Shown here: piece by piece, positions 1-44,638 of the stretch
How the letters are laid out: each line of letters begins with the position of its first letter
Position numbering within the stretch: the first letter of the stretch is position 1
IMG/VR virus record: IMGVR_UViG_3300018416_001991
Span: 1-44,638 of that record
Length of the DNA: 44,638 nt
Strand: one strand, 5' to 3'
Source: a virus
The notes under the pieces: generated by a model
The model's database searches: none
The model's input: the letters and a program-made list of their open reading frames with translations, nothing else
Told to the model about the DNA's origin: nothing
Made by a program: the position numbers and the translations under genes

Positions 1-759
1 CATACCAAAATTTGCATCTGCTAACGAAATAAAGTCACAACCGTTTTTGCCGACCCATTCTAATTCATCATATACTCTGTTAAGACAAAACTTTTTAACT
101 TTGTTATATGTTAAACTGCCCCAATCGCAAAATGTACATTGATAAGGACAACCTCTATTTGTTTCAAGTGTGACATTCCATCTGACTTCTGGATGTTTTG
201 CCATCAAATCTTTAAATACATCTGTTAAATATGGACTTGGTATTTCATCTAATTCATTGATACGTTCTGGTTCTCCTGTTCTAACAGTTTTACCATCTAC
301 ATTAATAAGTAAACCCGGTATATGTGTAAAGTCTGGCTTATCGTTTTTTAATTCTTCTAAGATTGCTTTTGCTGAACGTTCTCCCTCTTGTACTACGACA
401 ACATCTATATAGGGAAACTTTTCAAAGAACTCTGGGTCAGTAACCGGGGGTTCAGGACCACCTGCAAAAATAAAGATGTCTGGATTTGATAATTTTAATT
501 CTCTACCAAGTACGTGATTATATGCACGATTCCAAATGTATGTAGAAAATCCTACGACATCACTATCGGCTAATGTTTTAATTGCTTCTTCGATAGGATC
601 TCTGCGCCATATAAACTCACCCAACTCATAATGCTGGTTGATAGAATCAAATTGATTCACATAACTCCAAACAATGCCCGGTGAGTATGGCAAATAATAT
701 GCATTATACTCTTTGGGTCCTTGTTGAAAGTTAGGGTTTACAAAACTGACTTTTTTCAA
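1..759 (-). CDS. B12-binding-type radical SAM protein, N-terminal 253 residues (gene runs off the window)
   Basis: The reading frame is open from a TTG codon to the window edge, so the C-terminus is missing. The start is TTG at 757-759: GAGG lies five bases upstream, and the protein then begins MKKVSFVNPNFQQG, the usual opening of cobalamin-binding radical SAM enzymes. Residues 1-130 look like the B12-binding Rossmann-type half (VVGFSTYIWN near 68-77, FAGGPEPP near 98-105). The classic DxHxxG cobalamin ligand motif is not visible, as in many members of this superfamily. The radical SAM cluster motif CxxxCxxC is C204, C208 and C211 (NRGCPYQCTFC), followed by a DWG. Family knowledge: these enzymes reductively cleave S-adenosylmethionine, and many methylate or rearrange unreactive carbons. 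The gene overlaps the upstream hydrolase gene by 29 bases, so translation is probably coupled. The substrate cannot be read from the sequence. Confidence 0.85.
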   Translation of the reverse strand, partial: MKKVSFVNPNFQQGPKEYNAYYLPYSPGIVWSYVNQFDSINQHYELGEFIWRRDPIEEAIKTLADSDVVGFSTYIWNRAYNHVLGRELKLSNPDIFIFAGGPEPPVTDPEFFEKFPYIDVVVVQEGERSAKAILEELKNDKPDFTHIPGLLINVDGKTVRTGEPERINELDEIPSPYLTDVFKDLMAKHPEVRWNVTLETNRGCPYQCTFCDWGSLTYNKVKKFCLNRVYDELEWVGKNGCDFISLADANFGM

Positions 760-1696
760 TGTAACCTCGTTTGTTAATAAATTTTGCTAACTCGTCAGCA
801 ATAACTCTGTAACCTTTAATAGTAGGATGTGCTCCGTCATCATTAGTAAGATACTCTGAATGTGTACTTAGGTTTCTTGGATTATATATTTCATTAAATC
901 CTCCCCAATGTATACTTGCTGGTTTGGAAATCAAACCATCTAAGTCTACTAATTTTTCCATAAACGCAACGTACTCTACATCTGCATCATTGTGCAGATA
1001 ACAAGACCAATCAAATTGTGATACTAACGGCCCTGCATATTCTATTAACCAATTCTGTATACCGTCATGCCAATTTTTAGAATCATGCATACGTTGATTA
1101 AATGCATTGGCTAAAATAATTTTAAAATTATGTGCTTTAGCCCATGATTGTAAATTTAATAGTGCTGTCATTGTCATACATGCTACAAATTGTTCACTCC
1201 ATAATTCACGTGCATAACAATTCCAAAATTTATAATCTCCTTGATCTGATTCCATAGGCCAAGCAGTGCGCCACTTTTCATGTTTAAAATGACCTTTGTT
1301 GTATCCATCTGGTTCTTTAAATCCCCAATGATCCATTGGTCTTGTTTGAAAGACATCAAATCTTTCAAATCCAGTTAGCATCATAATTACAATACCTTCA
1401 GAATCATTAAAATCATAATTATTAGCAAAGTGTAATTGATTAACGGCGGCTGTATTTCCAATACCCTTGATTCCTAAATTTATAGATTTATATTCAGGAA
1501 AATGATATTTTGTTAATTGATTAACCCAACTGTTTTCTAATTCATGTTCACGTAAGTAATAATCCGTGTCAGGTTGTCCTTTTTGTCCGGGTCTAAGTTG
1601 CGTATACCCACCGTGTGCGTCTACAACTTCTTTTGGATATCCACCTTCTCCTTGAGTCCAACTACAGCCTAAGCCAATTATATACTTTTGTTTCAT
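731..1696 (-). CDS. SGNH/GDSL-like hydrolase, 321 aa
   Basis: The N-terminus reads YIIGLGCSWTQGEG, a block I GDSL-like motif in which Ser12 would be the nucleophile. The C-terminus has DDGAHPTIKGY with Asp287 and His290, matching the DxxH of block V in SGNH hydrolases. Members of this family remove acyl groups (for example O-acetyl) from sugars or lipids, and are common beside polysaccharide and glycosylation genes. No signal peptide is visible, so the protein should act in the cytoplasm or on the virion. The ATG start gives a compact N-terminus that leads straight into the first strand. The gene is preceded by the small lysine-rich gene, and its 3' end overlaps the B12-type radical SAM gene by 29 bases. 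Esterase activity and sugar substrate are inferred. Confidence 0.7.
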   Translation of the reverse strand: MKQKYIIGLGCSWTQGEGGYPKEVVDAHGGYTQLRPGQKGQPDTDYYLREHELENSWVNQLTKYHFPEYKSINLGIKGIGNTAAVNQLHFANNYDFNDSEGIVIMMLTGFERFDVFQTRPMDHWGFKEPDGYNKGHFKHEKWRTAWPMESDQGDYKFWNCYARELWSEQFVACMTMTALLNLQSWAKAHNFKIILANAFNQRMHDSKNWHDGIQNWLIEYAGPLVSQFDWSCYLHNDADVEYVAFMEKLVDLDGLISKPASIHWGGFNEIYNPRNLSTHSEYLTNDDGAHPTIKGYRVIADELAKFINKRGYIEKSQFCKP

Positions 1697-1707
1697 GCAC
1701 TATTACT

Positions 1708-1983
1708 TCACTTTTTAGCAGTCTTACGAGGCGCTTTTTTCTTTTTGGTAACAGTTTTTTTAACCGAAGAGTTTTGCACACCAGGTGTTTTAGGATCAGT
1801 GTCTTTAAACTTACCCTTAGCACTTTTCTTAACTTTTACGTATGCTTCATCAACGTTAGGTGTTGACTTATCATCACCTTTATATTTACCTTTTGCATCT
1901 CTATTTCTAACAACGACCCAGTCTTCTTCTACTGGTGCTGGGCCAAGAGTAAAGAATGATTTTACTTTTTTCCAAAAACTCAT
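1708..1983 (-). CDS. Small lysine-rich basic protein, 91 aa
   Basis: I do not recognise a family. The start at 1983 (MSFWKKVKSFF) is chosen over an in-frame ATG four codons upstream, because a GGAGA Shine-Dalgarno sequence lies seven bases before it and overlaps the upstream ATG. The first 15 residues could form an amphipathic helix. Two similar KGKYK/KGKFK segments follow (DAKGKYKGDDKSTPNVDEAYVKV and SAKGKFKDTDPKTPGV, roughly residues 29-70), suggesting an internal duplication. The last 20 residues are almost all Lys, Thr, Ala and Arg (KKTVTKKKKAPRKTAKK), like a histone H1 tail. Nucleic-acid or polyanion binding is a reasonable inference, not shown. A late-promoter-like AATAAATA lies about 33 bases upstream, so this gene may start a new transcript. 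Confidence 0.65.
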   Translation of the reverse strand: MSFWKKVKSFFTLGPAPVEEDWVVVRNRDAKGKYKGDDKSTPNVDEAYVKVKKSAKGKFKDTDPKTPGVQNSSVKKTVTKKKKAPRKTAKK

Positions 1984-2016
1984 AATAATCTCCATTAATT
2001 AATGTGTTCTAACATC

Positions 2017-2024
2017 TATTTATT
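2017..2024 (-). promoter_or_regulatory. T4-type late promoter core AATAAATA
   Basis: The minus strand reads GAATAAATAGATGTT in the gap upstream of the small lysine-rich gene. It differs from the T4 late consensus TATAAATA only at the first base. A start site some six bases downstream would leave a leader that includes the GGAGA ribosome-binding site. Confidence 0.5.
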
Positions 2025-2032
2025 CTATGATG

Positions 2033-2046
2033 GGTTTGCACAAACC
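2033..2046. other. Perfect 6-bp inverted repeat GGTTTG-CA-CAAACC (possible stem-loop)
   Basis: The two arms GGTTTG and CAAACC are separated by two bases. Because a 2-base loop is strained, a 5-bp stem with a 4-base loop is more realistic. On the plus strand four T residues follow; on the minus strand four A residues precede and no T-run follows. It is therefore not a convincing terminator for the minus-strand genes. It lies between the stop of the 434-aa gene and the late-promoter-like site. Confidence 0.35.
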
Positions 2047-2052
2047 TTTTAA

Positions 2053-2100
2053 CTATCTACCAAACCCTCTTATCCAAGCCCGTTTAGCAGTAAGAGACTT
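2053..2100 (-). other. In-frame coding-like extension after an amber stop (15 codons)
   Basis: Directly after the TAG stop of the 434-aa gene the same frame stays open for 15 codons, KSLTAKRAWIRGFGR, then a second TAG. The composition looks protein-like rather than random. It could be a readthrough extension, a remnant of a longer C-terminus, or chance. No start codon in this frame would let it be a separate gene. Confidence 0.25.
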
Positions 2101-3405
2101 CTATGTTTCATTATTACTTCCCCATATCTGTTCTAAACTTTCATCAACAGAAAAGTAATTTTGGTAGCGGTCCCACAAATCACCGCCGACATAAGATGAG
2201 TCATTTCTATAATGTATGACTACTTCTCTAAAAAAATCTAACACCCAATGAAGTTCACTACCTGTATTATCCATATGATCAGGAGTTAAAACATTGTCTA
2301 ACTTTTCTAATTTATATTCAAGAGGATCGGGTGAATTTATTCCAATGTGATGCATAATGGATTCTGTAGTTATACCGCTTCGCACAGTTGCCATATACCT
2401 AAAAAGATTACGTTGTGTTTTTGCTTTTACACTTTCCCACAATCGTTTATAATCATCAGGTGATTTATATATTTCTGACAAATGTTTTATGTTATTTACA
2501 ATAGCATTAATGCGTTGTCTATAATCAGGCCAATCATCAAAACCATAATCAAATATTTCATCATAAAGTTCTATACCCTTTTCTTTTTCTAACCATCGAT
2601 GATAGCCAGGGGCGCCAACAACTAAAAATGGTTTGTGTGCGAACAAAGGTTTACATGTTTTTTCTGACAAATAGAATTCACCTTCTTCTATTATACTTTC
2701 TGTTACAATATCAATAACACCTCTGTGGTAACTATGGGGCAATGAATTTGGCCGAAACTGCCAGCCAGAATTTAATTTAAAATCGTGTTCTGCTGGATGT
2801 GGATCTTTTAAAGGCATAAGATAAGGCACATTTCCAATTTCTTCCCAATGTTCTGGTTGCCAGTCCGGCTGTTTTGGATATTCAACTGTAAAGTGACGAT
2901 ACGTAATTATACCTAAATCTTGTAGACTTTCACCGAATAATTTATTAACAGTATAACTTCTATAATGATCCGGTCTGTTGTTATAACATGTAAATAAAAG
3001 ATCAGGCGAGTAGTCATCACCAATCGGTGTTAAAGTTTTGTCTTCTTGTAAGGGACAAAAATAAGCAAGAACGGTGTGATAATTAATTATGTCATAAGTT
3101 GAACATACTATTGGTACTACATAATCAGGATAATCATATTGGTATTGTTTACATGATGTAAATGCATAGATTTTTTTTCCTGTTTTGTTACACCATTCTT
3201 CTAATTCAGATATTGCAATACCATATATACATTTAATGTCTGATTCACTGCCACTGGCTATGATAAATCCTGCAGGATCATGTTGTTCAATTATTTTATT
3301 AAGATAATCTTTAACTTGTTGCCTTCTTTGCCACTTTGTATATTCATGACCTTGAACGTCAACTGCTGAAGTATTACGATGGTCTAATAAACACCATTTA
3401 GACAT
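2101..3405 (-). CDS. Glycosyltransferase-like protein, 434 aa
   Basis: I do not recognise a named family with certainty. The core segment EGEFYLSEKTCKPLFAHKPF followed by LVVGAPGYHRWL (near residues 240-275) resembles the C-terminal donor-binding region of GT10 fucosyltransferase-like enzymes (typically SEKxxxPLxxxxPFxxxG). A motif LLFTCYNNRPDHYRS near residue 135 recurs in modified form in the 492-aa protein encoded two genes upstream (LFLTWNRRFRKHRTS), as does the EKxxKPxxxxxPF block, so the two are probably distant paralogues. The gene overlaps the epimerase gene by eight bases, which fits a shared role in building or attaching a GDP-activated sugar. Donor and acceptor are unknown. The stop is TAG and is followed by an open in-frame stretch. 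Confidence 0.55.
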   Translation of the reverse strand: MSKWCLLDHRNTSAVDVQGHEYTKWQRRQQVKDYLNKIIEQHDPAGFIIASGSESDIKCIYGIAISELEEWCNKTGKKIYAFTSCKQYQYDYPDYVVPIVCSTYDIINYHTVLAYFCPLQEDKTLTPIGDDYSPDLLFTCYNNRPDHYRSYTVNKLFGESLQDLGIITYRHFTVEYPKQPDWQPEHWEEIGNVPYLMPLKDPHPAEHDFKLNSGWQFRPNSLPHSYHRGVIDIVTESIIEEGEFYLSEKTCKPLFAHKPFLVVGAPGYHRWLEKEKGIELYDEIFDYGFDDWPDYRQRINAIVNNIKHLSEIYKSPDDYKRLWESVKAKTQRNLFRYMATVRSGITTESIMHHIGINSPDPLEYKLEKLDNVLTPDHMDNTGSELHWVLDFFREVVIHYRNDSSYVGGDLWDRYQNYFSVDESLEQIWGSNNET

Positions 3406-4378
3406 CTTCTACACCGGATTCAATTTGTCCGCAAATCCAGTTATAAGTCTTTTCAATTCCAGTTTCTAAGTCTTCATCTGGCGCCCAACCAATTGTTTCT
3501 TTAATTAAATTGTTATCAGATGTGCGACCCATAACACCTCGGGGTCCATCGATATTTTTAATTGTAACTCTTTTGTTTGATATCTCTGCGATGAGGTGTA
3601 CTAATTCATTAATAGATATTTTACGTGTACTACCCAAGTTCACAGGCTCTGTGAGGTCACTTTCCATGATGCGTTGTATACCTTCGACACATTCGTCAAT
3701 AAACAAAAATGAACGTGTTTGATTGCCCGGGCCCCATACTTCGATAACGCCATCGTTATCAACCATAGCAACTTTTCGGCATAAGGCAGCCGGCGCTTTT
3801 TCTTTCCCGTTGTTCCAAGAACCTTGAGGGCCAAAGATGTTGTGAAATCTTGCAATTTTCACATTCATATTATAACATCTTCCGTATGCTAAGTAAAGCC
3901 TTTCTGAAAATAATTTTTCCCAACCATAATCTGAATCTGGGTTTGCTGGATATGCTGTATGTTCTGCTAGATCAGGATTGTCAGGGTCTAGTTGATTGTG
4001 TTCAGGGTACATACATGCACTTGAACTATAAAATATCTTTTTAACATTGTATTTACGAGCAGACTCTAATACATTTAAATTAATTGTAGCAGAGTTATGC
4101 ATAATATCTGCATCGTTTTCACCTACAAATATATAACCTGCGCCTCCCATGTCTGCTGCCAATTGATACACTTCATCAAACTCATGTTGCGAAAAAATAA
4201 AATCAACCATTTCTGCTTGACGTAAATCTTGTTTATAAAAATCATTTGCTCTTGTGTCTTCATATAAAGGAAACTTAAGATCAACACCTATGACTGTGTG
4301 ACCTTGTGCTTTTAGGTCGTTGACTAAATGTGTGCCGATGAATCCACCTGCTCCACATACTAATATTGTTTTATTCAA
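3398..4378 (-). CDS. GDP-mannose 3,5-epimerase-like short-chain dehydrogenase, 326 aa
   Basis: The protein is an extended-SDR nucleotide-sugar epimerase. The NAD-binding glycine motif is GAGGFIG at 9-15. The catalytic Tyr and Lys are Y151 and K155 (YGWEK). Several stretches match GDP-mannose 3,5-epimerase specifically rather than GDP-fucose synthase or UDP-sugar epimerases: AADMGGAG (75-81), SSSACMYPE with C122, RFHNIFGPQGSW, GKEKAPAALCRK (191-202), QTRSFLFIDECVEG (220-233) and GRTSDNNLIKETIGWAP. In plant GME the equivalent Cys and Lys are the acid/base pair for epimerisation. The expected reaction converts GDP-D-mannose to GDP-L-galactose or GDP-L-gulose. The start is TTG, chosen because AGGAG precedes it at normal spacing. 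The gene overlaps the preceding one by eight bases and the following one by eight. Confidence 0.9.
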   Translation of the reverse strand: MNKTILVCGAGGFIGTHLVNDLKAQGHTVIGVDLKFPLYEDTRANDFYKQDLRQAEMVDFIFSQHEFDEVYQLAADMGGAGYIFVGENDADIMHNSATINLNVLESARKYNVKKIFYSSSACMYPEHNQLDPDNPDLAEHTAYPANPDSDYGWEKLFSERLYLAYGRCYNMNVKIARFHNIFGPQGSWNNGKEKAPAALCRKVAMVDNDGVIEVWGPGNQTRSFLFIDECVEGIQRIMESDLTEPVNLGSTRKISINELVHLIAEISNKRVTIKNIDGPRGVMGRTSDNNLIKETIGWAPDEDLETGIEKTYNWICGQIESGVEDV

Positions 4379-5849
4379 AATGACATCTCCTGTCTGTAGT
4401 ACACCAATGGGTGTAGTCTTGGTTAAAGTTATTGGTTATGTGTTCATATATGTTATTTACTACTGCAATAGATCCAGGATCTTTAAACATTTGATAATTA
4501 TGTTCTATGATAGGTTTGACTCTACGTTTAAAATCTAAAATTTGATCTGGTGTCCAAGATGCAATTTCTTGTAATACTTTTTCTATAGCAATAAATCGTT
4601 TACTTGGTTCTTCAATCGTATCATATTCTTCATTCCAAAACTCACTAAATGTTTTAAAGCCTAAATCTCTTAGCCCTTGTACAGAACCTGCTACACCTAT
4701 TATAATAAAAGGATGTTTATTATACATAGGTTTAAATGATTTTTCTGTTAACGTACATTCATCTACATTAAAGTTTGTTTCTGTAATCAAAGATATCAAT
4801 GATTGTTGATAATAAGTCTTTGTGTACCCATAGTCTTCGCACATTTTATTAATATCTTTTTCTCCATCAATTTCTAATGGGCAACGATCAATAAATCTTT
4901 GTGCTACTTCTTCTGGTATGTCAAGGTCTAAACAATCATATAATCGTATGTGGTTACCATTACGTTGATTGTTTATCTCCTCATTTACTGTGTGGTGTTG
5001 CATTTCACCATCTATTTTAGCAAAACTCATAAGTGATCGTTCAATTAAGTTGTTCTTTTCTAATATTAATGCTAAACTAGTTCTGTGTTTTCTAAATCGT
5101 CTGTTCCAAGTCAAAAACAATTTATCAGGAACATATGAATCGTCATAAGGTGTTTCTTTGAACTCTGAAATATCTTCACCGTGATGAGATGGATCATCTT
5201 TTTTCATTTCAGTATAAAAATTATAAAAAATTTCACGTGAGGACGCATACGGAATAACATGCATTCTATGCTCTCTGTCATTGCCTATGCGATGTCTTTT
5301 ACAAAACTTTTCATAAACTGTACTTGCATTTACAGTACCTGTCAAGTATATAATTTTATACATGGGTATTTGATGTCCACTATGAAAATATGAAAACATT
5401 GCATGTAGTTCTGTATCTGACATAAATGCTTCTACACTATGATCGATTAATATATAACCGTTTTTTGTAGAAACCATATGTATCAACCATTGTGGCATAT
5501 GTGAAAATTCTAATACACCTGAATCTTTAATAAAATATGATGCAAAAGGTATTCTCCATGTCATAGAAAAAGGGTAAATGAACGGAGTCATTGCATCTGC
5601 TCCGATACCTTGCACTGGTGTCAACTCAAATTTATCTTTTGCTTTAGAGAACTGTTTATTCCAAACATCATCAGACCAAAAATGGCGTGATGTCATGTTT
5701 GGATTTGTGCCTTCTGCTTCAGCAGACATAGTTAGAATGTTTGGTAGTTCAGTATTCCATACGGGACCTTTGGGGCCGAACCAACTATAGACAACTTTTA
5801 CTTTGTCGTCTTGGCTATGCGATATGACTGATCGGAATTTTTCGTTCAC
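4371..5849 (-). CDS. Glycosyltransferase-like protein, 492 aa
   Basis: I do not recognise a curated family. The C-terminal half contains CTLTEKSFKPMYNKHPFIII followed by GVAGS, which resembles the SEKxxKPxxxxxPFxxxG donor-site block of GT10-like transferases and is shared with the 434-aa protein. LFLTWNRRFRKHRTSLAL in the middle matches the LFTCYNNRPDHYRS segment of that protein. The N-terminus (KVKVVYSWFGPKGPVW) looks like a first Rossmann strand. I prefer the GTG start at 5847-5849, which has AGGAGAG upstream. A further in-frame GTG at 5900 would add 17 residues but has no ribosome-binding site. The gene overlaps the radical SAM gene before it by 35 bases and the epimerase gene after it by eight. 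A role in sugar transfer is inferred. Confidence 0.55.
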   Translation of the reverse strand: MNEKFRSVISHSQDDKVKVVYSWFGPKGPVWNTELPNILTMSAEAEGTNPNMTSRHFWSDDVWNKQFSKAKDKFELTPVQGIGADAMTPFIYPFSMTWRIPFASYFIKDSGVLEFSHMPQWLIHMVSTKNGYILIDHSVEAFMSDTELHAMFSYFHSGHQIPMYKIIYLTGTVNASTVYEKFCKRHRIGNDREHRMHVIPYASSREIFYNFYTEMKKDDPSHHGEDISEFKETPYDDSYVPDKLFLTWNRRFRKHRTSLALILEKNNLIERSLMSFAKIDGEMQHHTVNEEINNQRNGNHIRLYDCLDLDIPEEVAQRFIDRCPLEIDGEKDINKMCEDYGYTKTYYQQSLISLITETNFNVDECTLTEKSFKPMYNKHPFIIIGVAGSVQGLRDLGFKTFSEFWNEEYDTIEEPSKRFIAIEKVLQEIASWTPDQILDFKRRVKPIIEHNYQMFKDPGSIAVVNNIYEHITNNFNQDYTHWCTTDRRCHFE

Positions 5850-6828
5850 TTTTAACGGTCTCTCCTGTCCATTGTTTAGGTATGATAATATCTGTACCAC
5901 ACATGCACATTTCTTTGTAGCATGTAATTTCTTTAGGACCTATATTTTTAATGTCTTCTAATATATGTCCTACATCTCCGCCCATACCACAACTTGCTAA
6001 ACTCATTGTACCTACAGGATTAATAAAAATACAATCGCCTACATTGCATTTCCAACCACTAAAGAAGTTCTGACTATTTACTATGATATCATTTGCATTA
6101 CATACTTGCTCTGTGCCATCGTCATAACGATTGTATGATACAGTCATCTCTGTTCTTTTGTTTGGCTTAGGAACACTTTGATGTGTTTCTATGTTATGTT
6201 CTTCAATAAACTTTACTTTCTCTGGATCACTGTACTTCCATGGACCGGTTACATGTGATAGTTCATCGTAGAGAGGTGTCCATTCTAAAAAGTAATTAGG
6301 CATTACTTCTTTTAATTCGTTACCGAACTCGACACACTCCCAAAATCTTTCTTCGTGTAATAATATTTTTGTACTTAAGTAGTTAACGTTCTCACATAAC
6401 CATAGTGAGTTTTCTTTGTATCTGTCTTTGTTTACTTGTTCTATGTGTAGACTAGCAACAATGTCATCAAATAGATATGCATGTTTTTGCCACCATTTCA
6501 AAGGTCTTGACAAATTTGTATTAACTGCTAAAGTAGCATGTGGTAGATTTTCATACAACCATTCACAGATAGGAATAAAGTTACGCCATGCTGTTGGCTC
6601 TCCACCAGAGAAAAAGAATTTAAAGTTTTTGTACCCTGCTTTCTTATAACGTTTAACTATTTCATCTAGGTTGTTGATGTAAACGTCTAAGTTTCCGTTG
6701 TTAGGATTATCGCCCGCCCAGTTACCAGGATTACAATAACTACAACTGAAGTTGCAAAAGTTATTGACCTGCCATGTTATTGCTAAGTATGGCTCAGGTG
6801 CAAATACTTCTCTTAACTCTCTGCCCAC
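5815..6828 (-). CDS. Radical SAM protein with SPASM-like cysteine-rich C-terminus, 337 aa
   Basis: The iron-sulfur motif CxxxCxxC is C25, C29 and C32 (NNFCNFSCSYCNPG), and the SAM-binding GGEP follows at 75-78 (FFFSGGEPTAW). The C-terminal third has Cys at about 261, 266, 280, 303, 308 and 310 (SGWKCNVGDC, LASCGMGG, ITCYKEMCMCG). This is like the auxiliary cluster region of SPASM or twitch enzymes, which often modify peptides or sugars. Unlike the four neighbours it has no N-terminal twitch domain: the SAM motif starts almost at once. The start is GTG, chosen because AAGGA lies about nine bases upstream; it overlaps the end of the previous gene by 16 bases. The substrate is unknown. Confidence 0.88.
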   Translation of the reverse strand: MGRELREVFAPEPYLAITWQVNNFCNFSCSYCNPGNWAGDNPNNGNLDVYINNLDEIVKRYKKAGYKNFKFFFSGGEPTAWRNFIPICEWLYENLPHATLAVNTNLSRPLKWWQKHAYLFDDIVASLHIEQVNKDRYKENSLWLCENVNYLSTKILLHEERFWECVEFGNELKEVMPNYFLEWTPLYDELSHVTGPWKYSDPEKVKFIEEHNIETHQSVPKPNKRTEMTVSYNRYDDGTEQVCNANDIIVNSQNFFSGWKCNVGDCIFINPVGTMSLASCGMGGDVGHILEDIKNIGPKEITCYKEMCMCGTDIIIPKQWTGETVKSERKIPISHIA

Positions 6829-8093
6829 TCGTATACTTCCTTGATTTCTGGTACGATGTCTTCAAACTTTTCATCTCTATATTCATCTAGTTCGTCATTG
6901 AACTTTTTGAACTCTAGTATTCCACCTTTGTTTTCATCACCTACTGTTAAGTTATAGATGATCATTTTAAAGCCATTGTAAATGTCTACATTGTCTTTAT
7001 GTTTCTCCTGATATACACGATAGAGTTCTGCTAGTCTGCGTTTAACACTTTGTGGTAAGATCATTACGTTAGCATACCACGGGTTAGTCGCAAGATTGAA
7101 TCTTGGCGAAGAGTATTCAACATCAATAAAGCCATTGTCAACCATGTAATCCCAGAAGTCAGGAAAATCAAAGATGTTCCAAATGGATATCGTGGGAGTT
7201 ATTTGAAATTGAGCATGTGGAACCTGCTCTTTGACCTCTCTGATATTCCTGACAATTTTTTCCCAATCGGTACCTGAACGAATGCACTCTGCGACTTCGC
7301 CATGTGCATCTAAACTCGCCCAAATCTTCAATTGCGGAAACTTTTTCCAATACGCAATCAAGTCAACATTTTTCTTATAATTAAGTGTTGAAAAGTTTGT
7401 CGTATAGGTTAATTCTACTTGATCTGTTAGATCGTTTTCAATCCAATAATCTAAACACTCGTAATGCTCTGGAGTAATAACAATTTCTCCACCTGCAAAA
7501 TAAACTTCTGTAACGTCATCTAAGTAAGGCTTAAGTTTTGACATCAACGTCATTTCATCATTGTTACTGATAACAATTTTACCTTTGTTCTTAGGGAAGT
7601 ACTCATCGAATACTTCTTGTCCACGTTCATTTAAAAACTCTTGTGACCATAGTGATGAGCATGAAGGACCGCATGATCTACATTTCATATTACATATATT
7701 ACTAAAACGAATATCCATATACTTCATCTGAAACTCTTTCAGTGAGCCGTCATCGTTAGTAACATCTGCTATGTAATCAACATAGTCAAGTCCTTTACGT
7801 TTGTTATGTGACTGTCGCATAGTCCACTCGCCCATTAACTCTAAGTCATAACAACGTTTACATTCTGCTACAGGTTCATCACGCATCATCTTAGAACGTA
7901 AATCATTATACTTGTCAGAATTCATCATCTGTATAATTGATTCATCATCTCTAAGTTCTGCTGTAGGCAACTCACTGTCTGCGACACAGCAAGGCATCAC
8001 ACGTTTGTCTGGCCATGCATGAAAATGTACCCAGGGTAAAACACAGAAATGCTTACCGTTTTCGACTAGATTCTTTACTACGATCTTTTCCAT
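6813..8093 (-). CDS. N-terminal-twitch radical SAM protein, 426 aa
   Basis: It has the layout of the N-terminal twitch radical SAM family known from marine phages. An N-terminal cysteine cluster comes first, HFCVLPWVHFHAWP with C17, then MPCC at C35/C36, then ECKRC at C78/C81. The radical SAM motif CNMKCRSC follows at C134, C138 and C141. The SAM-binding turn reads FAGGEIVIT at 199-207, so the usual Pro of GGEP is Ile; this position tolerates change in the family. The N-terminal cysteines presumably hold a second iron-sulfur cluster. An ATG start lies one base after the stop of the exported-protein gene, with GGGAG upstream. It is clearly paralogous to the two genes at 8.8-11.3 kb. No substrate can be inferred from the sequence. 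Confidence 0.9.
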   Translation of the reverse strand: MEKIVVKNLVENGKHFCVLPWVHFHAWPDKRVMPCCVADSELPTAELRDDESIIQMMNSDKYNDLRSKMMRDEPVAECKRCYDLELMGEWTMRQSHNKRKGLDYVDYIADVTNDDGSLKEFQMKYMDIRFSNICNMKCRSCGPSCSSLWSQEFLNERGQEVFDEYFPKNKGKIVISNNDEMTLMSKLKPYLDDVTEVYFAGGEIVITPEHYECLDYWIENDLTDQVELTYTTNFSTLNYKKNVDLIAYWKKFPQLKIWASLDAHGEVAECIRSGTDWEKIVRNIREVKEQVPHAQFQITPTISIWNIFDFPDFWDYMVDNGFIDVEYSSPRFNLATNPWYANVMILPQSVKRRLAELYRVYQEKHKDNVDIYNGFKMIIYNLTVGDENKGGILEFKKFNDELDEYRDEKFEDIVPEIKEVYEWAES

Positions 8094-8094
8094 A

Positions 8095-8769
8095 TTAAAA
8101 CTTTACTCCCAAAGTTATATTAAAAATACTTCTTTCTATTGGATCTTTTGTATAAACATTTTTAAGACCCACTGTTACTTTATCTGTTACACTGTAATCG
8201 AATGATGTTTCGTTTCTTATGTAATCATCTTGTCCTGATTCCCATAACAACTTATTTACAAATGTAACTTTTTTGTTTAAGTTGTATGCATACCAAAGTG
8301 ATGAACGTATAATAGGTTCACTAATCTCATTTGAATTAAGGTATGCAATTGAATTTTCTATCGATGCTTTGTGATTTTCTGTTCTGAAAATTTTATATCC
8401 ATGACCCATACCTATTACGATTCTATCATTGTTATCTCTAAATTCATCGTAATCATAACTGGTAGATCCTATTACATAATGCTTTTCAGTTACAGTTCTA
8501 ATTGCTTTACCACTAGTTCTAAACTTATTAATTGTTTGCTCACTGTCTTCTGATTTGTAGGCATAGTCTGCATCAAATACTCCCTGCCATATATCTGATT
8601 CCCATTTATGATCAAACGATCCTGTGAATACAATTGACTCATCGATGTTAACAAACGTTCCACCGACTTTTGCTTTTGTTTCTGCTGATGCAGTAGGCGC
8701 TAATATAATCATTGCGGCAACTGCAAGTAATATAGTCATATCTCCTATAAATTTTAATTTCTTTTTCAT
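8095..8769 (-). CDS. Exported DUF481-like outer-membrane beta-barrel protein, 224 aa
   Basis: Residues 1-29 form a clear signal peptide: KKK at the start, a hydrophobic core (ILLAVAAMIILAP) and a TASA cleavage site before ETK. The rest alternates polar and hydrophobic residues and resembles the DUF481/YdiY-type outer-membrane family: YDYDEFRDNNDRIVIGMGHG followed by YKIF, then a segment of the kind ENSIAYLNSNE, and a final aromatic strand FNITLGVKF ending in Phe, typical of Bam-inserted barrels. The first ATG is preferred over Met11, because Met11 would remove the basic n-region and its GGAG is too close. The gene overlaps the preceding radical SAM gene by ATGA and is followed within one base by another. 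Finding it inside a phage radical SAM gene string is unusual. It may alter the host envelope during infection; this is inference. Confidence 0.78.
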   Translation of the reverse strand: MKKKLKFIGDMTILLAVAAMIILAPTASAETKAKVGGTFVNIDESIVFTGSFDHKWESDIWQGVFDADYAYKSEDSEQTINKFRTSGKAIRTVTEKHYVIGSTSYDYDEFRDNNDRIVIGMGHGYKIFRTENHKASIENSIAYLNSNEISEPIIRSSLWYAYNLNKKVTFVNKLLWESGQDDYIRNETSFDYSVTDKVTVGLKNVYTKDPIERSIFNITLGVKF

Positions 8770-10016
8770 TCTTCTAAATCTCGTAAACTATTGAGTTCTG
8801 GAAACACACTCCAGAAGTCCTCATCTCTTATTTTATCTATGGACGCAGTGTGTTGCATCATAATCTTTTTGTTATCTTGCCATGTATTATCTTCATTAGC
8901 AAAATTAACTGCATCTCTAATTAAACGTGATAAACTTGTTTTGTCACCTTCAAACTTATCAGCAAACTTTAAAGCATTCTCTGCCGCTGGCCCCTTCATT
9001 GCAGTAGGTAAACTCTTAGCACTATAGTAACTAGGATGCACAGCAAGATATAAACTATGATACCAATCTTCTGCTCTTACAATATTCTTATCTTTAAGAT
9101 ATTGATAAAACTCACCGATCATTGGGTAATTAAACATAGAGAATACTGTGTTCATTTGAAATGTTACGTAATCTAAATCTCTGAATGTCAGTAAGTTGTT
9201 TTCTACTACACCCCAGTCTGTTCCTTTACGTAACCATTCTGCTCTTTCGCCATAATGATCAACTGAACAACTTAACTCAATATTATCAAAGTGTTTCCAA
9301 AGTTCTAATATATCATGCTTCTTATATTTAATATTACTTGCGTTAGTATTATACCTTAAGACAGGTTTTTTACCACGTCTAATAAATTCTTCTAACATGA
9401 CATAATGTTCGTCTGTAATAAGTGGCTCTCCACCTGCAAAATAACATAAGTCAATATTGTCAATGTGTTCTAGTGTTTCTTCTAGTACTGTTCCTGTTTG
9501 ATCGTCTGCATGTATTAAGATAGGATGTTTAGGATCGTGGTTGGCTCGCATCTCTGCTCCCCATTGCGAACTAAACTCACTGCCACATGTGCGACATTTG
9601 AAATTACATATATTAGAGAACCTAATATCAAAGTAATGCATTCTAAAGTCATCTACTGTTCCGTCTGCTTTTGTCTGTGGTACTAATTCATCGAATCGTT
9701 TACCAAAATGTTCTTTAGAATAGTTTCTAAAACTATGTGGACCTGCTTCTTCATGTTTGTAGCAGAAATCACATACACTATTCTTTTTATCGTTTAGCAT
9801 ATCTAAACGTAATTGTTTCATTTTGTCATTGTTAAATGCTTCTTTCAATGATGTTTCTTTTGTGTTGCCAAATGGTTGTGTATAGTCATTAGAACAACAA
9901 GGATAGATATCTCCTTTAGGTGTCACGTTTAAATGCAACCAAGGAAACATACAGAATGTTTTACTTTCTTCTAATAAGTAAGTTTTGTCTACTATTGGTA
10001 TACGTTCATTGCTCAT
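8766..10016 (-). CDS. N-terminal-twitch radical SAM protein, 416 aa
   Basis: The N-terminal cluster region reads TFCMFPWLHLNVTPKG with C22, then YPCC with C40/C41, then VCDFC with C82/C85. The radical SAM motif CNFKCRTC gives C137, C141 and C144, and GGEP is at 195-198 (YFAGGEPLITDEHY). The protein is closely related to the 440-aa protein encoded just before it: RYFDIRFSNICNFKCRTCGS and YFAGGEPLITDEHY are nearly shared. The pair therefore looks like a tandem duplication that has since diverged. It starts at an ATG that overlaps the previous stop by four bases (ATGA) and ends with an ATGA overlap to the exported-protein gene. Family knowledge indicates a redox enzyme using S-adenosylmethionine; its target is unknown. 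Confidence 0.92.
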   Translation of the reverse strand: MSNERIPIVDKTYLLEESKTFCMFPWLHLNVTPKGDIYPCCSNDYTQPFGNTKETSLKEAFNNDKMKQLRLDMLNDKKNSVCDFCYKHEEAGPHSFRNYSKEHFGKRFDELVPQTKADGTVDDFRMHYFDIRFSNICNFKCRTCGSEFSSQWGAEMRANHDPKHPILIHADDQTGTVLEETLEHIDNIDLCYFAGGEPLITDEHYVMLEEFIRRGKKPVLRYNTNASNIKYKKHDILELWKHFDNIELSCSVDHYGERAEWLRKGTDWGVVENNLLTFRDLDYVTFQMNTVFSMFNYPMIGEFYQYLKDKNIVRAEDWYHSLYLAVHPSYYSAKSLPTAMKGPAAENALKFADKFEGDKTSLSRLIRDAVNFANEDNTWQDNKKIMMQHTASIDKIRDEDFWSVFPELNSLRDLEE

Positions 10017-11335
10017 GGTCGCAACGCCTTTGGTACTTTATACAATGCTGCCAACTCAGGGAAAGTAGTTAAAAAGTCTTCTCCCCTTAACGCATCTATT
10101 CTTTTTATTTCTTCTTTAAACTCTACTTCTCTTTCGTTCCAAGTATCTTTAGACATTAACCATGGAATAACCTGTTGTATTTCATTTATCTGTTCTTGTC
10201 TAAAGTTTAAATCTTTCATGTAATGCATAGTTAAATGCAACTGTTCTAGTGCTTGTTCTTTATAGCCGTCAGGCAATACATGTGAAGATAAGTGTTCTGG
10301 TGATCCCATGCTATAGAGAGTCCACACAGAACTCTCAGGCGTATAAAAATGATTGTCTATCATATACTTGTAAAAGTGAGAAATAGTCAATGCATTGAAT
10401 ATACTGTACACAGTATTCACCTGAAAATTAACATTCTTTGCTTTCTTTAATTTTTTTAAATTTGTTTCAATTGTTTTCCATTTAGTTCCGTGTCTAATGT
10501 ATTCTGCCTTTTCTCCCATATGATCAATTGATGCATAAATTTGAACTGGCTGTTCAAAATGGTCCCATAGTTTAAAAATATCACGTTTCTTATATTTAAA
10601 ATTAGATATGTTTGTATTATACCTTAATTGAATATCTGTTTTCTTTTTCTTAATCATCTCATCAATTAACATATAATGTTCATCAGTGATTAATGGCTCT
10701 CCACCTGCAAAGTATGCAACTTCAAAATTGGGAACTTGTTTTAATACTTCTAATATAAATTCTTCTCTGTTGCCTTTTTCTAACTCTATAGCATACATAG
10801 GCAACCCTGTTTGCTCACGTGATTCTAAATCTTCTTGTTCCCATTTAGAACTAAATGCACTGCCGCATGTACGACATTTAAAGTTGCAAATGTTACTAAA
10901 ACGAATATCAAAATATCTCATACGAAAGTTTACAATTCTTCCTGTATTCATATCTGTTGTTTCAATTACATCGTTAAAGTAATCAGCCCATGCTTCGTTG
11001 CTTTGTGTTCTGAAACTTGGTACACCCTGATCATCATGTTTATGGCAATTCGCACATTCAGGATTTTTGTTTCCTTTTAACATATCTAAACGCAACTTCT
11101 TCATTTTAGGAGAGTTAACTAAGTCTGCAAGACTGCTACGATTAGAGTTACCAACGCCCTGATTGTCTGCACATGATTTTGAGATGCAACAAGGAGCACC
11201 TTGTCCTGTGGGTGTAGTATGCATGTGTACCCATGGAATCATGCAGAAAGTTTCTGATCTATTAAGAAGCAAATCTTTTAGAAAGATTGCCTGCTTCTTA
11301 TCTACAGCGGGTTTGTTAGGCTTACTTGCTGGCAT
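10013..11335 (-). CDS. N-terminal-twitch radical SAM protein, 440 aa
   Basis: It opens with a charged extension (PASKPNKPAVDKKQ) and then the twitch region: TFCMIPWVHMHTTPTG with C31, APCC with C49/C50 and ECANC with C94/C97. The radical SAM motif CNFKCRTC is C150, C154 and C157, with GGEP at 211-214. The middle region FRMRYFDIRFSNIC is shared with the downstream paralogue. The gene overlaps the 466-aa gene before it by 34 bases in another frame. The ribosome-binding site is weak, so translation probably depends on coupling with the upstream gene. No fused substrate or peptide-recognition (RRE) domain is obvious. Confidence 0.92.
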   Translation of the reverse strand: MPASKPNKPAVDKKQAIFLKDLLLNRSETFCMIPWVHMHTTPTGQGAPCCISKSCADNQGVGNSNRSSLADLVNSPKMKKLRLDMLKGNKNPECANCHKHDDQGVPSFRTQSNEAWADYFNDVIETTDMNTGRIVNFRMRYFDIRFSNICNFKCRTCGSAFSSKWEQEDLESREQTGLPMYAIELEKGNREEFILEVLKQVPNFEVAYFAGGEPLITDEHYMLIDEMIKKKKTDIQLRYNTNISNFKYKKRDIFKLWDHFEQPVQIYASIDHMGEKAEYIRHGTKWKTIETNLKKLKKAKNVNFQVNTVYSIFNALTISHFYKYMIDNHFYTPESSVWTLYSMGSPEHLSSHVLPDGYKEQALEQLHLTMHYMKDLNFRQEQINEIQQVIPWLMSKDTWNEREVEFKEEIKRIDALRGEDFLTTFPELAALYKVPKALRP

Positions 11336-12702
11336 AATTTATAAAAATCCATATACTCTGGATACACTGTTAATATATCTGTTTCTCTACGATCATCTAG
11401 TTCGTTAAAGAAGTTGTAAAAATCTCTTCTACCTTCAATTAATTTGTCTTCGTCATAATGTGTATTTTCCATATAATCAACGACACGTTTGAACTTTTCA
11501 TATTCTATTGTAGTAAACTTATCACTACGTTCATTATCTACGTTGTCTTCGATAAACTTAAGTGACTCGTACATGTAAGGCATGAATTCTTCTTTAGGTA
11601 AAATATTCATATCATACTGTAAAGGTTCTTTCAAGTATGGAGTATCAAATCTAACTCTGTGTTTATCTTCTGACTTCCAATCGTACCATCCATAGATCGC
11701 ACGCCATTCTAAAAACTTTTCTAATAGACTTTTAAAGTCTGTTACTGCTAACAAATTAAAAGTACACATAAATGTAACAGGAGAGTCTGTCTCTGTTAGA
11801 TACGTATGTAAGTTCTGTTGAAAGAGTTCCAAGTCTAGTCCAGTTCTAATATATTCTGCTCGTTCTCCCCAGCAGTCTAAACTAGTAAACAATTTAAAAC
11901 TTTCTAGTTTTTCTTCGTCACACAATTTCTTTACAGAACTACTTAGTTTTTTTACTAATGCATTTTTTGTACCTAAGTTACTGTTTACATTAAGTTCTAA
12001 CCAAGGCATAGGTTCTTCATCGATTTGTTTTAGCAGTCTCCATGTTGATGTATGCATTGTTGGTTCTCCACCTGTTACACGTAAGATATTTAAGTCTTTA
12101 CGCATAGATGGCCACCACTCCCAAAACGCATCAACATATGGATTTTCTTCTTCACGTTCAAACAGTTTCATCCAATCAACATCATTTCTATGGTTCTTTA
12201 CAGTTTCAACTGGACCGAATTGTTTAATCTCACTGTGATAACTTGATGAATACTTTGGATGACAATAACCACATTTAAAGTTACACTCATTACCAAAGTT
12301 AATTTCTAAATATTCTGGATTAATGTTTTGGTCCCAAGGGCCATTAAGTGCTTGATCGAATCTTTCTTCTGTGAAAATAGAACCGTTACGAATATGTCTG
12401 TCTGAAATATAATCAGGACCCATGTCTTCAACATTCCAGCAATATTGACAACCTTCTGGTCTCTCACCTGCTAACATTTGTTTGCGTTCCATTTTCTTTT
12501 CCCAAGTATTATGTAATGCACTTGGGTTATCTTTTAATTCATGTAATGGAATTTTGTGTGGGCGAGGATGATAACAACTATGCGTTTCACCTGTTTGTAA
12601 GTACATAGTAACATGTTGCCATTTAGCCAAACAGAATGAAGGCGTTGCTTCATTTTCAACTCTTATCTGAATTGTTTTTATTCTATCTGTTTCTTTGGAC
12701 AT
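11302..12702 (-). CDS. Divergent N-terminal-twitch radical SAM protein, 466 aa
   Basis: This is the most divergent of the four twitch-type proteins. The N-terminal region has SFCLAKWQHVTMY with C24, then SCYHPRPHK with one Cys (C43) where the paralogues have two, then GCQYC with C85/C88. The radical SAM motif is CNFKCGYC at C140, C144 and C147, and GGEPTMH lies at 211-217. After GGEP the sequence includes FTSLDCWGERAEYIRTGLD, which parallels ASIDHMGEKAEYIRHG in its neighbour. The proteins thus share a common catalytic core with different pockets. The ATG start has AGAGGG seven bases upstream and shares one base with the preceding stop (TAATG). Its substrate probably differs from those of the other paralogues, which is inference from divergence. 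Confidence 0.9.
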   Translation of the reverse strand: MSKETDRIKTIQIRVENEATPSFCLAKWQHVTMYLQTGETHSCYHPRPHKIPLHELKDNPSALHNTWEKKMERKQMLAGERPEGCQYCWNVEDMGPDYISDRHIRNGSIFTEERFDQALNGPWDQNINPEYLEINFGNECNFKCGYCHPKYSSSYHSEIKQFGPVETVKNHRNDVDWMKLFEREEENPYVDAFWEWWPSMRKDLNILRVTGGEPTMHTSTWRLLKQIDEEPMPWLELNVNSNLGTKNALVKKLSSSVKKLCDEEKLESFKLFTSLDCWGERAEYIRTGLDLELFQQNLHTYLTETDSPVTFMCTFNLLAVTDFKSLLEKFLEWRAIYGWYDWKSEDKHRVRFDTPYLKEPLQYDMNILPKEEFMPYMYESLKFIEDNVDNERSDKFTTIEYEKFKRVVDYMENTHYDEDKLIEGRRDFYNFFNELDDRRETDILTVYPEYMDFYKLCQQVSLTNPL

Positions 12703-13646
12703 TACCAGCCCTCTATTTCTCTGATAATCTCCATCTCTGTCACTAGGGGACCTAGGTTTCTTTTATCTGCGTTATAATGCCTTTTGAAAAACTTTGATTG
12801 TTCAGCATCAAGCATGTTCATGGGTAAGCCCAACTTGGCTTTTAGTTCTACCCCAATTTCTTTTGCGGCTTCGATTGGGTCATTGTTCATATGCTGTTCC
12901 CACATATTCGGATAGTTATCAAACCATTGAATGTCTGTGTGTTCAAAGTCTGTTAACATTGTCATATATGTTCCCAATCTTGCGCCGTATATTGCCCAGT
13001 CACCGTTCTCTGCATCTAAGCCTACATTCTGCCATATAGTTAGATTGTTTAAATTTTTATCTGCTACTCTACCTTTAAACTCATCTACAGTTACTAATGC
13101 TCCGCGGTCTAATACCATCTTTACGCCTTCTCTAAAACCAGCACGCCATGCTTGGAATGCTGATTTGTTAGGGTAAGTAGTTGAGTAGCAATCATACATT
13201 GCCCAGTACAATGAGTCTGCTGAGTTCATCATAAAATCAACTTGAGTTGCTTCAGAACCGTCAGTATGTTCATGCGTAGTCATATTCTCTACATAAGTTT
13301 TAGTCCATGAACTCATTCCACCGTTGCCATAACGCAAACCATTAATATTGTTGATTGACTTCCATCTAAACTGTGCTTGTTGATATCTTGGGTCTTTATC
13401 TGTGAAATCTAGTTGAATGTTAAAGAAATCTTCTTCTGGTAAAGTGTCACCATCGATAAGAATAAATCTTTCCGTTTCACTTAACTCACCTGCGGCTTTG
13501 TGAGCCGCATCACTTCCTAATACGCCGTCAACTCTTTGAGCCCACGGAACCATGTTTTTAACTTGTACCCAAAATTCTTCTTTTTGTGGTTCATCGTAAC
13601 TTAAATAAATTACATCTAAGTCTGCAATATCAACAATATTACTCAT
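12702..13646 (-). CDS. GT-A-like glycosyltransferase candidate, 314 aa
   Basis: The protein opens with a Rossmann-like strand (LDVIYLSYDEP, 10-20), then DGVLGSDAAHKAA and FILIDGDTLPEEDF with Asp65-Gly66-Asp67. This layout fits a GT-A-fold glycosyltransferase, in which a DxD binds the metal and nucleotide sugar. The remainder (YGNGGMSSWTK, TDIQWFDNYPNMWEQHM) does not match a family I can name. I place the start at ATG 13644-13646 rather than the in-frame GTG five codons upstream; AGAGGTGA precedes the ATG and also overlaps the GTG. It overlaps the 51-aa gene by eight bases and the next radical SAM gene by one. Enzyme class is moderately supported; substrate is unknown. Confidence 0.6.
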   Translation of the reverse strand: MSNIVDIADLDVIYLSYDEPQKEEFWVQVKNMVPWAQRVDGVLGSDAAHKAAGELSETERFILIDGDTLPEEDFFNIQLDFTDKDPRYQQAQFRWKSINNINGLRYGNGGMSSWTKTYVENMTTHEHTDGSEATQVDFMMNSADSLYWAMYDCYSTTYPNKSAFQAWRAGFREGVKMVLDRGALVTVDEFKGRVADKNLNNLTIWQNVGLDAENGDWAIYGARLGTYMTMLTDFEHTDIQWFDNYPNMWEQHMNNDPIEAAKEIGVELKAKLGLPMNMLDAEQSKFFKRHYNADKRNLGPLVTEMEIIREIEGW

Positions 13647-13794
13647 CAAATTTCTTTTCACCTCTGGAATAACTATCTTCAGGATTTATTTCGGCATCAG
13701 CATTTATAAATCGCATACGTTGAATTAAATCCCAATTGACATCTTTCCAATTTTCGTTAACACTTGTGTATTCTTCGTTATTAGATTTCTTCAC
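13639..13794 (-). CDS. Small acidic protein with GTG start, 51 aa (easily missed gene)
   Basis: The frame begins MKKSNNEEYTSVNENW and continues KDVNWDLIQRMRFINADAEI to a TAA. The GTG start has GGGAG seven bases upstream, a strong Shine-Dalgarno. The ORF fills the gap between the 118-aa gene (14-base overlap) and the glycosyltransferase gene (8-base overlap), as expected for a real gene in this packed array. Its NNEEYTSVNENW resembles DNEEYITVWEAP near the start of the 118-aa protein, and the DNA shares a 15-base run there. I know no function. It could be a chaperone-like accessory, a structural peptide or, speculatively, a peptide substrate for the adjacent radical SAM enzymes; no leader-core pattern is evident. 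Confidence 0.7.
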   Translation of the reverse strand: MKKSNNEEYTSVNENWKDVNWDLIQRMRFINADAEINPEDSYSRGEKKFDE

Positions 13795-14137
13795 TGAATA
13801 ACTCCCAATATCTACCTTTAGATTTATTTGTTACTAGTATACTTATATCATCTACAGAAGCCAGTACACCTGATGTACTAGGCTTATATTTTTGTACACC
13901 CGCTTTACGTCTATTACGTGTAATACGACCATCGATCACTTTGATGTCAGGTCTGGCTTCTGCAAATACTCCGGCGTCGATGACTATGAAATTGCCCTCA
14001 GGCTTTTCACATGTATAAAAGTCAACGGTGCCGTCTTCTTTATAGTACAATCTAAACTCGGGATCCTCAATCTTGGGTGCTTCCCAAACAGTGATGTATT
14101 CTTCGTTATCAGTCGGGCTGTGTTTTTCATCACTCAT
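13781..14137 (-). CDS. Conserved-type phage protein of unknown function, 118 aa
   Basis: I recognise no domain. The sequence is soluble and mixed alpha/beta in appearance, with an acidic N-terminus (SDEKHSPTDNEEYITVWEAP), a YKEDGTVDFYTCEKPEGNFI segment that reads like two beta strands, and a basic patch ITRNRRKAGVQKYKP near residue 75. The ATG start overlaps the previous stop (ATGA), so translation is probably coupled to the glycosyltransferase gene before it. Its position between glycosyltransferase genes and next to tail genes suggests a virion or assembly role, but this is weak inference. Confidence 0.7.
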   Translation of the reverse strand: MSDEKHSPTDNEEYITVWEAPKIEDPEFRLYYKEDGTVDFYTCEKPEGNFIVIDAGVFAEARPDIKVIDGRITRNRRKAGVQKYKPSTSGVLASVDDISILVTNKSKGRYWELFSEEI

Positions 14138-14931
14138 TGAATCGACTCCTTTATTTTATCAGAAAATGATTTGATATGATAGTGAAAAGGATACGTCTGT
14201 GGGATTGTATTCACTCTCAATGTATGTGGATAAATCTCATATACAAAAGTATCAGTCCATTTTTCTGATGCAGTACCATTAATAAATTGCTTCATGTGTA
14301 TCATTGAAAATTCTTTAAAAGTTGGTAGTGTAGACTTTTCAACTCCTATAACATGACACGCATAAGCATAAACCCAGTCAGTCGTTGCTGGCTCATCTGG
14401 GTTACATTGAAGTGTGTCTCTAAACTCACTCCAATTCTCAAAGACATGTCTTACGATGTCAAAAAATTCTTTTGCTGTTTCTGACTTTTTAAAATAAGTT
14501 ATAGCATTATATACGTCTGGCAGTTCATTATCGTCTATAAACCTACGGTAGGTGCGTACATGCGATATATTTTGTTTAAAGTCACGTATATGTGTAGAGA
14601 CAACTAAGTCTCTTTGTTTCAGTATATCCCACCAATAGTCTATTGATGTTGGGACATATAAATCTGCTTCTAGTTTAATTGTGTGTTTATAAGGACTTGC
14701 TTCATACACTTGCCAATCGTTAATAAGTTTCCAATCACTGTCGGGTTCTAAGTCTCCATAGGGCAATGGAATAACTTTATGAAATGCTTTGCACTTTGTT
14801 TTGTCATCAGAAATTAAAGATACTTTTGCATCTGGCATCACTCTCATAATAGACTCTGCTAATTGTTCGGCACATTGGACATAGTTGACATCGGCAGTGT
14901 TTTGTGCTAATATAACGAAACCCTTATCCAT
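14134..14931 (-). CDS. GT-A-like glycosyltransferase candidate, 265 aa
   Basis: The N-terminal half has the outline of a GT-A enzyme: VILAQNTADVNYVQCAEQLA, then VSLISDDKTKCKAF, then YEASPYKHTIKLEADLYVP. The expected DxD is EAD at 88-90 here. It pairs with the 288-aa protein encoded just upstream, which has QAYELSPYDETLVIDVDYLV at the same place, so the two are diverged tandem paralogues. The replacement of the first Asp by Glu may still bind metal. The ATG is preceded by GGGG at seven bases and overlaps the previous gene by eight. The acceptor is unknown; the location beside fibre genes makes virion or host-envelope glycans plausible. Confidence 0.6.
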   Translation of the reverse strand: MDKGFVILAQNTADVNYVQCAEQLAESIMRVMPDAKVSLISDDKTKCKAFHKVIPLPYGDLEPDSDWKLINDWQVYEASPYKHTIKLEADLYVPTSIDYWWDILKQRDLVVSTHIRDFKQNISHVRTYRRFIDDNELPDVYNAITYFKKSETAKEFFDIVRHVFENWSEFRDTLQCNPDEPATTDWVYAYACHVIGVEKSTLPTFKEFSMIHMKQFINGTASEKWTDTFVYEIYPHTLRVNTIPQTYPFHYHIKSFSDKIKESIQ

Positions 14932-15790
14932 TCATAATCCCCACAAATAAATCTTTGTTCATAACATGAAAGTCCATGTCTTTGATTAACATATATTCTT
15001 TTCTAACTTTGCTTTTCTTCCAATGATCAAACATGATTGTAAATTCTGTGTTAAAGTCATATACGTTACCGTCACAAGGTACTTGTACATCTATTTGATT
15101 TGGATATACAGAAGTATTCTTACCTACATGAATTAAGTTCCATGGTATATAATCACTTGGTACATCTGTGTGACCATTGACAATCTTAAGTGCTATCGTT
15201 AATCCATAGTCATTACGATATACTCCGCCAATAAAACTATGAATGCCTGCATAGTGTTCATAATTGTTTTGTACCATTTCTAAAGTTTCAAAGATTTGTT
15301 TTGCACGTTCAGACTTTTTAAACATAATTACAGTTGCCCATAATGTTTCGTATGTATAACCCATCTTTTCTTGTGCCGCTTCTGGATGCATGAGCATATG
15401 CGTATTGCTATGACAACAAAACGTGTCAGATAAATCAAATGTTTTTAGTAGTGTATCAGAATTGACAAGATAGTCAACATCTATTACTAGAGTTTCATCA
15501 TAAGGACTAAGTTCATATGCTTGATAACGTCCTTTGTTGATCCAAGATGTTTGATCTTTAATATTAGTTAAATCAGGCTCGACTTCAACGACACCATCAA
15601 AAACTTTTCTATCGTCTAAAATAGTTTTATAAGTGTCTACGTCTGTAATTAAAGTTGTAGGTAAATCTAAGAATGCCTTAACTCTTTTTGCAGTATATAC
15701 GGCCATATCGGCATAATTATATTTGCTAGAATTAAATGCAAATAAAACTACGCCTCTAGTTTTTACCTCTTTCGTTCTAGTTCTTTCCAT
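14924..15790 (-). CDS. GT-A-like glycosyltransferase candidate, 288 aa
   Basis: A first strand GVVLFAFNSSKYNYADMAVY (13-32) is followed by TTLITDVDTYKTI, and the DxD-type motif VIDVDYLVN has Asp104-Val105-Asp106. This order matches GT8-like or related GT-A glycosyltransferases, although I cannot assign a family. FCCHSNTHMLMHPEAAQEKM and ATVIMFKKSERAKQIFETLE downstream also have counterparts in the 265-aa paralogue (TYFKKSETAKEFFDIV). The ATG start has GAGTGG about eight bases upstream and overlaps the previous gene by 28 bases. The donor sugar is not apparent; a link to the epimerase product further down the operon is inferential. Confidence 0.65.
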   Translation of the reverse strand: MERTRTKEVKTRGVVLFAFNSSKYNYADMAVYTAKRVKAFLDLPTTLITDVDTYKTILDDRKVFDGVVEVEPDLTNIKDQTSWINKGRYQAYELSPYDETLVIDVDYLVNSDTLLKTFDLSDTFCCHSNTHMLMHPEAAQEKMGYTYETLWATVIMFKKSERAKQIFETLEMVQNNYEHYAGIHSFIGGVYRNDYGLTIALKIVNGHTDVPSDYIPWNLIHVGKNTSVYPNQIDVQVPCDGNVYDFNTEFTIMFDHWKKSKVRKEYMLIKDMDFHVMNKDLFVGIMNG

Positions 15791-16068
15791 TCACTGTTCC
15801 ACTCAGTCATTACGTTAGTATATGTTGTAGTAAGAGATTCTAATAATTTCAGTCTATCTACTTTTACTGGATTATCAAACGTGTCTATAACGACAAGAGT
15901 TTCATCAGAGAATGAATTAAGAAAGCCTATAGTTTGAGCATCGGCATTCCACAAACCGCCTTGTTCTGCAATGACAAGTTTGCTCTTATATTTTTCTTGT
16001 AGGTATGCTTTGGCTGAATTATGACTGAATCTAGCCTTTGCATCTTTGATTAATTTTGTTGTATCCAT
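15763..16068 (-). CDS. Conserved-type phage protein of unknown function, 101 aa
   Basis: I do not recognise a domain. The protein starts DTTKLIKDAKARFSHNSAKA as a charged helix and has EYLQEKYKSKLVIAEQGGLW-like and ETLVVIDTFDNPVKVDRLKL-like alpha/beta segments. I choose the ATG at 16068 over one at 16086: the upper ATG lies directly against the late-promoter-like TCTAAATA, where the transcript itself should begin, and GGGAG lies 11 bases before the lower ATG. The longer alternative would add MGVLFT. It is the first gene after the tail fibre genes and overlaps the glycosyltransferase gene by 28 bases. Confidence 0.7.
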   Translation of the reverse strand: MDTTKLIKDAKARFSHNSAKAYLQEKYKSKLVIAEQGGLWNADAQTIGFLNSFSDETLVVIDTFDNPVKVDRLKLLESLTTTYTNVMTEWNSEWKELERKR

Positions 16069-16089
16069 AGTAAATAATACTCCCATGAG

Positions 16090-16097
16090 TATTTAGA
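16090..16097 (-). promoter_or_regulatory. T4-type late promoter core TCTAAATA
   Basis: The minus strand reads ATCTAAATACTCATGGGAG. TAAATACT matches the T4 late -10 region and its downstream bases. It lies in the 37-base gap after the 317-aa gene and could drive the start of the glycosyltransferase and radical SAM gene string. Confidence 0.5.
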
Positions 16098-16123
16098 TGG
16101 ATTTCAAAGTGGCTGAAAAAAAC

Positions 16124-17077
16124 TTATGAGCCGGATACTGAACCTGAGATCGAAGGTGTTCCCCACGATGCAGATAAGTATGTAGTCTCAGGAAGTTGAA
16201 CAGTACATGTAACAGCACTACCACTAGTTGCTACTAAGTCATTAGGAATCTCGTCCCAAACAGAGTAGATTGTGATAACTGATCCAGTGTCACCGTTAGA
16301 TCCTTGAGCACCATTAGACTTAACAATATACCTAATGAATGATGACAAGTATCCTGAAGGACCTGAGTCTGCTAACTGTGTAAATGCAGTTGCGTTTGCT
16401 GTTGTAAGTCCAAAATATCCTTTGTCTGCGTCAACAGTAGGCGTATTACCACCACCACCGACTTTAGTAATACCAGAATATGATGAACCTGAAATACTGA
16501 TTGTACCTGAGTTAGGTGCAGATACAGTAACTGTTCCTGTGTCACTTGCTAAATCTGAGAAAAGCAAGTTAATACCTGAACCAGTTGGGTGTGAAGCAGT
16601 CATTTTGATTTGACCACCTGCGTTAAAGAAGTAACGAGCGGCATCTCCTGATGCGAATGTAACTGTATGAGTGAATGTAAGACCATTCTGCCATGAACTA
16701 CTACGTGTTGCTGTATCAGCAATCGTAGATCCTTGTGATGCGGCGTTTCTTCTGTTAGTGTAAATTGTTGTTAAGTTTGTAGGGATCGCAGACAAATATG
16801 ATACAGTTCCACCCGATGTAGGTGCAGTAACTGAAGTGATTGATGACCCTTGATGTGATGCAGACGATGCAGTATTAGTTACAAGAGCATTCCATTGTCC
16901 TGTTGCAACTACAGTGTCTCCGCCACTTACTTGTGATACAGCAGTTTGTCCGTATCCAGCAGTTGTGCCACCAGTTGACCAAACAGTGTTTAGTTTGTTT
17001 GCTCCGGTTTCTGGGTTACCCCCGACAAATCCATTGAAGTCTGTTGCTTCGATTAAACCATTTTGTGCGTAACTCAT
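16124..17077 (-). CDS. Virion fibre or tail-associated structural protein, 317 aa
   Basis: The protein is rich in Thr, Ser, Gly and Ala, with very few charged residues and no Cys except near the end. It begins SYAQNGLIEATDFNGFVGGN and continues with NTVWSTGGTTAGYGQTAVSQ, a style I associate with tail or collar fibre proteins of marine myoviruses, not a domain I can name. Beta-rich repeats such as GGTVSYLSAIPTNLTTIY and SGSSYSGITKVGGGG follow. It has no enzyme motif and no signal peptide. The start ATG has AGGG ten bases upstream. Its position after the Peptidase_G2 fibre gene supports a role at the virion periphery. Confidence 0.65.
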   Translation of the reverse strand: MSYAQNGLIEATDFNGFVGGNPETGANKLNTVWSTGGTTAGYGQTAVSQVSGGDTVVATGQWNALVTNTASSASHQGSSITSVTAPTSGGTVSYLSAIPTNLTTIYTNRRNAASQGSTIADTATRSSSWQNGLTFTHTVTFASGDAARYFFNAGGQIKMTASHPTGSGINLLFSDLASDTGTVTVSAPNSGTISISGSSYSGITKVGGGGNTPTVDADKGYFGLTTANATAFTQLADSGPSGYLSSFIRYIVKSNGAQGSNGDTGSVITIYSVWDEIPNDLVATSGSAVTCTVQLPETTYLSASWGTPSISGSVSGS

Positions 17078-17093
17078 GTTAAGTATTCCCTAA

Positions 17094-18311
17094 TTATTTA
17101 ATAGTAACAATGGCTTCTACTGTGCCAAAGTCTGTTGTTGTTTTATCTTCTAATGCTCTACCAATAACATTAAAAGCAGATGCTTCTCCGTCTTCAGCGG
17201 CTCTTGCATAACCTTCTCCAGCACTTACAAGTCGTTGACCTTTACGTACTGTTCCTAATGTTTTCACTCGTACACGTCCTGTCATTGCAACAGCAGGGTG
17301 AGTATCATTGTCACCTGCGCCGTTGTTCATTAAGAACGCCATGTTATCAGAGATAACACCGAATACGTCTTCACTTAATTCATATTTAACAGCAGTAATT
17401 TCTGCACTGCCGCCTAATTCTACAACTGTACCAGGCTCATATACATCATCAGCACTAAATCTTTCCGCTAAGTCAGCATATGTTGCTGTAAGACGAGAAC
17501 CTGTTGATAGAGTCCAATTACCTGTAATTGTACCTGCTGTTGTGTTTGCACCAGTTGTTAATGTTGTTGCTTGAGTTTGTACTGTTAAAATATTACCGTT
17601 ATATGTTGGTAAATATGAGGCTACGTTTGAGTTACTGTATGTACCTGCAAATGAGATCGGATCTCCGTTTGCATACATGTATTTGTCAGTTCTGATACCA
17701 TACAAGTTACCAGAATTATTAATGTATATACCACCTGTATCTAGCAAAAGAGCAGAAGCATTTGCACCAGTATTACCTGTTACAGTCCAAATACCTGTTA
17801 ATGTGCCAGGTGTAGTTGCTGAACCTGTTGTAATTGCTGTTGTTGTTAGTGTACCGATGTTTGCTGTTGTTATACTAGCATCTGCAATAGTTGCATTTGC
17901 TGATATTGTTAAATATCCTGCTGTAAATGCATTTGCTGTAACTTCGTTTGTTGCTGTAAAATTGTTTGCTGTTGCATTGCCTGTTATGTTGACTGATCCG
18001 AATGTTGTATTACCACCTGATGCTGTTGAAGTCAATGACAACCAGGCTAAACTATTTGATTCGCCGTCAGTTGGGCAAACTTTTAACGTAGTGTCAGATG
18101 TGTCGTACCAAATTTGACCTCTAAGAGGATTAGCAGGTGGAGTGCTGTCTGCAAAATTCTCAGTTACATGGACAAAGTTAGTATCTAAAGACTGGCCATA
18201 TCCTGCGTAGTTTCTACCAGGAAGACCTAATGAAGTACTACTTGTATTAATAGTACCGTCGGCAATGGTCGTTAAGACTGTCCCATCACTTTTTACAATT
18301 GTATATGCCAT
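17094..18311 (-). CDS. Tail fibre protein with C-terminal Peptidase_G2-type self-cleaving domain, 405 aa
   Basis: The N-terminal part contains PANPLRGQIWYDTSDTTLKV, a GQIWYDT motif common in phage fibres. The middle is a low-complexity Thr/Ala/Asn-rich region (residues about 105-270: VNITGNATANNFTATNEVTA and similar) suited to a long trimeric beta fibre. The C-terminal ~130 residues start TYADLAERFSADDVYEPGTV and include VFGVISDN, HPAVAMTGRVRVKTLGTV and VIGRALEDKTTTDFGTVEAI. These match the Peptidase_G2 (intramolecular chaperone autoproteolytic) family, in which the C-terminal domain assists trimerisation and then cleaves itself off. GGAG lies about ten bases before the ATG and a late-promoter-like site precedes it. 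Confidence 0.82.
   Translation of the reverse strand: MAYTIVKSDGTVLTTIADGTINTSSTSLGLPGRNYAGYGQSLDTNFVHVTENFADSTPPANPLRGQIWYDTSDTTLKVCPTDGESNSLAWLSLTSTASGGNTTFGSVNITGNATANNFTATNEVTANAFTAGYLTISANATIADASITTANIGTLTTTAITTGSATTPGTLTGIWTVTGNTGANASALLLDTGGIYINNSGNLYGIRTDKYMYANGDPISFAGTYSNSNVASYLPTYNGNILTVQTQATTLTTGANTTAGTITGNWTLSTGSRLTATYADLAERFSADDVYEPGTVVELGGSAEITAVKYELSEDVFGVISDNMAFLMNNGAGDNDTHPAVAMTGRVRVKTLGTVRKGQRLVSAGEGYARAAEDGEASAFNVIGRALEDKTTTDFGTVEAIVTIK
17095..17102 (-). promoter_or_regulatory. Late-promoter-like ATTAAATA
   Basis: The minus strand reads ATTAAATAATTAGGG across the stop codon of the fibre gene, upstream of the 317-aa gene. It is a weaker match to TATAAATA than the other sites and overlaps coding sequence, so chance is possible. 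Confidence 0.3.
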
Positions 18312-18334
18312 TTTCTAATTCACTCCGTTAATAT

Positions 18335-18342
18335 TATTTATC
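18335..18342 (-). promoter_or_regulatory. T4-type late promoter core GATAAATA
   Basis: The minus strand reads GATAAATAATATTAACGGAG in the 31-base gap before the fibre gene. A start six bases downstream would leave a leader holding the GGAG ribosome-binding site, the ideal arrangement. It is one of the best-placed late promoters in the window. Confidence 0.6.
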
Positions 18343-18963
18343 TTAAATGGTAACTAAATTAGTTAGAGATTGTATCCTAACCGTGTAATCTATCTGTATT
18401 TGCCTATTCAAGGACTTTTGGACAGGGTGAAAGATTACATGAGTTAAAAGTCTTGTAATTACGTTCCCGTTTGCGTCTGTTCCGTAGTTTGCTAATAGCC
18501 CTAATTCATCAAATATGAAGTTGGAATCAGTTTGCGTACTATTATCAAATGCGGCTTGTCCTGCAGGTTCTCCATAATCTAGTAAACATTGTACTAAGAT
18601 ATCTGTGTACACACGACCTGTTGTGTGAAACACTGTCATTTTATTTCTTGTTGGGTCTAAGTTAAAAACACTTGTATCGTCTACAATTTTTGCATATGTT
18701 TGGTTATATAATGCCGCATTTTGACCCGTAGTATTAGGTGGTAGATATGTAATCACACCTGTTTCATCAACAGAGGCTCCACCATTACCGAATGCCATTT
18801 GATATATTTCACCATAACCTCTACTAGACAATGTATCAGCAATTGCTTCTGACATGTTTTCGTAGTTAATTGCGTTCTTTGCTTCTTGTAAAATTTCGCC
18901 GGTGTTATAGTCTCTGATCGTCAGGAACCCTTCCATTTTTAGAATTTGTTGATCACCGGACAT
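18343..18963 (-). CDS. Marine myovirus structural protein, 206 aa, tail or baseplate
   Basis: I recognise the style but no named domain. The N-terminus MEGFLTIRDYNTGEILQEAK, continuing NAINYENMSEAIADTL, carries the 'IxDxxTGEhL...NAIxYENMS' signature found in structural proteins of marine T4-like phages. A middle part (YQMAFGNGGASVDETGVITY) and a late part (TRLLTHVIFHPVQKSLNRQI) look like beta-rich virion protein. It follows the giant gp7-position gene, where T4 has gp8, but the length (T4 gp8 is 334 aa) and sequence do not support equating the two. GAGGAGAT lies right before the ATG. Its start overlaps the stop of the 46-aa ORF (TAATG). Confidence 0.7.
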   Translation of the reverse strand: MSGDQQILKMEGFLTIRDYNTGEILQEAKNAINYENMSEAIADTLSSRGYGEIYQMAFGNGGASVDETGVITYLPPNTTGQNAALYNQTYAKIVDDTSVFNLDPTRNKMTVFHTTGRVYTDILVQCLLDYGEPAGQAAFDNSTQTDSNFIFDELGLLANYGTDANGNVITRLLTHVIFHPVQKSLNRQIQIDYTVRIQSLTNLVTI

Positions 18964-19103
18964 TAACTATCTCCTCGCACTTGCACTAATACTTCTTCAG
19001 TATTAGGATCAGTGATTTTAAGGCTTGAAGAAAAGTAAATTCCACTGTTTTCATTGGGTTTTACTTCTTTCGGCTCTTGGTTCTCTGATTTATTATCGTT
19101 CAT
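18963..19103 (-). CDS. Small ORF sharing a motif with the 206-aa protein, 46 aa
   Basis: The frame reads MNDNKSENQEPKEVKPNENS, then GIYFSSSLKITDPNTEEVLV and QVRGDS before TAA. It occupies the whole gap between the giant gene and the 206-aa gene, with AAGAG just before the ATG and a TAATG overlap to the next gene, as expected for a coupled gene. The segment SSLKITDPNTEEVLVQVRG aligns with GFLTIRDYNTGEILQEAKN at the start of the 206-aa protein (xLxIxDxNTxExLxxx), so both may bind or fold in the same way. The N-terminal half is charged and probably disordered. Function is unknown. Confidence 0.65.
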   Translation of the reverse strand: MNDNKSENQEPKEVKPNENSGIYFSSSLKITDPNTEEVLVQVRGDS

Positions 19104-19108
19104 CTCTT

Positions 19109-19116
19109 TATTTATC
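19109..19116 (-). promoter_or_regulatory. T4-type late promoter core GATAAATA
   Basis: The minus strand reads ATGATAAATAAAGAGATG between the giant gene and the 46-aa ORF. Spacing from the core to the ATG is only five bases, so a transcript from here would be almost leaderless for the 46-aa ORF but would serve the 206-aa gene well. Confidence 0.45.
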
Positions 19117-19118
19117 AT

Positions 19119-22100
19119 TTACGTTATATCCGTATGTAGAAATTGTGCAGGAACAGTTTCTGATATTGATAATGGATCTCCTTCTACTGTATTAAAGTTA
19201 TAAGAGTTCCAACTTTGATCAATATATAAGTCAGGTAAGCGGTTATTGCTTAATAAACTGAACACTTCTGTATATTTTGCAATGTATTCTTGGACTGCTG
19301 TGCCGTTTGCGCCGCGTTGTAATCCAGTTACTGAATTATTATTAAAGTCTACACTACTAAATTTAATTTGCTCTCCATTAATATACAACACATTACCTTC
19401 TAATGATGTAATTGTCAATGAATCTCCTGCAGAAATATATGTACCATCTGTGATTTTTAAGATAGGTGCAAGTTCTTCAATAACAACTTCATATGTATCA
19501 GTGTCTAATGTGTTTCCAGTAGTATTATTTAGAACAGTTACACCACTCAAAATGTTTTTGTCTGAGTTTAGTCCAATTGAATAGATATTGTTGATCGGAG
19601 TAGGTGCAGTTCTTTCTTCTACTAAATTATCAGTCACTCTAGTTACATCACCTAAGTAAATTACTTGTGATAGAGGGAAGATAGGTTGTGCTAACCAAGT
19701 TCTACTTTGAGTATTTGCTCTATAAATTGACTGAGTACTCTCTGCATTCACTGCATTTAAATAAATTTCTTCGTCAGGTGTTGAGTGCGGTATCATATTG
19801 GTTATAACAACAACATCACCTGGTGCAATGTCGGTTAAAAGACTTACTTCATTGTCTTCATCTAGTCTTAGTCTACTTGTTGGTAAACGGTAACCATTAA
19901 CTGTAACCCAAAGTCTTTCAACATTTGTTTGTTCCCATTGTGTTACATTCATAACACCTGTATCATTAGTCAAAGACACTTCAACAGTTGCATTTCTAGT
20001 CAAGCCAACAGTAAATTCAGTATTGCTTAATATTTGCTTGATATAATAAGTCGTACCCTGTATTAATCCACCTAATACTGAAGAACCTGCTACTTGTCCT
20101 TGTTGTGAGAATATAACTTCATTATTAACAACAAGTTGACTTGTATCTTGGCATGTGATTCTATTTGTAGTTGCTGTTGCAGTTGCTTGTGTAGTAACTA
20201 AGAAGAATGTTCCTTGTTTCCAAACATAACCACCTGATATATATGTTGATACACCAGTAACTGGGTAATTGACTGCATCTAATGCTGGATTGTATACTTG
20301 TGTATAAATTTCAAATCTATATTGATCGAACACTCTTGCATAATATGAGTTACCGTTCAATTCAACAGCACCATATACACCATCAATTTTTACTAATTGA
20401 TCAGTTGCTAATGAGTGAGGAATACCCGTTGTAATTCTTGTTGTTGGGTTACCTCCTACTGTTGTAACCATTAACCCGGTTGCTGTAGATAATACAACTT
20501 GTGCACCTGTTTGATCTTTAATAGTTGCAGTTGTAGCATCTATAACATTTTCTACAAAGTAAACTTGTCCTTGTTCTAGTCCACCAAAGTCATTTCCTTG
20601 GAAATAAATTTGTTGATCAACAGCAAAACCTGTTGTAGAATCAAATGTAATTTCATTTGATGTCGCGGTTGTAGCAGTTGCCTGAACAACAGCAAGAGGA
20701 TTTTCTTGTCCAGTTTCGATGTTTGTAATATTTGCGACTGTGATAGCATTTGAACTACCTACCATTGATCCTGTATCAGTTGTCACTGTAACTGGAGTAC
20801 CGCCTACTTGTAATGAAATTGTAAACGTAGTTGCATCAATAATCTCTAAGATATAATATGTTACACCTGCTGTAATACCACCTATAGTTGGATTAGAGAA
20901 TACAATTGGTTCGTCTTCCGCTAAGACCGATGTGTCAGCACATGTTAAGTAATCTAATAATTCATCATACAAGACAACTGTAGGTGTATCTTGGTCGTAT
21001 GTCTCTACATCAGGAGTATCTTCGTCAAATGTACCTTCTAAATGAGTAGTTGCTGTAACTGTAATAGTCGTAAATGAACTGCCTGATGTACCTGAAATAC
21101 CGTATTGTGTTGTTAGATATTGTCTTTCAGTATTATTATATGTTAAGACAGAAACTTTTGCTCCAAGTGCGGGAGGTGAATTAAACAGCACTGTGTTTGA
21201 TCCGTCATCGATAGTATATGACGTATTTGTTTGTCGCAGACCATCGATTTCAACAATTGCGTTGTGTGGATTGTCTCCTCCATTGTAATTGTTCATTGGG
21301 AAGGATGCTTGTGATCCATTACCAACATATTCTTGTATTTCTGGTAGAGAGTATCCGTACTGTGATGGATCTCCTGAATCTCCAAATATTGTGTAAACAA
21401 TGTAATCGTCAGCATTGTTATAGCCACTTGGATTTGCTAGTACAAGTTCTGCTTGTATACCATTTGGCTGTATGCCTATTGCATAATCATTAGTTACATA
21501 AGATGAGATTCCTGCTGAATCAGTTAAAGTAACAGCAGGGCCGCCGTCAGTTTCTGAAATTGTAAATTCATTGTTATCTATAATTGATTCAATATAATAA
21601 ACAGTATTTGGTGTAATATCTGAACCAAACATATCTGCCGCAAATTGTATTCTGTTACCCACAGATAAACCTAATGTAGTGCCTGTCGTAATCGCATTAT
21701 TAGATGCTTTAGTTTTACTTACAGTATTTGTCAAACCTAATACTAATCTATTACCATTGTGATATACGAGAGGATCAGTCCATACTGTACCTGTTCCGGT
21801 TTGAACATTAACAAGCATAGATCCAGTTGCATCAGTTAACGATTTAATCGGACCTGCTAATCCTGTACTTGAATCATAACTTTCTGATATTGTAATAGAA
21901 TTTGTTGCTGTAGAAATAGACTTAACATAATAAGTTGTGTCTTCTGCTACTCCGCCGAATACTACTCCTTGGAATGATATTGCTTCGTTTGCTGTAAATT
22001 TAGTTACACTTTCACATACAATCGTATCACCTGCGGCAATAGTTTCAATTGCTTCTACTTCAATTGCATTTGACCCGGGTCTGATTGCTCCTGAACCCTG

Positions 22101-25100
22101 GAAGAATGATGCACTATAATTACAGTTTAAATAGATGTCGTTAAAGCCTGTTGATGCAATTTCTCTAATAGGATCAGTATCAGTATTACCTTTAACTATT
22201 TGATTACCATTACCTACTTCATAAACATCTATACGCAATGATTCTTTTGGTGCAAATGATAGTGGAGTATTCAACGTAATTACTTTTGTAACCCAATTAA
22301 TAGAGTATTCACTTGTTGCTAATCCAGTTCCTAAACCAGTTGCTGGATCAATGATTTGTATTGACATATCTATTGGATATTGAACAAACTGATCAAAACT
22401 ATAATCAACTTGGAATTCAGTTGTAGGTGCAACAACTCTACTTACAACATTAAATCCTGTATGAGAATATTCAGTTACGTCCCAAACTGTGCCAGGACGA
22501 GTAACTACAGTTAAGTTTACATTGTCTTTAATTAGACCCGGCACTAATTCTTCTGGACCGTAACCAGATGTAAAGTCTTCGCCTTTAACATCATAAACAG
22601 GTGCTTCTACTGTAAATGCACTTGTCGATGTCCAAGTAACACCTGAGTCTGTAGATTGTAAAATAGTATTGTTGTCACCAACAACTATAAATGTGTCTGT
22701 TTCAGATGCATATGTAACGCCATTCAAGTCTTGTGTTGTACCTGATGTTTGTGTTGTCCAACGTAAGCCATTTGTTGATGTTTGAATTCTACCGTTATCT
22801 CCAACTGTCATCCAAATACTATCAGCATAAATCACATCACGCAAGTTATCTGAATTTGCATCATACAAATACATTCTTGCTTGTAATGGAATAACATCAT
22901 CTACTAATGTTACTTGTGATGTTAGTCCTGAATCAGTATATATTTCTACTTGTGTAGAACTTACAATGTTTATATAATAAGTTGTATCTACTAACAATCC
23001 ACCGAATGAATTAGTAACTCTAATAGGATCTGCATTTACAAACCCGGCTGTGTTAGTGATGTTAAGTTCGTTAGAAGATTCATTTATAGATACGATTCCT
23101 ACTTCATTAATTCCTGTCCAGTCGCCGCCGTTAGATGTTTGATACTTAACATCATTTTCACCAACTGCAATTGCAATTGTGCCGTTACTTGCTACGCCAT
23201 ACAATCCGTTTGGAGTAAGTTGAGGTCCGTCTTGCCAATACTCTCCAGTTGGTTCATATGAGTATGCAATAATATTAGTATCGATTAATTCTGTTATTCC
23301 AGTTGAGTAATCATATTTTTTACCTTTACCAACTGCAATAAATCCGCCAAAGTCTGTAGTGTCAATTGAATTGACTCCGTATAAAGTTACTGCTAATGGT
23401 GTGTCATATGTTTTTCTTTCTGACCATACATATGTATCAGGAGAGTTTACAATACTATCTCCAACACTGACATAATAATTATTTCTATATGCTGTACTTT
23501 GTAACGACAACGCCGCAATAGATAATGATGTTGATGAATATGGTGTTGTATCATATGGTAACGCACCATACGGTGTAAACCAACCGTTTGTTGTCCATGT
23601 AACACCATCGTTTGATCTGTAAACTGGTGTTGCAGTATTTGTAGTTGTCATTACATATAAACCACCACCATATACTATATCAGTTGCATCAACAACAATA
23701 TTTGAAATTTGTTTTGTTGACCAACTTTGTCCATTGATAGATGCAATAACACCTGAATACTTGTCAAAATTAGCAGATGCTATATAATTAATTCCGTTCC
23801 ATAAAACACCTGTAATTGAAACTCCTGTTGGATAGAACGGCTCATCTTTTAATATAGTGTCTATTGCAAACTGATCTTCAGGTGCAAATGCATTACCTAA
23901 ATAAACTGCATTTGGATATGTTGTTCCTGCAAATAATTGATTTAAATCAACACCTGGCATATTGATATTAGGTTGATAATAGCCTTCTACTCTGTCAAGT
24001 GCATTTAAAATTCTATTGTCTGATCTTAATTCTTCCCACTTACCAATAACAAACTCTGGGTCGTTGTTAGAAATAACACAACGATAAACCCTATCTAAGT
24101 ATTTGATAATAGACTGATTAAAGTAGAATGGTTCTGGTAAGAATGCATAACTACCTGGTTTAGATAAAGTAAGACCTGTAATAGAAACTGTTGTAATTAC
24201 ATTGACCGCAGTACCACCTGGGTTTGTTGATATTGTAATTTCATTTGTGCTTGTATCAATTGTTTTAATGTAGTAAGACGTTGATACTTCTGCATCGATT
24301 GAATTGCTCGGTATTGTTCCTGCAAATATTACTTCATCATTTAATGAAAATCCAGTTACATCTGTTAATGTAATTGAATCTGTGCCCGATGTGCAACCTG
24401 TTACATCAGTTGTTGTAAATCCATTAAAGTCAAATCCGATACCAGTAACTGGCACAGTCATTCTTGCATCTGAATACACTTCTAATTGATTTTGACTTAT
24501 AACTTTTAAATAATAATCTGTTGTAAGATCGTTGGGTTCACCTGATACTATCAAACTTGTAATTGCGCCGTCATCGTCAACCTCATTGACTTGCAAAGTA
24601 GCATCATTGAGAGGAGATGTTCCTCCTAATTCTGTTCCTGCAATAGTGATAATATTATCGATTGCATATCCTTCACCTGCATTTGATAAAATTACTCTAT
24701 AACCACCTAATTTATATCCTATATCAAAGATTGCATCTGTTGTTGGTGCTTGAGATAAACTAAATGTAGTGTTCGTGTCTGATACAGTAACATCTTGTGT
24801 TCCACCTGATGTTGTTGATAATCTAATCCAAGGGTTACCAGTACCAATCATTGGACCATTGTCATTTTGTAATACAAATGTGCTTCCGCCTACGAGTTCT
24901 GAGATTGTAAATTGAGTTGCATTATCAATCGACTTGACATAATACTCATCTCCAACTATAATATTACCTAAACCGACACCCGTAAATGTGATCGGCATGT
25001 TTACCCATAGTGAAGAAGTATCTGCACATGTAATTCTATTTGTACTTGATGAAGTAGATGTACAATCTACACTTATGTATGTACTTTCATCTCCGTCTGT

Positions 25101-28100
25101 TGAAAAATCAAACAAGTAATATGTTACACCAGTAGAAAGTCCTGATCCGCCTGGAACAGAATTAAAGACAATAGGCATCCCGGCATAAAAATTAAATGTT
25201 CCTTTGTCTTGGTCACTTAATGCAATTCTGTTGTCTGTGCCTTGTGCGTTGTCACCTGCAATAGTAGCATAACATGTTCTATCAAGTGTATTTGTTAACA
25301 CTCCTGTATTGATGTCTGTATAGTATGCAGACGTATTATACATTGTAAACTTCTGGCCGTCAACCTGACCCGGTGATACGGGAAGTGAAACGTGCATTAA
25401 CATAGAACCAGTTGCTGTACTTAATTCTACTGTATCTTTCTGATTGGTTAATAATGCTGAGCCTGTTGTTACTGTAGATAAGGTTAGTGGCGATACGTTT
25501 ACACTAACTCCAATTTTTAATTCAGTTGTTGACACAATTTCATTTACATAGTATACTGTACCTGATGTAATTCCGCCAAAGTCTGTAATTTTATTACCAC
25601 TTGCATCCAGCATCATATTAAATATAACTGGATCATTTACTGAGAAGCCTGTAGTGTCAGCAACAGTAATAACATCTGTAGTAGCAGTTGTAGCACTCAC
25701 TGTGGTTGTCAGAGCCGTTTCTGTAGTACCTAACGTGATTGTTTGCTCGTCTACTACTGTTGTTACATAGTATACATCATTTTCTTCTATGCCGCCAAAT
25801 ACGTCACCAGTAAAGAATAATGAAATGCCTTGATAAAATCCATCAGTGCCGCCTGTACCTACAACACTTTGTGGAATAGTAACTTTGTTAGTAACTGCTT
25901 CTGTTGCTGTTGCTGTCAGTAAGCCTGGGTAATTAAGAGTAACTACTGCTGTATCCGTGACTTCACCTGCATATGCAAACATACCTGCACTTGGTGCAGT
26001 TGCATCTGGTAGAGTTTTAACTGCTCCACCGGGTGTTTCACTGATTGTAAAGTCTGTTACATTGACAACAGACTCTACATAATAGACTTGCTCATCAACA
26101 ATGCCACCGATTACTGCTCCAGTAAATTTAATTGGCATACCTACATAAAAACCTATAGTTGAGCCTGATGCATTAAGTTCACCATTGTTTTCATCGTAAG
26201 GATCTAATCTAATAAGATTGCCTGTTGCTTCTGTTAACTCTACTGTGCGTTTAAATTCTGTATAATAAACGTCATTATCATTAGTAACATTAACTATTTC
26301 AAAAATTGCACCTTGGGCTGATGCAGATATGTCTGCTATCGGCGGTTGTGTTGCTTGTAATGAGATAGACGAACTTGAAACGTTTTCACTGTTAAAATAA
26401 GACCCTGCAAAGAATGAACCATAAAAAACATTTGCTTCCCAATCTAAAATTTGGCTAGTATAAGTTGTTCTATCAAAACGGATTGCAATTTCATTTTCTC
26501 TTGTAGGTACTGAACTTGTAATTGCAGATGCTTTTGCACCCAAATTAAGAGCAAAGTCACCGTCTGTATTTCCTGCACTAAGTTTTACTCTATTTGTTTC
26601 ATTAACTGCATCATCATAACTAGTATACAATCCAACTATAGTTGTTGGAGTTGTTTCTAATACATTGATGTAGTACCATTGTCCGTTGACTAATCTATCT
26701 ACTGAGGCTCCAGTAGTACTATCATCTTTATATTGTATTAAATTACCAGTTTGCAAACTTGGTGCAAACAATTTAATCGTATGCAACGTAGAGTTAATAT
26801 CATCATTAGTAAAGAAATATTGCTCTGCTGGTGCAATTCTAATTTCTGGTAATACAGCATACCCTTCTCCGGGATTTATTACGTTCACACTGATTACACT
26901 ATCAACACTCATTACTGCTTCAAGTTCTGCTTCAACTCTTGGTGCTGGATATTTTTCTAAATCAATGTATGCTGTTATCTTGGGCGGTTCTATATAATTT
27001 TTTCCACCGTCAAGTATTACCACTGCAGGCAAATCAATAATAATTTTTGCGCCAGGTAAATGTGTAGTCGGAGTAGTTCCGTTTAAGCCTCTTTGTAATC
27101 CACCAAGAGTATTTAAAGCACGATCAACAAAAGAGTAACTTATAATTTCGTCATCTATTTGTATTGTGCCGTTAATCGGGAAACCCTGAGCATTATCTAC
27201 CATTATTAAAACTGAACCAATTGTCATATATTCATTTAATTCAGTTATTTCGTAATCTGTTTGTCCAACTATAGATAATCCATAGTTGTTATACCAATTT
27301 TGATATTGTTCTTTTTGCCATATGGCGTCAGTTGGTAAGAATTCATTTGTTCCATCAACGTTTTCGTATACTAATTGAGGAGAAATATAAGATTGAGTTG
27401 ACTCATTCCATTCAGCAGGTAAATCAAAGTCTGTTATGTTTCCTGCATATGTATCGATACCGGTATACTTAAATAAGAAGTCTTTAATTACTACATGATA
27501 GGGTTTTGCTTCATTAATATACCCAGACAAGAACTCTTGGTTGTCTTGTTGATAATTCTGAATTGGTTTTAGTTCTCTAATAACATGAGATACATCTACT
27601 AACGATGTTTTATTCAACCAAGGTAAATAGTTTTGTGATTCATCTGTTTCACTTTGAATATATTCAAACAAAATAATTAATGACTTGTTTCTAAATTCAA
27701 CTAATTCATCAATATAAATTTGTTCGTTTAATGCACGAATAATCCAACGTGTTTCTTCACTTGGATATTCATCAAAATCTGTTGTGTCAAAGAAATTATC
27801 TCCGAAACCTGTTTTGCCTGCGGCGTAGTCCCAAAGATATGTTTTAAATTGTATTGTTCCGTTTTCTAAACCTATACGAGTCCAAACACTGTTACCATCG
27901 TAACGATACATTTCCCATTTACTGTCGCCGTTTGCTTCTACTGTAGCAATAGTGTTTATATCTACATTTAGTTTTGCAAGGTCTGCATAGGTTGCAACAC
28001 TAACCGTTGATTTAGTATTGTTGTTATATTGTCCTACAGGGTTAGTTGTAGGTAACCACCAATTAACATACTGCCAATAATCTGCTGTGTCGTAAAATTC

Positions 28101-31100
28101 TCCAGTAGCAAATAAGTATGTTGCATCTTGTCTTGTTTCTGAAATTGGATATTCAGCAAGAACTTTGTTTGCATATTCTAAATAATTTTTTAACCCTAAG
28201 AATCTACTAAAGAAGAAACTTTGTCTTGGACGTGCTAATACTCCTGACTGCACTGCTTTTGGTAAATATGGATTAGGTACAACTTCACCCACTTCATCTA
28301 CACCCGATAATGAATCTAGTAAACGATCATAAAGACCTTCTGGTCTGTTAGTTGAAGTTTGTGGACCGAATTTAGGTAGACCCGGTAAGAAATCATCTGG
28401 CTCACCGGCTTTAATTAAATTAAATTCTTGGTGTGAAGGATCGTCATTGTTTCCTTCTGCATATCCTATATGGAATACACTATCAGTTGTGTTTATATAA
28501 GGTTGTGTATTATATAAAGCAAACGTATTTTGTAATAAAGGTGCAAAGTATGCGATGCCGGATCTAGTAGGATTAGCAATGTATGTTTGCAATGTAGCAT
28601 CACTTAATGTTTTGCCTATAGATGTTTCTACTACATTTGTATTGCGTACCCAGAAATAGTAACAAGGTTGAACAGTGTTGGTTGCATTAATATCTGTTTC
28701 AACACTATACTTTGTATTTGATTTCGGTACGCCCGGGCCACGATATTGTGCGGGTGGTCTAGTTGATTTTACCCAAGTATAACATGCAACTTGAGAGCCT
28801 GGGAATACTCTACCCCAAAACCTAGCATTGTATGCTACATCATTTTGATGATAATTCATCCATCTTACTTTTGATGTATCAAACCAAATATGACCCTTTT
28901 GATTTGCACCCCAAGTTAATCCTGAATTTAGTTCTCCTACAGCACTATTATATGTTGCTGGATCGACACTATTAATATAGTCGATATTTTCTCTGACTGC
29001 ACCTAATAATTTTTCTTGCATCGGATCCATATAATCTAAATTGATTAATGTATCATTTGTTTCTGCACTATAAACTTGTGAATTTTGTATTCTACTGATG
29101 TCTACTATAGGGGAAGACTGTCTATAAAGTGCCCAGTCTTTAGCAGTACCTGAATTTTTAAATAGTGTTATCTGTCCTTCTAAGTCACCGACACTTAAGT
29201 TCGGTGTACCAATAATAACTTGATTGTTAGTAAAGTCTAATGCAGTTGCGTATTGAGGTTCAAAGCCATAATTTTGCTCTTGGCTATTTAAGTTTTGTGC
29301 ATATATAAACTTGCCAGGATCAGCAATTGATCCGTTGTAGTTTGCAAGATAATCATACATGTAAAGTGCGCCTGCATTATCCCATGTATCTACCCAACGA
29401 GTTGCATTGTTATCAAAAATTGTATCGTTGTCTAAATTTTCATCATCAATAAAGTCAAACGTAGTTGCTAAAAATCTTGTTGATACTGGCGCAGAAATTA
29501 CTACTGAATCACTTTCATTAAATTTAATTGTGTTACCAAATAATGTTCTGCTTACATTATGAGGTGCAAAGATTGTTTGTGTTTCTGAATATATTTCTAA
29601 TCCAAGTTCACTGAATGTATTTGTATTCGGTGCTTGTAATAATAATTTTTCATTTACTAATGCTAAACTTGCATCAATGATTGAAATAATAAGTTTACCA
29701 TCGGATGCACTTGCAGTTATATTTGTAATACCATATTGATTGATAAGATTTGCAACCGTTGTTGCATTGCTACCACTTGCTAACTCTACAAGATAACCAT
29801 TAATTAGTAGTTTTCTATCGGCTGTAAGTAAGCAATCACTAGTACCTATGACAGTGCCATATTTGCCTCCGCCATTAGTATATCTATAAACAGTACCGTC
29901 TGTTTGTTTTTCGCCGTTGATTCTTATTTCACCGGGTGCACCTATTAAAAGTTCACTACCATATGAAGTCATGTCAGAATCATAACCCATAAATGTACCA
30001 ACTCTTTCATCAGCATATGACACCATTGTCTGTACCCATTGAATATTACGAGTACTAATATTAATAATGTCTCCTGCTCTAATATCACCAAAGTATCTAA
30101 AGTCTGATGTACCGCCACCAACTGCATAATTGTCGTCATCAACAACTGTGCCATTTACCGAAACTAGTAAAGGTTCTGTTTGTACGTAGATATCAAAGTT
30201 AACAGTATCATTCGTAAATGTTAAAGTAGAAGAACTTGATCTGCTTTCTTTTAATTTAAATGTGTTACCAGAAATATCAGACAAGTAATAGACTTGATTA
30301 GGTGTAATTCCTGTATCTCCAAAATCTCCGCCTTCATTGAATGCTACAGGATCATTATTATTAAATCCTGTCATTGTTGCGTTAGCAGTAATAACACTTG
30401 ATGCTACTGCACTTGCACTTCTACTTGTAAACGATGTAGTCCATGCTAATGGATACTGTTGTGGTTGATTGGGTATTGCAGTGTATTGTGATTCTATATT
30501 TTGTACTAAACGTGAGTACACAAAATTCTTACCCCAATTAACTTTTGAAGTTGGAGAAGGGGTATTAGGCGCGCCAATCGATATAGTGTCTCCATTGCTA
30601 TCACAACTTACAGAAAAACCAAAGTTATCTCCTGCAGTTGCATTAACTGGGGCGAGAGTGCCATCGATATCACTTAACGCCTCATATGAAATTTGATTTG
30701 CTGTACCGGTGCCTGTTCCTACGCCAGTTGCATTAAAAATTATTCCTACTTTGTTTTCTACAGCACCTATTGCTGTAAAGTCAGTTGTTCCTACAGCAGT
30801 AATTTCATATGTTTCACCTATATTAAAGTACCCTGCAGTTAAAGGTATGCGTTGTCTTCCATATACTTGTACTGAATTATTACTAGGGTTACCAGCAAAA
30901 ATAAAGTTTTGATCATTACTGATTGCAAGACTTGTACCTGAACTAAATGTTGCTGTAAAAGATTGCAACTCTAAGATGTCATCAGTTAATACAGAATCAT
31001 TTAAAGTATAAATTCTAAGTGTTGATGTAGTTAATGATGTTTCGGGTTCACTAATAACAAATAAATTATCAGAGTATGCAATTGCTGTACCGAATGATGC

Positions 31101-34100
31101 AGACTCTGTTAAAAGACTTCCGGTGTCTTCATCAAATGCATTTGTTTGAGGATTTAAACCATAACGATAAACTTTACCTGCGGCTGAGTCTCCTATTAAA
31201 TAACCCATTCTTGGAGTGTATGCTACCGAACTACCGAACTCTTGTCCATCAGTACGATTTAAATTGTTTGTTAAACTATAATTAATTGATTTACGATATA
31301 CTCCCCAATCGCCATCACTTGCTTCGTCTACCCAAACAGTATTTTTTGAAAACTCTGCTTCAAGTAAATCTAAATCTACAATTTCTCCTGGCTTTGATAC
31401 ACGTTGATCAACAAATGTCAATCCTAATCCAGATGCATTAATTGGAAACGTTGATGCATTTTCTAAATCTAATGTTAAGTTAATTATAATTTGATTATTA
31501 TTAGGAACCTTAGTTACAATATAATATCCATTAACATTTGGTGATACTTCTATAAATGCTACTGCATCTAATACCGACAAGCCATGTCTTTGTCTAAATG
31601 TAACTGTAGTCGTATTGTCATTATTTGGTTGTACTTGTGAAACTTGTCCAACTGGCTTAATTGAATAGACTCTCCAGTGTTCTTTAAAGTTAGCAATCCA
31701 CATATAATCTCTTACATAAAATTGCTGAAGAGGAATACGTCTACCATTAACATTAGTTGCTCTATTACTTAAAGACCTAAAGTCATAAGCGGCCATTTTG
31801 ACATCGTTATAATTTACAAAACCTGCAGTAGGGTAAAGACTTAGTGGGTCTTCACTTTGTAATGTAGATAAAATATTAGGACCTTCAATAGGTCTTGCAT
31901 AGTTAAATAAATTGTGTACTGATACTTCTTGTTGAGAGCCAATTGTTGGCATACCTTCAGTTAAAGATACAATCCCTGGATTACCTGTTAATTTTGCTTG
32001 ATCTAATTTAAAGTCAACAAAATTGTTGTTTAATGTTCCGCCGAACTCTCCAGACAGAATAGCCCAGTTTTCATAAACATCATAATCAATGCCACCAGTA
32101 GGTAATTGCGTTCCTTTAAATGCTGATACTGCGTTTGTTGTACCTTTAGTTTCAATTAAATTTTTATAAACGTTTACCTGAGTAATATCTGATAAATTTA
32201 CACTTGCCAAATAATCTCTAGGTCTAAAGCCAATTAATGAAAATGACAATTGATCAGCATCGTTTTCTAAGTTTGCTTTTGTACTATTATAGTACAGTGT
32301 ACTTTCATAAGAACGTGTTGCAGAGTTAGGCAACAAGCCTTTTTGTATGTCATTATAATCTGTTTCTGTCCAGTCAAGTTCTACAAATGTGGCACTTGGT
32401 TCGATTGTTTTATTAGCAATAAAATATTTGTTTTTGTATCTAACAATTTCACCTTTTGCATATTTAAATGCAACTTGCCATTCTTTAATATTATCTTGGT
32501 TAAGAATAAAACCAGAAGCATTAACTGTGCCATTCCATTCAGCAGTTTTAGTACCGCGTAAGTAAATACGATTCTGTCTTAAGCCTGTTACCAAATTATA
32601 AATGACATCATTGAAAACTGTATTGTTATCGAATACAATACCATGTTCGATACTAGACATATTGAATTGACCATACCCCATAGTATCGCCTACATTCAAA
32701 GTTTTAACTTGGAACTTAGTGTCTAATCTTTCTATTGCTAAATCTTTAGTTGCAATAGGATACAAGTTTTGATTTAATAAAAAGTTATCTTGTTCGACTG
32801 TAAGTGGCTGAACAACAAGACTATCTTTTTCAATTTTTAAATTTTGTGCAGACGGATTGACTGTTATAATTGACCCGTTTTCCCAATTAAATTGTGTCCA
32901 ATAGAGATACTCTCGTATCATTGTGTTCCAATTTATTTCTGCACCGTTTTCAATTAAATCAAACTTCATACCCTTACGTTGTAACCAAGCGCCATAACTT
33001 GCTAAGAATTGTGAAAGGGCTTGATATGTATAGAACTGTGTACCGTAAGGGACAATTTTTTCATCTGTTTTGGATTGGGTATAGTCGTTTGCAATTTCAA
33101 CTACATATTCGTCTACTTCGACTTTACTTTTGTTTCCATTACTAATAGGAGTATCGGTAGTAAAGTATGCTTGATCTTGTGAATTACCAAATACTTTCCA
33201 ACCGTTTGGTACAATTTGAATTAGAACACTTGAAAATTTAATTTGATCGTTAGGTTGATTGTCGTGTAACAATACAGCATAACTTTCATCTGGTATCAAC
33301 AATGATGAATTATCAGAGTTAGGCGTTGCTTTTTCTACAAAGAATTTTAATAATGTCTTATCACTAAAGCCTGCTAGTCTATAAATTAAACGAACATCTA
33401 CGTTGTTTAATACTCTTGTAATATCTACAGTTGCATCCACGCCTTGTTGTTTTTCAAAATCAACAATCCAGTTTATATAACTTGTTTTTGCGGTACCGTT
33501 TCCATAAATATCAATTGCACTAATGTTTAAATGACTTCGATCATTTACTAGATACTGATTAAATTCTGTGTTAAATTTGTAGTTGTCTAAGTCTGCTCCT
33601 AAGTTAAAAAACTGTGAAGGCTTAGTTAATGCAAATATTCGCATTAAGTCGAACGGATAAGATGAACTTCTTCTGTATGAGAATTCTGCCGGAGCGTCAT
33701 CTCCTACTTTCCAATCACGTTGTAGAGTGTTAGAATCATATGCACCTACTAGTGCATCAAACGGAGATAAAAGATCACCATGTTCATCTACAGGAATAAT
33801 TTTGCTTAAGCCTGGTCGTTTTAATTCATCAATAGTAATACTTGTTGTTCCACCTGCATTATAAATAATACCTGCTTCGATGTCTCCCCACATAATACCG
33901 TTTTCACTTGTGTACGGAGCAGGTCCATAACGACTAGTCCACCAACTAGGCATTTCAGTAAATCCTAACATTTCCCATGGTGCTATGTTTGGCTGAGATG
34001 TTCCATAGAAATATTCATAGATACCTCTCCAATAACCTTGATCAATTGGTGTATTAGTTAGTTTATTTCCTGATTGAAAATAGTTCCAACTAAATTGATT

Positions 34101-37100
34101 GCTTTTGGTATATCCTGTTTGTGTTTTATAATCGATTCTATTTTGTCCAGCCCAATTTAAAAACTGTGAACTGTAAATTTTTAAATAGTCTTCAGTCGAA
34201 TATGTTGACTCTCTAAAGAATCCAGGTAGCACTTCATAACGTTCAATAGGAACAAGTGTGCTTAATTTAATATTATTATAAATTCTAGTTTCAAATTCTA
34301 ATAATGCTTGATCTCTAAAATCAGTAAGACCTGTTTCTGGAGTATAATCAATAGTATACAAAGATGTATACGACCCATCATGTCCTCTCAACATATATGT
34401 TGGTGTTTGATAATTCGGATCTAATACTACTTCAGGTTTCCATTTAGGATACATGCCCAATTTACTAGGAGTGTTAGGTACAAAGTTACCATATGTTTGA
34501 TTGTATTCTTTAATAGTAACAACATCACCTGCTTGTAAATCTTTTGTTACTGTCAATGAAGGCGCAGTTGTTGATACAACATAATCTACATCTCTAATCA
34601 ACTGAGATGTCGTAGTAACGCCTGAAGTTGTCCTTGTGAGATAAACTAAGACACCTTTATAATTTGCTTTAGTAAAGTCATACGTTTGGGCTAGAGGGTA
34701 AATGGACTCTTGCAATGCGTTTGCAAACGTATATGTATTTGTTTTGTAGGGTGCTTGTGATGGTAACATGTCTGACCAAAAGAAAGAATCTTGTTCAGAC
34801 TTTGCTGATACCATTTGTTCTAATGCTGTATCTAAAATATAACTAGGTTCAAATCTACGTTCCCATTCGATATCATTTACAGTTTTTACAAGTTGTTGCT
34901 TGTATTGAATATATTGATCAGAATTGTATTGGAGTGCATTAAACAAATTATGTTCAGACTTACGCAAGAACACACTAGGCAATACCAATGATGCAGAGTT
35001 TTGAATAATCTTTGTGCCGTACGGCACTAAATTACCTAAGTCTCTTAAATTGTTTGATCCAAAGATTGTACCTTCTGAGTTTGGATTGTTAATAAAGATG
35101 TCTTGGTATTGTGATCTAATGTCACCAATGTCTGCAATTTCTAAATCTGTATTAAAAGGGTTGTTACTTAAATTAATAGGTATACTATAATATGCAGTAT
35201 CAGATGTTTGATTACTGAGTACTAAAATTTGTACAGGTGTATCTACTGTTGGTGCAGTATTTAATTTAATTTTTGTTGTCGTGTCTGTTTCAGTAACTGT
35301 GTATGTAGACTCTAATTGATACACATTGTTTACATACACTTGTATGCGTGGCCATGAGTCATCAGACTCAGGAATCACAGCAACATCACACGTGAACGAG
35401 GCTTCGGACCCTTTACTATATTCTAATTCAAATATTTGATACTGAACTGAGGGGGCAAGTGCTGTTTGCCAGCCCAACTCACGTGTTTTGTCAGTCCGTG
35501 TAGTATAATTATACACGTAACCTGTATTGACTTTTTCAGTTACTGGCGTTGATCCAGTAACATATGAAAAAGAGTCAACATTAAGAGAGCAATCAAAACT
35601 AATATCTCCCACATTGTCTACTGCCGAGTAACGTAATGGGAAGCCAAGTATAGCATCGTTGACTCCTGTACCTCTACCGTAAGCAAATAGTTTATTACCT
35701 AAAAATGATGTGCCTTGATAGACTGAAGCATCTCCAAATGATACTCCGTCTTTGTCAAAGATATCAAATTGCGGTGCTTGGTTGACTGTAAGTTTTTGTT
35801 GTGCTTCTTCCCATGCTGTTCCATCAAACCAAAAAGTAGAACCTTGATAATTATATCCTCTGAGTGCTACTGTTTGATCGTCAACTAAACAAAGAGAATC
35901 TTCTGCTTCAGTCAAAGTTATAACTGGTGTAGATCCAAATGTAATCGTTGAGAAACCAACAACATAAATTTTATTTCTAACTTCTAAATTAGTGTCTGCT
36001 GTAAAAACAATTCTTGCACCAGAGAATAATTCATAATTGTTTACTGTTGTGTCACTACCTACAATTGATACGTTTGTTTGACCAACTACTGTTGAGTTAG
36101 CAAACTCAACTGTTAAAACAGTATTAGTACCAACTTCTTCAATATTGGTAATTTGCGTGTTGTTTGGTAATGCAAAGTTAGAGTCTGTTACATACATATT
36201 AACATCAAATGATGTAAAGATATCTGCTGTAGGAATAGTAATCGTTGTGCTGGTTCCTGTAACCCCTGCAATTGTCGCAGTGTAACTTGTATATGTTTCG
36301 ATGTCAGGATAATATTGTTGTTTGTTTGCAACTTGATCAAATGCATTTGTTGTTCTTGTATCAATAAAGTCTACTGGTGCTTTGGCATTTGTACCAGCAT
36401 CAAATAGTTTTAAGTTTGGATAAAACTCAATAATCGGACGTTTTGCTTTGTTTGCTCCTGTTGCATAAGTCGTAACAATCGACGGATCTTCATTATAATC
36501 AGCAGTTGCATTTATGACATCAATGTGAAACCATCTATTAGAACGTGACCATGCATTTCTGTTAATAGAGTTTCTACCGATTGTAATATAATCTTGGTCG
36601 ACAGGAATAAACAATTCTGTATCAAAGTTACCAATCGAATATGGCAACGAGTCATAAGGAATATAATTTGTTCCTGTAAAATCCTCAGGTACTGTTAGGT
36701 CTGTTGTAGGAATCAAATTAATAGATTCGCCAACACCTTGAACATAATATTCACCTGTCAAATATTTTGACGGTACAACGTCTCCGTCAAATTGTACTTT
36801 TAATCCGTTTGTAAATACAACTTCATTTGTTGATGTAAATGTTTTTTGACCTATAATATCTTCGTCAACGTTTAATGTGTTTGTTAAATTACTTTCAATT
36901 AATTTAATTGTACCAACTTTATTTGGGTTTGTGCCATCTTGGTAATATAATGTATCTAACAATGCTGAAAGATAAGGTATCTTTGTAATTTCACCACTTA
37001 GTGATCTATAAAAATCTAAGCCAATAAATTCTGTACCAAATTGAGCAGTAATTTTTTCTTCAGTTGGAATAACTCCAGCCGGAATCAAACGAATTGTAGG

Positions 37101-38411
37101 ATCTGATGAATCTCCTACGTATGTGATTGTATAAAAATTTTCATTAACATTTGTGTAAAAACCTTCTTCCCACAAACCTTCATTAATGTTTGCTACCATT
37201 GAACCTGTTTCAGCAACTAAGGTTAATGTTGGACCGTTTAGTGTTAATGAAATAGTAAAGGATGTTGAATCGATAATATCTTTTACATAATAAATCGTAT
37301 CTACATCTAATCCACCAATTAACGGATCATTTGCAGGTACTGCTGTAAAGGTAACAGTCTGATTAGCAACTAAATCATCTGTTGTTCCAGATGATAATTT
37401 AAGTTGTGATGTTGTAGTTTCATCAATTGCTAATGTTACAGGAGCAACAATCTCTGGTGATGTTAGATTGACATCATAGTTTGCTCCACTCTCATCAAAG
37501 AATGATTGAACAAATCCTACTTCGTTAGGTTCTTCTGTTTGATAGAACATAACAGTAAGACCTTCTAATGACGTTACACCATCAATGTTTCCTACTTGAC
37601 TAACTGTTAAGCCGTTAATTTCTGAAAATAGTTTTGTACTAACAACACCTACTGTGTTTTCTCCGGGGAACAAAAAGTCATTTTGTGCTTCTCTACTAGG
37701 AACAGTAAATGTTACATAACCTGAAGTCGCACCATTATTGTTAACACCTAAAATTTCTCTTGTGTTTTGTGCACCGTCCATGCCCGTAACACCAGGTACA
37801 CCTTGTATCCAAAATTGAGTTTCTTGGTTGATTGCAAATCTATATGACCCGCCACGTAATAAAGTAAGAGTAGGATTAAGAGAACCTGATGCAGTACCTA
37901 ATGCTCTAATACTATATGCATTTGCTGTGTCTGTTACAATATAATCAGACTCTGAAAATACTGTTGCACTAGCAACTGTAACTGCTGGGGGACCGTCTGG
38001 TATCCAGTAGTACTGATTAAAGTTAATTAATTTATCTAAGTCTGTAAAAGAGTCCCATGAATAAAATTGACTATTAAACAAACGAGAATTATCTAATGTT
38101 ACTCCACCTTTAAGTTGTAATGCATCAATAAGTTCTGGATAAGTTAAAAAGTCTTTAGCAGTAGATTGGTTTTCATTTAAGAATGCAGTACCGGGTGCAA
38201 GTTGATAATCTGTTCTTGTTTTGTTTGGTTCAGTTACATAGTAATCTTTTGCGTTAACACCATAACCAAACTTACTTCCGACATAACCTTGCAACGTTTC
38301 TGTTTTGGGTTCATTGACTAACTGATCTAATGTTGCACCTAAAAACTGTGCATTGGTAGAGGTTTTAAATATCTCTGGTAAAAACTCTAATGTCCTGATC
38401 TTTTGTGCCAT
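19119..38411 (-). CDS. Giant gp7-position baseplate/fibre structural protein, 6430 aa
   Basis: One uninterrupted 19.3-kb gene follows the gp6-like gene, where T4 has gp7 (1032 aa). The N-terminus, AQKIRTLEFLPEIFKTSTNA, then FLGATLDQLVNEP and GYVGSKFGYGVNAKDYYVTE, looks like the conserved head of giant structural proteins of marine T4-like phages. Residues about 2390-3070 carry FG-GAP-like segments (FGSSVAYTPRMGYLIGDS, FGTAIAYSDNLFVISEP), suggesting an integrin-type propeller. About 4850-5270 carry Asp-box-like elements (RSNDGVTWTTNGW, TDSGVTWTS), suggesting a sialidase or Ycf48-type propeller. From about 4050 to the C-terminus, plus copies near residue 350 and 2700, a ~70-residue module recurs (DPVxFxxxxFGGI...YYVxxIxxxTxFTIS...TGSM). 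GLQRGxNGT occurs twice. There is no signal peptide or membrane segment. A host-binding or baseplate scaffold role is inferred. Confidence 0.85.
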   Translation of the reverse strand: MAQKIRTLEFLPEIFKTSTNAQFLGATLDQLVNEPKTETLQGYVGSKFGYGVNAKDYYVTEPNKTRTDYQLAPGTAFLNENQSTAKDFLTYPELIDALQLKGGVTLDNSRLFNSQFYSWDSFTDLDKLINFNQYYWIPDGPPAVTVASATVFSESDYIVTDTANAYSIRALGTASGSLNPTLTLLRGGSYRFAINQETQFWIQGVPGVTGMDGAQNTREILGVNNNGATSGYVTFTVPSREAQNDFLFPGENTVGVVSTKLFSEINGLTVSQVGNIDGVTSLEGLTVMFYQTEEPNEVGFVQSFFDESGANYDVNLTSPEIVAPVTLAIDETTTSQLKLSSGTTDDLVANQTVTFTAVPANDPLIGGLDVDTIYYVKDIIDSTSFTISLTLNGPTLTLVAETGSMVANINEGLWEEGFYTNVNENFYTITYVGDSSDPTIRLIPAGVIPTEEKITAQFGTEFIGLDFYRSLSGEITKIPYLSALLDTLYYQDGTNPNKVGTIKLIESNLTNTLNVDEDIIGQKTFTSTNEVVFTNGLKVQFDGDVVPSKYLTGEYYVQGVGESINLIPTTDLTVPEDFTGTNYIPYDSLPYSIGNFDTELFIPVDQDYITIGRNSINRNAWSRSNRWFHIDVINATADYNEDPSIVTTYATGANKAKRPIIEFYPNLKLFDAGTNAKAPVDFIDTRTTNAFDQVANKQQYYPDIETYTSYTATIAGVTGTSTTITIPTADIFTSFDVNMYVTDSNFALPNNTQITNIEEVGTNTVLTVEFANSTVVGQTNVSIVGSDTTVNNYELFSGARIVFTADTNLEVRNKIYVVGFSTITFGSTPVITLTEAEDSLCLVDDQTVALRGYNYQGSTFWFDGTAWEEAQQKLTVNQAPQFDIFDKDGVSFGDASVYQGTSFLGNKLFAYGRGTGVNDAILGFPLRYSAVDNVGDISFDCSLNVDSFSYVTGSTPVTEKVNTGYVYNYTTRTDKTRELGWQTALAPSVQYQIFELEYSKGSEASFTCDVAVIPESDDSWPRIQVYVNNVYQLESTYTVTETDTTTKIKLNTAPTVDTPVQILVLSNQTSDTAYYSIPINLSNNPFNTDLEIADIGDIRSQYQDIFINNPNSEGTIFGSNNLRDLGNLVPYGTKIIQNSASLVLPSVFLRKSEHNLFNALQYNSDQYIQYKQQLVKTVNDIEWERRFEPSYILDTALEQMVSAKSEQDSFFWSDMLPSQAPYKTNTYTFANALQESIYPLAQTYDFTKANYKGVLVYLTRTTSGVTTTSQLIRDVDYVVSTTAPSLTVTKDLQAGDVVTIKEYNQTYGNFVPNTPSKLGMYPKWKPEVVLDPNYQTPTYMLRGHDGSYTSLYTIDYTPETGLTDFRDQALLEFETRIYNNIKLSTLVPIERYEVLPGFFRESTYSTEDYLKIYSSQFLNWAGQNRIDYKTQTGYTKSNQFSWNYFQSGNKLTNTPIDQGYWRGIYEYFYGTSQPNIAPWEMLGFTEMPSWWTSRYGPAPYTSENGIMWGDIEAGIIYNAGGTTSITIDELKRPGLSKIIPVDEHGDLLSPFDALVGAYDSNTLQRDWKVGDDAPAEFSYRRSSSYPFDLMRIFALTKPSQFFNLGADLDNYKFNTEFNQYLVNDRSHLNISAIDIYGNGTAKTSYINWIVDFEKQQGVDATVDITRVLNNVDVRLIYRLAGFSDKTLLKFFVEKATPNSDNSSLLIPDESYAVLLHDNQPNDQIKFSSVLIQIVPNGWKVFGNSQDQAYFTTDTPISNGNKSKVEVDEYVVEIANDYTQSKTDEKIVPYGTQFYTYQALSQFLASYGAWLQRKGMKFDLIENGAEINWNTMIREYLYWTQFNWENGSIITVNPSAQNLKIEKDSLVVQPLTVEQDNFLLNQNLYPIATKDLAIERLDTKFQVKTLNVGDTMGYGQFNMSSIEHGIVFDNNTVFNDVIYNLVTGLRQNRIYLRGTKTAEWNGTVNASGFILNQDNIKEWQVAFKYAKGEIVRYKNKYFIANKTIEPSATFVELDWTETDYNDIQKGLLPNSATRSYESTLYYNSTKANLENDADQLSFSLIGFRPRDYLASVNLSDITQVNVYKNLIETKGTTNAVSAFKGTQLPTGGIDYDVYENWAILSGEFGGTLNNNFVDFKLDQAKLTGNPGIVSLTEGMPTIGSQQEVSVHNLFNYARPIEGPNILSTLQSEDPLSLYPTAGFVNYNDVKMAAYDFRSLSNRATNVNGRRIPLQQFYVRDYMWIANFKEHWRVYSIKPVGQVSQVQPNNDNTTTVTFRQRHGLSVLDAVAFIEVSPNVNGYYIVTKVPNNNQIIINLTLDLENASTFPINASGLGLTFVDQRVSKPGEIVDLDLLEAEFSKNTVWVDEASDGDWGVYRKSINYSLTNNLNRTDGQEFGSSVAYTPRMGYLIGDSAAGKVYRYGLNPQTNAFDEDTGSLLTESASFGTAIAYSDNLFVISEPETSLTTSTLRIYTLNDSVLTDDILELQSFTATFSSGTSLAISNDQNFIFAGNPSNNSVQVYGRQRIPLTAGYFNIGETYEITAVGTTDFTAIGAVENKVGIIFNATGVGTGTGTANQISYEALSDIDGTLAPVNATAGDNFGFSVSCDSNGDTISIGAPNTPSPTSKVNWGKNFVYSRLVQNIESQYTAIPNQPQQYPLAWTTSFTSRSASAVASSVITANATMTGFNNNDPVAFNEGGDFGDTGITPNQVYYLSDISGNTFKLKESRSSSSTLTFTNDTVNFDIYVQTEPLLVSVNGTVVDDDNYAVGGGTSDFRYFGDIRAGDIINISTRNIQWVQTMVSYADERVGTFMGYDSDMTSYGSELLIGAPGEIRINGEKQTDGTVYRYTNGGGKYGTVIGTSDCLLTADRKLLINGYLVELASGSNATTVANLINQYGITNITASASDGKLIISIIDASLALVNEKLLLQAPNTNTFSELGLEIYSETQTIFAPHNVSRTLFGNTIKFNESDSVVISAPVSTRFLATTFDFIDDENLDNDTIFDNNATRWVDTWDNAGALYMYDYLANYNGSIADPGKFIYAQNLNSQEQNYGFEPQYATALDFTNNQVIIGTPNLSVGDLEGQITLFKNSGTAKDWALYRQSSPIVDISRIQNSQVYSAETNDTLINLDYMDPMQEKLLGAVRENIDYINSVDPATYNSAVGELNSGLTWGANQKGHIWFDTSKVRWMNYHQNDVAYNARFWGRVFPGSQVACYTWVKSTRPPAQYRGPGVPKSNTKYSVETDINATNTVQPCYYFWVRNTNVVETSIGKTLSDATLQTYIANPTRSGIAYFAPLLQNTFALYNTQPYINTTDSVFHIGYAEGNNDDPSHQEFNLIKAGEPDDFLPGLPKFGPQTSTNRPEGLYDRLLDSLSGVDEVGEVVPNPYLPKAVQSGVLARPRQSFFFSRFLGLKNYLEYANKVLAEYPISETRQDATYLFATGEFYDTADYWQYVNWWLPTTNPVGQYNNNTKSTVSVATYADLAKLNVDINTIATVEANGDSKWEMYRYDGNSVWTRIGLENGTIQFKTYLWDYAAGKTGFGDNFFDTTDFDEYPSEETRWIIRALNEQIYIDELVEFRNKSLIILFEYIQSETDESQNYLPWLNKTSLVDVSHVIRELKPIQNYQQDNQEFLSGYINEAKPYHVVIKDFLFKYTGIDTYAGNITDFDLPAEWNESTQSYISPQLVYENVDGTNEFLPTDAIWQKEQYQNWYNNYGLSIVGQTDYEITELNEYMTIGSVLIMVDNAQGFPINGTIQIDDEIISYSFVDRALNTLGGLQRGLNGTTPTTHLPGAKIIIDLPAVVILDGGKNYIEPPKITAYIDLEKYPAPRVEAELEAVMSVDSVISVNVINPGEGYAVLPEIRIAPAEQYFFTNDDINSTLHTIKLFAPSLQTGNLIQYKDDSTTGASVDRLVNGQWYYINVLETTPTTIVGLYTSYDDAVNETNRVKLSAGNTDGDFALNLGAKASAITSSVPTRENEIAIRFDRTTYTSQILDWEANVFYGSFFAGSYFNSENVSSSSISLQATQPPIADISASAQGAIFEIVNVTNDNDVYYTEFKRTVELTEATGNLIRLDPYDENNGELNASGSTIGFYVGMPIKFTGAVIGGIVDEQVYYVESVVNVTDFTISETPGGAVKTLPDATAPSAGMFAYAGEVTDTAVVTLNYPGLLTATATEAVTNKVTIPQSVVGTGGTDGFYQGISLFFTGDVFGGIEENDVYYVTTVVDEQTITLGTTETALTTTVSATTATTDVITVADTTGFSVNDPVIFNMMLDASGNKITDFGGITSGTVYYVNEIVSTTELKIGVSVNVSPLTLSTVTTGSALLTNQKDTVELSTATGSMLMHVSLPVSPGQVDGQKFTMYNTSAYYTDINTGVLTNTLDRTCYATIAGDNAQGTDNRIALSDQDKGTFNFYAGMPIVFNSVPGGSGLSTGVTYYLFDFSTDGDESTYISVDCTSTSSSTNRITCADTSSLWVNMPITFTGVGLGNIIVGDEYYVKSIDNATQFTISELVGGSTFVLQNDNGPMIGTGNPWIRLSTTSGGTQDVTVSDTNTTFSLSQAPTTDAIFDIGYKLGGYRVILSNAGEGYAIDNIITIAGTELGGTSPLNDATLQVNEVDDDGAITSLIVSGEPNDLTTDYYLKVISQNQLEVYSDARMTVPVTGIGFDFNGFTTTDVTGCTSGTDSITLTDVTGFSLNDEVIFAGTIPSNSIDAEVSTSYYIKTIDTSTNEITISTNPGGTAVNVITTVSITGLTLSKPGSYAFLPEPFYFNQSIIKYLDRVYRCVISNNDPEFVIGKWEELRSDNRILNALDRVEGYYQPNINMPGVDLNQLFAGTTYPNAVYLGNAFAPEDQFAIDTILKDEPFYPTGVSITGVLWNGINYIASANFDKYSGVIASINGQSWSTKQISNIVVDATDIVYGGGLYVMTTTNTATPVYRSNDGVTWTTNGWFTPYGALPYDTTPYSSTSLSIAALSLQSTAYRNNYYVSVGDSIVNSPDTYVWSERKTYDTPLAVTLYGVNSIDTTDFGGFIAVGKGKKYDYSTGITELIDTNIIAYSYEPTGEYWQDGPQLTPNGLYGVASNGTIAIAVGENDVKYQTSNGGDWTGINEVGIVSINESSNELNITNTAGFVNADPIRVTNSFGGLLVDTTYYINIVSSTQVEIYTDSGLTSQVTLVDDVIPLQARMYLYDANSDNLRDVIYADSIWMTVGDNGRIQTSTNGLRWTTQTSGTTQDLNGVTYASETDTFIVVGDNNTILQSTDSGVTWTSTSAFTVEAPVYDVKGEDFTSGYGPEELVPGLIKDNVNLTVVTRPGTVWDVTEYSHTGFNVVSRVVAPTTEFQVDYSFDQFVQYPIDMSIQIIDPATGLGTGLATSEYSINWVTKVITLNTPLSFAPKESLRIDVYEVGNGNQIVKGNTDTDPIREIASTGFNDIYLNCNYSASFFQGSGAIRPGSNAIEVEAIETIAAGDTIVCESVTKFTANEAISFQGVVFGGVAEDTTYYVKSISTATNSITISESYDSSTGLAGPIKSLTDATGSMLVNVQTGTGTVWTDPLVYHNGNRLVLGLTNTVSKTKASNNAITTGTTLGLSVGNRIQFAADMFGSDITPNTVYYIESIIDNNEFTISETDGGPAVTLTDSAGISSYVTNDYAIGIQPNGIQAELVLANPSGYNNADDYIVYTIFGDSGDPSQYGYSLPEIQEYVGNGSQASFPMNNYNGGDNPHNAIVEIDGLRQTNTSYTIDDGSNTVLFNSPPALGAKVSVLTYNNTERQYLTTQYGISGTSGSSFTTITVTATTHLEGTFDEDTPDVETYDQDTPTVVLYDELLDYLTCADTSVLAEDEPIVFSNPTIGGITAGVTYYILEIIDATTFTISLQVGGTPVTVTTDTGSMVGSSNAITVANITNIETGQENPLAVVQATATTATSNEITFDSTTGFAVDQQIYFQGNDFGGLEQGQVYFVENVIDATTATIKDQTGAQVVLSTATGLMVTTVGGNPTTRITTGIPHSLATDQLVKIDGVYGAVELNGNSYYARVFDQYRFEIYTQVYNPALDAVNYPVTGVSTYISGGYVWKQGTFFLVTTQATATATTNRITCQDTSQLVVNNEVIFSQQGQVAGSSVLGGLIQGTTYYIKQILSNTEFTVGLTRNATVEVSLTNDTGVMNVTQWEQTNVERLWVTVNGYRLPTSRLRLDEDNEVSLLTDIAPGDVVVITNMIPHSTPDEEIYLNAVNAESTQSIYRANTQSRTWLAQPIFPLSQVIYLGDVTRVTDNLVEERTAPTPINNIYSIGLNSDKNILSGVTVLNNTTGNTLDTDTYEVVIEELAPILKITDGTYISAGDSLTITSLEGNVLYINGEQIKFSSVDFNNNSVTGLQRGANGTAVQEYIAKYTEVFSLLSNNRLPDLYIDQSWNSYNFNTVEGDPLSISETVPAQFLHTDIT
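19950..26250 (-). repeat. Array of degenerate ~70-residue modules in the giant protein
   Basis: At least ten copies are readable in the protein, for example NRITCADTSSLWVNMPITFT, TDVITVADTTGFSVNDPVIF and SNEITFDSTTGFAVDQQIYF. Each is followed by a FGGI/GGL-type turn, YYVxxI, an FTIS-like strand and a TGSM-like end. DNA-level identity is low, so the copies are old or under diversifying selection. They are interrupted by the Asp-box region at about 22.6-23.9 kb. Outlying copies lie near 30.2-30.4 kb and 37.2-37.4 kb. Confidence 0.75.
22610..23860 (-). other. Asp-box-rich beta-propeller-like segment of the giant protein
   Basis: Repeated SxDGxxW-type elements are visible: SINGQSWSTK, SNDGVTWTTNGW, TSNGGDWTG, TSTNGLRWTTQ and TDSGVTWTS. 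Each is followed by a strand with VGxxxxI or similar (FIVVGDNNTILQS). Such Asp boxes mark sialidase-like or Ycf48/VPS10-like propellers that often bind sugars or proteins. Catalytic sialidase residues were not identified. Confidence 0.6.
29190..31240 (-). other. FG-GAP-like propeller segment of the giant protein
   Basis: Segments of the form FGxSVAxxxxxxxxxIGxPxxxxGxVYxY recur: FGSSVAYTPRMGYLIGDS, FGFSVSCDSNGDTISIGAPN, GSELLIGAPGEIRINGEKQT, VVISAPVSTRF and NNQVIIGTPNLSVGD. This is the pattern of integrin alpha FG-GAP repeats, which form a seven-bladed propeller used in adhesion. The number of blades cannot be fixed by eye. Confidence 0.55.
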
Positions 38412-38415
38412 ATTT

Positions 38416-38423
38416 TATTTACA
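38416..38423 (-). promoter_or_regulatory. Late-promoter-like TGTAAATA
   Basis: The minus strand reads GGTTGTAAATAAAATATG in the 15-base gap before the giant gene. The match to TATAAATA is partial and the core lies only four bases from the ATG, so this may be chance in AT-rich DNA. AAGG lies about 13 bases before the start. Confidence 0.3.
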
Positions 38424-38426
38424 ACC

Positions 38427-41400
38427 TTAAGACTGCATTGTCGCAGGAGTTAATGCTGGAACAATTACTATATCTTCTGTAGTAGCCGCATTTACAAATA
38501 TTTCATACGGTCTACATTTAATTTCATATAAATCACCAAATAATTTTTCTGGATCATCTGAAACAAGTATAACTGAACTCACTAATTCTCCTATTTGTTC
38601 ATGTAGATACGCACTTAATTCTGAAAAGAAAAAAGTATCGCCAAAGTTCCAATTGTTGATATCAAAATAGTTATCCATTGTTGCTAATACAGAACTTCTT
38701 ATTTCACTATTAGATGCATTTGTTGACTGTGATTTCACCACTTTAATAGTTGCTCTTAATGATTGATCTGCTTTAGGGCCAAACAATGGCTTAAACGTGA
38801 CACTATTTAATATAACTGAGTCTGATAGCATTTTATAATTTTGTACTAAAGGATATTCAGTATTCAATTCATTTAATGTTGGTTGTTCAGGTTCTTTAAC
38901 TGTGTCCGTTGTGTCTTTAATATAGTTGCTGTATGCAGTATAGTATGATTGTGTTACTACATAAAGATCAATAATATTTGTTGTCGCCGGATCAATACGT
39001 GTAGTGTTATTAGCATTATGTCTATATTGATAGTCTAATCCTTGTCTGCCTGATTTAATAGAATAATCTAATTGTTCAGTCATAATATAATTAGGCGTTG
39101 TTATTGTAGGATCTTGTACCGACTTATAAAATTTGTTTTCATTAAAGGCATAAAATAATTGTCCTACAGGGAATTCATATTTAACAATTTCAATTTGATT
39201 TTTAGTTCCATAAGTATAAACAACATCTGTACTTGGTACGATTAATTGTCTGGTTAAATTAACTGGATCTGTTATTGTTCTAAAGAAAACATAAACGCCT
39301 GTATTGGCTCCGTTATTTACATACCCAGTAATATCATTAAAGAAGTCAGGGTCTAATATTAATTGACCATTGTTGACATCAGTTGCGGCAACTTCAACTT
39401 GGAAGTCATTGACGTATCCATCACTTTCGACAGTTTGTCCTAATATATTAACTTTAGTGTCTGCGCCTAGTGCGGTTGCTGTATTAAACACTGTATTAAT
39501 ACCTAATACATTAATAAAGTCTTGTATAATTTTACCTGTAAACGGATCATATACTAATTCATCTTTGCTATAAGTAAATCTTGTATCTGCAACACTACCA
39601 AAATAATATGTAAGTGATCGGTAAGATACTGTATAACGATTGTTTCCTAAACTTGTAAACTTAACAAAATAATTTGCATTTGATGCAGAACCAATTGACC
39701 AACGTTCTTGGTTAACTAATAATGAATTATTAAAAATTAAAGTAAAGTCTTGTTGTAATTCAATTTTAAGAATTGCTTCTTGTATAATCTCAGAAGACAA
39801 AGAGTTATCGAATACAGGAATAAGTTCTGTAAGTATTACGCCATCGGGTACATATCCATTTACTGTTACTGGTCCTTGACCGTTTGCAAATGTTCCTTCT
39901 CCGTTATTATTACCATCACCCACAACATTTAATACTGTTGACCATATATAATTCTTTTCTCCACCTGTAGGTACACCTGCAACTAAACGATTGTCTGCAT
40001 CGAAATAATACCCTGTAGGTGCATTAAATTTTAATAACGCACCTTTAGTTGCATATTTTGCATTGGTCGTTGTAAATGTTCCTATAGGTTGAGGTCGTTC
40101 TATTGTTCCGTCAAGTGAGTAAAAATATCCTGTTTCACTTGATGCATCAACTGAACTTGTTTTCCAATATAAAGTATTTCCTCCACCTGTACCTGGATAA
40201 GCATAACGAGTATAATTTTGAATGTAATATTGATTAGCACGATTTAATGCAAGTACAGATGCTAAATCATCTGTAAAAAATTGAATAATATCTGATGTAT
40301 TATTTACTTGTAACGTTAAAAATCCATCTACGTTATCTTGGTATAGTGCTCCGTCATCTCCAAACGAATTTGTGCTTGAATACTTTCCTGTTGGATCAAG
40401 CAAGTCTAAGTTTTTAGATACACCAACTGAACTTCTATTAATTGCTTTTGACTTAATAATAGAGTTATATAAAGTGTATGGGAAGTTTGTATAATCTTCA
40501 CCATTAACCATTCGATTTTGTGTGTAATATCTTGTCGGTGCTCTTTGTTTAATTTGTGCTAATGGTTCTCTTGCTTGTGCATTTGTTACTGCAACAGGCA
40601 ATTGAAAATTTATAGATAGAGTCTGAGTACTGCCTGTTCGATCAACATAGTTAATAGAAACACTTACGCCGTTCATTTCTGAAGGGTCAATAGTATATGT
40701 TAGTGCGTTACTTGATCTTACATATGCTCTAAAATTACCTACGGGCATTTCTGAAAACACACCATCACCAAATACATATGTGACTTGATCGTTTACACGT
40801 GAGTTTACAGAAAATATTTTCTTGTTACTTGACTCAGTTTGTAAGTAAGCATCAGCATAAACATTTTCTACTTGTGTCCATGAACCTAATGTGTTATCCG
40901 CGTTTAATTGATACAACCATGTATCAGTTTCATTGACACCTGCAACATCAACATTAATTGTTTGGTTTGAAATTTGTTGCTGGAAATTAAAATTAAAAGG
41001 AGTCAATGATCCTTGTTTAAAGAAAAACATAAATCCTGTATTAGGACTACCAAAACCTAATCTGTCATTTCTATATAACATATTAATTTTATTAGTAGGT
41101 TTAGGTGGAAGTTCATAGACATAATTTTCATCTAATGACGTTGCACTTACCAATTCAAAATTCATACCCTTACCGTCTACTTGTGAAGTAAAAGGTACAA
41201 TAGGCATTGTTCCTTCTGGCAATCTTATTCCATATTCACTTGTTCTAACACCTAAAATATCAGAACTGTTTCCTGGACGTCCTATTCTTTGCGAATCTAC
41301 CATAGCCGCATTGAATATCGTGTTCATTTGATCTAACCAATTAGTGTTAGACGGATCATTCCAACTTATTGGAGTATTACTTAAATTGACACCATTTGCA

Positions 41401-41792
41401 TCTCTAACATTTTCAGTTGTTCTGATAGAAGATACTTTTAGATAACCAGATGCACATGAGTTTCTTTTAGGTGTGTATCCAACTAAGTCTGCTAATTTTA
41501 CTACAGAGTCTCTGCGTTCGGCCGTGTCGATGAAATTTTCACGTGTGTTTAAATCGTTTCTAAAGGCAAGACCTTGACCCATAAAAGCCATGACATCAAG
41601 TAGAGCAATGAACTCCGAACTTTCGATATAATCATTGTAGGTTTCAGGATAATAAAGTCTAATATAGTCGATAAAACTTTTTCTTAGAGTTTCATAATCA
41701 TATGATCGAAAGTCTGCCTCACGAAAGGTTTCGTAGATTGCTTTCCAATCATTTACTCCAAAGAGTCCTGATTGCCTTGAACTTGTAGCCAT
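38427..41792 (-). CDS. 6: Baseplate wedge subunit gp6-like protein, 1121 aa
   Basis: The N-terminal region matches the gp6/baseplate J-like family: FGVNDWKAIYETFREADFRS, then YPETYNDYIESSEFIALLDV and MAFMGQGLAFRNDLNTRENF, then RRDSVVKLADLVGYTPKRNS. T4 gp6 has the same order of a helical N-terminus, 'L(L)DVMAY...Q...N..ENF..TA..R.SVV..A...GY.P' and a beta-rich middle. It is 660 aa in T4; the extra length here lies in beta-rich inserts in the middle. gp6 dimers form the inner ring of the baseplate around gp25. I choose the ATG at 41792, preceded by CAGGGA, over a TTG six codons upstream that has no binding site and overlaps the predicted transcript start. Confidence 0.88.
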   Translation of the reverse strand: MATSSRQSGLFGVNDWKAIYETFREADFRSYDYETLRKSFIDYIRLYYPETYNDYIESSEFIALLDVMAFMGQGLAFRNDLNTRENFIDTAERRDSVVKLADLVGYTPKRNSCASGYLKVSSIRTTENVRDANGVNLSNTPISWNDPSNTNWLDQMNTIFNAAMVDSQRIGRPGNSSDILGVRTSEYGIRLPEGTMPIVPFTSQVDGKGMNFELVSATSLDENYVYELPPKPTNKINMLYRNDRLGFGSPNTGFMFFFKQGSLTPFNFNFQQQISNQTINVDVAGVNETDTWLYQLNADNTLGSWTQVENVYADAYLQTESSNKKIFSVNSRVNDQVTYVFGDGVFSEMPVGNFRAYVRSSNALTYTIDPSEMNGVSVSINYVDRTGSTQTLSINFQLPVAVTNAQAREPLAQIKQRAPTRYYTQNRMVNGEDYTNFPYTLYNSIIKSKAINRSSVGVSKNLDLLDPTGKYSSTNSFGDDGALYQDNVDGFLTLQVNNTSDIIQFFTDDLASVLALNRANQYYIQNYTRYAYPGTGGGNTLYWKTSSVDASSETGYFYSLDGTIERPQPIGTFTTTNAKYATKGALLKFNAPTGYYFDADNRLVAGVPTGGEKNYIWSTVLNVVGDGNNNGEGTFANGQGPVTVNGYVPDGVILTELIPVFDNSLSSEIIQEAILKIELQQDFTLIFNNSLLVNQERWSIGSASNANYFVKFTSLGNNRYTVSYRSLTYYFGSVADTRFTYSKDELVYDPFTGKIIQDFINVLGINTVFNTATALGADTKVNILGQTVESDGYVNDFQVEVAATDVNNGQLILDPDFFNDITGYVNNGANTGVYVFFRTITDPVNLTRQLIVPSTDVVYTYGTKNQIEIVKYEFPVGQLFYAFNENKFYKSVQDPTITTPNYIMTEQLDYSIKSGRQGLDYQYRHNANNTTRIDPATTNIIDLYVVTQSYYTAYSNYIKDTTDTVKEPEQPTLNELNTEYPLVQNYKMLSDSVILNSVTFKPLFGPKADQSLRATIKVVKSQSTNASNSEIRSSVLATMDNYFDINNWNFGDTFFFSELSAYLHEQIGELVSSVILVSDDPEKLFGDLYEIKCRPYEIFVNAATTEDIVIVPALTPATMQS

Positions 41793-41811
41793 AGTTTTTC
41801 CCTGTTTCAAG

Positions 41812-41819
41812 TATTTATC
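41812..41819 (-). promoter_or_regulatory. T4-type late promoter core GATAAATA
   Basis: The minus strand reads AAAGATAAATACTTGAAACAGGG before the gp6-like gene. ATAAATACT matches the core and its conserved CT. The expected start site lies just before the AGGGA ribosome-binding site, which argues for the ATG at 41792 as the true start. Confidence 0.6.
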
Positions 41820-41841
41820 TTTATGGAAAAACCGACTTTTT

Positions 41842-42291
41842 TTATACTACTGAGGCAGTATTTGTTTCAGAATCAAAGAATAATGCTAGGTCTCCAGCAT
41901 TATTATACGGAGAAATAGAGAGTTGTACTTCTATTAAAATGCCATTATCTCTAGGAGAGACTAGTATTGTATTGATAGTAAGACGCGGATCTAATCCGGC
42001 AACTCGTCTAACTTCATTTTGTATGGCTGTTTGAACATCACTTGTGTTAGGATCAAAAACAAAATCCCATAAAGTAGTACCATAACTCGGTTTACCTACT
42101 TTTTCTCCTCGTCTAATATTAAGTGCGTTAACTAAATCTTGTATAACAAGTTGTTCATCAGTTAATCTGAACTTTTTACCAAAGACTATAGGATTAGTTA
42201 TGCCGTTGGCTTCCCCGTCAATAGCCGGGACAGGGTTAACTGTTCGTGCCTTGTCTGCGTTTATTGTTGAAAAACCTATGTAAGTTGCCAT
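41842..42291 (-). CDS. 25: Baseplate wedge protein gp25-like, 149 aa
   Basis: The length and sequence fit the GPW/gp25 family (T4 gp25 is 132 aa). NPIVFGKKFRLTDEQLVIQD precedes the core: GEKVGKPSYGTTLWDFVFDP, then AIQNEVRRVAGLDPRLTINT, with DPRL at the place of the conserved EPR element, followed by ILVSPRDNGILIEVQLSISP. In T4 and contractile systems gp25 binds gp6 and gp53 and links the baseplate to the sheath start. Its position immediately before gp6 is the expected order. A TATAAATAGTATT promoter lies directly before the ATG, and no strong Shine-Dalgarno is visible. Confidence 0.9.
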   Translation of the reverse strand: MATYIGFSTINADKARTVNPVPAIDGEANGITNPIVFGKKFRLTDEQLVIQDLVNALNIRRGEKVGKPSYGTTLWDFVFDPNTSDVQTAIQNEVRRVAGLDPRLTINTILVSPRDNGILIEVQLSISPYNNAGDLALFFDSETNTASVV

Positions 42292-42296
42292 AATAC

Positions 42297-42304
42297 TATT
42301 TATA
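42297..42304 (-). promoter_or_regulatory. T4-type late promoter TATAAATA (perfect core)
   Basis: The minus strand reads GGGTATAAATAGTATTATG. The core is exact and the following GTATT matches the extended T4 consensus (CTATT) in four of five bases. The predicted start falls at or next to the ATG of the gp25-like gene, so the message may be leaderless. Confidence 0.65.
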
Positions 42305-42309
42305 CCCTA

Positions 42310-44631
42310 TTATTTTAGTACCCATTTACTACCATTATAAATCCACTTAAGTGAGGCACCGCCTAGATAACCAGTAACATAGTTCTCATTGATTGTAATA
42401 ACTCCGCCGCCGCCGCCTGTTGTACCAGTATAGCCTGCACTTCCGCCTTCTGAACCACCTGCATCTACATTATCAGCATCTGAGTTATCTGATGTTAGTG
42501 GACCATCTCCGATATCTTCGCCTTCGACACTTTCAACTGTATTTTCTGGTGCAGGATATCCTGTTATAACAGGCGTATAATCAGTAGTAAAGGGTTCAGT
42601 TTTAAATTGTGTCTTTTTCTTCGGTACAAATGTTTTTGCAATAGTTGCTAATATGTTTGAGTATGTTGTATCATCATAATCATTAGGGTTCAAGCCCTGA
42701 ATGCCTTCAAGTATTGCGGCATTAAAATAATCTTCGTTGTCCGGGCCTGCAGCCTCGGCGCCGGGTGTTAATATACCGTCACCATCCTGATCAGTAGCAT
42801 ACCCACCTCCAAGTTGAGCATTAGACCAAGCCTTAAGACTATTTTCTATAGCACTGAATGGATTTGTTGCTGGGGCAACAGAATTGTCTACATCAATACT
42901 AGCAAATAGTGCTTCTGCGGCTTCGATTTTTGTTACCAAGTTTGTATATGTAGATGATGTTGCGGCCGCTTCGTATGCCGCTTGAGCCGCTGTAATTTCA
43001 GGTGACCCTGCAGGGAACGTTGTTTGTACTTCAAATAGTTTTGCTTGTTTCTTAGCAATTCCTTTAGATAAAACACTTAATGTTTGTATATCTTTTGACA
43101 GTTCTTTTCTTACTGCTAGTAGATTGCTAGCCGCAGTGAGTGTACCTTGAGGTATTTCTCCTAATAAGTTAGGTCTAGGTACAATTGGATCTAACACACT
43201 ATCTATTAAGGATGTAATAGAAGATCGATCATATGTATTGACTGCAACAACAGGTAGTTTAATAGTAGACCCTCCACCTGCAGTCAAAGATGACAACGCA
43301 GATTGCAGTGCGGCTGATGCTCCAGGACTTAACGCATTTGAAAGCGGTCCCTCTATAGCACCTGTCAATTGTTTTGTCATAGAACTAAAAGTATCTTTGA
43401 CATCTCCTAAACCAGTCCAGTTTTGATTACCCCATACAGCGGCGCCGACATCGCTGCCGCTGAATGCCAAGGCCCCTACTCCCTTTAGACCTTCAGTAAC
43501 ATCTTCTATGCCGTCTGCAATTGGATTAACTGCACCGACAGCATTGTTTACAACTGCGCCTGCTAGTTTTTGTCCACCAGGTAATTGACTTACACCGGAT
43601 GCGATAGTTCCTGCAATTTTTGATGATTGTCCTTGTTGTACTTGCCTTGCCGCGGCTCCTAATGTTCCTTGAACTGCTAAAGTTTCTGCACTGACTCCAG
43701 AAGCATTCAAGGCATTTATAGATTCGCTAATTGCGGCTTTAGCCGCATCGTCACCAGATGCGGCAATTGCGGCAACTGCTCCTGCTTGAGTCGTTAACAC
43801 GCCTGTAATTCCGTCAGTTACTCTAGGTCTAGTTCCTAATTCTGCATCAGGCACAACTCCTTGTGTAATGAATGGGGCCGTTCCATCGCCCAACGCCGTT
43901 GCAAGGTCTGAATCAATTGAGTCTGCAAGTGCTAAATCTAATCCCGTCATACCAGCACTTGCTCCGGCGACGCCGGCTGCGGCTGCGCCTGCAGTTGCTA
44001 CTAAATCAACAGGAACGTCAGCAGGTAAAACAGGGAATGAATTAACGATAGATTTAAATGATGATGCCGCCGCTCCTATATTTAGATCGGCACCGACACC
44101 TGGTAAATCAAGACCGCTGTTACTAAGTGTATCTAATGCTGATACAATGCCACCACCGGCACCTGACAAAGCAGATGCTATCATTGCTGATGAACCGCTT
44201 TTCATTTTTGATAGTACTTCGGCTTTGGCTCCTGAAACACTTAGATCACTTCCTTGACTTTTATAACTGGTAATTATGCTCCCTACATCTTGTGCATTTT
44301 CTGCTACATTTCCTTTATCTGCTAATGTTGTTGCTGTACCCTGTACAAGTGCCCCGATACCGCCTGAGTTTTCTTTACCTGATATGGCTTTTATTTCTTG
44401 TAATGCTTTTTGTCCTTTCTGTAATACTTGTACTGAAGATTTTGCCTGTGCTCCTGTAGAATTTGTAAATTGTTCTAATGTGTTAACACCATCTTTTCCA
44501 GTAAATGCAGTTGATGGCATAACTGATGATAATTTATCGGGACTAATAAAGCCATCAAAATCACCATTTGCTTGTACGTTTTCACTGCTAACTAGTTTCC
44601 CGGCGTTCGCCGCAATCAAAGTATTAACCAT
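42310..44631 (-). CDS. Ala/Gly/Ser-rich virion structural protein, 773 aa
   Basis: I recognise no enzyme domain. Residues 1-430 are low-complexity and rich in Ala, Gly, Ser, Val and Leu (for example TAGAAAAGVAGASAGMTGLD, SALSGAGGGIVSALDTL), suggesting extended or coiled structure. Residues about 490-580 look helical (ASNLLAVRKELSKDIQTLSV, AAQAAYEAAATSS). An EF-hand or dockerin-like calcium loop, ATDQDGDGILTPGAEA, lies near 612-627. The C-terminus has a glycine run (TGGGGGVITINENY) before YLGGASLKWIYNGSKWVLK. It sits directly before gp25, where marine T4-like phages encode hub or tail-tube-associated proteins, so a baseplate-hub role is likely but unproven; no gp5 lysozyme motif is present. 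The ATG is seven bases from the window edge, so its upstream region is not visible. Confidence 0.6.
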   Translation of the reverse strand: MVNTLIAANAGKLVSSENVQANGDFDGFISPDKLSSVMPSTAFTGKDGVNTLEQFTNSTGAQAKSSVQVLQKGQKALQEIKAISGKENSGGIGALVQGTATTLADKGNVAENAQDVGSIITSYKSQGSDLSVSGAKAEVLSKMKSGSSAMIASALSGAGGGIVSALDTLSNSGLDLPGVGADLNIGAAASSFKSIVNSFPVLPADVPVDLVATAGAAAAGVAGASAGMTGLDLALADSIDSDLATALGDGTAPFITQGVVPDAELGTRPRVTDGITGVLTTQAGAVAAIAASGDDAAKAAISESINALNASGVSAETLAVQGTLGAAARQVQQGQSSKIAGTIASGVSQLPGGQKLAGAVVNNAVGAVNPIADGIEDVTEGLKGVGALAFSGSDVGAAVWGNQNWTGLGDVKDTFSSMTKQLTGAIEGPLSNALSPGASAALQSALSSLTAGGGSTIKLPVVAVNTYDRSSITSLIDSVLDPIVPRPNLLGEIPQGTLTAASNLLAVRKELSKDIQTLSVLSKGIAKKQAKLFEVQTTFPAGSPEITAAQAAYEAAATSSTYTNLVTKIEAAEALFASIDVDNSVAPATNPFSAIENSLKAWSNAQLGGGYATDQDGDGILTPGAEAAGPDNEDYFNAAILEGIQGLNPNDYDDTTYSNILATIAKTFVPKKKTQFKTEPFTTDYTPVITGYPAPENTVESVEGEDIGDGPLTSDNSDADNVDAGGSEGGSAGYTGTTGGGGGVITINENYVTGYLGGASLKWIYNGSKWVLK

Positions 44632-44638
44632 AGTATCG

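Follow-up and report, generated by a model that had tools for sequence, protein, structure and literature searches.

The window analyzed here, a 44,638-nucleotide stretch of the virus record IMGVR_UViG_3300018416_001991, carries six radical SAM (rSAM) genes within positions 1-12702, all on the (-) strand (Table 1). Four of them encode N_Twi_rSAM proteins (rS1-rS4), one a MoaA-like protein (rS5) and one a cobalamin rSAM that is truncated at the window edge. Co-located with these are genes for a GDP-mannose 3,5-epimerase (GME) homolog, two GT-B-type proteins (HypA and HypB) and an SGNH-like protein. All genes named in the first-pass annotation of this DNA were found on the (-) strand in the ORF list of the window, and the CxxxCxxC motif reported for the six rSAM genes occurs exactly once in each. 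The motif is retained in every near-full-length viral relative examined (rS1 50/50, rS2 40/40, rS3 58/58, rS4 47/47, rS5 41/41, B12-type 35/35). As also reported, most junctions overlap: 9 of the 12 among the 13 genes from U13 to the cobalamin rSAM do so, some perhaps by less than it appears because the gene starts are those of the longest frames and not true starts, and the remainder are gaps of 1, 105 and 11 nt. The string does not end at position 12702 as had been assumed but instead extends via U13 and glycosyltransferase-like genes up to fiber and baseplate genes. It also continues for ~17 kb past base 1, as seen in a longer record with 99.84-99.96% identity. Genes for a baseplate wedge, a giant virion protein and fiber-type proteins flank the string on one side (Pfam/PHROG), the baseplate wedge being nearest to those of jumbo phages (31-33% identity). 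The outer-membrane protein annotated within the string is indeed encoded there, as a DUF481 protein, but it occurs in few eligible loci and is not a core member.

Table 1 Genes of the cassette and of the adjoining fiber region (all on the minus strand).
Gene	Position	Strand	Assignment	Evidence
Cobalamin rSAM	1..759	-	Cobalamin-dependent rSAM C-methyltransferase-like protein, truncated by window end (642 aa in L005)	B12-binding Pfam
SGNH	731..1696	-	SGNH/GDSL-like hydrolase or acyltransferase	Lipase_GDSL match under Pfam cut-off (E=0.012); GCSW and DDGAHPT stretches recognized by eye
Lys-rich	1708..1995	-	95-aa protein with internal repeat, not core	Matches only in L005-L008 among rS3-anchored loci
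HypA	2101..3405	-	Distant HypB relative, probable glycosyltransferase	HypA-type rows 16-20% identical to HypB; C-terminal part 42 bits to HypB profile
GME	3398..4378	-	GDP-mannose 3,5-epimerase homolog	2c59 E 2.9e-90; Cys, YxxEK and EKAPAA stretches conserved
HypB	4371..5900	-	GT-B-fold glycosyltransferase-like	AF2 model pLDDT 75.5, 96 residues under 50
rS5	5815..6828	-	MoaA-like rSAM with C-terminal Cys cluster	Pfam Radical_SAM 33.3 bits, cut-off 29.5
rS4	6813..8093	-	N_Twi rSAM, lineage common to Bdellovibrionota	NF033640 350 bits; tree support 98/93 with Bdellovibrionota copies
DUF481	8095..8769	-	Outer-membrane protein, accessory, closest relatives only	Pfam DUF481 E=1.3e-20; 4/42 eligible rS3-anchored loci
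rS3	8766..10016	-	N_Twi rSAM, phage-side duplicate	NF033640 362 bits; tree
rS2	10013..11335	-	N_Twi rSAM, phage-side duplicate, sometimes missing	NF033640 375 bits; in 36/47 eligible rS3-anchored loci
rS1	11302..12702	-	N_Twi rSAM, distinct lineage common to Bdellovibrionota	NF033640 309 bits; tree support 100/100 with Bdellovibrionota copies
U13	12702..13661	-	Possible GT-A-like glycosyltransferase, directly upstream of rSAM array	AF2 model pLDDT 69; IDGD motif conserved
GTa	14134..14931	-	Conserved, glycosyltransferase-like by eye only	73/73 eligible U13-anchored loci; matches only PHROGs of unknown function
GTb	14924..15790	-	Conserved, glycosyltransferase-like by eye only	73/73 eligible U13-anchored loci
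U17	16124..17077	-	Ser/Thr-rich, adjoins fiber gene, candidate acceptor	29.7% S+T; median 29.2% over 188 homologous frames
TF18	17094..18311	-	Fiber-type with weak intramolecular-chaperone C-terminus, candidate acceptor	phrog_14394 virion structural protein; 24.7% S+T

With scores of 309-375 bits to NF033640, for which the curated cut-off is 170 bits, rS1-rS4 are members of the known NCBIfam family N_Twi_rSAM. Both the CxxxCxxC motif and the N-terminal cysteine cluster are present in them, in agreement with the four twitch-type enzymes of the first-pass annotation. Pfam SPASM was matched above cut-off by rS2, rS3 and rS4 and had no match in rS1. A search of solved structures with an rS2-rS4 profile returned no relative at E<=0.01, and we know of no function assigned to the N_Twi_rSAM family. 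In the tree, the rS2 and rS3 rows group together and comprise phage rows only (support 100/93).

The fifth enzyme, rS5, had been described as SPASM-like. Its C-terminal cysteines are conserved accordingly (C261, C280, C303, C308 and C310 are invariant among eight aligned sequences), but no SPASM profile matched it; as an N_Twi_rSAM it was rejected, with 36.9 bits to NF033640 against the cut-off of 170. Homologs of rS5 occur in 13 of 368 Bdellovibrionota genomes, the strongest at up to 350 bits. In six of the 13, a carbamoyltransferase lies <=6.5 kb from the homolog, compared with 0.07 expected (P ~1.4e-10), a limit chosen after data inspection and applied to a set in which several genomes have short contigs; with near-copies merged, the count is 5/12 (P ~8e-9). 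One of the six linked matches, at 64.7 bits, is a fragment at the end of a contig. The linkage is mostly with the weaker homologs (4/8 at 140-161 bits). All five strong ones (324-350 bits) are adjacent to rS4, and the two of them that have a carbamoyltransferase nearby are mutual near-copies. Carbamoyltransferases are frequent in Bdellovibrionota (50/114 genomes), and genome G013 has five matches, none close to its rS5 homolog. As judged from gene neighborhood, the bacterial rSAM/carbamoyltransferase arrangement appears to be a cellular parallel to the phage cassette.

The putative GME scored 306 bits against 2c59, compared with 109 bits for the next family of solved sugar epimerases, which upholds its earlier assignment at the level of homology. 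Its SSACMYP, YGWEK and KEKAPAA stretches align to 2c59; we take the catalytic residues of GME to be Cys145, Tyr174/Lys178 and Lys217. The gene is missing from 10/33 eligible rS3-anchored and 25/64 rS5-anchored loci and is thus not obligatory. For HypB, Foldseek gave two matches at E<=0.001, and the matches listed are GT-B-fold enzymes with low TM-scores (0.21-0.37). Alignment of the model (VIA) yielded Z 12.9 to EXT2 over 276 residues and Z 11.6 to an alpha-1,3-fucosyltransferase at 8-9% identity (CAZy candidates GT10 and GT47), and HypB is accordingly modeled with a GT-B fold. The SGNH assignment is weak: SGNH-like stretches were recognizable by eye, and the Pfam match stayed under the cut-off.

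TF18, U17, GTb and GTa lie upstream of U13 in 73/73 loci. Although U13 had no Pfam match above cut-off and no Foldseek match below E 0.001, residues 6-175 of its model (pLDDT 69) align to GT-A/NTP-transferase folds with Z 8.4-6.3, among them the PBCV-1 glycosyltransferase 2p72 (Z 7.4). Neither Pfam nor PHROG matched GTb, and no PHROG matched U17. TF18 reached 21.2 bits to Peptidase_G2, below the cut-off of 25. High Ser/Thr content, as seen in U17 and TF18, is common among fiber proteins.

The B12-type enzyme of the first pass was recovered with a B12-binding match of 39.7 bits (cut-off 32.1) and the beginning of the rSAM domain in the window. At full length, its best solved relative is TokK (284.6 bits), with CysS at 167.9 bits; the substrate of TokK is an antibiotic, not a sugar. 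Placement in the KedN5 subfamily (NF033712) was rejected, as the full-length protein scored 241.8 bits against a cut-off of 700. All 12 longer phage records, chosen from 52, carry a second cobalamin-type rSAM beyond the window and, downstream of the array, a single NodU/TobZ-type carbamoyltransferase. The nearest solved relatives of the latter are NovN, GdmN and TobZ. TobZ/NodU relatives carbamoylate non-sugars too, and GdmN is among the best matches, which counts against a sugar substrate.

To assess conservation, we used three anchors: rS3, rS5 and U13. Of the 78 newly fetched loci in the rS5 set, 33 also belong to the rS3 set; the U13 set overlaps with the latter in only 5/80 and is nearly independent of it. 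Around rS5, rS4 is adjacent in 79/79 loci, rS1 is present in 69/69 and rS3 in 69/69, and a HypA/B/C-type (GT-B-type) gene lies downstream in 63/64 (43/43, 39/39, 39/39 and 35/36 without near-copies). An rS1-type rSAM follows U13 in 71/75 loci (65/69 without near-copies), at least three N_Twi rSAMs are found in 45/58 (42/53), and a HypA/B/C-type gene lies downstream in just 36/58 (34/53). Gaps of <=10 nt separate rS2-rS3 in 40/40, rS4-rS5 in 40/43, HypB-Epi in 23/24 and SGNH-B12 in 20/21 cases. Gene order and tight packing are therefore kept across many divergent viral loci, and sugar chemistry recurs in the form of GME, the GT-B fold and the carbamoyltransferase, as the proposal of a coordinated pathway had implied. 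Scattered, non-co-occurring genes in relatives had been set beforehand as the outcome that would speak against it; we found co-occurrence instead. The co-occurrence of the cassette genes is not due to chance.

Taken together, sequence comparison establishes six predicted rSAM enzymes, their families, their tight packing and deep conservation, and their linkage to a GME homolog, GT-B-type proteins, a second cobalamin rSAM and a predicted O-carbamoyltransferase. Our leading, still tentative reading is that large T4-like phages carry a co-expressed, mostly soluble cassette directly behind their fiber genes, whose products synthesize a radical-tailored, C-methylated and carbamoylated sugar and attach it. 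The putative GME would convert host GDP-mannose to a GDP-L-galactose/gulose-type donor, and the N_Twi rSAMs and rS5 would carry out successive radical steps (dehydrogenation, epimerization, deoxygenation or similar) on the sugar nucleotide or the attached glycan. The cobalamin rSAMs may C-methylate the sugar and the NodU/TobZ-type enzyme may O-carbamoylate it. HypA/HypB, and perhaps U13/GTa/GTb, would transfer it in the cytoplasm. That a sugar or glycan is tailored, whatever the acceptor, is probable. The acceptor would most likely be a phage protein, with the adjoining Ser/Thr-rich U17 and TF18 as the best candidates, the chief alternative being a glycan on the host surface; taken over all readings, the virion as acceptor is possible rather than probable.

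The strongest competitor is that the same sugar is put on LPS or another surface glycan of the infected cell and blocks superinfection by competing phages, a role already suggested for the glycosyltransferases of pelagimyophage host-recognition clusters; we consider this somewhat unlikely here. In its favor, the array of the closest relatives contains an outer-membrane protein, and SGNH-type proteins frequently add acyl groups to glycans or remove them. The rarity of the DUF481 gene and the position of the cassette directly behind virion fiber genes argue against it. Moreover, a simple hydropathy test found no protein of at least 150 aa with at least four hydrophobic segments, that is, of flippase or polymerase size, within the flank of up to 9 kb that follows U13 (80/80 loci), nor in the window cassette or L080, which fits cytosolic glycosylation. 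When five records were scanned past 9 kb for Wzx/Wzy-type proteins, one (L084) encoded, directly before the carbamoyltransferase, a protein of 167 aa in which five segments are hydrophobic; the distal cassette is thus not always without membrane proteins, a point in favor of the host surface. So is a comparable region of pelagimyophages with glycosyltransferases and rSAM cassettes, for which O-chain modification was proposed (PMC7029224).

Alternatively, the rSAM enzymes could modify a virion protein or peptide post-translationally in a RiPP-like manner (crosslinks, epimerization, C-methylation), with the sugar genes as an adjoining separate module. SPASM/twitch rSAMs mostly modify peptides, and GME and SGNH are lost in some loci while rS1, rS3, rS4 and rS5 persist. 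By eye, three alphaproteobacterial loci (two organisms) have PqqD-like or kinase-like genes in the neighborhood of a distant N_Twi homolog, which points to peptides and against a sugar. However, a Pfam scan of 20 window proteins found no PqqD/RRE domain, although a virion protein could still serve as substrate, and the short rS2-rS3 and rS4-rS5 gaps limit the space in which the rSAM core could hold a precursor gene. The near-constant GT-B-type gene after rS5 and the carbamoyltransferase in both phage and bacterial neighborhoods also tell against this explanation, which we judge distinctly unlikely.

A small-molecule or nucleotide counter-defense metabolite, viperin-like or antibiotic-like, is very improbable: the TokK/CysS-like, NovN/GdmN/TobZ-like and DegT-like genes have a natural-product flavor, but the viperin profiles match weakly (18-34 bits against an NCBIfam cut-off of 180) and in the rSAM core only, no export gene was recognized and several genes are of glycosyltransferase type. 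Least probable of all is decoration of a hydroxymethylated DNA base by the carbamoyltransferase, glycosyltransferases and rSAMs, for although a phage carbamoyltransferase of the same Pfam family makes 5-carbamoyloxymethylcytosine (PMC8670742) and T4 beta-glucosyltransferase is among the structures similar to HypB (Z 10.0), the sole thymidylate-synthase-family gene (6/12 records, some fragments) has Asn at residue 177 in 4/4 read (PFNIA), the dUMP type, whereas Asp prevails at this position in contigs with modified cytosine according to the accessible part of PMC8670742, a similar rSAM/carbamoyltransferase linkage exists in bacterial chromosomes, and the cassette is located by fiber genes.

If sugar tailoring holds true, the N_Twi_rSAM family gains a pathway context and phages run a multi-step radical pathway behind their fiber genes; the frequent occurrence of radical SAM genes in marine viruses then turns into a hypothesis open to test, one that names its genes, their order, a counterpart in bacteria and possible acceptors. 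We would go further only speculatively, to an unlikely scenario in which a large uncultivated phage clade inherits and diversifies an old multi-rSAM pathway (rS1, rS4 and rS5 lineages common to Bdellovibrionota; rS2/rS3 as phage-side duplicates) and mounts on tail-fiber proteins a glycan of a new class, radical-tailored, C-methylated and carbamoylated, so that receptor-binding surface diversity would come from enzyme repertoire and not protein sequence.

PBCV-1 and mycobacteriophage glycosylate their virions with self-encoded genes, as proposed here, and we know of no radical SAM tailoring in either. The methylcobalamin rSAM C-methyltransferases TokK, CysS and KedN5 share their domain content with the phage protein and are its best solved relatives. 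Our literature search found this ordered pathway nowhere described. The earlier statement that no described system has this composition is nevertheless limited to the specific ordered composition, because published work on marine T4-like phages already describes rSAM cassettes next to glycosyltransferases, with no function given in the accessible parts of these papers (PMC7029224, PMC5332604, PMC7150976), and the N_Twi family is in NCBIfam. Phages with a 5-hydroxymethylcytosine carbamoyltransferase share its Pfam family and differ from the four thymidylate-synthase homologs here at residue 177 (PMC8670742, in part). The T4-like marine viral genome TARA_ERS488813_N000010 likewise has many rSAM genes, 12 in total; by its description in the accessible part of PMC5332604, from which the likeness is drawn, it is set in the context of iron-sulfur cluster proteins without gene order or a sugar link. 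A further close counterpart is the hypervariable host recognition cluster of pelagimyophages, which lies with the tail fibers between VrlC and the neck gene gp14 (PMC7029224). It has no ordered multi-rSAM core, or function for one, in the accessible text, and the virus studied here differs in its jumbo-phage-like baseplate wedge, but both place many glycosyltransferases and added radical SAM cassettes by the tail-fiber genes of T4-like marine phages.

All genes of interest lie on the minus strand of the window, an IMG/VR virus record of 44,638 bases (see table). The six radical SAM genes that the first-pass annotation had placed in the string were confirmed by profile scores and by conservation of CxxxCxxC, which rule out chance motif matches. 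Among near-full-length relatives, the motif was retained for rS1 in 50/50, rS2 in 40/40, rS3 in 58/58, rS4 in 47/47, rS5 in 41/41 and the cobalamin-type gene in 35/35. rS1-rS4 carry an N-terminal SPASM/twitch-type cysteine cluster ahead of the radical SAM core and score 309-375 bits against NF033640 (N_Twi_rSAM; cut-off 170), in agreement with the four twitch-type enzymes called earlier. rS5 is shorter and MoaA-like with five invariant C-terminal cysteines; at 36.9 bits to NF033640 it falls below the cut-off and is no member. Profile searches of the PDB returned no match at E<=0.01 for rS2-rS4 or for rS5. The sixth gene is of the B12 type, as had been noted, and is truncated by base 1; its full-length form in a near-identical longer record is closest among solved structures to TokK (284.6 bits) and CysS (167.9 bits). 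For this protein and for the second cobalamin enzyme further downstream, the candidate-defence model PDC-M51A of PADLOC gives 98 and 41 bits, probably via the shared B12/radical SAM core.

Features of the cassette and its surroundings, listed from the right of the window (coordinates refer to the window unless a locus of another record is named)
Feature	Position	Strand	Remarks
Protein of unknown family			
Baseplate wedge			phrog_43, E 2e-8
gp6-type baseplate wedge			phrog_10646, E 1.4e-252
Virion structural protein			6,430 aa; phrog_10938
BP19			
TF18	17094-18311	-	fibre-type
U17	16124-17077	-	Ser/Thr-rich
U16			
GTb	14924-15790	-	
GTa	14134-14931	-	
U14			
U13	12702-13661	-	
rS1	11302-12702	-	N_Twi radical SAM
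rS2	10013-11335	-	N_Twi radical SAM
rS3	8766-10016	-	N_Twi radical SAM
Outer-membrane protein	8095-8769	-	DUF481
rS4	6813-8093	-	N_Twi radical SAM
rS5	5815-6828	-	MoaA-like radical SAM
HypB	4371-5900	-	GT-B-type
Epimerase (GME)	3398-4378	-	
HypA	2101-3405	-	GT-B-type
Lys-rich protein	1708-1995		95 aa; two similar halves, KGKYKGDDKSTPNVDEA / KGKFKDTDPKTPGVQNS; closest relatives only
SGNH-like	731-1696	-	
Cobalamin radical SAM	1-759	-	full length at L005:19258-21186
Second cobalamin radical SAM	L080:11171-13522		783 aa
DegT-type gene	L080		short
HypC	L080		third GT-B-type gene; 99.7 bits to HypB profile
PP-loop-like gene	L080		by eye
Two further SGNH-like genes	L080		by eye; one matches DUF6071
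NodU/TobZ-type carbamoyltransferase	L080		Pfam C-terminal domain, E 2.2e-50
Repeat protein	L080:3-5459	-	1,819 aa; at least 20 repeats, mostly 65-72 aa (FDFSWHPD...)
Two opposite-strand genes	L080:13595-15134	+	within the cassette; dimethylargininase/amidinotransferase-like (weak); possible Asp/Asn hydroxylase-like (weak)
Five-segment protein	L084:5628-6131	+	167 aa; between SGNH-like gene and carbamoyltransferase
Radical SAM cluster, Vibrio phage K566	L088, OZ196521.1 161548-178915		

We searched for relatives under three anchors, namely rS3 (52 loci), rS5 (best 80 of 166) and U13 (best 80 of at least 582), and scanned viral records with rS2-rS4 profiles (79 loci of at least 596). Anchored fractions describe the nearest relatives only and refer to eligible loci, in which a flank of the stated length is present. 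Under the rS3 anchor, where only matches of at least 40 bits were counted and the weak ones among these may be paralogues, we found rS1 in 46/47, rS4 in 42/42, U13 in 42/43, rS5 in 35/36, rS2 in 36/47, HypB-type genes in 33/35, GME in 23/33, SGNH in 21/32, the cobalamin enzyme in 23/32 and HypA in 17/32 loci, and many neighbouring genes overlapped or lay at most 10 nt apart. Among the best 80 of 166 rS5-anchored loci (33 of 78 newly fetched ones overlap with the rS3 set), U13 was present in 57/69, GME in 39/64, the cobalamin enzyme in 36/64, SGNH in 34/64 and a GT-B-type gene in 63/64, a class that under the rS5 and U13 anchors pools HypA, HypB and HypC types above 50 bits, with the fold predicted for HypB only. 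Without near-copies, the numbers were 43/43 for rS4, 39/39 each for rS1 and rS3, 33/39 for U13, 35/36 for GT-B type and 32/36 for any cobalamin radical SAM. U13 as an anchor does not select for radical SAM genes and shares 5/80 loci with the rS3 set; among its best 80 of at least 582 loci, an rS1-type gene follows in 71/75, 45/58 carry at least three N_Twi genes and 36/58 a gene of HypA/B/C type, and the stretch ahead of U13 holds TF18, U17, GTb and GTa in 73/73.

The check for a conserved neighbourhood thus found the genes clustered (rS4 adjacent to rS5 in 79/79, rS1 and rS3 each present in 69/69 rS5-anchored loci), and co-occurrence and gene order under three anchors rule out a set of scattered accessory genes. 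Given these counts and the close packing, the core in nearer relatives is U13-rS1-(rS2)-rS3-rS4-rS5-GT-B. GME, SGNH and the cobalamin enzyme often accompany this core; the outer-membrane and Lys-rich proteins have been added locally. The former, earlier counted as part of the pathway, occurs in only 4/42 eligible rS3-anchored loci and was dropped as a core member, and the latter was rejected as a conserved substrate, being confined to close relatives. More distant U13 loci retain the fibre block, U13 itself and an rS1-type gene; their further N_Twi copies differ in number and type, and rS3 or rS5 is sometimes missing.

The string had been delimited at 1-12702; it is present there, but the cassette extends past base 1. 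The window is 99.84-99.96% identical over almost its full length to a 69,973-base record (G001), and locus L080 therefore reveals what comes after base 1. Among twelve longer records chosen from the 52 rS3-anchored loci, all contain a 740-794-aa radical SAM frame (12/12) and exactly one carbamoyltransferase (12/12), both downstream of the array by coordinates; five downstream stretches were read gene by gene. The nearest solved relatives of the carbamoyltransferase are NovN, GdmN and TobZ. The C-terminus of the repeat protein resembles U13 by eye, and relatives occur in L083, L084 and L086.

The epimerase scores 306 bits to 2c59 (GDP-mannose-3,5-epimerase) vs 109 bits for the next family, and the catalytic-site stretches of that enzyme are conserved. 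Judged by sequence, it is GDP-mannose-3,5-epimerase-like, as first annotated. Such genes are frequent in cyanophages, with 85 of 183 matching phage records being Synechococcus phages. HypB has no Pfam match and is predicted to adopt a GT-B enzyme fold: the model (pLDDT 75.5) gave Foldseek hits with low TM-scores and Z values of 12.9 to EXT2 and 11.6 to alpha-1,3-fucosyltransferase, where a family missing from the fold matches does not count as excluded. HypA is a distant relative of HypB, and neither had a match in PDB profile searches at E<=1. The same search gave three unconvincing rows for U13, whose predicted model lends weak support to a GT-A/NTP-transferase-type fold. GTa and GTb appear glycosyltransferase-like by eye only.

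Scanning 84,980 species genomes for rS2-rS4 yielded 23 loci. Three of them (L057, L069, L070) appear to be phage contigs that ended up in bacterial MAG assemblies (Rhodobacteraceae NAT686, Rickettsiales MED657), probably through contaminated binning, and say nothing about the host. Of the loci in Bdellovibrionales, L058 has the order rS4-rS5-rSAM-rS1 and L059 and L060 have rS4-rS5-rSAM. rS5 homologues at E<=1e-40 were found in 13/368 Bdellovibrionota genomes, five strong (324-350 bits; rS4 adjacent in 5/5, rS1 also nearby in 2/5) and eight weaker (140-161 bits). Carbamoyltransferase genes occur in 10/13 of these genomes vs 50/114 in a sample of the phylum. In 6/13 (two strong near-copies and four weaker) one lies within 6.5 kb of rS5, a limit chosen after looking, with contig breaks hiding some neighbours and one match being a fragment at a contig end; gene density, with listed genome sizes summing to 44.1 Mb, predicts 0.07 (P about 1.4e-10; near-copies merged, 5/12, P about 8e-9). 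The strong-array genomes G013 and G174 hold carbamoyltransferases elsewhere only. A maximum-likelihood tree was built from at most 12 divergent sequences drawn at random for each phage family, together with 9 from Bdellovibrionota and 8 from other cellular genomes. It placed rS1 with Bdellovibrionota copies (100/100), rS4 with other Bdellovibrionota copies (98/93) and rS2 plus rS3 in a group free of cellular rows (100/93); several of the cellular sequences sit on long branches, and one rS4 sequence is placed next to those of Bdellovibrionota. An old rS1/rS4/rS5-type pathway with later duplication in phages would be the likely history.

Several radical SAM enzymes plus an O-carbamoyltransferase are common to phages and some bacteria; in the nearer phages these are almost always joined by GT-B-type genes and frequently by GME. 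Taking this set together with the cobalamin C-methyltransferase-like radical SAM enzymes, we tentatively favour, from gene content, a cassette that would tailor a sugar, on the sugar nucleotide or on an attached glycan. Our confidence is lowered by the five-segment protein in L084, the GT-B count among U13 loci and the split carbamoyltransferase linkage. The coordinated modification pathway proposed at first is upheld as a conserved, ordered unit with sugar genes, its interpretation being partly supported. A simple hydropathy test returned no polytopic protein in the window cassette or L080; beyond 9 kb downstream of U13, among four other downstream stretches, only that of L084, a 333-kb relative, holds one ahead of the carbamoyltransferase. 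The pathway thus looks mainly cytosolic and free of flippase-sized proteins, which direct decoration of cytosolic virion proteins would fit. We infer an acceptor step for which U17 (29.7% Ser+Thr; median 29.2% over 188 homologous frames) and TF18 would be obvious candidates.

It is less probable that the sugar is put on a surface glycan of the infected cell: lipid-linked or LPS-core acceptors are open to peripheral glycosyltransferases that have no flippase of their own, but 0/80 U13 loci encode a protein of at least 150 aa with at least four hydrophobic segments within 9 kb downstream. Unlikelier still is a RiPP-like modification of peptides or virion proteins by the radical SAM enzymes. SPASM/twitch enzymes often modify peptides, GME and SGNH are sometimes missing where the radical SAM core stays, and at three alphaproteobacterial loci from two organisms (L071 and L073, one MAG; L077) distant N_Twi homologues adjoin genes that were judged by eye to be divergent PqqD-like or kinase-like ones; against a classical system, a PqqD/RRE match was found in 0/20 window proteins scanned with Pfam, and the close-packed core leaves little space for a precursor gene. 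Viperin-like defence was rejected on weak matches to the radical SAM core only, and 5hmC-type DNA modification since all four thymidylate-synthase homologues that were inspected have Asn at position 177, vs mostly Asp in published modified-cytosine contigs (PMC8670742, from the portion available). Sugar tailoring remains our preferred reading.

Judged from the wedge protein, the long contigs sharing the cassette and absent or distant matches in phage records, we are most likely dealing with a large T4-like phage from an uncultivated lineage that has no close isolate. The wedge protein (window 38427-41810) is closest, at 31-33% identity, to jumbo myophages such as Erwinia phage pEa_SNUABM_47 and Agrobacterium phage Atu_ph07, the jumbo phages among the matches listed measuring 310-490 kb. 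Contigs that share the cassette extend to 360,683, 333,115 and 244,022 bases, and one with a U13 relative to 367,104. Against 50,697 phage records, megablast of 1-12702 gave no match, nor did tblastn with rS1, rS5, U13 and GTa at 1e-5; with rS3, the sole matches were in the Vibrio phages K566/K567 (21.8%) and in a fragment of a single-cell virus (25.7%, covering half of the query). The jumbo phage K566 has its own annotated radical SAM cluster, with a PagP-like gene for lipid A acylation close by. TF18 shows a weak match to Peptidase_G2, an intramolecular chaperone, which hints at maturation by autoproteolysis.

The ordered cassette was not found described in the titles and abstracts searched (most subscription journals lay outside this scope), so that the earlier claim of no described system holds for the ordered composition but not for radical SAM and glycosyltransferase cassettes as such. 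As far as the accessible text of these sources goes, the host recognition cluster of pelagimyophages is hypervariable and combines tail fibres with added radical SAM cassettes and with numerous glycosyltransferases, which are proposed to modify the host O-chain (PMC7029224); one T4-like marine genome holds 12 radical SAM genes (PMC5332604), Tasman Sea phages are enriched in radical SAM genes and glycosyltransferases (PMC7150976), and PMC7678222 and PMC10783043 make passing mentions. Set beside these systems, the cassette would be a form of phage-encoded glycan modification, a known kind, with unusually deep radical chemistry.
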